A stretch of DNA of 64,000 nucleotides, from contig NZ_CP048263.1 of assembly GCF_019469165.1 (NCBI RefSeq), positions 2,046,001 through 2,110,000 on the forward strand. The letters run 5' to 3'. Source of the stretch: Gilliamella sp. ESL0443 (GTDB taxonomy: Bacteria; Pseudomonadota; Gammaproteobacteria; Enterobacterales; Orbaceae). Position numbers and translations under genes: made by a program. The notes beneath the pieces were generated by a model. It was not told the DNA's origin and made no database searches. It saw only the letters and a program-made list of their open reading frames with translations. Positions 1 through 64,000 of the stretch are shown here, piece after piece; the first letter of the stretch is position 1, and every line of letters starts with the position of its first letter.

Positions 1-1131
1 ATCAGATGTATCACCAACTAAAACAGCACCTAATAGTTTTTTATTATCATTAGATACCACTAACTTTTTATAAACTGGTACACTTTCATCTAAATAAACA
101 TAGCTTCTGCTAGCTATTGTTTTAGCCTTTGCATCACCAATACTACCAACGTCGACTCCCATTAATTTGAGTTTAGCACTCATATCGGCACCTTCAAATT
201 TAGCGCTTTCACCGATTAAATGTGCTAAGGCAACTTGTGCCATTTTGTAACCAGGTGCAACTAAACCGTAAACTTTACCTTGCCAACAGGCGCATTCACC
301 TATGGCATAAATATCCGGATCTGAAGTTTGGCAATAATCGTTAATAACGATACCTCCTCTAGGTCCAATATCTAATTCACACGCTTTAGCTAATTGGTCA
401 TTGGGACGGATGCCAGTTGAAAAAACAATAAAATCAATTTCAAGTGATGAACCATCAGAAAATTGCATAACTTTACCTGATGGGGTATGAATAATTTCTT
501 GAGTATTTTTGCTTGTATGAACTCCAACTCCCATCTCTTCGATTTTTCTACGCAGTTGATCACCACCCATTGCATCAAGTTGCTCTGACATTAAGACTGG
601 AGCAAATTCGACAACATGAGTTTCAACACCTAAGTTTTTCAATGCACCAGCAGCTTCAAGTCCAAGTAAACCTCCACCGACAACTGCACCTATTTTACAA
701 TTACTAGCACAATCACGAATCGCATCGAGATCTTCAATGGTACGATAAACAAAACAATTCGCCCCTTCAGCACCTTTAATTGGAGGAACCCATGGATAAG
801 AGCCCGTTGCAATAATCAACTTATCATAAGAAACAATACGCCCAGTTTGTGAATGCACCTCTTTACGTTGGCGATTAATCAAAATAATCCGTTCATTAAG
901 TAAAATATTAATATCATTTTCTTGGTACAAGCCTTCCCGAACTAAAGACAGAGCTTCTGCAGTATGGCCTGAAAAATAGGAAGAAAGATGAACACGATCA
1001 TAAGCTACTCTTGGTTCTTGGCAAAAGATGGTAATTTTAAAATTATCAGACTGCATTTTTTCGATAATTTCTTCGACAAAACGATGTCCAACCATCCCAT
1101 TGCCTATAATAACGAGATTGGTTTTACTCAT
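1..1131 (-). CDS. nirB: Nitrite reductase (NADH) large subunit NirB, 3' part missing at window edge
   Basis: This encodes the N-terminal 377 residues of the cytoplasmic NADH-dependent nitrite reductase large subunit, which reduces nitrite to ammonium using FAD, a 4Fe-4S cluster and siroheme. The FAD-binding GxGxxG is at residues 10-15, the NAD-binding GGGLLG is near 152-157, and the stretch around CQTSDPDIYAIGE is typical of NirB. The C-terminal BFD-like and siroheme domains lie outside the window. The ATG at 1131 is preceded by a GGAG ribosome site. The gene is divergent from a MarR regulator with about 280 bp between them. A NarL/NarP-like palindrome sits about 100 bp upstream. Identity is confident; completeness cannot be judged. 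Confidence 0.93.
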   Translation of the reverse strand, partial: MSKTNLVIIGNGMVGHRFVEEIIEKMQSDNFKITIFCQEPRVAYDRVHLSSYFSGHTAEALSLVREGLYQENDINILLNERIILINRQRKEVHSQTGRIVSYDKLIIATGSYPWVPPIKGAEGANCFVYRTIEDLDAIRDCASNCKIGAVVGGGLLGLEAAGALKNLGVETHVVEFAPVLMSEQLDAMGGDQLRRKIEEMGVGVHTSKNTQEIIHTPSGKVMQFSDGSSLEIDFIVFSTGIRPNDQLAKACELDIGPRGGIVINDYCQTSDPDIYAIGECACWQGKVYGLVAPGYKMAQVALAHLIGESAKFEGADMSAKLKLMGVDVGSIGDAKAKTIASRSYVYLDESVPVYKKLVVSNDNKKLLGAVLVGDTSD

Positions 1132-1226
1132 AAAAAGCTCCAAATTTATTTTTAATTCAATTATTTAATTTTTATCTATACGATATTTTAAGGAACTTTA
1201 GATAGAATATAATTACCCTCAAGGAT

Positions 1227-1242
1227 TACCACTTTAGTAGTA
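1227..1242. promoter_or_regulatory. Possible NarL/NarP 7-2-7 site upstream of nirB
   Basis: Two heptamers facing each other, TACCACT and AGTAGTA, are separated by TT. They approximate the NarL/NarP 7-2-7 arrangement with one break in symmetry. The site lies 96-111 bp upstream of the nirB start, where nitrate/nitrite control would be expected. No good FNR box was found beside it, so this is suggestive only. Confidence 0.3.
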
Positions 1243-1374
1243 GATTAAATAATAAGCTTTAAAACAATAAGTTATCATTCTTGACTAACTAAATATCAAT
1301 GAAAATTAACAAATTAATGAGATCAACCTCTCAAACTAAAGTAAAAAAACAATTGCCAATTTAGGACAAACCAG

Positions 1375-1395
1375 TATAATTAGCCGACTAAATAA
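1375..1395 (+). promoter_or_regulatory. Promoter and candidate MarR operator upstream of the marR-like gene
   Basis: A -10 hexamer TATAAT (1375-1380) with TTGCCA 16 bp upstream overlaps a partial dyad TTAGCCGACTAAATAA (1380-1395), with TTAG and CTAA arms. A near-identical element recurs at 1950-1965 just before the hlyD-like gene. The overlap with the -10 suggests repression by the product of the following gene. This is inferred from position and repetition only. Confidence 0.55.
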
Positions 1396-1409
1396 ATTAG
1401 GTAAAGCAA

Positions 1410-1907
1410 TTGAATTACAACTCAAGAATACTTCCTTCGCGCGAAACTTTAGCAAAAGCACAAAGTTTTAATGATGAAATTATCGAGGTTTCAGGCGTTG
1501 ATCTGGTCCTAAGTTTAATTACTACTGCCGATTTAATTCGTTCTAATATTTATGCACAACTTGCAAAAGATTATGATGTTTCTGAAGGAAAATTTGAATT
1601 GCTAATGTCATTGTATAGTGAAGGTGAAACCTGCGCTAGCGAGCTAGCATTGAAAGTTGGCGTCACTCCTGCAACTGTCTCAGTAATGGTTAAACGGATG
1701 TTAGCTGCGCAAGATCCTTTAATATCGATGACGAAAAGTGGGGAAGATGGTCGTTCTCGACTAATCAGGCTCACCACAACTGGTGTAAATCTTATACAAA
1801 AAGCGCTACCTAATCACTTAAAATCGATTCGTGCTTTTGCTCAGGTTTTAAATGCACAAGAGCAGGAATCTTTAATTGCAATGTTACGTAAATTATTACG
1901 TAAATAA
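1410..1907 (+). CDS. MarR family transcriptional regulator
   Basis: This 165-residue winged-helix protein resembles MarR/SlyA regulators. The recognition-helix region around residues 80-95 (SELALKVGVTPATVSVMVKRM) is followed by the wing with a DGRSR sequence near 112-116, which is diagnostic of MarR proteins. It starts with TTG at 1410 behind an AGG-containing ribosome site; no upstream ATG is in frame. The next two genes encode an HlyD adaptor and an ABC-2 permease, so it probably controls a drug or toxin efflux unit. A similar motif lies before both this gene and hlyD, which suggests autoregulation. The ligand is unknown. Confidence 0.85.
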   Translation: MNYNSRILPSRETLAKAQSFNDEIIEVSGVDLVLSLITTADLIRSNIYAQLAKDYDVSEGKFELLMSLYSEGETCASELALKVGVTPATVSVMVKRMLAAQDPLISMTKSGEDGRSRLIRLTTTGVNLIQKALPNHLKSIRAFAQVLNAQEQESLIAMLRKLLRK

Positions 1908-1949
1908 TTGCTTTTAATCACTAAAAATCATGATATTTTAACAATATAC

Positions 1950-1965
1950 TTAGCTGACTAAATAA
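1950..1965 (+). promoter_or_regulatory. Second copy of candidate MarR operator, abutting the hlyD-like start codon
   Basis: TTAGCTGACTAAATAA differs by one base from the element at 1380-1395. It is preceded by a -10-like TATACT (1945-1950) and followed directly by the ATG at 1966. If this promoter is used, the transcript leader would be under about 10 nt and no Shine-Dalgarno sequence is visible. Translation might otherwise depend on read-through from the marR-like gene. Confidence 0.5.
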
Positions 1966-3102
1966 ATGAAAAATAAACTAAACTTAGATTTACCAAAAAA
2001 CATTAAAATTCCTGCTATATTTTTATTGCTACTTCTAATTGGATCAACATTGATTTGTCTTGGTTCAAGGAACGATGCAGTAACTGTTGCTAAAAGTATC
2101 AAATCAGGCGTATTAACTGCTGATGAAATCAATGTTGCATTTCAAAATGTAGGTGGCAAAGTCATTAAACGGTTTGTCCAAGAATCACAATTTGTAAAAA
2201 AAGGCGATCCATTAATGCAACTTGAAGATACTGATACGCAGCTATCAATAGATCGCTTACAAGCGCTAGTTGATAGTCAAACAGCCGCAGTTAATCAAGA
2301 ACAAGCAGCAATCGAAATCACTGAAAATGAAACTAACCTCAATGAATTATCAACGTGGCGGAAAATAGAAGAAGTTAAAGCGAACTTAGAAGCTGCAATA
2401 TCTTCTCGAGACTTAGCTAATACTGAATTTCAACGTCATACTCAATTAAGAAAAACTGGAGGCTCTTCACAATCACAACTTGATGCTGCACGCAATGCCT
2501 ACATTAATTCAAAAATGCAAGTTGTACAGATTGAAAGTCAATTATCAACATTGATGATTGGTGCAACACCTGAACAAATCACTCAGTTTGAACAAACTAG
2601 AAATGCAACGGGTATGACATTGCAGTCGATTACTATTGCTAGACAAAAACTGCAAAATCGCCAAAATCAACTTGCTCAAATTCGTGCTCAACTAGCACAA
2701 GCCGAAGCCGATTTAAAACAACTGAAAGTAAATTATAGCCGCCTTACATTAGTTGCACCAGAAGATGGAAAAGTACTAAAACTAATGTTTGAAGATGGTG
2801 AAATGGTGCCTGCTGGCGCACCAGCAGTATTGTTAGAAACAGACCGTAAATATGTTGACATCTATGTTAACGAAAAAATGGTTAATGGTTATCAACCTAA
2901 AACTGAAGTAAAAGCGAATGTGATTGCCCTGGACAAAACAGTAAAAGGTACTGTCCGTTTTGCAACCGCGGCGCCTTCATTTGCTGATTTACGAATGACT
3001 CGGGAACGAGGACAGGCAGATTTAACATCTTATCAAGTCAGAATTTATATAGAACCTATACCGCATTTATTAACAGGTATGACAATTGAGGTTGATCAAT
3101 GA
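1966..3102 (+). CDS. HlyD family membrane-fusion (adaptor) protein
   Basis: This 378-residue periplasmic adaptor has an N-terminal membrane anchor (about residues 15-33), a barrel-sandwich half-motif near residues 45-80 (VGGKVIKRFVQE, FVKKGDPLMQLED), long alpha-helical coiled-coil arms rich in Q, A and E from about 85 to 255, and the returning lipoyl half around LVAPEDGKVLKLMFEDGEMV. Such proteins link an inner-membrane exporter to an outer-membrane channel. Its stop overlaps the next start (ATGA), so it is co-translated with the ABC-2 permease. No outer-membrane factor gene lies nearby. It resembles YhiI-type adaptors, but the substrate cannot be inferred. Confidence 0.86.
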   Translation: MKNKLNLDLPKNIKIPAIFLLLLLIGSTLICLGSRNDAVTVAKSIKSGVLTADEINVAFQNVGGKVIKRFVQESQFVKKGDPLMQLEDTDTQLSIDRLQALVDSQTAAVNQEQAAIEITENETNLNELSTWRKIEEVKANLEAAISSRDLANTEFQRHTQLRKTGGSSQSQLDAARNAYINSKMQVVQIESQLSTLMIGATPEQITQFEQTRNATGMTLQSITIARQKLQNRQNQLAQIRAQLAQAEADLKQLKVNYSRLTLVAPEDGKVLKLMFEDGEMVPAGAPAVLLETDRKYVDIYVNEKMVNGYQPKTEVKANVIALDKTVKGTVRFATAAPSFADLRMTRERGQADLTSYQVRIYIEPIPHLLTGMTIEVDQ

Positions 3103-4268
3103 TGCAAAACATCATTAAATCTATGCTTGAAGAGCTTGATGCTATGCTATCAGGCCACTTCATTCCATATTATAAAGTGTGCTTAGGTTTAGCGGCTATC
3201 GTATCACTTGTTTTTTCAATTGTGCTAAGCCATGGTTCAGTTTTTGAAGGAAAAATTGCTGTTATTGATCTTGATGGTTCCAATTACTCAACTGAATTAA
3301 TCAGTAAAGTAAATACTTCACCATTTATTGAAATAACAGAAGTAATTCGCTCACCAATAAATCCAATTACATTAGTATCACACGACCGTAATTTAGGAGT
3401 GTTATATATTCCTAAAGGACTTGAAAAGTCTCTAAAAAAAGGGGATCAAACCGTTAAGTTAGGTTATTTTGCTGATGATTCAAATGACGCACAAAATGCC
3501 AAGGTAATGCAAAGTCTTAATGAAATCATTCCTGAATCGGGTGCTGAATTGAGCGTTGGTAAAGTTGCAGCATTAGGGCTTGGAAGAGAAGCAACTGAAG
3601 CAACCTTATCACCAATGCAATTAAAAACTAGGACCATGTTTAATCCGTCTAGTTCATCAACAATATCCACTATAATCTATTTCGTTTACTTCTTCTCGTC
3701 ATTAACGTATGGATTAACATCATTAATGATAATTGGCCGATTAAAAACAATGGGGATGTGGAATACCGTAATAGAACGTGGTTTTGTACCACTATTAGCG
3801 AGAACCGTGCCTTATGCCCTATTTTATACCACTGCTTTAACTTTAATTACTGCAATACTAGTTTTATTTGGGCAATTACGTTTTGATGGTAATTACTTTA
3901 TTTTTGTACCTAGTGTATTTATGACTGGACTCGCTTTTGGCTGGTTAGGCTTCTTATTATCTTGGAATACCAATCATCCAGGCGAAGGGGCTAGCAGAAT
4001 GATTTTCCTTGTTCCACCTGGATTCATTATGGGTGGCTCAACCATGGCGGTAGGCATTATGCCAATCTGGGCATTTTATGTCAGCCACGCATTTCCATTA
4101 GTTTGGCTCTTCCGCTTTTTCCGCGATATAGGTATACGAGGACGTTCATTTGTCGATATGTTATCAACATATGGAATATTCATTATTTATTTAACCGTTA
4201 TTGCTTTTATCGTGATGATGTTTGTTAATCGCTTGAAAAAACCAGACAATCAAACGCAAATTAATTAA
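3099..4268 (+). CDS. ABC-2 type transporter permease
   Basis: This 389-residue inner-membrane protein has one N-terminal transmembrane helix (about 24-44), a large extracytoplasmic domain (about 50-180) and five or so helices in the C-terminal half. That is the ABC2_membrane_3 layout of YhhJ/YadH-like permeases. It overlaps the upstream hlyD-like gene by 4 bp. No ATP-binding protein is encoded beside it, whereas E. coli yhiI-rbbA-yhhJ includes a fused ATPase. It might use an ATPase encoded elsewhere, or work as an energy-uncoupled member of the family. A terminator follows at once. Confidence 0.82.
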   Translation: MMQNIIKSMLEELDAMLSGHFIPYYKVCLGLAAIVSLVFSIVLSHGSVFEGKIAVIDLDGSNYSTELISKVNTSPFIEITEVIRSPINPITLVSHDRNLGVLYIPKGLEKSLKKGDQTVKLGYFADDSNDAQNAKVMQSLNEIIPESGAELSVGKVAALGLGREATEATLSPMQLKTRTMFNPSSSSTISTIIYFVYFFSSLTYGLTSLMIIGRLKTMGMWNTVIERGFVPLLARTVPYALFYTTALTLITAILVLFGQLRFDGNYFIFVPSVFMTGLAFGWLGFLLSWNTNHPGEGASRMIFLVPPGFIMGGSTMAVGIMPIWAFYVSHAFPLVWLFRFFRDIGIRGRSFVDMLSTYGIFIIYLTVIAFIVMMFVNRLKKPDNQTQIN

Positions 4269-4282
4269 TTTATTCATACATA

Positions 4283-4318
4283 AGTTATTGAAACGCTTCC
4301 GCGGTTCAATAACTTTCT
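4283..4318 (+). terminator. Rho-independent terminator after the MarR-HlyD-permease operon
   Basis: A 10-bp perfect stem AGTTATTGAA/TTCAATAACT encloses a further CGC/GCG pair with a TTCC loop, and is followed by a T-rich tail. It begins 14 bp after the permease stop. Confidence 0.8.
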
Positions 4319-4346
4319 TCTTTACTATTATTCCAAGCGACCAGTG

Positions 4347-4523
4347 ATGATGAAAATTGAATATTTTTATCAATCCACCGTTCAAATTCGTCATTTAACC
4401 AAATTAAACCGGCGAAACCCACCACCTAAAGTGACGTTAGAAATGGGGAATTTCCCAATTAACATGCAGGGCTTTTGTACTTTTTCAACCTTTAAACAAG
4501 CGATGAGTAAGGCAACGCAATAA
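4347..4523 (+). CDS. Short ORF, 58 residues, not recognised; possibly a gene remnant
   Basis: An open frame starts with tandem ATG codons at 4347 and 4350 and ends at a TAA. It predicts a basic 58-residue peptide containing LNRRNPPPKVTLEMGN and ending in AMSKATQ. No family is recognised and no convincing ribosome site precedes it. It sits in the gap between a terminator and the galactitol operon. It may be a small gene or the tail of a decayed one. Confidence 0.25.
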   Translation: MMKIEYFYQSTVQIRHLTKLNRRNPPPKVTLEMGNFPINMQGFCTFSTFKQAMSKATQ

Positions 4524-4532
4524 CCTTTATCT

Positions 4533-4580
4533 GATTGAAAGTATGCATAAATTTATGCTAAATTTTGTATGCTTTCAATC
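4533..4580. repeat. 48-bp imperfect inverted repeat
   Basis: Arms GATTGAAAG and CTTTCAATC continue with TATGC/GTATGC-type pairing around an inner palindrome GCATAAATTTATGC. It lies downstream of both flanking transcription units. It could be a bidirectional terminator without T-tracts, a protein-binding site or the remains of a miniature element. Confidence 0.5.
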
Positions 4581-4642
4581 TAAAGACGGTTAAATAGATT
4601 GCGCTTGTGTGGAGCAAAAGCAGGTTGCCGGGTGTTATCCTA

Positions 4643-5305
4643 TTAGCAAAACGTTTTTTTATTAATAATGAATTGATCGCTACCTGTGATTTTTTCAACA
4701 ATCAGATCATTAAAGTTATCGATAGTTAGCTGGGCATGATGATTAATCAAATTAGACATATTGACACCAATCACCTGACAATTAGCCTTATTTGCTGACT
4801 CAATGCCCGCAGCGGAATCTTCAAAAACAATACACGAACTGGCGGCTAAATTTAACAGTTTTGCGCCTTGCAAATAGCCGTCTGGAGCTGGTTTGGTGTT
4901 AGCCACCATTTCGCCGGTGATAAATACCGACGGTTTAGCAACCTGTAGCAAACTAAATCTTGCTTCAGCCACAATTTTAGTGCCGGAAGTGACAATCCCC
5001 CAAGGGATATTCATTGATGATAATAGCTGCAGAAAATCGCTTGCGCCCGGTATTTCATCAATCCCTTGTACATCATTTGACTCTAATTGCTCCATCCAAT
5101 GATATTCTTGCTCAATCAAACTAGTGGGCTGATCAGGTAAAAACAGCTTAATATTATCGATAGCTTTACGCCCATGAATGGTTGTTAATACCTTAGTGGC
5201 ATCTAAATGATGCCGCTGAGCAAATTTCAACCAGCAGCGCTCAACTGCTGGTAGAGAGTTAACCAAAGTACCATCTAAATCAAACAAAGTACCTTTAGCT
5301 TTCAT
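4643..5305 (-). CDS. HAD-superfamily sugar phosphatase, YfbT/HxpA-like
   Basis: This 220-residue cytosolic HAD hydrolase has motif I FDLDGTLVNS near residues 8-17, motif II IVTSGT near 105-110, the conserved K of the TKPAPDGY stretch, and motif III VFEDSAAGIESA. It aligns along its length with E. coli YfbT (HxpA), which dephosphorylates sugar phosphates. The ATG at 5305 lies one base from the gatY stop, so it is the last gene of the galactitol operon; the longer upstream frame would overlap gatY. Its role there may be clearing toxic sugar phosphates such as galactitol-1-P or tagatose phosphates, which is inference. Confidence 0.85.
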   Translation of the reverse strand: MKAKGTLFDLDGTLVNSLPAVERCWLKFAQRHHLDATKVLTTIHGRKAIDNIKLFLPDQPTSLIEQEYHWMEQLESNDVQGIDEIPGASDFLQLLSSMNIPWGIVTSGTKIVAEARFSLLQVAKPSVFITGEMVANTKPAPDGYLQGAKLLNLAASSCIVFEDSAAGIESANKANCQVIGVNMSNLINHHAQLTIDNFNDLIVEKITGSDQFIINKKTFC

Positions 5306-5306
5306 A

Positions 5307-6170
<864 letters not shown>

Positions 6171-6181
6171 TTAATTAATAT

Positions 6182-7120
6182 TTAATAAATTTGGTTAACA
6201 ATAACTTGTTGGAAATAATCATCATAATTGTGCATATTCACAAAGCCGGTTTGCGATTCCATGGCATTTAACATGCCCATCGTCATCGCCCTTTTGAGCA
6301 TGGTTTCTATCGATTCGTTTTCATGAATGCTTACTGCAAGACCCGCTAACGTCACATCGCCAGACCCAACCGGATTGACAACATCAATTTTAGGAATTGA
6401 AACTTGATAATATTGCTGATGACAACGAGCAAAAGCTCCATTTTTACCCAGTGAAATGATGATAAAAGGGATTGCATTCAGCAGTGGATGATCAACCGCC
6501 TTAATCAACGAAGCAGTATCATTAACATCAATATCCATCTGAATTATTTGTTGTAATTCATCTTTATTCGGCTTAATTAAGTAAGGTTTATGTTCAGAGA
6601 CCAACGTAGCTAATAACATTTTGCCGGAGGAATCTAGTAAAACAGGAATGGCTTTTTTATTGGCGATTTGAATTAATGTGGCATAAAAATCAACCGGGAA
6701 ACCTTGTGGTAGAGATCCTGAAATGGTCATTACCTTGGCTTTATCCACTAACGTTTGATAGTGCGCTAAAAAGGCATCCACCTCTTTTTGTTCGAGTGTT
6801 GGCCCAGATTCTAGAATTTCGGTTTGATTACCTTCATGTAATATCGCAATACAATTACGTGATTCATGTTTAGTAACATAAAAATGGTAATGGATATTGT
6901 CACTATCTAACTGTTTTTGAATATACTGGCCGGTTGTACCGCCAACAATACCTGAGGCTAACACATTGATGCCCGAAAATTTCACACCTCGTGTGACATT
7001 TAGCCCTTTACCACCGGCGGTTTTTTTAACATTTGTAACACGATTAATGTCATTAATATGGAGTGTATTGAGTGGATAAGAGATATCCACAGAAGGATTC
7101 ATGGTAATTGTTAATATCAT
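6182..7120 (-). CDS. lacC: Tagatose-6-phosphate kinase, LacC-type PfkB kinase
   Basis: This 312-residue PfkB-family sugar kinase phosphorylates tagatose-6-phosphate to the 1,6-bisphosphate. The N-terminal signature NPSVDISYPL and the KTAGGKGLNVTRG motif are characteristic of LacC/FruK, and catalytic Asp255 is in NPVGSGD. Similarity appears closest to Gram-positive LacC, including QTEILE and GMLNAMESQTG. In E. coli this step is done by a phosphofructokinase and no kinase gene is in the gat operon. It lies between gatR (204-bp gap) and gatY. A 1-phosphofructokinase role is less likely in this context. Confidence 0.88.
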   Translation of the reverse strand: MILTITMNPSVDISYPLNTLHINDINRVTNVKKTAGGKGLNVTRGVKFSGINVLASGIVGGTTGQYIQKQLDSDNIHYHFYVTKHESRNCIAILHEGNQTEILESGPTLEQKEVDAFLAHYQTLVDKAKVMTISGSLPQGFPVDFYATLIQIANKKAIPVLLDSSGKMLLATLVSEHKPYLIKPNKDELQQIIQMDIDVNDTASLIKAVDHPLLNAIPFIIISLGKNGAFARCHQQYYQVSIPKIDVVNPVGSGDVTLAGLAVSIHENESIETMLKRAMTMGMLNAMESQTGFVNMHNYDDYFQQVIVNQIY

Positions 7121-7323
7121 ATTCTCGCCTACATATTGATTGCAAAATCATATCGTTGGGAGAAATAACAAGCTTAAACAATTAAATTAGTTTAATAATA
7201 TTAATCAACATAATAGCCAACAACAATCCATTGTCATTATTACGTTAACTATATAAAATCAAATATTTAGCTAAAAAATCTTTTAAGCTTTATTCAAAAA
7301 GATACACAATCACCAGTCAAAAT

Positions 7324-8097
7324 TTAAACAGCTATAAAATCAATGCCTTTTTCTTCAAATTGTTGTTTATAACTGTTATCGACATCAGTATCGGTAATAA
7401 TGGTACTTAGTTTATTAAGTGGTAATACGATATTAATGCCATTTCGTCCAAATTTTGATGAATCTAAAACTGCAATAACCTGCCTTGCCGCATTAGCCAT
7501 CACACTACTGATAGTGTAGCCTTCGTTAAACGTTGTTATTCCTCTTTTTGCATCTATTCCATCTGCACCAACAAACAAAATATCAGCAGAAATGCCGTCT
7601 AACGATTGCTCAGCAATTTTTCCATGAAAAGAACGAGTCTTATGCCTCAGCGTACCACCACACATAAATAACATAATGTCACTGTTGTCCGACAAAATAA
7701 ATGCAGAAGTAAGGCTGTTGGTAATGACAGTGATATGCTTGAGTTTTACTAACTCTTCAGCTATCAACATTGTAGTACTACCACTATCTAAAATAATGGT
7801 ATCACCCTCTTTGACATGTTTAACTGCTTCAATTGCAATACGTTTTTTAGCTTCTATAAAACGCTGATAACGTTCTTCTAATTGCAATTCTTTAAATGAT
7901 TTTAAATCGCCTTTACTCATGATTTTGGTTGCCCCGCCATGGAATCGAGTCAAAACACCTTGTTTTTCCAGCAAACGAAGATCTGTTCTGATTGTCACTT
8001 CCGAAACATCATATTGTCCTGATAAATCACTAACCAAAACAGTTCCTTTCGCATTAATAAGTTCGACTATTTGTTGACGTCTTTCACTTGCATTCAT
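7324..8097 (-). CDS. gatR: DeoR family repressor of galactitol operon, GatR-like
   Basis: This 257-residue regulator has a DeoR helix-turn-helix at residues 5-56 (VSEVTIRTDLRLLEKQGVL, TRFHGGATKIMS) and a C-terminal sugar-phosphate-binding DeoRC domain with the DSGSTT and GADGID motifs. It matches E. coli GatR along its length, for example in HKTRSFHGKIAE. Here it is encoded inside the operon between gatD and lacC, whereas E. coli places gatR last. A TTCGAAA site is found just upstream and three phased copies lie upstream of gatA, consistent with autoregulation and operon repression. The inducer is probably a galactitol or tagatose phosphate. Confidence 0.9.
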   Translation of the reverse strand: MNASERRQQIVELINAKGTVLVSDLSGQYDVSEVTIRTDLRLLEKQGVLTRFHGGATKIMSKGDLKSFKELQLEERYQRFIEAKKRIAIEAVKHVKEGDTIILDSGSTTMLIAEELVKLKHITVITNSLTSAFILSDNSDIMLFMCGGTLRHKTRSFHGKIAEQSLDGISADILFVGADGIDAKRGITTFNEGYTISSVMANAARQVIAVLDSSKFGRNGINIVLPLNKLSTIITDTDVDNSYKQQFEEKGIDFIAV

Positions 8098-8108
8098 AAT
8101 ATTTCCTT

Positions 8109-8119
8109 TTTCGAAAATT
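8109..8119. promoter_or_regulatory. Candidate GatR operator upstream of gatR
   Basis: TTTTCGAAAAT, a palindromic core shared with the operator cluster upstream of gatA, lies 12 bp before the gatR start. It suggests an internal autoregulated promoter. Confidence 0.45.
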
Positions 8120-8190
8120 CTTCAGCAGTGTATAACAAACAAAATCAAAAGATAAGCGCTCATTTTTAATAGCTGATCTAAATCAGATAA

Positions 8191-9234
8191 TTAAATGCAA
8201 TTTAATAAAATTTTACCGTTCATTGGATGACCGTTTAATGCACTAACTTGTTGAGTAAATTCATTAAAATCACCCACCCCTGCAATTAGCTCATCTAACC
8301 TGATTTTACCGTCAACAAAAAACTGACTAACGAGTTGCCACTCTTTGCCAGGCCATGGTGCAGAGTAATTCATCCAGCTTCCTAAGATCTCAAGCTCTTT
8401 TCGTAAAATCATCCCGAATGTTTTTTCTGAAAGAGTCACATCATGATGCAATGTGCCAATCAAACCGACTTTGGCTCTAGCGCCAGCTATTTCAATGGCT
8501 AAGCTTACTGTCGCTGGTGTGCCGGCGGTTTCTAATACCACCTGATCAAATCGATGTGGCATCAGTGCTTCATAGATCGCCGAAGCTGTCATATTTTTAG
8601 AGTGATAAACCGCATCAGCACCTATCTTTTTAGCCAGATCTAAACGCTCTTGATTAATATCTAATACCGCAACAAATTTAGCTCCCATCGCTTTGGCGCA
8701 CTGCATAGCAAGCAAACCAATGGTACCGCCACCAACAATCACCACATTCTTATTTTGACAACCGTCAGCCAATAACAGTGCATGCATCCCAACAGTCATT
8801 GGCTCAAAAAATGCCCCTTCAATAGGGCTAACACTTTTCGGTAACTTAAAAGCGTTTCTCTTATTTATGACGATATACTGTGCCAATCCGCCAGTAATTC
8901 TTGAGCCAACGAAGGTGTAATGTTTACAAAGTGAATAGTAATGTTTTTGACACTCATCACATTTAAAACAAGGCAATAAAGGTACACAAGAGATCAGATC
9001 ACCAATCTCAAACTCTGTCACATCGCTGCCCATTTCGACAACCGTGCCACTAAATTCATGGCCAAGTGTGATTGGGTAAAAATGTGCACCATGATGAAAA
9101 ATGCGTGGAATATCAGAACCACATAACCCGCAATACGCCACTTTCACCAGAATTTGATCTGGTGAAGTGATTTTGGGCATCTCAATATCTTCTACAGATA
9201 AAGTCCCTTCATCATTAACAACGACTGCTTTCAT
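8191..9234 (-). CDS. gatD: Galactitol-1-phosphate 5-dehydrogenase
   Basis: This 347-residue zinc-dependent medium-chain dehydrogenase oxidises galactitol-1-phosphate to L-tagatose-6-phosphate with NAD. Catalytic zinc residues are Cys38 and His59-Glu60 (GHEFSG). The structural zinc cysteines are at 89, 92, 95 and 103. The nucleotide-binding VVGGGTIGLLAMQCAKAMGA follows. It aligns with E. coli GatD along its length (GLCGSDIPRIF, GSWMNYSAPWPGKEW). It sits between gatC and gatR. A 28-bp hairpin lies in the gap to gatC. Confidence 0.95.
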   Translation of the reverse strand: MKAVVVNDEGTLSVEDIEMPKITSPDQILVKVAYCGLCGSDIPRIFHHGAHFYPITLGHEFSGTVVEMGSDVTEFEIGDLISCVPLLPCFKCDECQKHYYSLCKHYTFVGSRITGGLAQYIVINKRNAFKLPKSVSPIEGAFFEPMTVGMHALLLADGCQNKNVVIVGGGTIGLLAMQCAKAMGAKFVAVLDINQERLDLAKKIGADAVYHSKNMTASAIYEALMPHRFDQVVLETAGTPATVSLAIEIAGARAKVGLIGTLHHDVTLSEKTFGMILRKELEILGSWMNYSAPWPGKEWQLVSQFFVDGKIRLDELIAGVGDFNEFTQQVSALNGHPMNGKILLNCI

Positions 9235-9274
9235 ATTATTTTCCTATGTTAATAATCAAATAGGTTGCTGTTCT

Positions 9275-9302
9275 AACGTCCACTGGTTTAACAGTGAACG
9301 TT
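9275..9302 (-). repeat. Intercistronic hairpin between gatC and gatD
   Basis: AACGTCCACTG pairs with CAGTGAACGTT around a 6-nt loop, with one mismatch. There is no U-tract on the gatC-to-gatD strand, so it is more likely an mRNA stability or attenuation element than a full terminator. Confidence 0.6.
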
Positions 9303-9329
9303 ACTTAATGGATTTAAAAAATGGCTTTT

Positions 9330-10715
9330 TTATTGCTCATTTACGCTATTTGCACCTTCTACATGTTGCTGTTTTAATAACAATTTGTCTTTTTGCGCGC
9401 GTTGCCAGGTCAAAAATAGGCAAAACAGGTAAAAGAGACCAATGCAGGCAAACCCGATCGGTTGTTTTAAATTAACCAGTTGAACTAAGATATAAGTAAT
9501 TGGCGAACCACCTTGATCCATCGCACCAACCGAGATGCCATTACCAGCAGTAATAGTACCGGCATTGACGGCAAGCTGAGTGGTTAGTGGCACCATTTGC
9601 GTTGCAATCCATAAGGTAATAGCAATAATGATTGAACCGGAAATAATAATCCTAAACAGATTGCCTTGATGAATCGCCACACCCATTGCGATAAAAAAGC
9701 CGATAGTTGCTAAGTCACCAAAAGGAAGAACTTCATTACCGGGCAGCACAATGGCAATAAAAATACTTAACGGGATAAAAATTAAGCTGGCAGAAACAAC
9801 AGTTGAATGACCTAACAATAGTGCCGGATCTAAACCGATAAGGAAGTCTTGCCCACCAAATTTTGATTGAAGATGTTTACGTGCTTGTTTAGATATTGGG
9901 GTTAAACCGTCCATGATAGGTTTAATTACTCTTGGCATTAATAGCATTACCGCTGCGGTTTGAATCGCAAGTTGCAAGGTCTGTTTAACACCATAACCGG
10001 CTAATACGCCTAATAAAATCCCCATAAATAGACCAACTGTGACTGGCTCGCCAAATGCGCCAAATCTTTTTTGCATATCTACCGCATTGAAATTAATCTT
10101 TCTAATGCCAGGTATTTTTTCAATCACCGCATCGACAAATACCGCTATCGGTCCACAATAGGCCGAAGTACCATGTGGCACAGCAATGCCGTCAAGTTCA
10201 AAAAAATCTTTGGTATCTTTAGCAAACCAATCCCCCAATTTATAAGCAATAATTGCATGTACAACCACGCCAGCAATACCTAGCCAGTAAGAGCCGGTTG
10301 CAATATAAACCAGCGCCCCGCTGAAGGTCATATGCCAAATGTTCCAAATATCAACATTAACAACACGGGTTAATCTTAAAAGTAACATGGCAATGTTTAC
10401 TGCAATGGCAATGGGAATAGCAACCAGCGCAATTTGCGATGCCCACGTCATAGGGGCTGCGCCAGGCCAACCAACATCGACAACATTCAAACTAATATCA
10501 AATCTTTCTGCCATAGCTTGAGCTGCCGGCCCAACTGAGCTGGTTAATAAGCCAACCACCAAACCAATACCGACAAAGCCAATCCCAATATGAATCCCGG
10601 CTTTTAATGCATCACCAATTTTCATTCTTAGCGAAAGTGAAAACAGAATAATCACAATGGGTAGCATTACAGACGGTCCCAAATCTAAGATGTACTGCAT
10701 AATTTCAGTAAACAT
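9330..10715 (-). CDS. gatC: PTS galactitol-specific EIIC component
   Basis: This 461-residue integral membrane permease of the Gat PTS family carries galactitol across the inner membrane while it is phosphorylated by GatB. It has about ten hydrophobic helices and the conserved stretches LNVVDVGWPGAAPMTW, GIAVPHGTSAY and FLIGLDPALLLGH, matching E. coli GatC throughout. The C-terminal tail after about residue 435 is hydrophilic and slightly longer than in E. coli. It is 4 bp downstream of gatB in the operon. Confidence 0.96.
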   Translation of the reverse strand: MFTEIMQYILDLGPSVMLPIVIILFSLSLRMKIGDALKAGIHIGIGFVGIGLVVGLLTSSVGPAAQAMAERFDISLNVVDVGWPGAAPMTWASQIALVAIPIAIAVNIAMLLLRLTRVVNVDIWNIWHMTFSGALVYIATGSYWLGIAGVVVHAIIAYKLGDWFAKDTKDFFELDGIAVPHGTSAYCGPIAVFVDAVIEKIPGIRKINFNAVDMQKRFGAFGEPVTVGLFMGILLGVLAGYGVKQTLQLAIQTAAVMLLMPRVIKPIMDGLTPISKQARKHLQSKFGGQDFLIGLDPALLLGHSTVVSASLIFIPLSIFIAIVLPGNEVLPFGDLATIGFFIAMGVAIHQGNLFRIIISGSIIIAITLWIATQMVPLTTQLAVNAGTITAGNGISVGAMDQGGSPITYILVQLVNLKQPIGFACIGLFYLFCLFLTWQRAQKDKLLLKQQHVEGANSVNEQ

Positions 10716-10719
10716 AGGT

Positions 10720-11004
10720 TCATCCTTTTAAAATAGACAATATTTTTGCTTTTAACTGCTCAATTCCAACGCCAGACACAAAAGGCATACCATGCACAAT
10801 CGGAATATCGCCAAATGTTTGATCCATTTTTGCCGTCGTACAGATCAGGTCGACATCATCAATAAAGGTATTAATTTCATTAATACGACACTGCACTAAA
10901 TCGAGCTCAATATTATTTTCATTACATAGCTCTTTTATTTCTTCTGCTGCTAAAGTTGACGTCGCAACGGCGCCACCACATGCAACAATAATCTTTTTTT
11001 TCAT
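10720..11004 (-). CDS. gatB: PTS galactitol-specific EIIB component
   Basis: This 94-residue cytoplasmic phosphocarrier takes phosphate from GatA and phosphorylates galactitol during transport through GatC. The active-site cysteine is Cys9 in [15 protein letters not shown], the signature P-loop of Gat EIIB proteins. Length equals E. coli GatB. It is separated from gatA by 17 bp and from gatC by 4 bp. Confidence 0.95.
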
Positions 11005-11021
11005 AATGTCTCCTAAACAAC

Positions 11022-11474
11022 TTATTGATTAAATATCACTTCATTAAAACGTTCGACCACTTCGTTTTGCGAACGACTTAATAAAAAGTGATAAAATTCT
11101 TTATCTTGTAAATGGGTAAAAAGTGCTTTCAACAGTGATAGTTGATCAGCTGGTGAAGTCACTACCAATGAAATAATCAATGAAACATCAACGGTGCCAT
11201 CGTCATCTGCACGTTGAAACGAAACCGGAGATTGGGTGCGAAGAATAAAAATCGCAGGACTGTTAGCATGTTCAGCTTCACAATGTGGAATAGCCACCGC
11301 ATAGCCATCGAGCAAAATACCGGTTGGATATAATGCTTCCCGATCAAGTAAAGCTTTCAAATGGCTCTGTTTGACAATCCCTTTTTTTTGTAACTGTTGA
11401 CTTAAATAAGTCAGTAAGGCTAACTCATTGTCAAATTTAAGATTGTCTTCGAAAAGAAGCTGACATTTATTCAT
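11022..11474 (-). CDS. gatA: PTS galactitol-specific EIIA component
   Basis: This 150-residue EIIA domain of the mannitol/fructose type receives phosphate from HPr. The phosphorylated histidine is His64 in [14 protein letters not shown]. It is the first gene of the galactitol operon. Upstream lie a TATAAT -10 box, a phased array of CGAAA operators and, further up, a CRP-like site shared with the divergent gluconokinase gene. Length equals E. coli GatA. Confidence 0.94.
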
Positions 11475-11515
11475 ATTTACTCTCCATTTTTTATCTTTTT
11501 AATGTTACGTTTTAA

Positions 11516-11608
11516 ATTATAACTTTCGAAAACAAAAACAATATCGAAAGATTAAATACTTTCGAAATAAAAAACAAATAAGATTTTATATTTTTGTGAT
11601 CGAAATCT
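11516..11608 (-). promoter_or_regulatory. gatA promoter with phased GatR-type operator array
   Basis: On the minus strand a -10 TATAAT lies at 11521-11516. CGAA cores start at 11527, 11545 and 11563, exactly 18 bp apart, mostly within TTTCGAAA contexts, and a fourth core lies at 11601. Phased direct repeats of this kind are usual for DeoR-family repressors. The same core occurs before gatR. Confidence 0.65.
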
Positions 11609-11664
11609 ATTTTTTAAAATAAACTTGAGATCCCAAATCGTGATAAAGACCTTTACCCAAAACA

Positions 11665-11686
11665 AAGTATGATCCAGATCACAAAA
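11665..11686. promoter_or_regulatory. CRP-like site in the gatA-gntK intergenic region
   Basis: TATGA-TCCAGA-TCACA matches the CRP consensus TGTGA-N6-TCACA at nine of ten half-site bases. It lies about 90 bp before gntK and about 190 bp before gatA. Catabolite control of gntK is known in E. coli. Confidence 0.6.
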
Positions 11687-11726
11687 TCAACTTTTTTGAA
11701 TTGCAATAATGGATTAAAATGTCAAA

Positions 11727-11742
11727 ATGTTACCCGTAACAG
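11727..11742. promoter_or_regulatory. GntR-type operator upstream of gntK
   Basis: ATGTTACCCGTAACAG is a near-perfect palindrome matching the known GntR operator (ATGTTACCNGTAACAT-like). It lies 22 bp upstream of the gntK ATG, where gluconate-responsive repression would act. No gntR gene is in this window. Confidence 0.75.
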
Positions 11743-11763
11743 GTTATTTTGGAGAATAACGTA

Positions 11764-12295
11764 ATGACACAACAAAGGAAAAATGTTTTCGTATTCATGG
11801 GTGTATCAGGTAGCGGTAAATCGGTTGTTGCAAAACAAATAGCCGATAACCTAAATGCCGCTTTTCTAGATGGTGACTTTTTACATCCCAAAGCCAATAT
11901 TTTGAAAATGCGCAGCGGTACCCCGCTAAATGATAACGACAGGATGCCTTGGTTAAACTTAATTAGTAATGCTGCATTTGCAATGAGTAATGTCAATGAT
12001 ATTTCGATTATTATCTGCTCAGCATTAAAAGAAAAATATCGAGACATTATTCGTGGAGAATAATGAAAATGTGCACTTTATTTATTTAAAAGGAAGTTTT
12101 GATGTTATCTCCCAACGTTTAGCTAAACGCCAAGGGCATTATCAAAAAACAGGAATGCTACAGTCGCAATTTGACGCATTAGAAGAACCAACAGCCAATG
12201 AAAAAGATGTTTATGCTATCAATATTGAACAACCACTAAATGGTGTTATTGAAGATAGCATGAAGGTTATTAATTCAATATGTCATTGTGAATAA
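11764..12295 (+). pseudogene. gntK: Gluconokinase GntK, broken by a single-base insertion
   Basis: Two overlapping frames together encode a full gluconokinase, which makes 6-phosphogluconate from gluconate. The first has the P-loop GVSGSGKS (residues 13-20) and ends at 12062 after CSALKEKYRDIIRGE. The second begins in a different frame and carries FIYLKGSFDVISQRLAKRQGH and the normal C-terminus. Removing one G from GG at 12055-12056 joins them as RDIIRENNENVHFIYLKG, which matches E. coli GntK. It is a frameshift mutation, a sequencing error or, less likely, recoding. GGAG and ATG 11764 give the start. GntR and CRP sites lie upstream. Confidence 0.85.
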
Positions 12296-12343
12296 ATTTA
12301 TAAAAGTTTAGAAATTATAATAAATATAATCTAAGAGGTTAAT

Positions 12344-14149
12344 GTGAATTCCACTATTTTAGCTGTAACTCAGCGCATTATTAATCGCTCTAAAGCAACA
12401 CGTGAAGCTTATCTACAAAAAATAGAACATGCTATGTTAAAGAAAGTTACCCGAGCAAGTTTGCCTTGTAGTAACTTAGCTCATGGCTTTGCCGCTTGTT
12501 GCCTCGATGAGAAAAATGATCTTAAAAATATATTAAAAAGTAATATCGGCATTATCAGTTCTTATAACGATATGTTATCAGCACATAAACCTTATGAATT
12601 TTATCCAGAACAAATTCGAAAAGTGCTACATGAAGTCGGCGCTGTTGGCCAAATGGCTGGAGGGGTACCGGCTATGTGTGATGGTGTAACCCAAGGCGAA
12701 CCGGGTATGGAAATTTCGCTAATGAGTCGAGATGTGATTGCAATGTCTGTTGCCGTTGGGTTATCACATAATATGTTTGATGGCGCACTGTATCTAGGAG
12801 TCTGCGATAAAATTTTACCAGGATTATTTATTGGGGCCCTATCTTTTGGGCATTTACCCGCTATCTTTGTTCCTTCTGGACCGATGCCTTCAGGTTTACC
12901 AAATAAAGAGAAAGTTCGCATTCGTCAACTTTATTCAGAAGGAAAAGCTTCTCGCGAAGATTTATTAGAATCTGAATCAGCCTCATACCATACCAGCGGA
13001 ACTTGTACGTTTTATGGCACCGCAAATAGTAACCAAATGGTCATTGAGTTAATGGGATTACATTTACCTGGAGCCGCTTTTGTTCACCCTGAAACAACAT
13101 TACGCAATGAACTAACCAATGCCGCTGCAAGACAGATCACTCGTTTAACTAACCAATCAGGAAATTATATGCCAGTTGGTAAAATGGTGGATGAAAAAGT
13201 AATTGTTAATGGTTTAGTTGCGCTTTTAACCACAGGTGGCTCAACCAATTTGACTATGCACATTGTCGCTATGGCTAAAGCGGCTGGTATTGTTATTAAT
13301 TGGGACGATATTTCAGACTTATCAACAGTTGTTCCGTTATTGAGCCGAATATACCCTAATGGGCCGGCCGACATTAACTACTTCCAAGCAGCAGGTGGAA
13401 CTTCATTATTGGTCCGAGAACTATTATCCGGTGGTTTGTTACATGAAGATGTTGAAACTGTAGTTGGCCATGGACTGAGCCGTTACACGAAAGAGCCAAT
13501 TTTAGAAAATGGTAAACTCATCTTCCGCGAAGGTCCTAAAGAATCTTTAGATGAAAATGTGATTGCTTCAATAAAAAAACCTTTCAACTCTCATGGTGGC
13601 TTAAAAGTGATGTCTGGCAATTTAGGGAGAGCGATAATGAAAACGTCTGCTGTTACCTCTGAGCACCAAATTATCGAAGCACCTGCAGTAGTCTTTAATA
13701 GTCAGTATGATTTAGATGCAGAATATAAAGCCGGCAACCTCAACAAAGACTGTGTTGTAGTTGTTCGTTATCAAGGTCCAAAAGCTATCGGTATGCCAGA
13801 GCTACATAAATTAATAACACCATTGGGTGTTTTGCAAGATCGTGGCTATAAAGTTGCGTTATTAACTGATGGACGGCTATCTGGCGCATCAGGCAAAGTA
13901 CCGGCAGCTATTCATGTTACACCTGAAGCCTATGCAGGTGGATTATTAAGCAAAGTTGAACAAGGTGATATGATCAGAGTCAATGGTCAAACCGGTGAAA
14001 TAACACTATTAGTTGATGAAGCTGAACTCGCAAAACGCAGTCCAGCACCCATCGATTTAACCGATTCCCATAAAGGTTTTGGTCGAGAACTTTATACAGT
14101 TGTTAGAGAAAATTTATCTTCAGCTGAAGAAGGTGCTGTTAGTTTTTAA
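12344..14149 (+). CDS. edd: Phosphogluconate dehydratase (Entner-Doudoroff)
   Basis: This 601-residue iron-sulfur dehydratase of the IlvD/Edd family converts 6-phosphogluconate to 2-keto-3-deoxy-6-phosphogluconate. Motifs shared with E. coli Edd include NLAHGFAACC, AMCDGVTQGEPGME, GTCTFYGTANSNQ, TDGRLSGASGK and QGPKAIGMPELH. The histidine of E. coli LATGGSTNHTMH is leucine here (LTTGGSTNLTMH). The start is GTG at 12344, behind AAGAGG. It follows the frameshifted gntK by 48 bp. The KDPG aldolase gene eda, usually next, is absent and a terminator follows. Confidence 0.96.
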   Translation: MNSTILAVTQRIINRSKATREAYLQKIEHAMLKKVTRASLPCSNLAHGFAACCLDEKNDLKNILKSNIGIISSYNDMLSAHKPYEFYPEQIRKVLHEVGAVGQMAGGVPAMCDGVTQGEPGMEISLMSRDVIAMSVAVGLSHNMFDGALYLGVCDKILPGLFIGALSFGHLPAIFVPSGPMPSGLPNKEKVRIRQLYSEGKASREDLLESESASYHTSGTCTFYGTANSNQMVIELMGLHLPGAAFVHPETTLRNELTNAAARQITRLTNQSGNYMPVGKMVDEKVIVNGLVALLTTGGSTNLTMHIVAMAKAAGIVINWDDISDLSTVVPLLSRIYPNGPADINYFQAAGGTSLLVRELLSGGLLHEDVETVVGHGLSRYTKEPILENGKLIFREGPKESLDENVIASIKKPFNSHGGLKVMSGNLGRAIMKTSAVTSEHQIIEAPAVVFNSQYDLDAEYKAGNLNKDCVVVVRYQGPKAIGMPELHKLITPLGVLQDRGYKVALLTDGRLSGASGKVPAAIHVTPEAYAGGLLSKVEQGDMIRVNGQTGEITLLVDEAELAKRSPAPIDLTDSHKGFGRELYTVVRENLSSAEEGAVSF

Positions 14150-14157
14150 TCAAACTT

Positions 14158-14180
14158 ATCTGCCGCAAAATGCGGCAGAT
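14158..14180 (+). terminator. Terminator hairpin after edd
   Basis: A perfect 10-bp stem ATCTGCCGCA/TGCGGCAGAT with an AAA loop starts 8 bp after the edd stop. The following bases are A/C-rich rather than T-rich, and a copy of the interspersed repeat ending in T8 follows 17 bp later. Confidence 0.7.
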
Positions 14181-14197
14181 ATCGTAAAAATCCCCCT

Positions 14198-14222
14198 AAA
14201 AACCCCGTTCCTCAACTTTTTT
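14198..14222 (-). repeat. Interspersed 25-bp repeat, copy 1
   Basis: On the minus strand it reads A6-GTTGAGGAAC-GGGG-T5, identical over 25 bp to copies at 37678, 39905 and 49976. It lies between the converging edd and poxB-like genes. Confidence 0.9.
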
Positions 14223-14238
14223 TTATCTATTGCTTAGT

Positions 14239-15960
14239 CTATTTTTTTACAAAATTATCAACCAACAAATTAACCACATCTTTCATTTTGCCACTCAATG
14301 ATGCCTTTACACTATAAAGCGCCATTCCCATTACTTGTGAAGTATGAATTTCAGGCGGCATAACTAATTCATATTCGTTTGTCTTAACATCTAATAATGC
14401 AGGTCCAGGGTGAGCTAAAAATGATTGCACTGCGGCTTCAAGCAAATCTGAATTATCGACACGAATAGCAAATAATCCCATCGCTTCAGCTACTTTAGCA
14501 AAATCAGGATTTTTTAAATCAGTATAGTGATCGACAAGCCCTTCTGATTTTTGTTCCAATTCAACAAAGTTAAGTGAGCTATTATTAAGCACAACAACTT
14601 TAATTGGCAGGTTTTCTTGGATTGTGGTTAACAAATCGCCTAACAACATACTAATACCACCATCTCCTGATAAGGTAATGACTTGACGATTAGGAAAAGC
14701 TTTTTGTACACCTAATGCTTGTGGCATCGCATTGGCCATAGTGCCATGTTTTAAACTAATAACGGTCCGTCTTTTACCATTGGTTGAAAAATGACGGCAA
14801 GCCCAAACCATAGCAGAACCAACATCTGCACATAGTACGGCATCATCATTGGCATATTTATCAATCAATTCGGTTAAATATTGAGGGTGAATAACCGTTT
14901 TTGATGGTATCGCTTTCTTACCTAATTTATCAATTGCTTTAGTGTGTAATTCACGACATTTATCTAAAAATGCACTGTCTGCTTTTTCATTAACTAATGG
15001 CAATAAAGCGGCTAGGGTTGGTTTACTTGCACCTACAACACCAATATCTACACTATGGCGATGACCAAGATGAGTTGCATCGATATCTACCTGAATAATT
15101 GTTGCATCATCTGGATAAAATTGTGACCACGCAAAATCAACACCAAACATCAAAAGCACATCACACTCTTTTATCGCCGTTGCGCCAGACTCCATACCAA
15201 ACATCCCTGTCATGCCAACGTTATACGGATTATCATATTCGACGAAATCTTTAGCTCTTGAAGTATGAACAATTGGTGACTTTAATTTTTTTGCTAACGC
15301 AACTAATTCATCATGAGCTTCTGATACTCCATGACCTGCAAATATTGCCACTTTACTATTTTTATTTAGAATTTCGGAAATTTGTGCAAGCTCTTCATCA
15401 GATGGCCGAATTACTGGTTTCGGGTGAAAAATTTTCTGTCCACTATTATCTTCAACTTTGACTAAACTTATATTATAAGGAATAACTATAACAGCAACAC
15501 CTCGTTGATTTATTGCCGCTTGTACAGCTGCTGTAGTAATTCGTCGTGCTTGTGTTGGATCCGAAATTTGCTGACAAAAGACAGAACAATTTTTATAAAT
15601 AGATTCAAAATCAACCTCTTGCGGAAAATCAGTTCCTTGTTGAGAGGTAACTAACTGGCTAGCCAGTAAAACCAATGGTACTTTATTGCGTTGTGCTTCA
15701 TAAATACCATTTATAAAATGTAGGCTTCCTGGTCCACATGAACCAGCACAAGCAGTTATTTGATCGGTAAGATAAGCTTCAGCTCCTGCAGCAAAAGCAC
15801 CCACTTCTTCATGACGAACATGTACCCATTCAATATCACTTTTTTTGATAGCAGACGTAATTTGATTTAAGGTATCTCCAACAATACCATAACAATGTTT
15901 AACCCCCGCTTGAGATAACACTTCAATAATAATTTCCGCAACAGACTTTTTTGATGACAT
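14239..15960 (-). CDS. poxB: Pyruvate dehydrogenase (quinone) / pyruvate oxidase, PoxB-like
   Basis: This 573-residue thiamine-diphosphate enzyme is predicted to decarboxylate pyruvate to acetate and CO2, passing electrons through FAD to ubiquinone at the membrane. The N-terminal PYR domain has the conserved Glu in RHEEVGAFAAGAEA and SCGPG; the PP domain has GDGGISMLLGDLLTT and a later LNNSS for Mg and ThDP. E. coli PoxB is 572 residues and shares VEYDNPYNVGMTG and HGTMANAMPQALG. The ATG at 15960 is preceded by AGGAG; an upstream in-frame ATG lacks one. Acetolactate synthase is less likely. It is a monocistronic unit. Confidence 0.87.
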   Translation of the reverse strand: MSSKKSVAEIIIEVLSQAGVKHCYGIVGDTLNQITSAIKKSDIEWVHVRHEEVGAFAAGAEAYLTDQITACAGSCGPGSLHFINGIYEAQRNKVPLVLLASQLVTSQQGTDFPQEVDFESIYKNCSVFCQQISDPTQARRITTAAVQAAINQRGVAVIVIPYNISLVKVEDNSGQKIFHPKPVIRPSDEELAQISEILNKNSKVAIFAGHGVSEAHDELVALAKKLKSPIVHTSRAKDFVEYDNPYNVGMTGMFGMESGATAIKECDVLLMFGVDFAWSQFYPDDATIIQVDIDATHLGHRHSVDIGVVGASKPTLAALLPLVNEKADSAFLDKCRELHTKAIDKLGKKAIPSKTVIHPQYLTELIDKYANDDAVLCADVGSAMVWACRHFSTNGKRRTVISLKHGTMANAMPQALGVQKAFPNRQVITLSGDGGISMLLGDLLTTIQENLPIKVVVLNNSSLNFVELEQKSEGLVDHYTDLKNPDFAKVAEAMGLFAIRVDNSDLLEAAVQSFLAHPGPALLDVKTNEYELVMPPEIHTSQVMGMALYSVKASLSGKMKDVVNLLVDNFVKK

Positions 15961-16181
15961 ATTGACTCCTAAATATGGTTTTAAAATTAAACGCATCAAG
16001 TTGACTAAATTACACCTAAGTTTTATGAATGCGAAGAGCTTAAAAATAAAACAGCAAAAAATGTTAAAAATGTCATTTTAACCATAGTTGATACTTAAGA
16101 ATCTTTACTTCAAGATATTCCCTATTACAATAAATCAAGGTATTATGTCAAAAATATAATCAACTTCATGAGCTACCTTTT

Positions 16182-18089
16182 GTGGAACATTCGTCATCTG
16201 GACATAGTTTTTTATCATCAATGTCTGCTCTTTTACCTAATTATATAATCGAATATTACCCACTCATTACTGTTTGTTTGTTACTTTTTATTGCGATTTT
16301 ATTGTTTTCATTCAGTAAATTAAGAATGGATATTATTGCGTTATTGACGATAACTGCAATTACCGTCACGGGTGTATTAACTCCGGCTGAAGCGCTTGCG
16401 GGATTTAGCGATCCCAATATTATCCTCATTGCACTGTTATTCGTAATCGGTGAAAGTTTAGTAAGAACGGGTATCTCTTACAAAATGAGTGAATATATCT
16501 TAAAAGCAGCAGGTAAAAATGATATTCGAATTATTACCTTTATTATGTTAGGTGTAGCTTTACTGGGTTCGGTTATGAGCTCAACTGGTGTAGTTGCAAT
16601 CTTTATTCCTGTTGCTATCAGTATTGCTAACCATACAGGTATCCATGTAAAAAAATTGATGATGCCACTGTGTATTGCAGCATTAATTAGTGGCATGATG
16701 ACTCTTGTCGCAACAGCTCCAAACCTTGTAGTAAATAGTGAACTTAGCCGAGCTGCATTAACCGAGTTTGGCTTCTTTTCAATTACGCCAATAGGCCTTG
16801 GCGTATTAGTTGTTGGTGTGATTTATTGTTTATTAACACGCAATTGGTTACTTACAGCGGACCAAGTCACCGCTAACAATAGTTTACCTCAAAGACGTAA
16901 AATTACCGATTTAATTAGAGATTATAAATTAATTGGCCGAGCTCACCGCGCGCAAATTCTTGCTGGTTCTCCTTTTGTTGGGCGAACCATTGATGGATTA
17001 CATTTACGTACTGAGCATGGTGTAAATGTAATTGGTATTGAACGTTGGCGAAAATTCCAAAAAGTGCTCATCCCTGTAAATGGTAGTACTGAATTTAGAG
17101 AAAACGATATTCTTTTATTGGACATGTCTCATTCCGAAGCTGACTATCGCACATTTCTAACCACTAACAATCTTGAACCAAAAGTATTACGTGGTGAATA
17201 TTTTTCGGAACAAGTCAAAGAAGTCGGTATGGCTGAAGTTGCATTGCTGCCTGAATCATCATTATGTGGAAAGACTCTTAATGAAATTGATTTTAGGGAA
17301 AAATATTTTCTGACTGTTATTGGAATCTGGCGAAACCATGCGCCAGTTGAAACCAATAACCTATTCCAAGAACGACTAGAAATGAGCGATACACTTTTGG
17401 TATGCGGAGACTGGGGATCTATACAAAAACTACAAACCCGGACTAGTGATTTTGTGGTACTTGATTACCCATCAGACATTGATGATGTTGCACCAGCAAG
17501 CTCTCAGGCTTTTATCGCACTATTTAATCTAGCGGTAATGATTATTTTAATGGTGACAGGTATTGTCCCAAATGTTGTTGCTGCACTGATTGCTTGTTTA
17601 TTAATGGGTGCCACCCGCTGTATTGATATGGCAAATGCTTATAAATCAATTCATTGGCCAACATTAATTCTAATTATCGGTATGATGCCTTTCGCGGTAG
17701 CGTTAAATAAGACGGGAGGGATTTCGCTCATATCACAATGGCTTGAAATCCACTTACGTTCATTTGGCCCTTACATGGTGTTAACTTTTATCTTTTTATT
17801 ATGCTCAACGGTAGGGTTGTTTATTTCTAATACCGCAACCGCGATTTTAATTGCACCAATTGCGATTGATTTAGCAATAAAATTTGGATATTCACCCTAT
17901 CCATTTGCTATGACCGTTGCTATTGCGACATCTGCATCGTTTATTACACCTGTTTCATCACCTGTAAAAACAATGGTTGTTGCACCTGGTGGATATAGCT
18001 TTAGTGATTTTGTTAAAGTTGGTGTGCCGTTAACCTTCTTGGTTATGTTAGTTGATATAGCGTTGGTACCAATATTTTTTCCATTTTAA
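16182..18089 (+). CDS. SLC13-family permease with two TrkA-C domains, YfbS-like
   Basis: This inner-membrane transporter of up to 635 residues has about five or six helices, then a cytoplasmic insert of two RCK/TrkA-C domains (roughly residues 255-340 and 345-420), then a second helical half. This is the CitMHS/ArsB fold of E. coli YfbS. Motifs SSTGVVAIFIPVAI and NTATAILIAPIAI are the paired SLC13-like hairpins, ending with SFITPVSSPVKTMV. The substrate is unknown; dicarboxylates or sulfate are typical of the superfamily. The GTG start at 16182 is uncertain; ATG 16221 is an alternative. It is divergent from poxB. Confidence 0.82.
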   Translation: MEHSSSGHSFLSSMSALLPNYIIEYYPLITVCLLLFIAILLFSFSKLRMDIIALLTITAITVTGVLTPAEALAGFSDPNIILIALLFVIGESLVRTGISYKMSEYILKAAGKNDIRIITFIMLGVALLGSVMSSTGVVAIFIPVAISIANHTGIHVKKLMMPLCIAALISGMMTLVATAPNLVVNSELSRAALTEFGFFSITPIGLGVLVVGVIYCLLTRNWLLTADQVTANNSLPQRRKITDLIRDYKLIGRAHRAQILAGSPFVGRTIDGLHLRTEHGVNVIGIERWRKFQKVLIPVNGSTEFRENDILLLDMSHSEADYRTFLTTNNLEPKVLRGEYFSEQVKEVGMAEVALLPESSLCGKTLNEIDFREKYFLTVIGIWRNHAPVETNNLFQERLEMSDTLLVCGDWGSIQKLQTRTSDFVVLDYPSDIDDVAPASSQAFIALFNLAVMIILMVTGIVPNVVAALIACLLMGATRCIDMANAYKSIHWPTLILIIGMMPFAVALNKTGGISLISQWLEIHLRSFGPYMVLTFIFLLCSTVGLFISNTATAILIAPIAIDLAIKFGYSPYPFAMTVAIATSASFITPVSSPVKTMVVAPGGYSFSDFVKVGVPLTFLVMLVDIALVPIFFPF

Positions 18090-18136
18090 GTAAAATAAAA
18101 ACATAATTAATTGGTTAAATATAAGGTTACTAAGTT

Positions 18137-18171
18137 GTTTGTGGATTTTTACTATTATTTTATCCACAAAC
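18137..18171 (+). terminator. Terminator after the SLC13 permease
   Basis: A perfect 10-bp stem GTTTGTGGAT/ATCCACAAAC has a 15-nt AT-rich loop and is followed by TTTTC. It lies 48 bp after the stop. The remainder of 18172-18342 shows no gene. Confidence 0.7.
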
Positions 18172-18342
18172 TTTTCACCAGCTATTATGAGATTTCGCTA
18201 TGATTCAAGATCACTTAACGCTATAACCACCTTTACTCGGTATACATATGATATCCATTATGAGTACAGTGATGTGATTAAGGATTATTAGGTCAATTTA
18301 AAGTATAATATCTGTCATATTTTGATTATGGATATATTACAC

Positions 18343-19302
18343 ATGTCACACACAACAAATCCCCTAAAGATTATTTTTGCTGGCACGCCTGATTTTGCCG
18401 CTACCCATTTAAAAGCATTAATTGATGCTAAACATAATGTCATTGCAGTTTTTACTCAGCCCGATCGCCCTGCTGGACGTGGCAATAAGTTAACTGCAAG
18501 TCCGGTTAAACAATTAGCAATCGAAAATCATCTTCCTGTTTATCAACCTGCTACACTCAAAACTGAAGAAAACCAAAAAATCATTGCTGAGCTCAATGCC
18601 GACATTATGATTGTGGTGGCATATGGTCTTATTTTACCGCAAGCTGTGCTTGATATGCCTAAACTAGGTTGTTTAAATGTGCATGGTTCATTATTACCAA
18701 GATGGCGTGGCGCAGCCCCTATTCAACGCGCTTGTTGGGCTGGTGATACTTTAACCGGTATCACAATTATGCAAATGGATGCAGGGCTTGATACGGGTGA
18801 TATGTTATATAAACTCACCTGTCCAATTGAACCTTCTGATACCAGTGCAACGTTATATAACAAATTGGCGCAATTAGGTCCAAAAGGACTACTTGATACC
18901 TTAACACTAATTACCGAAGGAAAAATCCAACCTGAAAAACAAGATCCATCACAGGTCACTTACGCTGAAAAATTATCTAAACAAGAAGCTAAACTTGATT
19001 GGAACCTATCGGCACAGCAACTGGAACGTTGCATTCGCGCCTTTAATCCTTGGCCTGTTAGTTATTTTGACGTTAATGGCGAGCCAGTAAAGGTATGGCA
19101 AGCAGAAGTGATAAAAACATCCCACAATCGACCTGTTGGCACTATTTTACAAGCGGATAAAAAAGGAATATGTATTGCAACAAGTGATGGCGCATTAAAT
19201 ATGACACTTTTACAACCTGCTGGTAAAAAACCAATGTCTGCTCAAGATCTATTGAACTCTCGCAAAGCATGGTTTGAAGTAGGTAAGATACTGGGGAACT
19301 AG
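18343..19302 (+). CDS. fmt: Methionyl-tRNA formyltransferase
   Basis: This 319-residue cytosolic enzyme formylates initiator Met-tRNA with 10-formyltetrahydrofolate. The N-terminal catalytic domain shows [39 protein letters not shown] and [11 protein letters not shown]; the C-terminal tRNA-binding domain ends with [17 protein letters not shown] as in E. coli. The ATG at 18343 is preferred because it matches the family N-terminus, although the ribosome site is weak and a TTG at 18322 extends the frame. The usual neighbour def (peptide deformylase) is absent here. Confidence 0.95.
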
Positions 19303-19336
19303 TTAAAAAGATATTACAGGATAAATTCCTGTAATA

Positions 19337-20206
19337 TTATCGTTTTTTGGCTAACAGCGTCGCAAAGCGGAGCTTTATTCGGTTGCCATGGATATCCGTT
19401 TTATGCAGTTCGCCAACATCTTCATTGTATTTTAGGATGTCCCAATTTTGATAATAATTAAGTAACTCATTCTCTTTAAACGTAAACGAAAATCCTACAG
19501 TGCAAGGAAAATCATCAGTTGACATAGCGCAAACAATTAAATTATAACCACCCGTTTTAGTTATGTTTTGCATATTATGAATGATATCGGGAATTCTATC
19601 TGGTTGTAAAAACATCATTACAACAGTTGAAATAATTAAATCGTAGTTACCTTTTAAATTAGCCTGATTAATATCATAAATAGATGCATTGATATGCGAT
19701 AAATGATCGTTTGCAATAATTTCTTGTAAATTACTAATACTCATTTCTGACTTATCAACGGCATCAACATCAAAACCAAGTAGCTGTAAATAGAGTGAAT
19801 TACGGCCTGAACCACAACCTAAATCTAGCGCTTTTCCGGCCTGAATGATTTGACAGACTTCCAACACGTCAGAATGGGTTTTAGTCATCTGATATTTTTT
19901 CTGGCTATAATCCTCAGGTTGACAATAAAAAGCCAACTGGCACTGCAAATCATCTGAAACATGAGCTATTCGATGCCATTGCTGAGGCTCAATAAATGGA
20001 GGCTGATGCTGAACATCAAAAACATATTGAGAAACGATATCGCCTTGCTCGGTTAACATATCAAAATTGATATGACCTTTTATAATATTTAATTTTGCCC
20101 AAGTACCTAGTTGTGTATTATGTTTTTCACGAAACAAATCGGGTAAAGTTTTTGCATCCCAAACAGGTAACGTTTTATAGCAAACTAAATCTTTATCTTT
20201 CATCAT
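19337..20206 (-). CDS. tehB: SAM-dependent methyltransferase TehB, long form
   Basis: This 289-residue protein joins an N-terminal DUF1971-type beta domain (about 1-95) to a class I methyltransferase domain with the SAM-binding motif KALDLGCGSGRNS near residues 125-137. The fused layout is that of Haemophilus TehB; E. coli TehB lacks the first domain. TehB proteins give resistance to tellurite and act in oxidant defence. No tehA is adjacent. Two ATG codons (20206 and 20203) are possible starts. Confidence 0.87.
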   Translation of the reverse strand: MMKDKDLVCYKTLPVWDAKTLPDLFREKHNTQLGTWAKLNIIKGHINFDMLTEQGDIVSQYVFDVQHQPPFIEPQQWHRIAHVSDDLQCQLAFYCQPEDYSQKKYQMTKTHSDVLEVCQIIQAGKALDLGCGSGRNSLYLQLLGFDVDAVDKSEMSISNLQEIIANDHLSHINASIYDINQANLKGNYDLIISTVVMMFLQPDRIPDIIHNMQNITKTGGYNLIVCAMSTDDFPCTVGFSFTFKENELLNYYQNWDILKYNEDVGELHKTDIHGNRIKLRFATLLAKKR

Positions 20207-20396
20207 GAAGTACCAACAATGTCATCTAATAGTTGAGTATTATAGTCAAGTATTAATCAAATAAACAACTTATTTTTTAGAAATAAAATGACGATTAAAT
20301 AAGGAAAAATAAATTTATAGTAGCGAAGTTAACTATATCAACATATAATCATCAGCATTCTAGAATATATAGTAAAAAATATTAGAGGAACAATTT

Positions 20397-21185
20397 ATGG
20401 GATTTTTAACAGGTAAACGCATACTGGTTACCGGCGTTGCAAGTAATCGTTCTATTGCTTACGGTATTGCAAAAGCGATGCACCGTGAAGGCGCAGAATT
20501 AGCTTTTACTTATCAAAGCGAAAAATTAAAAGGCCGTGTTGAAGAGTTTGCTGCTGATTTTAATTCTAAAATCGTTTTACCTTGTGATGTTGCGCATGAT
20601 GAAAGCATCACAACATTATTTACAGAGCTAGCTAAAACTTGGGATAAATTCGATGGTTTTGTTCATGCAATTGCCTTCGCTCCTGGTGATCAATTAGATG
20701 GTGATTATGTTAATGCGGTAACTCGTGAAGGTTTTGCCATCGCACATGATATTAGCTCTTATAGCTTTGTTGCTATGGCTAAAGCTTGTCGTTCAATGCT
20801 AAATCCTGACTCAGCATTAGTCACTCTTTCTTATTTAGGCGCTGAACGTGCAATTCCTAATTATAACGTTATGGGTCTTGCTAAAGCATCTTTAGAAGCA
20901 AATGTACGTTATATGGCAAATGCAATGGGACCTGAAGGTATTCGTGTAAATGCAATTTCTGCTGGCCCTATTCGTACTTTAGCTGCATCAGGAATTAAAG
21001 ATTTCAAAAAGATGTTATCACATTGTGAATCAGTAACCCCTATTCGTCGTACAGTAACCATTGAAGACGTAGGTAATTCAGCTGCATTCTTATGTTCAAA
21101 TTTATCGTCAGGTATTACGGGTGAAGTCATTCATGTTGATGGTGGCTTTAGTATCGCAGCGATGAATGAATTAGAACTTAAGTAA
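20397..21185 (+). CDS. fabI: Enoyl-[acyl-carrier-protein] reductase (NADH)
   Basis: This 262-residue short-chain dehydrogenase reduces enoyl-ACP in the last step of each fatty-acid elongation cycle. The nucleotide-binding region is [20 protein letters not shown]. The active-site Tyr146, Tyr156 and Lys163 lie in [20 protein letters not shown], numbered as in E. coli FabI of the same length. An AGAGG site precedes ATG 20397. It is a single-gene unit with a strong terminator. Confidence 0.97.
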
Positions 21186-21205
21186 TATAGTAAAATATTT
21201 TAATG

Positions 21206-21234
21206 AAAGGCTAATTGTAAAATTAGCCTTTTTT
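21206..21234 (+). terminator. Terminator after fabI
   Basis: AAAGGCTAAT pairs with ATTAGCCTTT around a short TGTAAA loop and runs into T6. The A-tract on the other side lets it also serve the converging ppnP gene. Confidence 0.88.
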
Positions 21235-21290
21235 ATTGCATAAAAGCAAATCTATCAATGATTAAGCTTTCTTAGATTTAATATGAATGC

Positions 21291-21581
21291 CTATTTTGCT
21301 AAGTAACGACACAAATAAACTGTTGTCTCGCTGACTTGCACATCAAATTGACTCTCTTTGGCGACATGAAAAATCTGCCCTGCTTCAAAAATTTGCCAAT
21401 CAGTTGCAGTAGGTAATAAAACTTTGAGCGAACCAGTTATCACTGTCATTTCTTCTGGATTATTGGTACTAAAAACATATTCGCCAGGCATCATCACACC
21501 AACAGAGGCTTTACCCGTTGAGCCATTTTCAAAACCTATAGACTTCACTTTTCCATCAAAATAATCATTAATTTCTAACAT
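21291..21581 (-). CDS. ppnP: Pyrimidine/purine nucleoside phosphorylase, PpnP (YaiE)
   Basis: This 96-residue single-domain cupin phosphorolyses nucleosides to base and ribose-1-phosphate. It matches E. coli PpnP along its length ([29 protein letters not shown] in outline, [21 protein letters not shown]). Start ATG 21581 is chosen by homology. Its ribosome site, GAGGAGAGGGG followed by T5, is a variant copy of the interspersed repeat. Together with psuG nearby it indicates nucleoside salvage ability. Confidence 0.93.
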
Positions 21582-21606
21582 AAAAACCCCTCTCCTCAAC
21601 TTTTTT
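21582..21606 (-). repeat. Interspersed repeat, copy 2 (variant), serving as ppnP ribosome site
   Basis: On the minus strand it reads A6-GTTGAGGAGA-GGGG-T5, differing from the other copies at two adjacent bases. It ends exactly at the ppnP ATG. The GAGGAG core is a good Shine-Dalgarno sequence. Confidence 0.75.
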
Positions 21607-21824
21607 TATAAATTTTATTAAACTTATTATTATCAGCTTAATTGATTTCAATTAGCTATCCAACGATTATTTATTAGTTAAAAGTTATTTTTTTAAACCA
21701 AAATCGCATCAATAACTAAGATAATATTAAAACTTCCTAAATTACAAAGAAAATAGCATACAGAAGCGTTTTTTTCCGTTAAAATTTAACATTATTTGCT
21801 CAGTAACAGTTTGTTGGAGAAAAC

Positions 21825-22391
21825 ATGAAAATAGCAAAAAATACAGTTGTAAGTTTAGCATATAAAGTTCGTACAAAAGATGGCGTGTTAGTTGATGAAG
21901 CTACAGCAGCTGCGCCACTTGAATATTTACAAGGTGCAGGAAACTTATTACAAGACCTTGAAAATGCGTTAGAAGGCCATCAAGTTGGTGATAAATTTGA
22001 TGTGGAATTAGTTAACCCTTATGGTGATTTTAACGATGCATTGGTACAAAATGTACCGCGTGATGTTTTTGTTGGAGTTGATGACCTCGAAGTTGGTATG
22101 CGTTTTTTTGCTGATACTGACCAAGGTTCTTTACCCGTTGAAATCACGGCTATTGATGGCGATACCGTCACTATTGATGGTAACCATATGTTAGCTGGCC
22201 AAGACTTAAATTTTAATGTTGAAGTGCTTGCTATTCGTGAAGCGACACCTGATGAGATATCTCATGGTCATATTCATGGTGCACACGATCATGGACATGG
22301 TGGCTGTGGTTGTGGTGGTCACGATGATCATGACGATAATGAAGAAAGCGGTTGTTGTGGCGGTGGAAACGGCAGTTGCGGATGTCACTAA
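21825..22391 (+). CDS. slyD: FKBP-type peptidyl-prolyl isomerase SlyD
   Basis: This 188-residue cytosolic prolyl isomerase and nickel chaperone has an FKBP domain (residues 1-70 and 130-150) interrupted by the insert-in-flap chaperone domain (about 75-128). A metal-binding tail from about 145 is rich in His, Gly and Cys (HGHIHGAHDHGHGG, CGCGGH, CCGGG). The tail binds Ni and other metals and supplies hydrogenase maturation in E. coli. ATG 21825 follows GGAGAAAAC. A terminator follows. Confidence 0.95.
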   Translation: MKIAKNTVVSLAYKVRTKDGVLVDEATAAAPLEYLQGAGNLLQDLENALEGHQVGDKFDVELVNPYGDFNDALVQNVPRDVFVGVDDLEVGMRFFADTDQGSLPVEITAIDGDTVTIDGNHMLAGQDLNFNVEVLAIREATPDEISHGHIHGAHDHGHGGCGCGGHDDHDDNEESGCCGGGNGSCGCH

Positions 22392-22413
22392 TATTTAAAT
22401 AAAATAGAATTTT

Positions 22414-22438
22414 AAAAGCGCTGATTAGCGCTTTTTTT
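22414..22438 (+). terminator. Terminator after slyD
   Basis: AAAAGCGCT/AGCGCTTTT stem with a GATT loop and a T7 tail, 22 bp after the slyD stop. Confidence 0.9.
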
Positions 22439-22551
22439 GTAAAATAGTCTCGATCTTTGCGAACCATTTCACAACTTTTCATCTGTTTCGTTATCAATTT
22501 ATAAAAATTAATCAATAATCTCATTTTAAAAAAAATGGGAATACCATAATT

Positions 22552-23223
22552 ATGTCAACACAATGCAGACTTTTGATGCCACGAGAAAAATTATTACAAT
22601 TTGGTGTTGAAGCGCTGTCAGATGCTGAATTACTTGCTCTTTTTTTACGTACGGGAACTCGTAATTTACCAGTATTAACGTTATCCCAAAAATTATTAAA
22701 TGAATTCGGTTCCTTTTACCATTTAATGAATGCAAGTCATGATGAATTTTGTAAAAAAAAAGGTTTGGGAACAGCTAAATACACTCAATTGAAAGCGGTG
22801 GTTGAGCTATCTCATCGTTATTTAAAAGTTAAAATGACCAAAGAAAATTATCTTACATCACCTACTTTAACTCATCATTATCTAGCTAATCGTTTAATGG
22901 ATAAAGATCGTGAAATTTTTATGGTTATTTTTCTAGATAACCAGAATCACGTCATTAATTGTGAGGAGATGTTTGTAGGAACATACAACTGCGTTGAGGT
23001 TCATCCTAGAGAAGTCGCTAGAAAAGCCTTACAATACAATGCGGCAGCATTAATTTTAGCACATAACCATCCTTCAGGCTTAGCTGAACCAAGTCAAGCT
23101 GATCGTGCATTAACTAAAAAAATCGAACAAGTTTGTGAATTAATTGATGTCCGAGTTATCGATCATCTCGTCATTGGTAAAGGTGAATACGTCTCTTTTG
23201 CGGAACGAGGATGGATTTTATAA
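22552..23223 (+). CDS. radC: RadC family JAB/MPN-domain protein
   Basis: This 223-residue protein has a helix-hairpin-helix-like N-terminal part (residues 15-90) and a C-terminal JAMM metalloprotease-like fold with HNHPSG at 171-176 and Asp184. That is the RadC signature. Despite the name, a role in DNA repair is doubted, and the biochemical activity is unknown. It lies between slyD and slyX. A possible SD (GGGAA) precedes ATG 22552. Confidence 0.93.
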   Translation: MSTQCRLLMPREKLLQFGVEALSDAELLALFLRTGTRNLPVLTLSQKLLNEFGSFYHLMNASHDEFCKKKGLGTAKYTQLKAVVELSHRYLKVKMTKENYLTSPTLTHHYLANRLMDKDREIFMVIFLDNQNHVINCEEMFVGTYNCVEVHPREVARKALQYNAAALILAHNHPSGLAEPSQADRALTKKIEQVCELIDVRVIDHLVIGKGEYVSFAERGWIL

Positions 23224-23271
23224 TAACTTTTACTTACAATATAAAATCAAATAGCCATTAAGTAACAGACT

Positions 23272-23475
23272 ATGAACCAACAATTGGAATTATTAGAAAC
23301 AAAAGTTGCATTTCAAGAGATGACCATTGAAGAATTAAATCAAATGGTGGTTAATCTACAAGCCGATATCAGCAAACTTAAAGAACAATTAACATTATTA
23401 TCACAAAAGTTACAAGCAAACCAAACATCGAACATAGCAAGTTTATCAGAAGAAACTCCGCCTCCACATTATTAA
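23272..23475 (+). CDS. slyX: SlyX family protein
   Basis: A 67-residue acidic coiled-coil protein with heptads over residues 5-50 and the conserved C-terminal [15 protein letters not shown], which closely matches E. coli SlyX. Its function is unknown. In E. coli it sits beside slyD; here radC intervenes. Confidence 0.92.
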
Positions 23476-23612
23476 CTTATAGCATTAAAATGTTTTAAAA
23501 AATTCCTGCTAATTACGGACAAAATGGTGGCTATATTCATTCGCCATCCCGCTTAAAATTTCTGGTACTTATATTAAACTTTGGTAGTTAAATCTATAAT
23601 AATTAGCTAATA

Positions 23613-23637
23613 AAAAACCGGCTCATTAGCCGGTTTT
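23613..23637 (-). terminator. Terminator after rplQ, end of the alpha operon
   Basis: AAAACCGGCT/AGCCGGTTTT with a four-base loop. On the minus strand the stem runs into T6, 20 bp after the rplQ stop. The symmetry also allows it to stop slyX transcription. Confidence 0.88.
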
Positions 23638-23656
23638 AATTTTAAGCTTTAATTAT

Positions 23657-24043
23657 TTATTCAGCTGCTGCTTCTGCTTCTACAGCAGGGCGATCAACTA
23701 ATTCAATATAAGCCATTGGAGCATTATCTCCATCACGGAAACCACATTTTAAAATGCGTACATAACCGCCAGGACGGGTAGCAAAACGTGGGCCTAAATC
23801 TGAAAATAATTTTTTCACTGTATCTTTATCACGGATACGAGCAAAAGCCAAACGGCGATTAGCTACGCTATCGCTTTTGGCTAGCGTAATTAACGGTTCA
23901 ACAACACGACGCAACTCTTTTGCTTTAGGCAATGTAGTTTTGATGATTTCATGTTCAACAAGTGAACTAGTCATGTTACGAAACATTGCTTGACGATGGC
24001 TGCTATTTCGGTTCAGTTGACGACCACTTTTACGATGGCGCAT
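23657..24043 (-). CDS. rplQ: 50S ribosomal protein L17
   Basis: 128 residues; the N-terminal [24 protein letters not shown] is the L17 signature. L17 lies near the peptide exit tunnel. It is the last gene of the alpha operon (rpsM-rpsK-rpsD-rpoA-rplQ), 29 bp after rpoA. The Ala/Glu-rich C-terminus is species specific. Confidence 0.98.
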
Positions 24044-24072
24044 AACTTTATCCTTCTTATATAAATTTTATT

Positions 24073-25062
24073 TTAGTCTTCAACAATACTTGCTGGTGGC
24101 CAGTTCTCAAGACGCATGCCTAAAGACAAACCACGAGATGCGAGCACATCCTTAATTTCAGTAAGTGATTTCTTACCAAGATTAGGGGTTTTAAGTAACT
24201 CAACTTCGGTACGTTGTACTAAATCACCAATATAATGAACTGCTTCTGCTTTTAAGCAATTAGCAGACCGAACAGTTAATTCGAGATCATCTACTGGACG
24301 TAGAAGAATCGGATCAAATTCCGGTTTATCTTCTTTAACTTCAGGTTGACGTACATCACGTAAATCAACGAAAGCTTCAAGTTGTTCAGCCAAAATAGTT
24401 GAAGCACGACGAATAGCCTCTTCAGGATCAATCGTACCATTAGTTTCCATATCAATAACTAATTTATCTAAATCGGTACGTTGTTCCACACGAGCCGCAT
24501 CGACAGAATAAGCGATACGCTCGACTGGGCTATAACATGCATCAACTAATAGACGACCAATCGGTCGCTCTTCATCTTCTGACTTAACGCGAGCAGAAGC
24601 AGGGACATAACCACGTCCTCGTTGTACACGAATACGCATACTAATTGAAGCATTGGCATCAGTAAGATGACAAATTACTAAATCAGGATTTACAATTTCA
24701 ACATCACCATCGTGAGTGATATCCGATGCAGTTACCGCACCTACCCCTGATTTATTTAAAGTCAGCATAACATCATCTTTAGTATGTACACGTACTGCTA
24801 ATTTTTTCAAATTAAGCAGAATATCAAGCACATCTTCTTGAACGCCTTCTTTAGTACTATACTCATGCAGAACACCGTCAATTTCAACTTCGGTCACTGC
24901 ATATCCCGGCATAGATGATAATAAAATGCGGCGTAGTGCATTACCTAAAGTATGTCCAAAACCACGCTCAAGTGGCTCTAAAGTCACTTTTGCATGAGTT
25001 GGGCTGTATTGAACAACGTCAACTAGGTGAGGTTTTAAAAACTCTGTTACAGAACCCTGCAT
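24073..25062 (-). CDS. rpoA: RNA polymerase alpha subunit
   Basis: This 329-residue subunit equals E. coli RpoA in length. The N-terminal dimerisation domain contains [22 protein letters not shown] (residues 32-53 or so) and the C-terminal DNA- and activator-binding domain contains [14 protein letters not shown] and [22 protein letters not shown]. Alpha starts polymerase assembly and contacts UP elements and activators. It is co-transcribed with rpsD upstream and rplQ downstream. Confidence 0.98.
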
Positions 25063-25087
25063 TATGTCCTCTCTTAAGTGCTAAACT

Positions 25088-25726
<639 letters not shown>

Positions 25727-25754
25727 CTATAAACATTCAATGTTTAATAAAAAA

Positions 25755-26144
<390 letters not shown>

Positions 26145-26159
26145 TTATTATCACCTCAA

Positions 26160-26516
26160 TTATTTCTTGATTGGCTTACGCGGTCCCTTACGGGTACGAG
26201 CGTTAGTCTTAGTGCGTTGACCACGGACAGGAAGTCCACGACGATGACGCACACCACGATAACAACCAAGGTCTAATAAACGCTTGATACTCATAGTTAC
26301 TTCACGACGTAAATCACCTTCAACAGTGAATTTAGCGACTTGTTCACGTAACTTTTCAATCTGATCTTCAGATAGTTCTCTGATCTTAACATGTTCAGGA
26401 ATACCAGCTTCAGCACAAATTGTCTTAGCACGGGTATTACCGATACCATAAATTGCTTGTAACGCAATAACAGTATGTTGTTGATCAGGAATGTTAATGC
26501 CTGCTATACGGGCCAC
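26160..26516 (-). CDS. rpsM: 30S ribosomal protein S13
   Basis: 118 residues; [20 protein letters not shown] start and the arginine-rich tail [24 protein letters not shown] identify S13, a head protein that bridges to the 50S subunit. The start codon is GTG, as in E. coli, within GGAGTGCATAGTGGCCCG. It is the first gene of the alpha operon, downstream of a terminator and the S4-responsive leader. Confidence 0.97.
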
Positions 26517-26592
26517 TATGCACTCCTTTATTGTTAATGTTCAGCAAATCCACCATACTGAAAAGCCCGTTTTCAGGATACTCAAACGGCGG
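26511..26592 (-). ncRNA. Alpha-operon leader (S4-binding ribosome-site pseudoknot)
   Basis: Upstream of rpsM the minus strand carries GAGTATCCTGAAAACGGG, then a CTGAAAA/TTTTCAG hairpin (26558-26576), then AGGAGTGCATA and the GTG start. Sequence and spacing resemble the E. coli alpha-operon leader, where S4 traps the ribosome on a pseudoknot. Conservation of the GTG start supports the call. Confidence 0.82.
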
Positions 26593-26611
26593 ATCTACAA
26601 AAAAATTTTAG

Positions 26612-26630
26612 GCTGGCTATTCTAGCCAGC
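26612..26630 (-). terminator. Terminator between rpmJ and rpsM
   Basis: GCTGGCT/AGCCAGC stem with a 5-nt loop; on the minus strand it is followed by CTAAAATTTTTTT. It separates the spc operon from the alpha operon, probably as a partial terminator. Confidence 0.8.
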
Positions 26631-26687
26631 TTTACTATACTTTGGCAAGTAAAATATGCAAAAGTTCAATTTCGCAGTTAAATAATA

Positions 26688-26801
26688 TTAACCTTGACGT
26701 TGTTTGTGTTTACCTTCAATGCAAATAACACGAACGATGCCATTGCGTTTGATGATTTTACAATTTCTGCATAATTTCTTGACTGAAGCACGAACTTTCA
26801 T
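26688..26801 (-). CDS. rpmJ: 50S ribosomal protein L36
   Basis: A 37-residue protein starting [15 protein letters not shown] and ending KHKQRQG. Zinc ligands Cys11, Cys14, Cys27 and His32 are all present, so this is the zinc-binding form. ATG 26801 is preceded by a GGAG-like site. It is the last gene of the spc operon, 26 bp after secY. Confidence 0.97.
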
Positions 26802-26827
26802 GTTTTTCTCCGTAACTTCTGGCTAAC

Positions 26828-28165
26828 TTATCGGCCGTAGCCTTTAAGGTTCGCTTTCTTTAACACTGACTCATAACGATTTGGCATCATTAAAGTCTGT
26901 ACTTGTGCCATAAAATCCATGATTACAACAACTACAATTAATAAAGATGTTCCACCAAATTGAACTGGAACTTTCATCGCACTTGTCATAAACATTGGTA
27001 CCAAACATACAAAAGTAATGTAGATAGCGCCAATTAGCGTTAAACGTGTCATTACTTTATCAATATACTTAGATGTTTGTTCACCTGGACGGATACCTGG
27101 AATAAATGCACCAGATTTTTTTAACTGATCTGCTGTTTCTCTCGGATTGAAAACCAATGCGGTATAGAAGAAACAGAAGAAAATAATCGCAGCTGCAAAA
27201 AAGATTATGTATAACGGTTGATCATGAGAGAAATATTGCCCAATAAGAACAAAGATATATCTCCATCCTTCACCATTTCCTTGAAACCAAGAAGCCATCA
27301 TTGATGGTAACATAATAATTGTTGAAGCAAATATTGCTGGAATTACACCTGCCATATTAATTTTAAGAGGTAAATGCGTACTTTGTGCGGCATACACACG
27401 ACGACCTTGTTGTCTTTGAGCGTAATTAACGACAATACGTCGTTGACCACGTTCAACAAAAACGACAAAGTAAGTCACACCAACCACTAATGCAGCGATT
27501 ACTAATAATAAAATCGGATGCAAATCACCAGAACGAGCTTGTTCAATTGTTTCATATATCGCATGAGGAAGACTTGCCACAATACCAGCAAAGATAATGA
27601 TAGAAATACCATTACCTACACCGCGCTCTGTGATCTGTTCACCCAACCACATAAGAAACATAGTGCCAGTAACTAAGCTAACCGATGCAATAAAATAGAA
27701 AGAAAATCCTGGGTTAATCACAACCTGACTATAACCAGGAATATTCGGTAAACCAGTCGCAATACCGACTGCCTGTACAATCGCTAAAGCTAGTGTGCCA
27801 TAACGAGTATATTGGCTAATTTTCTTACGACCTGATTCACCTTCTTTCTTCAATTCAGCTAATTTAGGATTAATTGATGTCAATAACTGCACAATGATTG
27901 ATGCAGAAATATAAGGCATTATCCCTAAAGCAAATATTGAAGCACGGCTTAAAGCACCACCAGAGAACATATTGAACATACCAACAATACCATTAGATGA
28001 TGCTTGTAGTAAGTCCGATAACGCTTTAGTATCAACACCAGGAACCGGAACGTAAGAACCAAGACGGAAAACAATAAGCGCTAAAAGCACAAATAATAAA
28101 CGTCTTTTAAGCTCACTACTACCGCCTCGTGTGCTTTGAAAATCTAATCCTGGTTGCTTTGCCAT
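26828..28165 (-). CDS. secY: Preprotein translocase subunit SecY
   Basis: This 445-residue inner-membrane channel has ten predicted transmembrane helices and forms the protein-conducting pore with SecE and SecG. Recognisable parts include the plug region after the first helix ([30 protein letters not shown]), the cytoplasmic loop [20 protein letters not shown], and [23 protein letters not shown]. It lies between rplO and rpmJ, as in E. coli. Confidence 0.98.
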
Positions 28166-28173
28166 CTTTCTAA

Positions 28174-28608
28174 TTATTCCTCAATTTTTCCGCCAGCAGC
28201 TTCAATTGCAGCTTTAGCACCTTTAGTTACTCGAATACCACGAACTGTTACTGGTTTAGAAATTTCACCAGATAACATGATTTTTGCATATTCGATTTGT
28301 GAATTAATCACATTAGCAACTTTTAAGCTATTTAGGTCAACAATATCACCTTCAACTTTCATTAAATCTGAAAGACGAACTTGTGCTGTTACCATAGCTT
28401 TACGTGAGGTAAAACCAAATTTTGGTAAACGACGATATAAAGGCATTTGACCACCTTCAAAGCCACGACGAACGCCGCCACCTGAACGAGATTTTTGACC
28501 TTTGATACCACGAGTACCAGTTTTACCAAGCCCTGAACCGATTCCACGGCCTACGCGCTTAGGTGCATGCTTTGAACCTTCAGCAGGAGATAAAGTATTT
28601 AAACGCAT
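28174..28608 (-). CDS. rplO: 50S ribosomal protein L15
   Basis: 144 residues with the glycine-rich N-terminus ([41 protein letters not shown]) and the C-terminal L15e/L18e fold. L15 is a late assembly protein of the large subunit. It follows rpmD by 5 bp. Confidence 0.98.
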
Positions 28609-28613
28609 TACTA

Positions 28614-28793
28614 TTACTCCTCAACTTTAACCATGTAATAAACTTGGTTTACCATACCGCGAATTGCAGGTGTATCTTCACGTTCAACAGTATGACCAAT
28701 ACGACGTAATCCTAAACCAACTAACGTTGCTTTATGCTTCGGTAGACGACCAATAGAACTACGAGTTTGTGTAATTTTAATTGTCTTTGCCAT
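28614..28793 (-). CDS. rpmD: 50S ribosomal protein L30
   Basis: A 59-residue protein: [20 protein letters not shown] start, [21 protein letters not shown] core and MVKVEE end, the same length as E. coli L30. ATG 28793 lies just after the rpsE stop and the gene ends 5 bp before rplO. Confidence 0.97.
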
Positions 28794-28799
28794 GGCTAA

Positions 28800-29309
<510 letters not shown>

Positions 29310-29314
29310 CTACC

Positions 29315-29668
29315 TTAGAACTGTAGGCCAGCTTCGCGAGCAGCATCTGCTAGCGCCTGAACTCGACCATGATATTGGAAACCTGAACGATCAAAAGAAA
29401 CTTCTTTGATATCTTTCGCTAATGCACGCTCTGCAATTGCTTTACCAACTGCTGCTGCGGCATCTTTGTTTCCAGTGTATTTTAAACTTTCACTGATAGC
29501 TTTTTCTAATGTAGAAGCGGCTGCCAGTACTTCTGATCCGTTTGGTGCGATAATCTGCGCATAAATATGACGCGGAGTACGGTGAACTACTAAGCGAGTT
29601 GCAAGTAGTTCATGCATCTTACGACGCGCTTTAGTTGCACGACGGATACGAGCTGATTTCTTATCCAT
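29315..29668 (-). CDS. rplR: 50S ribosomal protein L18
   Basis: 117 residues; [18 protein letters not shown] start and the C-terminal [24 protein letters not shown] are typical of L18, which binds 5S rRNA together with L5 and L25. Follows rplF by 9 bp. Confidence 0.98.
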
Positions 29669-29677
29669 AGTGTTACC

Positions 29678-30211
29678 TTACTTTTTCTTAGCTTCTTTAG
29701 TACGCACAACTTCATCTGCGTAACGAACACCTTTACCTTTATAAGGTTCAGGACGACGATAAGCACGGATATCTGCTGCCACTTGTCCGATTAACTGTTT
29801 ATCAGCACTTTTTAGTACGATTTCAGTTTGAGAAGGACACTCAGCTGTTACACCTTTAGGTAATTGATGTTCAATTGGATGTGAATATCCAAGAGATAAA
29901 CCAATTGCATTACCTTTAACTTGTGCACGATAACCGACACCAACTAGCTGAAGTTTTTTAGTAAAACCTTCAGTAACACCAATTACCATTGCATTAATCA
30001 ATGCACGAGCTGTACCTGCTTGAGCCCAAGCATCAGCAAAGCCGTCACGAGGTGCAAATTTAATTTGACCTTCTTCTTGATTAATTACAACAGCATTATT
30101 TATTGTGCGAGATAACTCGCCATTTTTACCTTTAATCGTAATTACCTGACCATTGAGTTTTACCTCTACGCCAGCAGGAACAACGACAGGTGCTTTTGCA
30201 ACACGAGACAT
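29678..30211 (-). CDS. rplF: 50S ribosomal protein L6
   Basis: 177 residues, matching E. coli L6. Two related domains are seen, with [25 protein letters not shown] and the C-terminal [27 protein letters not shown]6 sits near the sarcin-ricin region. In the spc operon between rpsH and rplR. Confidence 0.98.
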
Positions 30212-30222
30212 TTTTTTCTCCC

Positions 30223-30615
<393 letters not shown>

Positions 30616-30632
30616 CTATAACACTCCCCTGA

Positions 30633-30938
30633 TTACCAACTTGCCTTTTTAAGACCAGGAATCTCACCACGCATGGCTGACTCACGAACCTTAATACGGC
30701 TTAAACCAAATTTACGAAGGACGCCATGAGGACGACCGGTTTGACGACAACGACGACGTTGACGTGATGGACTAGAATCACGAGGAAGCGTTTGCAATTT
30801 AAGCACTGCATTCCAACGATCTTCATCTGATGCATTAAGATCAGAGATAATCGCTTTTAATTCTTGACGCTTTGCAAAATATTTTTCTGCTAGCTTTACG
30901 CGTTTCTTATCGCGTTCAATCATTGATTGTTTAGCCAT
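30633..30938 (-). CDS. rpsN: 30S ribosomal protein S14, zinc-free form
   Basis: 101 residues with [40 protein letters not shown]. Only one cysteine is present, so this is the long zinc-independent form. It assembles in the 30S head. Located between rplE and rpsH. Confidence 0.97.
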
Positions 30939-30949
30939 TATGCCCTACC

Positions 30950-31489
30950 TTACTTACGAAATGGGAAGTTAAAGGCAGATAATAAAGCTCGGCCTTCTTC
31001 ATCAGATTGTGCAGTAGTTGTGATAGTAATATCTAAACCACGAACACGATCAACTTTATCATAATCGATTTCAGGGAAAACGATTTGTTCACGAACACCC
31101 ATGCTATAGTTACCACGACCATCGAAAGATTTTGCGCTTAAGCCACGAAAATCTCGAGTACGAGGAAGAGCAATATAAACTAGACGTTCAAAAAATTCCC
31201 ACATACGTTCGCCACGTAAAGTGACCTTACAACCAATAGGATACCCTTGACGGATTTTAAAACCAGCAACTGATTTGCGTGCTTTAGTGACAAGTGGTTT
31301 TTGACCACTGATTGCTGCTAAATCAGCAACCGCATTATCTAATAATTTCTTATCAGTAATTGCTTCACCCACACCCATATTCAAGGTGATCTTTTCGATC
31401 CGAGGGACTTGCATGACAGATTTGTAGCCAAACTGTTCTTGCAGTTTATTTACTACCTGTGCTTTGTAGTAATCATGCAGTTTCGCCAT
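30950..31489 (-). CDS. rplE: 50S ribosomal protein L5
   Basis: 179 residues from [27 protein letters not shown] and RTRDFRGL identify L5, which carries 5S rRNA and contacts P-site tRNA. ATG 31489 is preferred to a start four codons upstream because it matches the family and follows GGAGTGTACG. It is 18 bp after rplX. Confidence 0.98.
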
Positions 31490-31506
31490 CGTACACTCCA
31501 AATTAC

Positions 31507-31821
31507 TTAATTGATTAATTTATTAGTAGACTTATAAAAACGGACTTTTTTTCCATCTTCAAAACGAAAGCCTACGCGATCTGCTTTGCCTGTATCTTGG
31601 TTAAAAATTGCTACGTTAGAAACGTTAATTGGCGCTTCTTTCTCAACAATTCCACCTTCTTGATTTAATGCAGGTACTGGTTTTTGATGTTTTTTCACCA
31701 AATTAATACCTTCAACAATCACTTTACCAGTAGACAAAACACTTTTTACTTTACCGCGTTTACCTTTATCTTTACCGGCTAACACGATAACTTCATCTTC
31801 TCGACGGATTTTAGCTGCCAT
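31507..31821 (-). CDS. rplX: 50S ribosomal protein L24
   Basis: 104 residues with the KOW motif near the N-terminus ([18 protein letters not shown]). L24 is an early assembly initiator that binds 23S rRNA. It lies between rplN and rplE in the spc operon. Confidence 0.98.
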
Positions 31822-31831
31822 TACCCGCTCC

Positions 31832-32221
<390 letters not shown>

Positions 32222-32307
32222 TTAATTATTGTCTAATCTACCTTCATCCACCTCAACTACCATGGATAAGAATAGACAACCAAAAACCCACATATGTGAG
32301 GGCGCAT

Positions 32308-32366
32308 AGTATAACACCACTCAAATAAAATGGATAGCATAAAATAAACGGCCGATGAGCCGTTTA
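32308..32366 (-). promoter_or_regulatory. S10/spc boundary: terminator hairpin and spc promoter region
   Basis: The gap between rpsQ and rplN holds a hairpin TAAACGGC/GCCGTTTA-type stem (32345-32366) followed on the minus strand by ATTTTATG. A -10-like TATACT (32313-32308) lies 105 bp before rplN. This is where E. coli ends S10 and starts spc transcription. The -35 element is not clear. Confidence 0.6.
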
Positions 32367-32398
32367 TTAAATTATGTACAGTTTTTAATCAAAAAAGA

Positions 32399-32659
32399 TT
32401 AACTAACTGCTTTTTCAACGATTCGAACAAGAGTCCAAGATTTGGTTTTTGATAATGGACGACACTCTTTAATTTCAACAGTATCGCCAATACCACACTC
32501 GTTGTTTTCATCATGTACATGCAATTTAGTCGTACGTTTAATGAACTTACCATATAACGGATGCTTCACTTTACGTTCAATAGCTACAGTAATAGATTTA
32601 TCCATTTTGTCGCTAATAACACGACCTTGCTGAGTACGAATTTTTACTTCAGTAGTCAT
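32399..32659 (-). CDS. rpsQ: 30S ribosomal protein S17
   Basis: 86 residues from [41 protein letters not shown] and RPLSKTKSW match S17, a primary 16S rRNA binder. ATG 32659 overlaps the end of rpmC. It is the last gene of the S10 operon. Confidence 0.97.
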
Positions 32660-32660
32660 A

Positions 32661-32852
32661 TTACGCACCCGCCTTCTCAGTTAATAACGTTTTAACTCGT
32701 GCAATATTACGACGCACTTGTTTTAACATATGAGTTTGTGTTAACTGACCCCCAGCTAATTGCATACGTAAGTTAAATTGCTCACGTAATAAATTAAGAA
32801 GTTCAGTATTTAACTCTTCAACGCTTTTTTCGCGTAGCTCTTTTGCTTTCAT
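32661..32852 (-). CDS. rpmC: 50S ribosomal protein L29
   Basis: 63 residues, [22 protein letters not shown] onward, same length as E. coli L29, a two-helix protein at the exit-tunnel rim near trigger factor. It abuts rplP and rpsQ. Confidence 0.97.
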
Positions 32853-33275
<423 letters not shown>

Positions 33276-34013
33276 TTATTGTTTTCGGCCTTTGCGCTGC
33301 TTTTTCGGTTGAGCAGCAGGTTGTTTTTCTGCTTGTTCAACGGCAGCCATACCACCAAGGATCTCACCTTTGAAGATCCACACTTTAACACCAATAATAC
33401 CATAGGTAGTTAATGCTTCAGATGTACCATAATCGATATCAGCACGTAGAGTATGTAGAGGCACACGACCTTCACGATACCATTCACTACGAGCGATTTC
33501 AGCGCCGCCTAAACGACCACTTACTTCAACTTTGATACCTTTAGCACCCGCTTTCATTGCGTTTTGAACCGCACGTTTCATAGCGCGACGGAACATAACA
33601 CGGCGTTCTAACTGAGAGGTAATACTGTCAGCAACTAATTTAGCGTCAAGTTCTGGTTTACGAACTTCAGCAATATTAATTTGTACTGCAACATCACGTT
33701 TCTCTCTTTTGTCTTTGTATTTATTGACAATAGAAGCTACGGCATTACGTAATTTTTCAACGTCCTCACCTTTTTTACCAATCACAATACCTGGACGAGC
33801 AGTGTGAATAGTAATGCGAACGTTAGTTTCTGCTGAACGGTCGATCACAATTTTAGAGATAGATGCTTGTGCTAATTCTTTATTTAAGAATTCACGCACT
33901 CTAAAATCACTTTCTAAATTATCAGCGAATGTCTTTGTACCCGAATACCATGTAGATGTCCAAGGCTTGACGATGCCTAGTCGGATACCATTTGGATTTA
34001 CTTTTTGACCCAT
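33276..34013 (-). CDS. rpsC: 30S ribosomal protein S3
   Basis: 245 residues with an N-terminal KH domain ([20 protein letters not shown]) and a C-terminal S3 domain ([31 protein letters not shown] in outline). It forms part of the mRNA entry helicase. It is about 12 residues longer than E. coli S3 because of a basic tail rich in Q, K and P. Confidence 0.98.
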
Positions 34014-34027
34014 TGCTATTCTCCAGC

Positions 34028-34369
<342 letters not shown>

Positions 34370-34373
34370 CTAC

Positions 34374-34667
<294 letters not shown>

Positions 34668-34671
34668 TTAA

Positions 34672-35514
<843 letters not shown>

Positions 35515-35817
35515 TTACTCAGCGACGCCAGCAAGGTCTAAGTTTTGACCTTCTGCTAAAGTAACGTAAGCTTTTTTCCAGTCGCTACGGCGACCGATTT
35601 GTTGACCACGACGTTTTACTTTGCCTTTAACAACAAGAGTATTTACGTCATCTACTTTAACTTCAAATAGTTGTTCAACTGCGGCTTTAATCTCTCTCTT
35701 AGTAGCATCTTTAGCAACTTTCAATACTAATGTATTTGTTTTTTCCATTGAAATAGATGCTTTTTCAGAAACATGTGGTGCTCGCAGGACTTTAAGCAGA
35801 CGCTCTTCACGAATCAT
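35515..35817 (-). CDS. rplW: 50S ribosomal protein L23
   Basis: 100 residues; [16 protein letters not shown] start and [22 protein letters not shown] end. L23 is the exit-tunnel docking site for trigger factor and SRP. Its start overlaps the rplD stop by 4 bp. Confidence 0.98.
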
Positions 35818-36416
35818 GCTAACATCTCCTCTACTTGTTTAACGGCATCAACAGTGATAACCACTTTGTCAAATGCAATCAAACTAACTGGATCAATACC
35901 TGCCACATCACGCACATCAACTTTATATAAGTTACGTGCTGCTAAGAAAAGATTTTCATCAACTTCAGAGGTAATGATTAGAACATCATTTAAGTTCATA
36001 TCATTTAATTTCTGAGTTAATAATTTAGTCTTAGGTGCTTCAACAGTAAATGTTTCAACCACGATTAAACGTTCTTGACGCACTAATTCAGAGAAAATAC
36101 TCTTTAATGCACCACGATACATTTTACGGTTAACTTTTTGGCTATGATCTTGTGGTTTTGCTGCAAATGTTACACCACCACTACGCCAGATTGGGCTCTT
36201 AATAGAACCTGAACGAGCACGACCAGTGCCTTTTTGACGCCATGGTTTTTTGCCTGAACCAGCGATTTCTGCACGAGTTTTTTGTGCGCGAGAGCCTTGA
36301 CGAGCAGCAGATGCATAAGCAACAACTACTTGGTGAACTAACGCTTCATTAAACTCACGTCCGAAGGTAGTTTCGGAAACAGAAAGCGCTTGCGCGTCTT
36401 TTACTACTAATTCCAT
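35814..36416 (-). CDS. rplD: 50S ribosomal protein L4
   Basis: 200 residues from [20 protein letters not shown]. The extended loop [27 protein letters not shown] lies in the exit tunnel. In E. coli L4 also represses the S10 operon through its leader, and a compatible leader hairpin is present here upstream of rpsJ. ATG 36416 is preferred over an upstream in-frame start because GAGGAGATAGA precedes it. Confidence 0.97.
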
Positions 36417-36432
36417 CTCTATCTCCTCGACG

Positions 36433-37059
36433 TTAAGCCTTGATTGCCGGTTTAACAATTACGTCACTATTGATTGCGCCTGGTACTGCACCTTTAATTA
36501 ATAAAAGGTTACGTTCTGCATCAACACGCACAATATCTAAGTTTTGAACAGTTACACGTTCATTACCTAGGTGACCTGCCATTTTACGACCTTTGAACAC
36601 TTTACCTGGAGTTTGGTTTTGACCGATAGAGCCATGACCACGGTGTGCCAAAGAGTTACCATGTGTTGCATCTTGAGTACGGAAATTCCAACGTTTAGTT
36701 ACGCCAGCAAAACCTTTACCTTTAGATGTTCCAGTAACATCAACTTTTTTAACGTCTGTAAAAATATCAACGTTAATGCTTTGACCTACAGTATATTCGC
36801 CTTCTTCAAAACGGAATTCCCATAGACCACGACCAGCTTCAACGCCAGCCTTAGCGAAATGACCTGCTTCAGGTTTATTTACGCGGCTTGCTTTTTTGCT
36901 GCCAGTAGTAACCTGAATAGCTTGATAACCATCATTCTCAAGAGTTTTAACTTGAGTAACGCGGTTACTTTGAACTTCAACTACGGTGACAGGAATAGAA
37001 ACACCCTCTTCGGTGAAGATTCGTGTCATTCCTACTTTACGACCGATTAAACCAATCAT
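36433..37059 (-). CDS. rplC: 50S ribosomal protein L3
   Basis: 208 residues; [28 protein letters not shown] start and the loop [29 protein letters not shown], with the glutamine methylated by PrmB in E. coli. The loop reads AHRGHGSIG, whereas E. coli has SHRVPGSIG. L3 initiates 50S assembly. Confidence 0.98.
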
Positions 37060-37090
37060 TGTTTAGACCTCTCAATCATTCAGCTTAGGA

Positions 37091-37417
<327 letters not shown>

Positions 37418-37439
37418 CTATTTAAAAGTTATAACAAAA

Positions 37440-37483
37440 GATTACTCCTCTTGCCCTGTTTCGATTGACAGGAGAGTGTAATC
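37440..37483 (-). ncRNA. S10-operon leader hairpin (probable L4 target)
   Basis: A long hairpin lies 38 bp upstream of rpsJ. GATTAC pairs with GTAATC at the base, a CTC/GAG section follows, and an inner CCTGT/ACAGG stem closes a TTCGATTG loop. Position and nested shape match the attenuation/translation-control region of the E. coli S10 leader, where L4 acts. Confidence 0.75.
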
Positions 37484-37600
37484 CGTTCTTTTTCGTAATT
37501 CCCAAATCGGGAATATTGTTGATATAATTCAATATTTTTACATAAAGATTATATCTTTTTACTCATTTGCTTACATAAAGACAATAAACAAAGTGGCGGG

Positions 37601-37629
37601 ATTATACCCCGTTAGTTAATCAACATCAA
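37601..37629 (-). promoter_or_regulatory. S10 operon promoter
   Basis: On the minus strand TTGATG (37629-37624), a 17-bp spacer and TATAAT (37606-37601) form a near-consensus sigma-70 promoter about 200 bp upstream of rpsJ. A G/C-rich CGGGG precedes the -10 and CCCGCC follows it, resembling a stringent discriminator. Confidence 0.85.
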
Positions 37630-37677
37630 GTATTAATTATCATACAGATAGAGAAAATATGATCATTAATAGCTATC

Positions 37678-37702
37678 AAAAAAGTTGAGGAACGGGGTTT
37701 TT
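37678..37702 (+). repeat. Interspersed 25-bp repeat, copy 3
   Basis: A6-GTTGAGGAAC-GGGG-T5 on the plus strand, located between the psuG 3' end and the S10 promoter. It forms a direct repeat with the copy at 39905, bracketing psuKG. Confidence 0.9.
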
Positions 37703-37768
37703 GGGCATATTTATGTCGCTATCAGTCACTCAAGTCTGACTATCAAAATGCGCCTCAATACATCATTT

Positions 37769-38704
37769 TTATTTAATATTGCAATAACTCATCGCGATTT
37801 CAGATGCTAATTTTGCATTATTAAAAACAAGATTGATATTTGCTTCTAAGCTATCACCACCAGTTAACTCAACCACCTTCGCTAACAAGAATGGGGTAGT
37901 CTCTTTACCTTTAATTCCTTGCTCAACTGATTCTTTTAATGCTTTTTCAATTGCTGCCGTAATTAACGCTTCATCCATTGCATATTGTGTCGGGATAGGA
38001 TTTGCAACCACAACTCCACCATTTAAACCTAAATCCCATTTTACTTTAATCATGTCAGCAATCTGTTTAGCGCTATCTAGTTTTACGCTAACATCAAACG
38101 GACTAGTTCGGCTAAAGAACGATGGCAGTTTTTCTGTTTGATAACCAACCACAGGTACACCAAATGTTTCAAGATATTCCATTGTTAAACCTAAATCTAA
38201 AATTGATTTCGCCCCAGCACAGACTACCGCAACATTAGTATTAGCGAGTTCTTGAAGGTCGGCTGAAATATCAAAGGTATGCTCAGCACCTCGATGAACA
38301 CCACCAAGCCCGCCGGTTGCAAAAACTCGAATACCAGCTAATTCAGCAATAATCATTGTAGCTGCAACCGTTGTCGCGCCATTTTGTTTATTGGCAACAA
38401 CAACAGGTAAATCACGACGACTCACTTTTGTTACATTTAACCCTTCTTTACCAAGAATGGTGATCTCTTCTTTGGATAATCCCGCTTTTAAACGACCATT
38501 AATTACCGCAATCGTTGCAGGAATTGCGCCATTTTTTCTGACTATTTCTTCCACTTTTAATGCTGTTTCCACATTTTGTGGATAAGGCATACCATGTGAA
38601 ATAATAGTAGATTCTAAAGCAACGACTGGTTGATTATTTTCAAGCGCTTGTTTGACTTCAGGCGAAATATCAAGATATTGATTATACTTAGACATATTGT
38701 TCAT
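37769..38704 (-). CDS. psuG: Pseudouridine-5'-phosphate glycosidase
   Basis: A 311-residue Mn-dependent enzyme that splits pseudouridine-5'-phosphate into uracil and ribose-5-phosphate. Conserved parts are VVALESTIISHGMPYPQN, KVSRRDLP, GGLGGVHRGAEHTFDISADLQEL, VCAGAKSILDLG and the C-terminal LTGGDSLEANI. ATG 38704 is chosen because GGAG precedes it and it overlaps the psuK stop as ATGA, indicating translational coupling. A longer frame from 38734 lacks support. The gene is intact although psuK upstream is broken. Confidence 0.95.
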   Translation of the reverse strand: MNNMSKYNQYLDISPEVKQALENNQPVVALESTIISHGMPYPQNVETALKVEEIVRKNGAIPATIAVINGRLKAGLSKEEITILGKEGLNVTKVSRRDLPVVVANKQNGATTVAATMIIAELAGIRVFATGGLGGVHRGAEHTFDISADLQELANTNVAVVCAGAKSILDLGLTMEYLETFGVPVVGYQTEKLPSFFSRTSPFDVSVKLDSAKQIADMIKVKWDLGLNGGVVVANPIPTQYAMDEALITAAIEKALKESVEQGIKGKETTPFLLAKVVELTGGDSLEANINLVFNNAKLASEIAMSYCNIK

Positions 38705-39791
38705 GAAAGGGACTCCAAAATATTTTGAACACAATTAATTGATAAATTAGGATTATTAGTAAATTCTGATGATAATGTTAATGATGAACAGGCTTGACCA
38801 AATTTCACACTTTGATAAAAACTCAGTCCATCCAAATAACCTTGAACAAGCCCAGCCAGCATCGCATCACCAGCACCAGTTACGCTGACAATGTCGGTAG
38901 TAATTGGCGCGGACCAACCACGATCACCATCGATTTCACTATAGTAAACGCCATCAGCTCCAGCACTAATGGCAATTCGCTGAACACCTTGCTGATGGAA
39001 CCAGTCAACTACTTTAGGAGTATCATCATTGGTTTCGATTTTTATTCCACTTAAAATTTCGGCCTCTAAACGATTTGGTTTTAAGGTATGAATATATGAT
39101 AACCAATCTTTGATTTTATAGGATTTAAATGCTGAAACAGTATCAACAAAAATCGGAATAGAGCCAGCATTACTAAACAGCCATGTCAGAGCTTCTTGTT
39201 GCAAATTACAGTCAATAACCAGTAATTTAGCATGTTGAATTAACTGTTTTGATTCATTTAATAAGCTTGGGTTAACTTATTAATAATATCCATATCATTA
39301 ACAGCTATCACCATTTCACCTGACTCATCAAGTAAAGAAAGATAGGTTGAAGTACGATCTCCTTTTACCACGTGGCAATGATCCATATTAACGCCGGATT
39401 TTCGAGTATGTTCGATAAGTTGCGCACCATAAAAATCATCACCTATCATTGAAATAAGGTATGTATCAAGCCCTAATAACGCTAAATTTTCAGCAATATT
39501 TCGCCCTACACCACCAGGTGTGCAACGAATTTTACCGGGATTAGAATCTCCATAAACTAATTGCTTATCTGAATAACCAGTCACATCCATATTACATGAA
39601 CCAACGACAACAACATGATTATTTTCAGATAAAAGATACCCTTTTCCTTTTATATAGCCTTTTTGAGTCAGCGTCATAATATAACCTGCCACACTAGAAC
39701 GGGTAATGCCTAACATACCAGCAATAACATGCTGTTGAATGAAAGGATTATTGCGAATAATTGTGAGGATCTATTTTTCTCTTTTATTCAT
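38701..39791 (-). pseudogene. psuK: Pseudouridine kinase PsuK with N-terminal HTH, doubly disrupted
   Basis: The reconstructed product would be a winged-HTH domain (about residues 1-50, REK-stop-ILTIIRNNPF then VIAGMLGITRSSVAGYIMTLTQKGYI) fused to a PfkB kinase (VVVVGSCNMDVTGYSD, GKIRCTPGGVGRNIAENLALLG, VTGAGDAMLAG). It phosphorylates pseudouridine before PsuG acts. Codon 7 is TAG at 39773-39771. A second lesion at GGG 39269-39271 (CCC on the coding strand) shifts the frame: adding one base joins DIINKLTP to LLNESKQLIQHAKLLVIDCN. Both frames otherwise match PsuK, so decay is recent. Two independent lesions make sequencing error unlikely. Confidence 0.88.
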
Positions 39792-39904
39792 AAACACCTG
39801 TCTATTTTTAAACACATGTTTATTTTTTGACAATAGCAGAATTATGAAAAGGTTAAAAGCAAACAAATAAACTAGATTGATAAAATGTGATAACTATCAC
39901 AATT

Positions 39905-39929
39905 AAAAAAGTTGAGGAACGGGGTTTTT
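39905..39929 (+). repeat. Interspersed 25-bp repeat, copy 4
   Basis: A6-GTTGAGGAAC-GGGG-T5 on the plus strand, between fdx and the 5' side of psuK. Together with copy 3 it brackets psuKG in direct orientation. It follows the fdx terminator hairpin. Confidence 0.9.
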
Positions 39930-39940
39930 AAGGAAATCAC

Positions 39941-39957
39941 GTCGCCATAAAGGCGAC
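39941..39957 (-). terminator. Hairpin after fdx, end of isc operon
   Basis: GTCGCC/GGCGAC stem with a 5-nt loop, 4 bp after the fdx stop on the minus strand. The next bases lack a U-run until the repeat at 39905-39929 supplies T6. Confidence 0.55.
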
Positions 39958-39960
39958 TAA

Positions 39961-40299
39961 TTAATGATCTTCTTTGGCGTGATTTAAGCTATATCTTGGA
40001 ATTTCGACTTCAAGGTCTTCGTCGGTCACTCGAGCTTGACAACTTAAACGGCTATGAGGCTCAACGCCCCAAGCTTTATCGAGCATGTCATCTTCTTGTT
40101 CATCACTCTCTTCAAGTGAATCAAATCCTTTTCGAACTATACAGTGGCAAGTTGAACAAGCACAAGACATCTCACAAGCATGTTCAATTTCAATGTCATT
40201 GCGCAAAGCAACTTCTAAAATAGATTCGCCTTCTTCTGCCTCAACAGTTTTTCCTTCAGGACAAAGATCAGCATTTGGTAAAAAGGTAATTTTTGGCAT
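39961..40299 (-). CDS. fdx: Adrenodoxin-type [2Fe-2S] ferredoxin of the Isc system
   Basis: 112 residues; [2Fe-2S] ligands Cys42, Cys48, Cys51 and Cys87 in EHACEMSCACSTCHC and RLSCQA. It supplies electrons for iron-sulfur cluster assembly on IscU. Last gene of the isc operon, 14 bp after hscA. iscX, usually next in E. coli, is missing here. Confidence 0.96.
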   Translation of the reverse strand: MPKITFLPNADLCPEGKTVEAEEGESILEVALRNDIEIEHACEMSCACSTCHCIVRKGFDSLEESDEQEDDMLDKAWGVEPHSRLSCQARVTDEDLEVEIPRYSLNHAKEDH

Positions 40300-40313
40300 A
40301 ATAATCTCATTGG

Positions 40314-42173
40314 TTAAATATCATCAACGCTATGCCCGGTTAAGGCATGGCGTATTGATCTATTCATGCGTTTTGCTGCAAAAGTTTGCGTTGCATTATC
40401 AACATGTTTAATTTCTTGCTCAATCAAATAATAATCATCAGATCCAGTCGCTTGCTGTAATTGATTTTTAGCCTGTAATATGAGGTTAAGTTCCTCTTCA
40501 TCTAATAAATCGGCATCTTTATCTAAAGCACTTTGCAATGTTTCAAGAACTCGTGCTGCTTCCACTTTCTGCTCTGCAAGCATTCTTATTTGTTTATCTT
40601 GATTTGCATAATTGATTGAATCTTGAATCATGGTCGCAATTTCATTTTCTGTCAGTCCATAAGATGGTTTAACTTGAATTGCAGCCTCAACTCCTGTCGA
40701 TTTTTCCATTGCAGTGACACTTAATAGGCCATCAGCGTCAACTTGAAAAGTAACTCGAATATGAGCTCCACCTGCTGGCATAGGAGGAATGCCCCTTAAA
40801 GTAAATTTTGCTAATGATCGACAATCATTAACACTTTCTCGTTCACCTTGTAAAACATGAATCATCATAGCCGTTTGGCCATCTTTAAATGTGGTAAATT
40901 CTTGTGCTCTCGCACACGGTATTGTGCTATTACGAGGGATGATTTTTTCTACTAAATCGCCCATCGTTTCAATACCTAATGATAAAGGAATCACGTCAAG
41001 CAATAACATATCCGAATCAGGCTTATTGCCAACCAGTATATCCGCCTGTATTGCTGCACCAATGGCAACAACTTTATCTGGATCTATTGAAGTTAAAGGT
41101 TCGGTTTCAAAATATTGACCAACCAATTGTCTTACTAATGGCACTCGTGTTGAACCACCGACCATCACAACTTCACTAACTTCTTCAACATTAATTTGAG
41201 CATCTTTTAATGCTCGACGACAAACCGCCAACGTTCGTTTGACTAAAGGTTCAATTAGCGTTTCAAATTGCTCACGCGTTATAGTTAAAGATTGACCTTC
41301 TATGTTGACTAAAACAGAATCTTTCTGGCTTAGTGCAATTTTGACTTTAACCGCTTCATCAATAATTTTTTGGTTGATATGGGGATCAGTGTTATTTTCT
41401 AAACCGACTTGTCTTTTTAAATAATCTGCAAGTAGTCGGTCAAAATCATCACCGCCAAGCGCAGAATCGCCCCCCGTTGCTAAAACTTCAAATACCCCTC
41501 TATGTAAGCGCAAGATAGAAATATCAAACGTACCACCACCTAAATCATAAACTGCAATCACCCCTTCTTTGCCTGAATCTAAACCATAAGCAATCGCGGC
41601 AGCGGTTGGTTCATTCAATAATCTTAAAACATGCAGTCCAGCTAATTTAGCTGCATCTTTAGTTGCTTGTCTTTGCGCATCATCAAAATAAGCCGGTACG
41701 GTTATTACCGCCCCATCAATTTCACTTGCTAAACTCTGCTTAGCACGTTCAGCTAAAGCAATCAAAATTTCAGATGAAACTTGTACAGGATTAACTTGTT
41801 GATTAGGTAAATTTAATAAAGGAACACCATTATCAGTTTGGGAAAACGTATAAGGAAAACGCGAAATATCAATATCAGATAAACTTCTTCCCATTAAACG
41901 TTTTATAGAACTAACAGTATTTAATGGATCACTTGCCGCATTAGTTTTAGCATTTTTTCCGACAGTTATAATAGTATTATCATCATGATCAACACCATAA
42001 TGCACAACTGAAGGCAATAAGGCATCGCCTTCTAAATCAGGCAATACTTCGGATTGTCCGCTACGAACTGTTGCGACTAAGGAATTAGTTGTTCCAAGAT
42101 CGATACCAATTGCTACACGACGCTGGTGAGGTTCTGGTGTTTGCCCTGGTTCACTAATCTGTAATAATACCAT
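40314..42173 (-). CDS. hscA: Hsp70-type chaperone HscA
   Basis: This 619-residue specialised Hsp70 helps move clusters from IscU to acceptors by binding the LPPVK segment of IscU. It has an N-terminal ATPase domain ([40 protein letters not shown]) and a C-terminal substrate domain. Length is near the 616 residues of E. coli HscA. It follows hscB by 38 bp. Confidence 0.97.
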
Positions 42174-42211
42174 TTGATCTATCTCTAATTGATGTGTGAC
42201 TTAATCTTAAA

Positions 42212-42730
42212 TTATAAAGCAAATTGCTTTTCTTGTAACTTTTCGATTTGTTCAATCAACCTAGCCAGATAACGGATTTTATAGATTTGATTAAGTGCGG
42301 TTTGCCAATCTTGTTTCGAAATATAATCCAATAATTGCTGATAGACTTGTTTTTTTCGTTCTGAAATTTCCGAATAAAAATTATCTAAAAGATCAAGATT
42401 ATTTTGGCTTTCAATATCATCCAATTTTTCTCGCAAACTGAATTGTTCCATTAAAAAATCAGCATCGTGAATAATATTCTGTTCTGTAGCGACATCAAAT
42501 CCCTGCAAAGATAACAAATATTCAGCCGCTTTTATCGGATTTTTTAATGTTTGATAGCCATCATTAATCATTGCCGACTTCTGAATAATTGCCACTTTTT
42601 CATTATCAGCTACCTGAGCGAAATTATCAGGATGATATTGCCGTTGTAACTGTTGATAGTTGACCGTTAACTGGCCATTATCAATTGGCAATTTAATCGG
42701 TAATTGAAATAATTCAAAATAATTAGTCAA
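42212..42730 (-). CDS. hscB: Co-chaperone HscB (J-protein)
   Basis: 172 residues; an N-terminal J domain with HPD at residues 33-35 (QRQYHPDNFAQ) and a C-terminal helical bundle that binds IscU. It stimulates the HscA ATPase. The J domain is somewhat divergent (NYFELFQLPIKLPIDNGQL). Between iscA and hscA. Confidence 0.95.
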   Translation of the reverse strand: MTNYFELFQLPIKLPIDNGQLTVNYQQLQRQYHPDNFAQVADNEKVAIIQKSAMINDGYQTLKNPIKAAEYLLSLQGFDVATEQNIIHDADFLMEQFSLREKLDDIESQNNLDLLDNFYSEISERKKQVYQQLLDYISKQDWQTALNQIYKIRYLARLIEQIEKLQEKQFAL

Positions 42731-42744
42731 AATTCATGTCCCAA

Positions 42745-43068
42745 CTAAACATTAAAGCTTTCGCCACAACCGCATTCATTCTTAGAATTAGGATTATTGA
42801 ATTTAAAGCCTTCGTTTAGGCCTTCTTTGACAAAATCAAGCTCTGTTCCATCAATATAAACTAAGCTCTTTTTATCAACGATAACTTTGATATCTTTATC
42901 TTCAAATACACTATCATCGTCATTAATAGCATCAGCAAATTCTAGGACATAAGCCATACCTGAGCAACCAGAGGTTCTCACTCCTAATCTGAGTCCAACC
43001 CCTTTACCTCTATTAGCTAAGAAAGCTTGAACTCGATTGGCTGCACTATTAGTTAATGTGATTGCCAT
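42745..43068 (-). CDS. iscA: A-type iron-sulfur carrier IscA
   Basis: 107 residues from [14 protein letters not shown]; the three cluster ligands are Cys35, Cys99 and Cys101 ([19 protein letters not shown]). It carries iron or clusters to target proteins. ATG 43068 touches the iscU stop; a second ATG one codon upstream is possible. Confidence 0.96.
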
Positions 43069-43454
43069 CAACGTTGTCCTTTTTTGGATTTATAATCATC
43101 AATTGCCGCTTTAATTGCGTCTTCGGCTAAAATTGAACAGTGAATTTTAACTGGTGGCAAGGCAAGTTCTTTAGCGATATCTGTGTTTTTAATCGCTTCA
43201 GCTTCATCTAACGATTTACCTTTGATCCATTCAGTCACTAATGAACTTGAAGCAATGGCGCTACCACAACCATAAGTTTTGAATTTAGCATCTTCAATAA
43301 TACCATCATCATTAACTTTGATTTGTAATCGCATTACATCGCCACACGCTGGGGCACCAACCATTCCACTACCGACATTAGGATCATTTTGATCGAAAGA
43401 GCCAACATTGCGGGGATTTTCATAATGATCGACGACTTTATCACTGTATGCCAT
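43068..43454 (-). CDS. iscU: Iron-sulfur scaffold IscU
   Basis: 128 residues, same length as E. coli IscU. Cluster ligands Cys37, Cys63 and Cys106 and regulatory Asp39 are present ([27 protein letters not shown]), with the HscA-binding LPPVK at 99-103. Clusters are built here from sulfur supplied by IscS. Between iscS and iscA. Confidence 0.98.
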
Positions 43455-43469
43455 AATTTGCTCCTAATT

Positions 43470-44684
43470 TTAATGGGCTGACCATTTAATTTTTGTTAGA
43501 TCAACACCATCTTTAAACATTTCCCAAAGTGGAGAAAGATCCCTTAATTTACCGATAGAATCTTTAATTAACTTAATAACATAATCCACTTCTTCTTCGG
43601 TACTAAATCGCCCAAGTGAGAATCGAATTGAGCTATGTGCAAGTTCATCGTTAAGTCCTAATGCTCGCAATACATAAGATGGTTCTAAACTTGCAGATGT
43701 ACATGCAGAACCTGATGATACTGCTAAGTCTTTTAAAGCCATCATAAGTGATTCACCTTCAATATAAGCAAAGCTTACATTTAAGATATTAGGAACACTA
43801 TGTTCTAATGAACCATTAAGGTAGACTTCTTCGATATCTTTTAAACCATTCCATAAACGGTTTTTTAATGCCAAAAGGCGGGGCATTTCTGTAGCCATTT
43901 CTTCTTTGGCTATGCGATAAGCTTCGCCCATACCAACAATTTGATGAACTGGTAATGTACCAGAGCGCATACCGCGTTCATGACCTCCACCATGCATTTG
44001 AGCTTCAATGCGCACACGAGGTTTACGTCTAACATAAAGCCCACCAATCCCTTTTGGCCCATAGATTTTATGTCCAGAAAATGACATAAGATCGACTTTT
44101 AATTTAGACAGATCAATTGGCAACTTACCAACACTTTGGGTTGCATCAACATGAAACACAATACCTCTTTCACGACACATCTCACCAATTTTTTCGATAT
44201 CTTGAATAACGCCAGTTTCATTATTAACGTGCATAATAGATACCACTGTTGTATCACTACGCATTGCCGCAGCTAATTTATCAAGGTTAAGTATACCATC
44301 TGATTCTGGCGCTAAATAAGTAACTTCATAACCTTCTCGTTCTAATTGACGACAAGTATCAAGTACGGCTTTATGTTCAGTTTTACAGGTAATAATGTGT
44401 TTACCTTTAGCTTGATTGAAATGTGCTGCACCTTTAATGGCTAAGTTATCTGCTTCTGTCGCTCCTGATGTAAAAACAATTTCTCGTGAATCTGCACCAA
44501 TTAAATCAGCAATTTGGTTACGTGCTATGTCAACAGCTTCTTCTGCTTGCCAACCAAATTTATGAGAACGTGAAGCGGGATTTCCAAAAACACCATCCGG
44601 TGTTAAATACTGCATCATTTTTTCAGCTACTCTTGGATCAACAGGCGTAGTGGCTGCATAATCCATATAAATAGGTAATTTCAT
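43470..44684 (-). CDS. iscS: Cysteine desulfurase IscS
   Basis: 404 residues, identical in length to E. coli IscS. The PLP lysine lies in [17 protein letters not shown] and the persulfide cysteine in [21 protein letters not shown] (about 328). It supplies sulfur for Fe-S clusters, tRNA thiolation and other pathways. It follows iscR by 37 bp. Confidence 0.98.
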
Positions 44685-44721
44685 TAATTACTCCCAATTA
44701 CAAATTCTGTATTCTATTTCT

Positions 44722-45177
44722 TTAATTAATTCTGGCGTGATGGAGATGACTTTGTCGATTTGCGACAGCTCTTACTTCTTGATTATTCACTAGTTCGCTT
44801 AACGTGATGCTGGTCAAAAAATCGTTTATTCGTTCACTTAAATCATTCCATAAACTATGAGTAAGGCATCTTACACCTTTTTGACATCCAGTATGCCCAT
44901 GGCATTTGGTTGCATGAACAGTTTCGTCTACTGCTTTAACAATCGAACTAATCGCAATTTGATCCATACTACGGCCAAGTACATAACCACCGCCAGGACC
45001 TCTTACACTTGAGACTAGACCATTTTTACGCAACCTAGAAAAAAGTTGTTCTAAATAAGATAGTGAAATTTCCTGACGTTCTGAAATATCAGCAAGTGAT
45101 ACAGGGCCGGAACCAGAATGCAGCGCTACATCTAACATAGCTGTAACCGCATAACGCCCTTTTGATGTCAATTTCAT
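44722..45177 (-). CDS. iscR: Iron-sulfur responsive regulator IscR
   Basis: 151-residue Rrf2-family regulator. The winged HTH covers residues 1-70 ([48 protein letters not shown]). The [2Fe-2S] ligands Cys92, Cys98, Cys104 and His107 are all there. Holo-IscR represses the isc operon through type 1 sites, and two such sites lie directly upstream. It is first in the operon. The C-terminus is shorter than in E. coli. Confidence 0.97.
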
Positions 45178-45213
45178 TAATCATTCCTCTATATTTAATA
45201 ATAAATATTTTAT

Positions 45214-45263
45214 ATATCCTTTAATTTTAGTCAAGTATTTAGTTGACTATTTTAGTGGGAATT
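45214..45263 (-). promoter_or_regulatory. iscR promoter with two adjacent IscR type 1-like sites
   Basis: Two 25-bp elements abut. 45214-45238 ends in TTTTAGTCAAGTAT, matching the right half of the type 1 consensus. 45239-45263 has TTAGTTGACTATTTTAGTGGG, matching most of the left half and centre. On the minus strand TTGACT within the first site acts as a -35 with TAAAAT 16 bp downstream. This predicts [2Fe-2S]-IscR autorepression. Confidence 0.72.
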
Positions 45264-45340
45264 AAGTTATCAGTTCATCATCGACGAAATATAACCAAAT
45301 ATGCTAATCTAATAGGCTGATTTGATACTGGAGTTAAGGA

Positions 45341-47269
45341 ATGAATTTAGTAATACGTTGGTGTTTAATATCAAGCACTTTATTGGCAAACAGTCTATTT
45401 GTAGAAGCATCACAACATGAGTTGCGCCAAAATTATCAAAGATGGCAAAACACCTATCAATCATTAAACTATGATGAGCAACAAGCATTACTAAAACAAT
45501 TAAATAATTACTCACTTTATCCTTATGCGGCTGTGCAGTTTTTTCAAAAAAATATCAAAACAGTACCACCACAACTCGTCAGTAGTTTTGTAAAAAAATA
45601 TGATGACTTTCCATTAACTTCATCATTAACTCAAGCTTATTTGAATGAACTATCAAATCGTAAAGATTGGAATGCCATAGTCTCTTTTCCTAAAGACAAT
45701 TCAATTAGCTCTAATTGTCGATATCAATATGCAAAATTACAAAAAAATAATGACAAATCGGTTTTAGATAGTGTCGAATCGCTATGGTTAACGGGGAAAG
45801 AATTACCTTCAGCGTGTGATCCATTGTTGGATGCATGGTCAAAAAGTGGAAAACGTACATCAAATCTTATTTTATCTCGTATTGAGCTTGCATTTGAAAG
45901 CAATAATTTAAAACTCGCTCGTCATTTAACCAACTTATTAGATGACAATAATCAAACAAATTATTTATTGGCCGTGCTTGATAATCCAAGAAAACTTGAC
46001 GAATTTTCCAAAAACATTAAAACCAGCACATTTACCAAAAAAATAGTCTTAGCATCTTACCCTCGTTTGGTCAAAGCCGACAAAAATCTTGCGGCAGCAT
46101 TGTTACCACAACTGATAAAAAAACAGAATCTAACTGATGAGGAACAAAATAGATTACAAAGTAGCTTAGCAAATAGCTATTTTAGTGATTCAGTAACAAC
46201 AGAACAGAGCAAATGGCGAGATAATTACCTAACTAAAAGCCATGATACTGCATTAGTTGAAAAACGTATTCGCATGGCTATTGATGCAAATAACTACAAA
46301 GATATTGCTCATTGGATAAAACAGTTAAAACCAGAAGACCAATTAAAAGAAGAATGGCAATACTGGCAAGCCAGAGTATTACTTAAAAATAAGAAAACCA
46401 ATGAAGCCAAAAATATTTTAAAAACATTGAGCAACAACCGAGGTTTTTATGGAATGATCAGTGCTCAAGCACTTAATCAACCATATATAATCAACAATTT
46501 ATCTAAAAAACTGCCAACAACAGAAGTAAATTCTTTAAAAGCCAAATATGATCAAAAACCATTTGCCATTCGAATCAAAGAGCTAAGGTTTTTAGGTATG
46601 CTAGCGGAATCAAAACAAGAATGGCGTTATATACTTAAAGCAAAAGAAAATGAATATCTCGATTTAGCTCAATATGCTTACCACAAGGGCTGGGGAGATC
46701 TTAGTATTCAAGCAACAATATCTGGAAAATTATGGGATAATTGGACAGAACGATTACCTATCATGTACAAAAAGCTATATAATGAAGCTTTAAAAGATAA
46801 AGCTATTCCGCTATCTTACGCTTTAGCCATCACGCGTCAAGAAAGTGCTTTTGATGCAGCAATACAGTCTCCTGTCGGAGCAAGTGGCTTAATGCAATTA
46901 ATGCCAGCAACAGCAAAAGAAACGGCCAAAAAAGTCACCAACATTAGCTATAATTCACCAAACCAATTATTTGAGCCTATGACTAATGTACAATTAGGCA
47001 CTTATTTTCTAAACAGCGTTTATTTACAAAATGATAACAACCGTATTTTATCTTCAGCAGCCTATAATGCAGGTCCAAGCCGAGTAAAAAAATGGTTGAA
47101 TAATAGCAACGGAAAGCTTGATGCAGTCGAATTTATTGAAAGTATTCCTTTCAATGAAACACGAAATTATGTCAAAAGTGTATTAGTATATGATTATATT
47201 TATCAGCACATTTTAGGGGAACAAACCCCACATATACTGACAAAAAAAGAATTTAATAGACAATACTAA
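45341..47269 (+). CDS. slt: Soluble lytic murein transglycosylase
   Basis: 642-residue periplasmic enzyme that cleaves glycan strands to 1,6-anhydro muropeptides. A signal peptide covers about residues 1-23 (ending LFVEA). An alpha-superhelical U and L domain follows, then the C-terminal lysozyme-like domain with catalytic Glu501 in ITRQESAFDAAIQSPVGASGLMQLMPATA. The stop overlaps the trpR start, as part of a slt-trpR unit also found in E. coli. Confidence 0.95.
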   Translation: MNLVIRWCLISSTLLANSLFVEASQHELRQNYQRWQNTYQSLNYDEQQALLKQLNNYSLYPYAAVQFFQKNIKTVPPQLVSSFVKKYDDFPLTSSLTQAYLNELSNRKDWNAIVSFPKDNSISSNCRYQYAKLQKNNDKSVLDSVESLWLTGKELPSACDPLLDAWSKSGKRTSNLILSRIELAFESNNLKLARHLTNLLDDNNQTNYLLAVLDNPRKLDEFSKNIKTSTFTKKIVLASYPRLVKADKNLAAALLPQLIKKQNLTDEEQNRLQSSLANSYFSDSVTTEQSKWRDNYLTKSHDTALVEKRIRMAIDANNYKDIAHWIKQLKPEDQLKEEWQYWQARVLLKNKKTNEAKNILKTLSNNRGFYGMISAQALNQPYIINNLSKKLPTTEVNSLKAKYDQKPFAIRIKELRFLGMLAESKQEWRYILKAKENEYLDLAQYAYHKGWGDLSIQATISGKLWDNWTERLPIMYKKLYNEALKDKAIPLSYALAITRQESAFDAAIQSPVGASGLMQLMPATAKETAKKVTNISYNSPNQLFEPMTNVQLGTYFLNSVYLQNDNNRILSSAAYNAGPSRVKKWLNNSNGKLDAVEFIESIPFNETRNYVKSVLVYDYIYQHILGEQTPHILTKKEFNRQY

Positions 47270-47571
47270 TGGTGCATTACATGAAAACTAAAGAATGGAA
47301 CCAAACGGTTGAAATATTACACCAAGCATTTAATAACGGTTATTCATTAGATATTTTAAAACTACTGATGACATCTGATGAACGTGATGCTTTAATTACA
47401 CGAGTCAAAATTGTACGCTCATTACTTGATGGATCAATTAATCAGCGCCAGCTTAAAGATCAATTGAAAATCGGTATTGCAACAGTCACCAGAGGTTCAA
47501 ACAGTTTAAAAGAAGCAACACCTGAATTTAAAGCATGGCTAGAAAAGATTTTATTGAACTCTAATGACTAA
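47269..47571 (+). CDS. trpR: Trp operon repressor TrpR
   Basis: 100 residues (96 from the inner ATG at 47281). The helix-turn-helix QRQLKDQLKIGIATVTRGSNSLK matches TrpR, as does LLMTSDERDALITRVKIV. Bound to tryptophan it represses trp, aroH and its own synthesis. It overlaps slt by one base, so it may be made by read-through of slt. No clear trp operator was seen before it. Confidence 0.94.
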   Translation: MVHYMKTKEWNQTVEILHQAFNNGYSLDILKLLMTSDERDALITRVKIVRSLLDGSINQRQLKDQLKIGIATVTRGSNSLKEATPEFKAWLEKILLNSND

Positions 47572-47574
47572 AAA

Positions 47575-47599
47575 CTATCGTCAATATTCATGACGATAG
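47575..47599 (-). terminator. Hairpin between converging trpR and rob
   Basis: CTATCGTC/GACGATAG stem with a 9-nt loop. On the minus strand it runs into TTTTTAG, so it can stop rob transcription. The plus-strand side lacks a T-run. Confidence 0.7.
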
Positions 47600-47603
47600 C
47601 ATG

Positions 47604-48527
47604 TTATAACGATAGGTTTGATTGAATATTGACTTCTTCATCCGCCACAACAGGGACACAATAATCACATTCCATGCTAAGGATATCTTCAAAACATTTT
47701 ACAGAATCATCATGGTGATTATGATGGATTTCAATTAAACAGCTTGAACTACGCAATCGCACTTTTAAGGCTGGCATCGCCGCTAAATGGACTTGAGAAA
47801 TAAAATCACTAAAATTTTCTGGTGGACCGATATATTTAAAACAAAGATATAAACCACCTTCACTAACAAAAGGCTCAATATGCTCCAAATTGTTATTGTG
47901 ATCTAAAGCAATGGTATATAAAAGTTCTTGCTCATTAGCATTATCTTTACTTTTTAAAATACGACTAAAAGCAAAGATTTTGTCGGGTAAACATTCACTC
48001 TTGTTCTCATAATGAGACAGATAATTATGAAAAAACTGCGATCTTAATTTATTTTCTTCATCTAAAATTTGGCTCAAATTACAGTTATTCTTATATGAAA
48101 TTCCCCAAAATGTTTGCTTTGGCATATTAACAAATTTAGGTTCAGGTAAAGAGAGTCGATTTTTATTTAATTCAATAGCCGGGGTTAAGCCAGTAGGATC
48201 CCAAAATTCACCTCGTCGATAGCTGGCTGGTGTTTCATTAAATTGCTTTTTAAAAGATCGGGTAAAAGTTTGTTGTGAGTCAAAACGATATTGCATAGCA
48301 ATATCTAAAATAGGTTTGCTTGTCATTCGCAAAGATAATGCCGCATAAGTTAATCTGCGGTGACGAATATAAGTACCGAGCACTTGACCGGTTACTTCTT
48401 TAAACATCCGTTGTAAATGCCACTTTGAATAACCTGATTTTTGGGCTACATTATCAATAGATAAGGGCTGCTCCAAATTTTTTTCAATCCAAACGATAAG
48501 ATCTGAAATAATACTAACTTGATTCAT
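47604..48527 (-). CDS. rob: AraC-family regulator Rob
   Basis: 307 residues. The N-terminal tandem HTH domain (about 1-115) closely matches E. coli Rob (SGYSKWHLQRMFKEVTGQVLGTYI, ALSLRMTSKPILDIAMQYRFDSQQTFTRSFKKQFNETPA). A C-terminal GyrI-like ligand-binding domain follows. Rob activates marA/soxS-regulon genes such as efflux pumps. The domain after residue 120 is more divergent and rich in His and Asn. Confidence 0.92.
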   Translation of the reverse strand: MNQVSIISDLIVWIEKNLEQPLSIDNVAQKSGYSKWHLQRMFKEVTGQVLGTYIRHRRLTYAALSLRMTSKPILDIAMQYRFDSQQTFTRSFKKQFNETPASYRRGEFWDPTGLTPAIELNKNRLSLPEPKFVNMPKQTFWGISYKNNCNLSQILDEENKLRSQFFHNYLSHYENKSECLPDKIFAFSRILKSKDNANEQELLYTIALDHNNNLEHIEPFVSEGGLYLCFKYIGPPENFSDFISQVHLAAMPALKVRLRSSSCLIEIHHNHHDDSVKCFEDILSMECDYCVPVVADEEVNIQSNLSL

Positions 48528-48612
48528 AAAACCCCATCATAAAGTGAATTGGCAGACATCATGCGATTATGACTTAATCCCAGCAATAAGCAAGATTTAA
48601 ATCGAAAAATTT

Positions 48613-49197
48613 TTAACAATAAGAATGGCTTCCCGCTTGATGTTCAGTAATATCTTTAACGCCTGCTAATTCAGGGAATTCCGCAAGCAATTGCTTTTCA
48701 ATACCCTCTTTTAAAGTAAAATCAACCATTGAACAACCATTACAACCACCACCAAATTGCAATATAGCATAATTATCTTCAGTCAATTCCACTAAGCTAA
48801 CATGGCCACCATGACTAGCTAATTGCGGATTAACCTGAGATTGAATAACATAATTAACGCGCTCAATTAATGGGGCATCATCCGCAACCTTTTTCATTTT
48901 TGAATTTGGCGCTTTTAAAGTTAACTGTGAACCTAATTCATCTGTCACATAATCAATCACGGTTTCTTCTAAAAAAGGTGCACTAATTTCATCGATATAA
49001 ACAGAAAAACCTGCTTGTTGTTCTTCTTCGATATCACCATCTTCAACAGTATCTGCCGGACAATAGGAAACCCCACATTCAGCAGATGGCGTGCCAGGAT
49101 TAATAACAAAAACCCGAATTTGAGTACCATCAGGCTGATTAGCAAGCAATTTTTTAAAATGTTGTTGAGCTGATTCAGAAATGGTAATAATAGACAT
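48613..49197 (-). CDS. nfuA: Fe-S biogenesis protein NfuA
   Basis: 194 residues: an N-terminal degenerate A-type domain (about 1-95) and a C-terminal Nfu domain with the cluster-binding CxxC, Cys152 and Cys155, in [12 protein letters not shown]. It carries [4Fe-4S] clusters to target proteins under stress. Located next to gntX on the same strand, as in E. coli. Confidence 0.96.
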
Positions 49198-49293
49198 AAT
49201 CCCTCACTTTGACACGATTGACATTGATAATCCTCAACATCATCGATAATAGTTGACTTACTCTCTTGGTTATTATAGGGGGTGTTTTGGATT

Positions 49294-49971
49294 TTACAAG
49301 ACGGTCCGACACAAACAAACTACCTGCACATAAGCGGCACCACTCTCTTTTAATTGCTGGCTAATAACATTTATCGTATTACCGGTAGTAACAATATCAT
49401 CAATAAGCATTACCGATTGATTGGTTAAATCAGAGTGACATCGAAAAAGTGTTTCTACATTACTCATTCTTTGCTTAAGCGATAGGTTCTTCTGATCGCG
49501 AGCTGCAAATTTTCGCGACAATAGGTAAGGCTTAAATTCTCGATTTAACCATCTAGCTATTGGCTTAGCCAATAATGCCGCTTGATTAAAACCTCTAGAC
49601 CAATAACGAAAATGGTGTAAAGGGACACAAGTCACAATGTCAGGTTTAGCAAGGCCATCACTTAATCGACGTTGATACCAGGCTAAAAACATTAACCTAG
49701 CTAATGCGTTGGTTAATTCGATTTTATTATGAAATTTTAAATGTTGAATTAATTTTTTTAATGGATCGATATAGCCTGTTACAGCCACCATTTCATCCCA
49801 ATAAGGTCTTTTCTCTCGGCATCGATAACATTCATTTGTTGATAATGAGTGAGGAAGGCAGCATTGATGACAAACTTTATTAAGCTTCGGTAAGTTTTCT
49901 ATACATTGACTGCAAATTCCATGGTGAGATAGCACCAAAGGCATATTACATAAAATACATCGCATCATCAT
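49294..49971 (-). CDS. gntX: ComF/GntX family phosphoribosyltransferase-like protein
   Basis: 225 residues. Two CxxC zinc modules occur (Cys5/Cys8/Cys20/Cys23 and Cys34/Cys37/Cys48/Cys51), followed by a type I PRTase fold with the PRPP loop VMLIDDIVTTGNT at 187-199. ComF homologues take part in DNA uptake; E. coli GntX is linked to growth on DNA. ATG codons at 49971, 49968 and 49965 are all possible. No good ribosome site is seen; an interspersed repeat lies directly upstream. Confidence 0.88.
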   Translation of the reverse strand: MMMRCILCNMPLVLSHHGICSQCIENLPKLNKVCHQCCLPHSLSTNECYRCREKRPYWDEMVAVTGYIDPLKKLIQHLKFHNKIELTNALARLMFLAWYQRRLSDGLAKPDIVTCVPLHHFRYWSRGFNQAALLAKPIARWLNREFKPYLLSRKFAARDQKNLSLKQRMSNVETLFRCHSDLTNQSVMLIDDIVTTGNTINVISQQLKESGAAYVQVVCLCRTVL

Positions 49972-49975
49972 TCAG

Positions 49976-50000
49976 AAAAAAGTTGAGGAACGGGGTTTTT
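49976..50000 (+). repeat. Interspersed 25-bp repeat, copy 5
   Basis: A6-GTTGAGGAAC-GGGG-T5 on the plus strand, between the divergent gntX and ppiA genes. It is 5 bp from the gntX start. Confidence 0.9.
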
Positions 50001-50209
50001 GAGCTAATTAATGGATTAAAAATAGTCATAAAGAAGAATATCAATTTAATAATATTCTGGATTATAGTGAATATAAGTCATTTTTTACTGGTTTAGAAAA
50101 ATATTGCGATTTACCACACAAAATTTTAATTGATTTTGCATATTTATGATTTCAATTAAACCAATATTCGGTATAATTTGCCGGCAATATAATAATAAGG
50201 ATTCATAAA

Positions 50210-50779
50210 ATGAAAAAAATCAAAGTGTTATTTATAGGAATATTATTAACCCTCTTTTCAACCATTACTTTGGCTGATACTAAAGTATTAATTCAAACCA
50301 GCATGGGCGATATTGAAGTTGAGTTAGATAGCGAACATGCTCCAATCACTACGAAAAACTTTCTTGATTATGCTAATAGTGGTTATTACGAAAATCTAAC
50401 ATTCCATCGTGTCATTCCTGGATTTATGATTCAAGGTGGTGGTGCTGATGATCAATTAAAATTTAAAGAAACTAAACAACCCATCAAAAATGAAGCTAAT
50501 AATGGCTTAAAAAATGATCGTGGAACTATCGCAATGGCAAGAACCAATGCTGTAGATAGCGCAACTAGCCAATTCTTCATTAATGTTGTGAATAACGATT
50601 TCCTCAACTACCAAGGACCAGAAAAATACGGCTATGCTGTTTTTGGAAAAGTCACCAAAGGAATGGATATTGTTGATAAAATTGTGAATGTACCAACTAA
50701 ACGTATGGGACCACATCAAAATGTGCCTGTTGAGCCAGTTTATATTAAAAAAGTTACAGTTGTTGAAGATAAACAATAA
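50210..50779 (+). CDS. ppiA: Periplasmic cyclophilin-type prolyl isomerase
   Basis: 189 residues with a signal peptide (residues 1-22, ending TLA) and a cyclophilin domain: [14 protein letters not shown] and [18 protein letters not shown] carry the catalytic Arg and neighbouring residues. The signal peptide favours the periplasmic PpiA over cytosolic PpiB. An AAGGAT site precedes ATG 50210. A strong terminator follows. Confidence 0.92.
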
Positions 50780-50809
50780 GTTTATTTAAAACCAATAAAT
50801 ATTTCATGC

Positions 50810-50839
50810 AAACCATCTTAATGATTTAAGGTGGTTTTT
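50810..50839 (+). terminator. Terminator after ppiA
   Basis: AAACCATCTTA pairs with TTAAGGTGGTTT around an ATGAT loop, and T5C follows. It lies 31 bp after the stop. Confidence 0.8.
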
Positions 50840-50861
50840 CTCAAATCATCAAATAATAGTA

Positions 50862-51455
50862 TTATTTTTCTAATTCGTCACAAGCCTTTTGAAAAGCTTG
50901 ATCACAAGACTGCTTGAAATACTCTTTAGCTAACGATCTATTTTGCTCCACTCCGTTACCATTATAGTACATGATGGCGACATTGTACTGTGAAAAAGGA
51001 TTACCTTGTGCGGCCGCTTTTTCAAACCAGAAAAATGCCTTTTGTTTATCCGCTTCGGTTCCTTCACCATTAAAATACATAGCCGCTAAATTGTTTTGAG
51101 CATTTAAGTAACCTTGTTCTGCAGCTTTAGTGTACCAAAAAAGAGTTTTTTGTTTATCCTGCTCAATTCCATCGCCTTGATAATACATCTGCGCTAAATT
51201 GAATTGGGCTTCAAGGTGACCTAGTTCTGCCGCTTTAGTATACCAATAAGCTGCTTTTTGTTTATCTTGCCCAACGCCTTTACCCTCATCATATACAAGT
51301 GCTAAATTGAATTGAGCATTAGGGTTATTTTGTTCTGCTTCTTGATGACATTGAGCGAAAAACTTTTCAAAATTTATTTTATGAAAATTTAGTTCGCACA
51401 GGCTAGCGTGAACGGCGGGAAAAAATAATAATATAATCCATAATATTTTTTTCAT
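50862..51455 (-). CDS. Secreted Sel1-repeat protein (paralogue A)
   Basis: 197 residues with a signal peptide (about 1-17, ending VHA) and four Sel1 repeats starting near residues 46, 82, 118 and 154. Each resembles AQFNLALVYDEGKGVGQDKQKAAYWYTKAAE. Cysteines occur near both ends (Cys19, Cys36, Cys184, Cys192), so disulfides in the periplasm are likely. Sel1 proteins are usually adaptors. It is a clear paralogue of the next gene, 210 bp apart on the same strand. Function unknown. Confidence 0.85.
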   Translation of the reverse strand: MKKILWIILLFFPAVHASLCELNFHKINFEKFFAQCHQEAEQNNPNAQFNLALVYDEGKGVGQDKQKAAYWYTKAAELGHLEAQFNLAQMYYQGDGIEQDKQKTLFWYTKAAEQGYLNAQNNLAAMYFNGEGTEADKQKAFFWFEKAAAQGNPFSQYNVAIMYYNGNGVEQNRSLAKEYFKQSCDQAFQKACDELEK

Positions 51456-51618
51456 GGCTTTCCTTATTTCACTATAATCAACAATAGCTTAATTAGAAAT
51501 TTAGTACCTATAAAATTATTGATAAATATTATAAATAATTCTTAAATTCATCTTTAATTATCAAGATTAAAGATAATCAAACGCTTTTCAATTAATTGAA
51601 ATAAATGCTTTTGTATAA

Positions 51619-51643
51619 AACTATCTTCATATTGAAGATAGTT
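51619..51643. terminator. Hairpin between the two Sel1 genes
   Basis: A perfect 10-bp stem AACTATCTTC/GAAGATAGTT with an ATATT loop lies 23 bp after the stop of the second Sel1 gene (51666-52259). It is bordered by T5C on the plus side and by TTTTATAC on the minus side. Confidence 0.7.
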
Positions 51644-51665
51644 TTTCTAATTTATTTAATTATTT

Positions 51666-52259
51666 CTACAAAGTATTATCACAAGCAATTTGTAGCCCCA
51701 ATGAACAAGCTTGTTTTAGATACTTTTTGGCTAAAGCTTTATCTTTTTCAACACCTTCGCCCTCATAGTACATAACAGCTAAATTATTCATTGATTCAGC
51801 TTTGCCCTGATCTGCTGCTTTTTTATACCAAAATGCTGCCTTTTTCTTGTCTTGAGCTATACCATCACCTTCATCATACATAATAGCTAAATTATGCTGA
51901 GCATCGGCATCACCTTGTTCTGCCGATTTTGTATACCACAATACAGCTTTTTCTTTATCTTGCTCTACACCCTCGCCATCATCATACAGAACTGCTAAAT
52001 TAAATTGCGCATCAGAGTCACCTTGTTCAGCACTTTTAGAGTACCAATTAAAAGCTTTTTGTTTATCTTCTTCAGTACCTTCGCCTTTATCATACATAAC
52101 CCCTAAATAAAACTGTGCAACAGAATCACCATTCGGCGCTTCTTTTGTACATGCCTCAAAAGCTTTTTCAAAATTTTCTTTTTCAAATTCTGTTTTACAA
52201 TCACTTGCATAGACAGAAACTGAAAATAAAAGGGGTATCAGTGTTAATAACTTTTTCAT
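51666..52259 (-). CDS. Secreted Sel1-repeat protein (paralogue B)
   Basis: 197 residues from MKKLLTLIPLLFSVSVYA, a typical signal peptide. Four acidic Sel1 repeats follow, near residues 47, 83, 119 and 155 (AQFNLAVLYDDGEGVEQDKEKAVLWYTKSAEQ type). Cysteines near both ends (Cys21, Cys37, Cys184, Cys192) mirror paralogue A. ATG 52259 is preferred over an upstream start. The gene probably arose with its neighbour by tandem duplication. It lies downstream of pepB. Role unknown. Confidence 0.85.
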   Translation of the reverse strand: MKKLLTLIPLLFSVSVYASDCKTEFEKENFEKAFEACTKEAPNGDSVAQFYLGVMYDKGEGTEEDKQKAFNWYSKSAEQGDSDAQFNLAVLYDDGEGVEQDKEKAVLWYTKSAEQGDADAQHNLAIMYDEGDGIAQDKKKAAFWYKKAADQGKAESMNNLAVMYYEGEGVEKDKALAKKYLKQACSLGLQIACDNTL

Positions 52260-52317
52260 ACTATTCCTCATTCCTTATATATTTATAAATAATTTAGCGA
52301 TTCAATTTTATTACAAT

Positions 52318-53598
52318 TTAATACAATTTGCTTAATAAATTAGCAAGTGTTCTTATACCAATACCTGTTGCACCTGTTGCCCATAATGCGGTTGCGCTTT
52401 TACGAAAGGTTGCTGAACAGTCAATGTGGAGCCAATTTTTTTTATAATTTTTTATAAAATAGGATAAAAATGCCGCTGCTGTACTTGCACCAGCGGTGTT
52501 CGGTAATCCAGAATTTGCCATATCTGCAAACGAAGATGGGAATAGGGCTCGATGAAAATTAGCTAATGGTAATCGCCAAAAGGCTTCATGTTCAGCTTGA
52601 CTACTTGCTAATAACTGATTAGCAAATTTGTCATCAAATGAAAGTAATGATTGATAATCATTTCCTACAGCAATCTTTGCTGCCCCAGTAAGGGTTGCAC
52701 AATCAATGATATAATTGGGGTTATCATTATCAGCACTAATTAATCCATCAGCCAAAACCAAACGCCCTTCGGCATCGGTATTATCAACTTCCACTGTTTT
52801 ACCATTACGATAACGAATGATATCGCCAAGTTTGAAAGCGTTACCACTTACCAAATTATCTGCACAGCATAAATAAAGTTTGATACGGTGTTTAACTCCA
52901 CGTGCAATCGCAAGAGCTAGAGCCCCTGTCACCAATGCTGCTCCCCCCATATCCGATCGCATTGATTCCATAAAACTGCTTGGTTTTAAGCTATATCCAC
53001 CTGAATCAAAAGTAATTCCTTTGCCAACTAAGCAAGCAATGATTGGTGCTTTAGGATTTTTAGTAGGATTATAATCAAGCTCAAGCAAGGCAGCCGGTCG
53101 TTGAGACCCTTTGCCAACTGTGTAGATCCCCATATAATCTTGCTCTTTTAATGCTTCACCTGAAATAATGTTATAAGCTACATCAGAGGAATAATGGCTA
53201 ATTAAGTTTGCACTTTGCGTTGCCAGTTCGAAAGGGCTTAATGTTTCCGCTTGTTGATTAACAATGTCACGACACCAATCAATAATGGCTAAGCGATTTT
53301 TTAGTTCTTGTTTATCTTTATTACTTAGCTTTGGCCAACTGATTTTATTATTATTCTTGGCATTACGATAACCCATCCAAAAATGCCAACATGACTCTAA
53401 ATCCCAATTGTCACCACTCAATTTAACCGATCTAATACCTTGATTATCTAGTTTTCGTGCAGCTCGTTGAATAGCACCATGCCGATGCTCAGGTCGATAA
53501 TGAATAGTAACAGCATCTTCTGAAAAACTGAGTAATGCATCTTTACCCCACTTTGATGGAGCAGGTTTTTCCGAAAGTAATATAGATAACATCGACAT
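52318..53598 (-). CDS. pepB: Peptidase B, M17 leucyl aminopeptidase family
   Basis: 426 residues, close to E. coli PepB (427). The di-metal site motifs are [15 protein letters not shown] (about 192-206) and [14 protein letters not shown] (about 273-286), followed by [16 protein letters not shown]. It trims N-terminal residues from cytosolic peptides. ATG 53598 is chosen because GAGGAA precedes it; a TTG at 53616 extends the frame. In E. coli it lies after iscX. Confidence 0.95.
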
Positions 53599-53699
53599 AA
53601 TAAATTCCTCAAGCAATAATAATGCAAAAACAATGAATCAATTCTAATCAGAAACATGCTAATATAGCAAGCAAAGTTAAGCATAAATAAGGACCTATA

Positions 53700-54473
53700 A
53701 TGACATCAGTTGTACCGATCAAAAATGGAATTAATTTTCGTGACTTAGGTGGAATTAAAACTAGTGATGGTCGCCAAATTCGAGCTGGAATGTTGTATCG
53801 TTCAGGTGAGTTTTCACGCCTAAATGATGATGAAAAAGATTTTTTATCTGATGAGCTTAATTTACATTATGTCTTAGATTATCGCGATCAACATGAAATC
53901 GATCGTCATCCAGATAATCTTTGGAACAATAGCCAATATATTAATATCCCTGCCAATCCATTAAGTGATGAATTTACAGCAAGCTTAACGAGTGAACAAG
54001 GTCAGGATATTTTTGTGTTAAAAAAATACTCACCGTTTGATTTTATGGTTAAGCTTTATCAATTGTTACCTTTTAATAATCTCGCGTATAAAAAGTTAAC
54101 ATCACTATTACTTAATGCTAACGGAAGACCTTTAGTCCAACACTGTGCTGTAGGTAAAGATAGAACTGGTATCGGTGTCGCTTTAACCTTATTTGCATTA
54201 GGTGTGAGTGAAGAAATTGTTATGCAAGATTATTTGCTTACCGAACGCTATTTAAACGACTATCGTGAAGCCGTACTTAGCGAAAATAAAAGTAAATTAT
54301 CGCCAGAAGAACTTGAAAAACATAAGATCATCTTTGCGGCTAAAAAAGAGTTTTTAACCGCAGCTATTGAGGAAATAAAAAAACGTTATGGCACTATCGA
54401 TAATTGGTTAGCAAAAGAATATCAATTGGACGATAAAAACAGAAAAATTCTTCAAGATATTTATTTGATTTAA
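53700..54473 (+). CDS. Tyrosine/serine protein phosphatase, DUF442/Y_phosphatase3-like
   Basis: 257 residues with the P-loop signature HCAVGKDRTG at 148-157 (nucleophile Cys149) and an N-terminal NFRDLGGIKTSDGRQIRAGMLYRSG. That is the fungal/bacterial Y_phosphatase3 pattern, as in Mycobacterium PtpB and many uncharacterised enzymes. It acts on phosphotyrosine or phosphoinositides in relatives. No signal peptide, so it is probably cytosolic. It is divergent from pepB. Confidence 0.85.
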   Translation: MTSVVPIKNGINFRDLGGIKTSDGRQIRAGMLYRSGEFSRLNDDEKDFLSDELNLHYVLDYRDQHEIDRHPDNLWNNSQYINIPANPLSDEFTASLTSEQGQDIFVLKKYSPFDFMVKLYQLLPFNNLAYKKLTSLLLNANGRPLVQHCAVGKDRTGIGVALTLFALGVSEEIVMQDYLLTERYLNDYREAVLSENKSKLSPEELEKHKIIFAAKKEFLTAAIEEIKKRYGTIDNWLAKEYQLDDKNRKILQDIYLI

Positions 54474-54541
54474 ATTAGCTTAATGTTTGGACAGCCACCT
54501 TACGTTTATCAAAAAGCTGTCAGTAACTAATTGCTAATGCA

Positions 54542-55159
54542 TTAAGATTGTAAGACAAAATTTGTGATAGGTTTATCATGATTTACAGCAAGATGAACTG
54601 GTGCCTGTTGTTGATAATGATAATAAAAATGCTGACCAAACGGCGCGCTAATTAATTGGTTTTCAATATCTACTTTTACCAATTTCATTTGCCAAACTCC
54701 TTTGGCATATAGTTTAAGTGCCGATTCTTTTAATGTCCAAAGTTGCCAAAAGGCGTTTAAAGTATTACTTTGCGCTAACATCCATTGATATTCATCATTA
54801 GCAAAAAAACTTTTGGCAACATTCAGATAATTTTGACGTTGTCGAGAAACTTCAATATCGAGCCCAACTTTACCATTAAGCGAAATTGCAACTGCTACCC
54901 AATCTTGGCTATGGCTGATATTAAAATCAGGAAGATGACTATCTAAAAAGCCTGGGCGATTATTGTCGGCAATTATCATCCTCGGCAAAGTATCAATATG
55001 GCAATACTGTTTAAGCAAACTCGCTAATATTGAACGGCAAGCTAAAAACTGTTTTTTACGTGTTCCATTTAACGATTCCGCATCATTAATAACTTGTGGT
55101 GATAACAGAGAATAATTTAATTCCACCGAATCTAAATGGGCAAGTTTGACAATTACCAT
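54542..55159 (-). CDS. 4'-phosphopantetheinyl transferase, Sfp/AcpT type
   Basis: 205 residues. It carries FNISHSQDWVAVAIS (about 79-93), the Mg-binding GLDIEV at 99-104 and WTLKESALKLYAKG at 141-154, the three Sfp motifs. It transfers phosphopantetheine to carrier proteins. No carrier or synthase gene is nearby. AcpT-like is the likely subtype, since E. coli EntD and AcpT differ in surrounding sequence. Confidence 0.85.
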   Translation of the reverse strand: MVIVKLAHLDSVELNYSLLSPQVINDAESLNGTRKKQFLACRSILASLLKQYCHIDTLPRMIIADNNRPGFLDSHLPDFNISHSQDWVAVAISLNGKVGLDIEVSRQRQNYLNVAKSFFANDEYQWMLAQSNTLNAFWQLWTLKESALKLYAKGVWQMKLVKVDIENQLISAPFGQHFYYHYQQQAPVHLAVNHDKPITNFVLQS

Positions 55160-55200
55160 GTGTGTAAGCCAGTTTAAACAAAAATTATTTTTTACTATTT

Positions 55201-55225
55201 TAACAGCATGCTATGCTAACTGTTA
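55201..55225. promoter_or_regulatory. Dyad upstream of metC
   Basis: TAACAG and CTGTTA arms flank an inner GCATGCTATGC. It lies 32 bp before the metC start, where an operator or -10 region would be expected (TATGCT). It does not match a MetJ box. Confidence 0.3.
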
Positions 55226-55256
55226 TCGAAATTTATCAGATCACTAAGGATGCATC

Positions 55257-56474
55257 ATGTCATTACAAACAAAATTAGTTCATGCTGGTCGAAAAAAACG
55301 CTATACCCAAGGTGCAGTCAATTCCGTTATTCAGCGAGCTTCATCGCTAGTTTTTGATTCAATCAAAGCAAAAAAAGAAGCAATGGAAAATCGTACTAAA
55401 GGGGCTCTATTTTACGGTCGTCGTGGCACTTTAACTCATTTTGCTTTGCAAGATGCCATGATAGAAATAGAGGGAGGAGCAGGCTGTTACCTATATCCTT
55501 GTGGAGCAGCAGCAATTGCAAATGCCATTTTAGCTTTTGTAAAAGCAGGAGATCATATTCTGGTATCGGAAGCCAGTTACGAACCAACCCAAGAATTTTG
55601 CGAGCATATACTTAAAGATTTTGGAGTGGAAACTGATTATTTCCCGCCACTCATTGGTCGATATATTACTAAATATATAAAACCGAATACTAAAGTGGTA
55701 TTTCTTGAATCACCAAGCTCAATTACCATGGAACTGCATGATGTGCCTGCAATTGTTAAAGCAATCCGCAGCGTGAATCCAGAAATTGTAATTATGATGG
55801 ATAATACATGGGGAGCAGGTGTTTTATTTAAAGCATTAGAGCATGATGTTGATATCTCAATTCAAGCCGGTACAAAGTATTTAATTGGTCACTCAGATGC
55901 CATGCTAGGAACGGCTGTTGCTAATCAACGCTGTTGGGATAAATTGCGTGAACGTTCTTATTTAATGGGGCAAATGTGTGATGCAGATACCGCTTATATG
56001 GCAGCACGAGGATTGCGAACTTTAGCCGTTAGATTAAAACAACATCATGAAAGCAGTATAAAAGTGGCAAATTGGTTAGCTAATCACCCCAAAGTGGCAA
56101 CCGTTAATCATCCAGCACTCGAAAGTTGTAAAGGACATGAGTTTTTTAAACGTGATTTTAGTGGCGCTAGTGGTCTATTTTCCTTTGTACTTAACGATCA
56201 TTTAAGCGAAGTGCAATTATCTGATTTCTTAGATAATATGACTCACTTTTCAATGGCATATTCATGGGGTGGATTCGAATCACTGATATTGGCCAACCAA
56301 CCCGAAGATCTAGCAAAAATACGACCAATATCCGGCATTGATTTCACTGGTACATTAATCCGACTACATATCGGTCTTGAAGATCCTGATGATTTAATTG
56401 CCGATTTGGCTGCTGGTTTGGATAGAATCAAACTACATAAAAACAAGGTTAATGCATTACAAAGTTTAGTATAA
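55257..56474 (+). CDS. metC: Cystathionine beta-lyase MetC
   Basis: 405-residue PLP enzyme making homocysteine, pyruvate and ammonia from cystathionine. PLP lysine is Lys207 in [49 protein letters not shown] and [13 protein letters not shown] match E. coli MetC along its length. It precedes tilS by 11 bp. No MetJ box was found upstream. Confidence 0.96.
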
Positions 56475-56485
56475 ATGGATAGCAG

Positions 56486-57793
56486 ATGGGTCATCAAACA
56501 AAGAGCGACAATGTGATTGAACAAACTATTTTACAACATCTAAACGGTCGGCATTCGCTACTAGTTGCTTTTAGTGGTGGAGTCGATTCAACCGTTTTAA
56601 TGCAAGCATTAGTCAATTTAAAGCGACAGTTGCAAAATTTACAACTCAGAGCAATTTATATCCATCATGGTTTGAGTCAAAATGCCGATAATTGGGCTGA
56701 ACATTGCAAACAACAATGCCTAGTTTGGCAAGTCCCTTTGATTATTGAAAAAGTCAAACTTGATAAAACAGCAGGCAATATTGAAGAACAAGCTAGAGAA
56801 GCCCGTTATCAAGCCATTTATCAACATTTAAAAAATAATGAATTTTTATGTACTGCTCAGCATCTTGATGATCAGAGTGAGACTTTTTTTCTAGCCTTAA
56901 AACGTGGCAGCGGCCCAGCTGGATTATCAAGTATGCCACTTGAAAATGGTCAACACCTTCGACCATTACTCACAATTTCACGTCAAGAAATTGAGCAATA
57001 TGCCAATCAACACCAATTAAGTTGGATAGAGGACGAAAGTAATCAAGATGACCATTATGATCGCAACTTTTTACGTTTAAATGTTCTGCCAACACTTAAT
57101 CATCGTTGGCCTCATTTTTCACAAATGGTTGCTCGCAGTGCAGAATTATGCCAACAGCAAGAAGCATTAATACATGAAATTTTATTTCCAGAATTTAAAG
57201 ACATTATTGGCGATAAGAAGCAACTTAGCCTTCAACCATTATATGATTATTCAGAATATAAACGTAATGCAATGTTGCGAATGTGGTTCAAAGAGCAACA
57301 TATTGGAATGCCAAGCCAAAAGCAACTTTCACTAATTTGGCAAACGGTTATTCAAGCTAAACAAGATGCTAATCCGCGATTTATTTTGCATAATTGGCAA
57401 ATTCGCCGATATCAAAATCAGCTCTATTTGTTACCTTTGTATCAAGATACTGAGCAACAAATTTTACCTTGGGATTTAGCCGCTTCGCTAACGTTGCCGG
57501 ATAATTTAGGTATATTGCAGCCCAATTACCATACCAATTTAACTTGTCGTTTACCACAAAATGATGAAACCGTATCAGTCCGATTTCAGGCTCAAGGGCA
57601 ATTTCAAATTGTTCAACGCAAGGGATCTCGCTCGATAAAAAAATTGTGGCAAGAGCATCATATTCCACCTTGGATGCGCACGCGTATTCCCTTAATTTAT
57701 TATAATGAACAACTCATTACCGCCGTTGGGGTATTTGTTACTGAGCAAGGTAAAGGATCACAAGTTGGGTTTAACCTTATAAATAAACAATAA
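56486..57793 (+). CDS. tilS: tRNA(Ile)-lysidine synthetase TilS
   Basis: 435 residues. The PP-loop SGGVDST at 30-36 binds ATP. Further TilS motifs are HHGLSQNADNWAEHC, AQHLDDQSETFFL and RNFLRLNVLPTL. It converts cytidine 34 of the AUA-reading tRNA-Ile to lysidine and is essential in most bacteria. The C-terminal TilS substrate domains are present. Possible two-gene unit with metC. Confidence 0.95.
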   Translation: MGHQTKSDNVIEQTILQHLNGRHSLLVAFSGGVDSTVLMQALVNLKRQLQNLQLRAIYIHHGLSQNADNWAEHCKQQCLVWQVPLIIEKVKLDKTAGNIEEQAREARYQAIYQHLKNNEFLCTAQHLDDQSETFFLALKRGSGPAGLSSMPLENGQHLRPLLTISRQEIEQYANQHQLSWIEDESNQDDHYDRNFLRLNVLPTLNHRWPHFSQMVARSAELCQQQEALIHEILFPEFKDIIGDKKQLSLQPLYDYSEYKRNAMLRMWFKEQHIGMPSQKQLSLIWQTVIQAKQDANPRFILHNWQIRRYQNQLYLLPLYQDTEQQILPWDLAASLTLPDNLGILQPNYHTNLTCRLPQNDETVSVRFQAQGQFQIVQRKGSRSIKKLWQEHHIPPWMRTRIPLIYYNEQLITAVGVFVTEQGKGSQVGFNLINKQ

Positions 57794-57816
57794 GGAGACA
57801 ATCCGTCTCCTCAATT
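57794..57816 (+). terminator. Weak hairpin after tilS
   Basis: GGAGAC/GTCTCC stem with a 5-nt loop, immediately after the stop, followed by TCAATTT only. It lies between the converging tilS and copA genes. Confidence 0.45.
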
Positions 57817-57830
57817 TACAAAATATCAAA

Positions 57831-60008
57831 TTATTCAGAACGAGCTTTCCATCGTTTCAACAACAACGCATTTGTCACCACACTCACACTGCTCAGTGCC
57901 ATTGCTGCACCGGCTATCATTGGATTTAAAAAACCTAAAGCAGCGAGAGGTATGCCAAATAAATTGTAGAAAAACGCCCAAAATAGGTTTTGTTTAATTT
58001 TATTATAAGTTCTTCGAGAAATATCAATAGCATCGGCAATTAAAAATAGATTGCCACGCATTAAAGTAATACTGGCCGTATGCATTGCGACATCAGTTCC
58101 CGTCCCCATTGCAATACCAATATCAGCGGCAGCTAAAGCCGGTGCGTCATTGATACCATCACCAACCATGGCAACTTTATTATTACTTTGGCTATCTTTT
58201 TGTAATTGATAAATATAGTTCGCTTTATCTTGAGGCAAAACTTCAGCAATAACTTTATCCAAATTTAATTGCTGTCCTACATAATTAGCAGCTTGTTGAT
58301 TGTCACCGGTTAACATAACCGTATTTACCTTTAATTGACGTAATGCATCAATAGCACTTTTCGCTTCAGGCTTAATAACATCAGAAAAACCGAATATGGC
58401 TAATATCACAATACTATTTTCTGATTGCTGTTTGGCTAAAAATGAGATTGTGTAACCTTTTTGCGTAAGCTCATTAACTTTATCCTGCATATCTACAAAA
58501 TAGGCATTTAACGTTTTCATCCAACGCAGACTGCCTAAATAATATTCATGGCTATCAATCGTTGCCATCACTCCTGAACCCGCGATTGATGTAATATTTT
58601 GTGCATAACTGTAGGATTTAGCCTTAGCTAATATCGCTTTAGCTAGTGGGTGTTCACTACCTGCTTGCATAGATGCTGCAACAGAAAGAATTTGATCGGC
58701 TGTTTCCATGCCCAGAACATCTAGTTCAACTAACTCTGGTTTACCGATTGTTAATGTGCCAGTTTTATCAAATGCTACAGTATTAATATTGTGTAAGGTC
58801 TCAAGTGCTTCGGCATCTTTAATCAAAATACCATGACGAGCAGCAACCCCTGTACCAACCATTATGGCTGTTGGCGTTGCTAACCCTAGCGCACATGGGC
58901 AAGCAATCACTAACACGGCAACCGCATGAAGTAAAGCTTGCTGCCAATCATGAGAAATAAAGCCCCAAACAAGCAATGTAATTAAAGCAATCAATAAAAT
59001 GACGGGTACAAAAATAGCACTAATCCGATCCACAATACGCTGAATTGGCGCTTTTTTTGCTTGGGCTGACTCAACCATAGCAATAATCTTAGACAACATA
59101 GAATCAGCTTGAATAGCGGTTGTTTTTACAATTAATAGTCCTTCGCCATTTATAGTTCCACCGGTTACGGTACTATTGAGTGTTTTAGTAACCGGAAAAC
59201 TTTCCCCAGTCAACATAGACTCATCACAACTTGATGCGCCTTCAAGAACAATACCATCAACGGGTATTCGCTCACCGGGTTTAATAACCACCACATCATT
59301 AACCTTAACCTGACTTATTGGCAAACTCACCTCTTGCTCCCCTTGTCGAACTAATGCCACTTCAGGGCGAAGCGCAGAAAGTGCCTCAATCGCTTGGGTC
59401 GTTTGATGTTTGGCCCTTGACTCTAACCATTTACCAATCAAGATCAACGTAATAATAACCACTGATGACTCAAAATAGAGGTGATCGGCATGACCAATAA
59501 TAAGCTGATAAAGAGAAAGTCCATAAGCAGCGCTGGTACCAATAGCAACAAGTAAATCCATATTCCCAGACAATGCTTTAGCTGCATTAAAACCACTACG
59601 ATAAAATTTAGCGCCAAGTCCAAATTGTACAATCGAAGCAATCACTAATTGCAGCCAAGCGGGCATCATCCAATGAATTCCAAATAATTCAAATAACATC
59701 GGCAAAACAAAAGGAAGTGCTAATATAACCGAAATAATAATCGGCCAAACTGATGCTTGCTTACTCACGTCTTTAGCGTGAATTTCCGGCTCGGAAATCT
59801 TCACTGCATGGTAACCAGCTTTATCAACTGCTGCCATTAAAGTTTCTAATTTAACATCAGCATTAGCCTTAACCGTGGCCTTTTCAGTTGCAAGGTTTAC
59901 ACTAACATCAATTACACCATCAATCTTTCTTAATGCTTTTTCTACACGGCTAACACATGACGCGCAGCTCATCTCTTCAACAAAAAAATTATATTCGATA
60001 GTTTTCAT
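57831..60008 (-). CDS. copA: Cu(I)-exporting P-type ATPase CopA
   Basis: 725 residues. One N-terminal heavy-metal domain has CxxC at 15-18 (MSCASC). The transport site CPC is in VIACPCALGLATPTA, the phosphorylation site in DKTGTLT, and the hinge in MVGDGINDAPALAAADIGIAMG. That set defines P1B-1 copper exporters. E. coli CopA has two metal domains; one is common. ATG 60008 is favoured because AAGGA sits nine bases before it. A divergent HxlR gene lies across 114 bp. Confidence 0.93.
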   Translation of the reverse strand: MKTIEYNFFVEEMSCASCVSRVEKALRKIDGVIDVSVNLATEKATVKANADVKLETLMAAVDKAGYHAVKISEPEIHAKDVSKQASVWPIIISVILALPFVLPMLFELFGIHWMMPAWLQLVIASIVQFGLGAKFYRSGFNAAKALSGNMDLLVAIGTSAAYGLSLYQLIIGHADHLYFESSVVIITLILIGKWLESRAKHQTTQAIEALSALRPEVALVRQGEQEVSLPISQVKVNDVVVIKPGERIPVDGIVLEGASSCDESMLTGESFPVTKTLNSTVTGGTINGEGLLIVKTTAIQADSMLSKIIAMVESAQAKKAPIQRIVDRISAIFVPVILLIALITLLVWGFISHDWQQALLHAVAVLVIACPCALGLATPTAIMVGTGVAARHGILIKDAEALETLHNINTVAFDKTGTLTIGKPELVELDVLGMETADQILSVAASMQAGSEHPLAKAILAKAKSYSYAQNITSIAGSGVMATIDSHEYYLGSLRWMKTLNAYFVDMQDKVNELTQKGYTISFLAKQQSENSIVILAIFGFSDVIKPEAKSAIDALRQLKVNTVMLTGDNQQAANYVGQQLNLDKVIAEVLPQDKANYIYQLQKDSQSNNKVAMVGDGINDAPALAAADIGIAMGTGTDVAMHTASITLMRGNLFLIADAIDISRRTYNKIKQNLFWAFFYNLFGIPLAALGFLNPMIAGAAMALSSVSVVTNALLLKRWKARSE

Positions 60009-60077
60009 TTGAGGCATTCCTTGATTTTAGGTATGGTAGATATTGTAGTATTAATTATCTTTTTAACAAGAATGCAC

Positions 60078-60104
60078 CTTTTTGATATATACTACCCAAA
60101 AAGA
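60078..60104. promoter_or_regulatory. Dyad in the copA-hxlR intergenic region
   Basis: CTTTTTG and CAAAAAG arms flank ATATATACTACC. It sits 19 bp before the GTG start of the HxlR gene and about 70 bp before copA, suiting an operator for divergent control. No CueR-type operator was recognised. Confidence 0.4.
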
Positions 60105-60122
60105 TACTGTAAAGATAACCAA

Positions 60123-60521
60123 GTGAAAAATAATTCGATTATCAACCCCCATTATGAAAAACAAGACCAGACAATTACCTATTGCCCAGTTGATGTCACA
60201 ATTAATATGATTGGTGGTAAATATAAATCGCTAATACTATGGAAATTGATGTCCAAAAGCGCCATGAGATTTTCTGAGTTACACAAAGAAATTCCAACAG
60301 CCACAGCTAAAATGCTAACCCAACAACTACGCGAACTTGAATCAAATGGCTTAATTCATCGACACGTTTTTCCGGTGGTACCACCTAAAGTTGAATATTC
60401 TTTAACTAATTTTGGCAAAAGTATAAAACCAGTACTTGAATCAATGTATTTATGGGGCAGTGACTATTTAAATAATCAAGGTTTACAAGTTAATTGTTCA
60501 ATGACCGCATTAGATCAATAA
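60123..60521 (+). CDS. HxlR family winged-helix regulator
   Basis: 132 residues from the GTG at 60123. CPVDVTINMIGGKYKSLILWKL, RFSELHKEIPTATAKMLTQQLRELESNGLI and VPPKVEYSLTNFGKSIKPVLE are the HxlR core. Cys21 immediately before PVDV corresponds to the redox-sensing cysteine of HypR/YodB-type sensors. An upstream extension from 60009 is hydrophobic and probably not translated. It is divergent from copA. Confidence 0.83.
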   Translation: MKNNSIINPHYEKQDQTITYCPVDVTINMIGGKYKSLILWKLMSKSAMRFSELHKEIPTATAKMLTQQLRELESNGLIHRHVFPVVPPKVEYSLTNFGKSIKPVLESMYLWGSDYLNNQGLQVNCSMTALDQ

Positions 60522-60595
60522 ATTACTGTTTGTGGTTAATGACAAGTATAGATACAGGGACAATACATCCCTGCATTTAAAGAAAGAAATTAAAA

Positions 60596-61399
60596 TTAAT
60601 TACGCAATTTTTCTGGCCAATCGTTTTGAGTCGTCACCAGCAAATCTTTAACAATTTTCGGATTCCCTGCAACAATATTACCAGAAACCATATAATTATT
60701 ACCGCCAGCAAAGTCGGTAACCACACCACCAGCTTCACGTAAAATCAATTCACCAGCAGCAATATCCCATGGTTTTAAACCAATTTCAAAAAAGCCATCT
60801 AAACGCCCAGATGCAACATAAGCTAAATCTAACGCAGCTGAGCCAGTACGACGGAAATCACCACATTTAGTAAATAACTTTTGTAAAACCGCAAAATAAC
60901 TATCACTATGTTGTTTCGCTTTAAAAGGGAAAGCTGTTGCAAGCACACTACCTTCTAAATCTTTAGCATTACTTACACGAATACGATAACCATTAAGTTG
61001 AGCACCTTTACCACGTGCAGCAGTAAACAACTCATTACTCATTGGATTATAAACGACCGCCACTTCGGTTTTACCTTTGACACGAGCAGCAATAGACACA
61101 GCGAAATGTGGAATATTTTTAATAAAATTTGTAGTACCATCAATTGGGTCAATTATCCATTGCGTATCAGCATCACTACCTTTAGCAAGGCCACTTTCTT
61201 CGGCAATAATAGTATGATCTGGATAAGCTTTTTTGATTGTTTCGATAATCAAAGCTTCAGCGGCACGATCTGCATTAGTCGCAAAATCATTAGCACCTTT
61301 AGTATCAATTTCGATTGAACTAGGATTTTCATAGGCCTTAATGGCAACATTACCTGCTTTACGAGCAGCACGAATAGCAATATTAAGCATCGGATGCAT
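60596..61399 (-). CDS. suhB: Inositol-1-monophosphatase SuhB
   Basis: 267 residues, as E. coli SuhB. Metal ligands lie in EE (67-68) and DPIDGTTNF (84-92), with WDIAAGELILREAGG near the C-terminus. Besides phosphatase activity SuhB takes part in rRNA antitermination with NusA/B/E/G. It has no operon partner here. Confidence 0.95.
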   Translation of the reverse strand: MHPMLNIAIRAARKAGNVAIKAYENPSSIEIDTKGANDFATNADRAAEALIIETIKKAYPDHTIIAEESGLAKGSDADTQWIIDPIDGTTNFIKNIPHFAVSIAARVKGKTEVAVVYNPMSNELFTAARGKGAQLNGYRIRVSNAKDLEGSVLATAFPFKAKQHSDSYFAVLQKLFTKCGDFRRTGSAALDLAYVASGRLDGFFEIGLKPWDIAAGELILREAGGVVTDFAGGNNYMVSGNIVAGNPKIVKDLLVTTQNDWPEKLRN

Positions 61400-62098
61400 A
61401 ATTTTCTTCCAATTGATGATGTTAAAGAACGGGTTAATTTAGCAAACTTACAAAGTCATACTAAAATTTAGGGCATAGTATAAAGGTTTTATCGATTTAT
61501 TGCCAGATTATGTTGGGATCTAGATTTGAAATCGCAAAAGTAAAAATTTGGGCAATAAATAAGCTGGTGCGTAATAAAAAAACAAAATTTAATAATAAAA
61601 GTTATAATTATACTATTTAATGAATTTAACATACTTACTTGAATTTAATGGATTTAATATGAAACTATAAATTTTGTGTAGTACCTGCGTAAATATCAAA
61701 TTGTGAAGTTTTCGAATGAAAATGCATATTTTAAGTTTAGACTTTCTCGTCTTGTAAACTAAGCCCCTCCCCATTTAAAGAAGCACATTATTTGCATAAA
61801 ACCTAAATGTTTTAAAGCTAGACGAAAAGCTTATCTAGCTTGGGTAAAATGAAACTGGAAAGATAAAGAATTAACGGAATATGGAAAAAAGATTAGCGCT
61901 CTTTGAAAAATAAAACCCCTCACAAATTAAATTGCTTTAGCTAGCACACTAATATGTTCTTCAGAAATATAATGAACAAAATCTAGACAAATGTCATATT
62001 CAATACAATAATAAAGATGCTTCAAATATTAACTTATTATTTATGGAGATAAAAAATAATTTGATGAAATAAAAATATACAAAAGGAAACATAAAATT
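61400..62098. other. AT-rich intergenic stretch of 700 bp without a convincing gene
   Basis: No ORF of useful length is open on either strand. A short plus-strand frame around 61800-61905 reads KARRKAYLAWVK, stop, NWKDKELTEYGKKISAL. It looks like a decayed coding fragment, but no family is recognised. A perfect 8-bp inverted repeat AAGCTAGA/TCTAGCTT lies at 61815-61841. Nothing else was supported. Confidence 0.45.
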
Positions 62099-62794
62099 AT
62101 GAAAATTTTTAAATACGCTTTATTAAGTTGTAGTTTGTTCATATTATTTGGATGTTCTGGAAATAGAGAATCATTACCAAGAACAAAGATTGTAGAAACA
62201 GAAGTAATTACCTTAAATAATGGCACGAATATTAATGTAATAACTGAAAATGCCATTAATGGGCAGGTAATTAATGATACTAATAATTATTTAAACGTTG
62301 TTACCCGAGGTGATACAGCACAAGCTGTTGGAGTAAAAATGGTTCAATTTGCCACTGCATTTTTTGGTAACCTTGGTGGAAATGTAAATACTTTTTCAAA
62401 AACAGATTTAAAAGGTAGTTATGTAAATTCAGTACCAAATAAAACCATGGAGCTTTTGAAACCTCAGTTATATACAATATTAAAAAAAATAAAAGCCAAC
62501 AAACAAAAAGAACACACCATAACTATCCAACCTTATAAATTTAAACTAATTTATGATGGTATAACTGATAATAAATACAATTTTATTTACCAAACATTCA
62601 TTAAAACCAATGGATTTACTTTTACTTGTTCTAGCGATAGTTTACCGCTAGATGATAAAACCAAAACTTTTGATGCATGGGAAAGTAATAACTATCAGTT
62701 GGTCCAAAATATTACTTCAAAATTAATCAATAATTGTATAACTCAATTAAATTCAGAAAAAAATTTCATACAACTTGAAGATGCTTTTAAATAA
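62099..62794 (+). CDS. Unrecognised lipoprotein
   Basis: 231 residues with a lipoprotein signal (MKIFKYALLSCSLFILFGC, lipobox LFGC, Cys19), so it is membrane anchored. The mature part is polar and Asn/Thr/Lys-rich, with a VIDGQ-like early region (NAINGQVIND) and a hydrophobic GVKMVQFATAFFGNLGG near residues 81-97. Two cysteines follow (Cys178, Cys215). No family is recognised. AAAAGGAAAC provides a ribosome site. It stands alone in AT-rich surroundings, suggesting an accessory gene. Confidence 0.7.
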   Translation: MKIFKYALLSCSLFILFGCSGNRESLPRTKIVETEVITLNNGTNINVITENAINGQVINDTNNYLNVVTRGDTAQAVGVKMVQFATAFFGNLGGNVNTFSKTDLKGSYVNSVPNKTMELLKPQLYTILKKIKANKQKEHTITIQPYKFKLIYDGITDNKYNFIYQTFIKTNGFTFTCSSDSLPLDDKTKTFDAWESNNYQLVQNITSKLINNCITQLNSEKNFIQLEDAFK

Positions 62795-62836
62795 GAATTA
62801 ATTATTAGCAATATAGTATGCTAACCATATAAAAGA

Positions 62837-62850
62837 TTGATTTTAATCAA
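62837..62850. promoter_or_regulatory. Perfect FNR-like palindrome, also a hairpin arm
   Basis: TTGAT-TTTA-ATCAA matches the FNR consensus exactly. It is part of a longer GATTGATT/AATCAATC dyad 42 bp after the lipoprotein stop and about 300 bp before ubiU. A terminator lies between it and ubiU, so a role in ubiU control is doubtful. Confidence 0.3.
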
Positions 62851-62877
62851 TCGGTTATAAAATTCTTTTTTGATTAT

Positions 62878-62914
62878 AAAAACCAGAAATTTAAATTATA
62901 AATATCTGGTTTTT
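62878..62914 (+). terminator. Terminator after the lipoprotein gene
   Basis: AAAACCAGA pairs with TCTGGTTTT around an AT-rich loop and runs into T5. The rest of 62915-63143 is AT-rich and shows no further clear element. Confidence 0.75.
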
Positions 62915-63143
62915 TATTCATCACATCGTAAATTATCATATATTAACTATTACCGTTTGAATTCAATATGATTATTAATCATAATCATTTCCTTTAGTAA
63001 AAATATCATTTAATACATACACTTAAATTAAAAATAAAGTTACATGTTTTTTTGTCTGGGAATTCGCTTATTAGTCGCATTAAATTAGGAATTATTGCAT
63101 AATATATGGCGTATAAAATACCGAACTTAAGTTAGGAATAATT

Positions 63144-64000
63144 ATGGAACTTCTTTGCCCCGCTGGCTCATTACCATCCCTAAAAGTGGCGATTGATAAT
63201 GGAGCTGATGCTGTCTATATTGGTTTAAAAGATGATACCAATGCTCGCCATTTTGCTGGTTTAAATTTTAATGAAAAGCGACTTGTTGAAGCATCAGATT
63301 ATGTTCACAAGCGCGGTAAAAAATTACATATAGCTATTAATACCTTTGCTCATCCTGAAAACTTTGAGCGATGGCAATATGCTGTTGATACTGCAGCTAA
63401 CATTGGTGCTGATGCTTTAATCATTGCTGATTTAGCAATGCTTGATTATGCTGCAGAAAAATATCCGAATCTTGAGCGTCATGTTTCGGTGCAAGCGTCA
63501 TCAACCAATGAAGAGTCAATTAAGTTTTATTATAATAACTTTCAGGTGCATCGTATTGTTTTACCTCGTGTGTTATCTATGCATCAAGTTAAACAGTTAT
63601 CACAAGTATCCCCCGTACCTTTAGAGGTTTTTGCGTTTGGTAGTTTATGTATTATGGCGGAAGGTCGCTGCTATTTATCTTCATACCTAACAGGTGAATC
63701 GCCAAATACTGTTGGCGCTTGCTCTCCTGCAAAATTTGTCCGTTGGGAAGAGACCGATAAAGGGCTTGAATCAAGACTCAACAATGTTTTAATTGATTGT
63801 CATAAACAAGGTGAAAATGCTGGGTATCCAACACTTTGTAAGGGACGTTATTTTGTTGGAAATACACTTTATCATCCAATTGAAGAGCCAACCAGTTTAA
63901 ATACAATTGAACTATTACCGGAGCTTTTTGCTGCAAATATCGCTTCCGTTAAAATTGAAGGAAGGCAACGCAGTCCAGCTTATGTAGAACAAGTCACAAA
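63144..64000 (+). CDS. ubiU: Ubiquinone biosynthesis protein UbiU, 3' end outside window
   Basis: First 285 residues of a U32-family protein. MELLCPAGSLPSLKVAIDNGADAVYIGLKDD, FGSLCIMAEGRCYLSSYLTGESPNT and VGACSPAKF match E. coli UbiU (YhbU), whose cysteines here hold a [4Fe-4S] cluster. With UbiV it hydroxylates ubiquinone precursors without oxygen. ATG 63144 follows TTAGGAATA. ubiV would be expected just downstream, beyond the window. Confidence 0.93.
   Translation, partial: MELLCPAGSLPSLKVAIDNGADAVYIGLKDDTNARHFAGLNFNEKRLVEASDYVHKRGKKLHIAINTFAHPENFERWQYAVDTAANIGADALIIADLAMLDYAAEKYPNLERHVSVQASSTNEESIKFYYNNFQVHRIVLPRVLSMHQVKQLSQVSPVPLEVFAFGSLCIMAEGRCYLSSYLTGESPNTVGACSPAKFVRWEETDKGLESRLNNVLIDCHKQGENAGYPTLCKGRYFVGNTLYHPIEEPTSLNTIELLPELFAANIASVKIEGRQRSPAYVEQVT

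Follow-up and report, generated by a model that had tools for sequence, protein, structure and literature searches.

The short repeat seen between genes in the window (the whole 64,000-nucleotide stretch of the Gilliamella sp. ESL0443 chromosome analyzed here) was confirmed as real and as part of a larger, genome-wide family, which is written in two spellings (D1 and D2) in different species of the genus. Copies of the motif coincided with insertion/deletion and rearrangement junctions. Our tentative reading, to which we give rather less than an even chance, is that the repeat is a double-stranded DNA recognition site with a layout like that of an uptake signal sequence, used as a recombination junction and read by a putative partner.

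Copies of the repeat in the window and in the chromosome

The 24-mer AAAAAGTTGAGGA[A/G]CGGGGTTTTT was searched in the 2.40-Mb Gilliamella chromosome, and 128 copies were obtained at three or fewer mismatches (69 on the plus strand and 59 on the minus strand, about 53 per Mb); the reversed 24-mer, used as a control, gave 0 matches in the whole chromosome. A count limited to the window copies had been named beforehand as a possible refutation, and the number found left the repeat standing. The exact form predominated, with 94, 19, 10, and 5 copies at zero, one, two, and three mismatches, respectively. The placement of the copies was checked against mechanically called ORFs of at least 90 amino acids rather than annotated genes. 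The initial statement that the repeat never lies inside a gene held for 123 of the 128 copies and failed for the remaining five; in a few of the 123, as many as 17 bases ran into the end of an ORF.

All five window copies reported by the initial annotation, four exact and one with two mismatches, were relocated by the motif search, and its claim that their chance recurrence is negligible agreed with the 0 matches found in 100 dinucleotide shuffles. The exact copies are situated at 14198..14221 (minus strand), 17 bp beyond the stop codon of a gene for a thiamine-pyrophosphate enzyme and between convergent genes; at 37679..37702 (plus), with the ribosomal S10 gene on one side and, on the other, a gene of Indigoidine_A type (resembling pseudouridine-phosphate glycosidase); at 39906..39929 (plus), with a PfkB-type ORF and a gene for a 2Fe-2S protein as neighbors; and at 49977..50000 (plus), 5 bp ahead of where a ComF-like gene (Pfam domains DZR_2 and Pribosyltran) begins. 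The two-mismatch copy (21582..21605, minus) lies directly 5' of an ATG, and the GGAGAGGGG that it contains looks like the ribosome-binding site of the adjoining gene. Since three related genomes (G006, G030, and G032) carry a similar G-rich stretch at this site without a good motif, the match here probably arose by chance or was co-opted, and is more likely a ribosome-binding site than a genuine family member. The inner GTT-GAGG-AAC dyad described initially was not a fixed feature either: 48 copies read exactly ...GAGC..., and G occupied the dyad position in 60 of 117 aligned copies, which breaks the dyad.

Along the chromosome, the strand of the copies flipped near 0.9 Mb, roughly with the GC skew, and was mixed in 1.7–2.4 Mb; the clusters numbered 27 plus and 5 minus in 0–0.9 Mb, 4 plus and 22 minus in 0.9–1.7 Mb, and 10 plus and 9 minus in 1.7–2.4 Mb. 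The distribution in a D1 genome (G012) was one-sided, with 13 of 13 copies on the minus strand in 1.7–2.42 Mb, and 7 plus and 12 minus before 1.07 Mb. When the 63 clusters located away from the listed paralogs were analyzed, 32 were flanked by co-directional genes, 18 by divergent, and 13 by convergent ones, as intergenic length predicts. The spacing showed no clear excess of evenness over random placement (CV 0.78 vs. 0.87, sd 0.09). Core k-mers beyond the motif copies showed at most a mild excess in 102 kb in which coding DNA was not separated, and a search for recurrent k-mers over 80 kb of the G029 genome returned A/T-rich words alone.

Two spellings at orthologous sites

The core is asymmetric and conserved in both spellings; it reads AAAAAGTTGAGGA[A/G]CGGGGTTTTT-GAG in D2 and, over about 45 bp, TTTTGT-AAAAA-GTTTCAG-N10/11-GTTTNAG-TATAAAAA in D1. 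Among 35 Gilliamella genomes, D2 was frequent (at least 8 copies) in 8 and D1 was carried by 23, with tens to about 150 copies per genome; neither was found in nine genomes of other Orbaceae genera, in agreement with the initial description of the repeat as lineage-specific. All of the 93 D1 copies examined were outside ORFs.

At several orthologous sites, D1 was present in one species and D2 in another, with the strand unchanged. The 14198 site was of D2 type in G006, G030, and G026 (2 mismatches) and D1 in G012 and G021 (3 mismatches). Once again, the ComF site at 49977 was of D2 type in G. apis and two uncultured bins and D1 in other species, G. bombi and G. mensalis among them, with a weaker form in G. 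bombicola; by eye, the site in G. apicola ESL0177 was shorter by about 38 bp. The 39906 site had the variant AAAAATTTGAGGAAAGGGGTTTTT in G006, G015, and G026, one further change in G030, a decayed copy in G032, and none in G012, G014, and G021; the 37679 copy was decayed in G032 and absent from G006, G030, G015, and G026. Many lone copies have stayed at orthologous places between species although their flanks have diverged. At 19 sites shared by the source genome (G000) and G019, after 9 of 28 rows were dropped, identity was 442/456 in the motif vs. 1191/1440 in the flanks, an ascertained comparison, as most of the G019 copies had been picked for matching and the G000 copies for three or fewer mismatches. 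Two D1 sites of G012 resemble, by eye, decayed D1 sites in G006 and G030. D1 may be the ancestral spelling. The different spellings of related species at the same spots suggest that these tags may be read by a DNA-binding partner.

Furthermore, A/T tracts recurred at a phase of about 10.5 bp for about 80 bp downstream of the D2 core, and more weakly upstream. The 10.5-bp power was 0.250 vs. 0.006 for the null (n = 90 de-duplicated D2 copies), and phasing was repeated in G019 (n = 28 copies, some of them orthologous); no phasing of about 10.5 bp was detected at 151 TTTTT control sites. It was detectable to about +110 downstream and about −66 upstream, where the period was longer. The D1 copies (n = 93) had no long downstream phased arm and gave a weak upstream signal alone, and the AT-rich tracts that follow the D2 core on its 3' side, at one and two helical turns, were not clearly present in D1. 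The folding of six window stretches was no better than that of shuffles, yielding no RNA structure or stable hairpin, and the sole match of an Rfam gathering scan was the alpha-operon leader.

Units between motifs and the explanations considered

Arrays holding one motif more than units were found at genome positions 617115-617459, 1318267-1318769, and 2132512-2132735, with same-strand copies 88–152 bp, and also 251 bp, apart from start to start. At 2130437-2132735, four motifs are arranged around one gene unit and two fillers, and G006 and G030 have one motif there; at 2157037-2158972, a motif-gene-motif arrangement corresponds to a single motif in G030, G032, and, as D1, G012. Homology to G019 stopped at the motif in three loci (L168, L179, and L182), and at two others (L167 and L193) motifs enclosed an extra unit. 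Two copies in inverted orientation (718454/718486), placed between convergent ORFs, could pair into a terminator stem. A paralogous secreted-protein family was rejected as the cause of the repeat, as it was also abundant where the motif is absent or scarce (42 matches in G024 and 25 in G014); the motif-rich G012 had one match. Two sets of these proteins (6 and 5) hit 0 families in Pfam and NCBIfam. Other repeated 14-mers were observed in the non-coding DNA of paralog-bearing stretches of G024, G014, G003, and G032.

The surplus of one motif in the arrays, the extra units at the two loci where relatives keep a single motif, and the ends of G019 homology at the motif all speak for a dRS3/NIME-like target of a putative site-specific recombinase or integrase, between whose copies units (fillers of about 90–250 bp and 2-kb gene units) would be inserted, lost, and reshuffled. 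We nevertheless consider it unlikely, as recombination between short direct repeats would yield identical arrays, no recombinase was identified in a search that covered PF01797 alone, and both the in-place change of spelling and the conservation of lone copies are left unexplained. The A/T phasing of D2, strong downstream and weaker with a longer period upstream, suits a polar, intergenic, and replication-oriented DNA-wrapping site for a topoisomerase (a gyrase-type strong site) or a nucleoid protein, as do the strand flip near that of the GC skew and the independence of gene direction. This explanation is conceivable but doubtful, with the missing long downstream arms of D1, the loss of polarity in 1.7–2.4 Mb, and the one-sided distribution in G012 standing against it; moreover, gyrase is, to our knowledge, present in every bacterium, so that a distribution restricted to Gilliamella would not be explained. 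It also seems improbable that the repeat is a genus-wide, replichore-oriented docking site whose core drifts as "dialects" with a co-evolving DNA-wrapping factor, about 100 sites being re-spelled in place per lineage, with unconverted sites decaying and gene units entering and leaving there.

A non-autonomous repeat that transposes in the manner of REP/REPIN or IS200/IS605 would account for intergenic copies numbering about 100–150, a dominant master sequence, strand bias, and the one difference of about 38 bp seen by eye at the ComF site of G032. However, the Y1 transposase domain PF01797 was detected in one of 35 Gilliamella genomes (G009) and not found in the source genome, the six folded stretches gave no stable hairpin, as a REP/REPIN would require, and lone copies remain at orthologous sites with diverged flanks. 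The first two results already largely refute mobility of the REP/RAYT and IS200 types, which was set aside, and the whole explanation is very unlikely. A transcription terminator, promoter, or ribosome-binding element is hardly probable either: the T5 run, the TTGAGG-N17-TAAAAAT found in some copies, and the inverted pair as a possible stem point to a transcription signal, and the 21582 copy to a translation signal, but the 63 clusters follow intergenic length and not gene orientation, the −10-like part is far less conserved than the core, and the stretches fold no better than shuffles. An intrinsic terminator was rejected, with no G+C-rich hairpin in the folded stretches and no link to gene orientation. 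The initial proposal of a lineage-specific mobile or regulatory element was hence partly supported, in its lineage specificity; mobility as a simple transposing repeat and a regulatory role were not.

According to the preferred reading, a recognition site resembling an uptake signal sequence, the repeat would be a family of intergenic sites read by a putative sequence-specific DNA-binding protein, whose existence and co-evolution with the spelling we both infer. The phased A/T tracts flanking the D2 core would let the DNA bend or wrap, and recombination between sites would give rise to the units that motif copies enclose. The single most likely partner would be, at a guess, the DNA-uptake/self-recognition machinery; the Orbaceae are close to the Pasteurellaceae. 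The 94 perfect vs. 19 one-mismatch copies count for an uptake sequence, as do the phased tracts of D2, the two spellings on one strand at shared sites, the higher identity of the motif than of its flanks, the decayed-looking D1 sites, the ComF-like gene next to one copy, the lack of an RNA fold in the six stretches, and orientation classes that follow intergenic length; the sparse density, the avoidance of coding DNA, the at most mild excess of core k-mers, the spacing, the strand bias, and D1 copies without a long arm count against it. Strand bias is, as far as we know, not a trait of uptake sequences. All 30 of the high-quality Gilliamella genomes had ComEC (34 of 35 overall), and all 30 had a PilQ-type secretin (33 of 35 overall), with or without the motif, and competence genes were discarded as a discriminator because species lacking both spellings have them just as well; PF03772, used in this search, also matches E. 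coli. A literature search, with most subscription papers outside its scope, returned no paper joining Gilliamella and "uptake sequence" and, in titles and abstract starts, none on the Gilliamella repeat; the examined text of PMC12616744 named neither Orbaceae nor Gilliamella.

Should the repeats prove to be uptake-type sequences, the class would be extended to the Orbaceae, in a tractable bee symbiont, and would offer a full switch of spelling at identical sites, which is difficult to examine in other systems. As wrapping or segregation sites, they would instead represent a new polar element of the chromosome. In both cases, about 100 sites and orthologous pairs in two spellings make the co-evolution of site and reader directly testable.

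Comparison with known repeat systems

The comparison was made with the systems as described in the available parts of the cited sources. With REPIN-RAYT systems, the Gilliamella repeat shares a dominant master sequence, an intergenic location, and a similar count (128 here vs. 69–235 REPINs per E. coli genome; PMC8049555), but not the hairpin, which was missing from the folded stretches, or the Y1 transposase, which was not found in the source genome. Strong gyrase sites and BIME-2, intergenic repeats bound by gyrase, have A/T variation phased at about 10.5 bp on either side of a center, which D2 resembles clearly downstream and more weakly, with a longer period, upstream; the E. coli gyrase motif extends over 130 bp, with a 36-bp center, two 47-bp arms, and a period of 10.75 bp (PMC6379681), and gyrase cleavage preferences are species-specific according to a preprint (PMC12324340). 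That motif is degenerate, whereas the Gilliamella core is asymmetric and near-invariant, and its D1 form has no long arm.

In the neisserial intergenic mosaic elements, dRS3 (20 bp) and RS units of 30–160 bp form intergenic arrays, and dRS3 is a target of phage integration (PMC3898611). The Gilliamella repeat is also short and intergenic, and in its arrays bounds small units and surface-protein genes, with same-strand copies 88–152 bp, and also 251 bp, apart. Nevertheless, its sequence differs, the dRS3 ends ATTCCC(N8)GGGAAT being absent, it has two spellings at orthologous sites, and it is no known integrase or phage target.

Uptake sequences occur at hundreds per Mb and many are coding (956, or 65%, in coding sequence in H. 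influenzae; PMC1626085), in contrast to the sparser Gilliamella repeat, nearly confined to intergenic DNA. Their cores of 9–12 bp are shorter than the 24–45 bp found here, and a chromosome strand bias and, in D2, a phased arm of 6–8 turns distinguish the Gilliamella repeat. In some genomes with Neisseria DUS, one-mutation copies are more numerous than perfect ones (in one species, the two counts are 4265 and 4914; PMC3630211), so that an excess of perfect copies is not a universal argument. Such an excess is, however, described as a puzzling mark of uptake sequences, USS and DUS alike; the same source describes spellings that differ between subclades, AT-rich tracts on the 3' side of the core, and an origin by substitution and not by insertion (PMC1626085). 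The Gilliamella repeat shares with USS and DUS this excess of perfect copies, the subclade spellings, the phased AT-rich tracts that follow an asymmetric core on its 3' side, and a weakening in some lineages (PMC1626085, PMC3630211).

Abundance, placement and orientation of the repeat

A sequence search confirmed that the five copies of the repeat in the window (2046001–2110000 of one 2,404,493-bp contig) were real. In the whole genome 128 copies were counted at ≤3 mismatches, far beyond those of the window (69 on the plus and 59 on the minus strand; reversed control, 0). Compared with a consensus carrying A/G at position 14, 94, 19, 10 and 5 copies had 0, 1, 2 and 3 mismatches, respectively; the exact spellings with ...GAAC... 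and ...GAGC... accounted for 46 and 48 copies. The initial annotation placed the repeat never inside a gene, which held for the 123 copies located outside mechanical ORFs of ≥90 aa and failed for the remaining 5.

For the comparison with gene orientation, one copy was counted per cluster, and clusters within 1 kb of the paralogs of a ~440-aa protein family (28 listed among 34 matches) were left out. By flanking genes, the 63 motif sites were co-directional (32), divergent (18) or convergent (13), and the intergenic DNA of the same genome amounted to 15,409, 7,403 and 6,605 bp in these classes, as measured on stretches mostly not selected for the motif. These results indicated that the motif site was blind to transcription. 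Of those clusters, 46 lay below 1.7 Mb, and 36 of them carried the motif on the strand presumed to be leading, compared with 56 of 92 flanking genes; hence, gene direction did not explain all of the strand bias. The site was not blind to the chromosome, since cluster strand varied by region: 27 plus, 5 minus and 1 mixed in 0–0.9 Mb, 4, 22 and 4 in 0.9–1.7 Mb, and 10, 9 and 1 in 1.7–2.4 Mb. The GC skew, computed on stretches mostly centred on motif copies, was mainly positive below 0.9 Mb and negative above; the 300-, 700- and 1300-kb bins departed from this.

Three motif pairs of opposite orientation were also observed (718454/718486, 1552415/1552476 and 2381982/2382024; 32–61 bp start to start); in the first of these, which is flanked by convergent ORFs, the two copies could pair into a long, almost perfect stem. 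Elsewhere in the window, a 152-aa ORF (39258–39716) matched only positions 2–117 of the 302 of the PfkB profile and was directly followed downstream by an ORF at 38701–39204; the PfkB gene at 38701–39716 may be split or broken. The alpha-operon ribosome binding site RF00140 (26484–26600, minus strand), in a ribosomal protein operon, was ordinary.

A conserved core flanked by phased A/T tracts

The alignment of 117 copies (≤2 mismatches) extended the 24-mer by AA upstream and GAG downstream, after which positions +32 to +35 formed an A/T tract. Downstream A/T content was periodic, with a power at 10.5 bp of 0.250 vs 0.006 when each copy was randomly shifted (n = 90, de-duplicated). This phasing was seen in successive windows up to 70–112 bp, was marginal at 80–122 (p = 0.016) and was gone at 100–142. 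On the upstream side the signal was weaker and its period closer to 11.5; windows out to −66 showed it and those further out did not. The same phasing was found in 28 copies of the relative G019, some of them orthologous, and none was detected at 151 TTTTT runs used as a control in non-coding DNA of the own genome. In our reading of the profile, the tract peaks are roughly symmetrical about the middle of the 24-mer; the outer A5/T5 symmetry described initially would correspond to the innermost pair of peaks. By exact-spelling counts and the alignment, roughly half of the copies lack an intact inner dyad, which had been proposed along with it, and RNA folding of six stretches gave no structure better than shuffles.

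Identity to G019 at 19 sites with both flanks aligned was 442/456 in the motif and 1191/1440 in the flank, a difference that overstates constraint because the G019 copies had mostly been selected as matches; nine of 28 rows had been dropped (six short anchors, three filler or array cases). Among 30 G019 copies, 18 had an own-genome copy at the orthologous place (17 from the identity comparison plus L178, the 559177 site), 5 showed a junction or an extra unit at the motif, as described below, and 7 were unplaced in the stretches compared.

Spellings at shared sites and units between motifs

The own-genome spelling (D2), surveyed as a 21-mer allowing variants with ≤1 mismatch, matched in 11 of 44 Orbaceae genomes: G. 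apis NO3 (G030) with 154 copies, the own genome 121, G006 92, G019 75, G026 44, G015 20, G. apicola ESL0177 (G032) 13, G025 8, G005 3, G001 2 and G012 1. No match was found in the 9 genomes of other Orbaceae genera. Among the G. apis copies listed, [A/T]TTTGAGGAA[A/C]GGGG was frequent. Two window copies had a different repeat, D1, at their orthologous positions in G012; its consensus was TTTTGT-AAAAA-GTTTCAG-N10/11-GTTTNAG-TATAAAAA (29 copies). Among 80 genomes searched, the strict D1 pattern was confined to Gilliamella, where 23 of 35 genomes carried it at 2–84 copies each, with just one copy in G032, and all 93 distinct copies examined lay outside ORFs. G015 was mixed (20 D1, 20 D2), but its bin is 74% complete and 5% contaminated; G005, G001, G012 and G032 carried a minority spelling at few copies; and the D1 middle in G021 was often GGAGTG among the copies listed, closer to D2. 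Neither repeat was found under these patterns in G004, G011, G013, G014, G029 and the incomplete G031. Clades of genomes were guessed from names and identity.

Several sites were common to species. At the ComF-like gene adjoining the motif at 49977, 17 Gilliamella loci compared by eye comprised three of D2 type (L216, L218, L219), five clear D1 (L220, L222–L225), two weaker D1 (L221, L226), one without about 38 bp there (L217) and six with neither (L227–L232). The 14198 site held D2 in the own genome, G006, G030 and G026 (2 mismatches) and D1, on the same strand, in G012 and G021 (3 mismatches); it appeared decayed in G032, and G014 had none. D2 in the own genome, G006, G030 and G032 corresponded to D1 in G012 at 2157037, as did D2 in the own genome and G006 at 2188762. 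Conservation did not extend to all copies: 37679 had no counterpart in G006, G030, G015 and G026, and nothing was found at the 39906 site in G012, G014 and G021. Within a G012 segment with eight D1 sites, 129676 and 132608 resembled degraded D1 in G006 and G030, which suggests that D1 is older than D2 and that unconverted sites decay; 69625 and 79743 had no clear remnant in the other genomes. A G. apicola ESL0177 segment (119012) and a G. apis NO3 segment (99131) had the identical motif and shared about 50 bases of its flanks without a difference, suggesting recent exchange between the two species at a motif site.

Arrays held one more motif than units in the own genome (617115–617459, 115-bp units; 1318267–1318769, 251 bp; 2132512–2132735, ~110 bp) and in G006 (~393 bp), all lengths being start to start. 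The four motifs at 2130437–2132735, with two fillers and a 2-kb gene unit among them, correspond to one motif with matching outer flanks in G006 and in G030, and the motif-gene-motif at 2157037–2158972 was a single motif in G030 and G032. Homology to G019 ended at a motif in three loci (L168, L179, L182), and an extra unit lay between motifs in two (L167, L193). Ordinary recombination between short repeats could produce such junctions, by gain or loss. Intergenic tandem units of roughly 385–395 bp, one motif each, were observed in G006 (L073, L074) and G030 (L078, L079), the latter adjoining paralog genes.

The genes between motifs belonged to the Gilliamella ~440-aa family, which had no Pfam or NCBIfam match (6 and 5 proteins scanned, respectively). 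At least 1352 relatives were found among 8000 scored candidates, those named being Gilliamella, with 34 matches in the own genome and 0–62 per genome. Motifs within 1 kb, all same-strand, were on both sides of 14 of the 28 listed paralogs, on one side of 13 and on neither of 1. Across species the family was not tied to the motif. The proteins started signal-peptide-like (own L061, L063, L065, L067, L309, L310; relatives L294–L298, L307). Seven-base repeats recurred in non-coding DNA of paralog stretches (CAGGCAA-type in the own genome, GACACAA/GACACCA-type in relatives) and could permit phase variation.

Candidate functions

The repeat ignores genes, keeps a constrained core with phasing suited to bending, is asymmetric and takes a lineage-specific spelling at fixed places. 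At somewhat less than even confidence, these properties are best explained by a site in double-stranded DNA that a putative co-evolving partner recognises, uptake being the best guess. Two rivals are live, each explaining part of the data better: a gyrase-type wrapping site (PMC6379681) and a dRS3/NIME-type recombination target (PMC3898611). A REPIN-RAYT system was not supported for the own genome, the Y1 transposase domain search and RNA folding both being against it.

Returning to a recognition site for uptake, the repeat is unlike an uptake signal sequence in being sparse, nearly intergenic-only and strand-biased, and because of this distribution and bias it is not classed as one; even so, Pasteurellaceae uptake signal sequences, as described in PMC1626085, share more features with it than any other known kind of element does.
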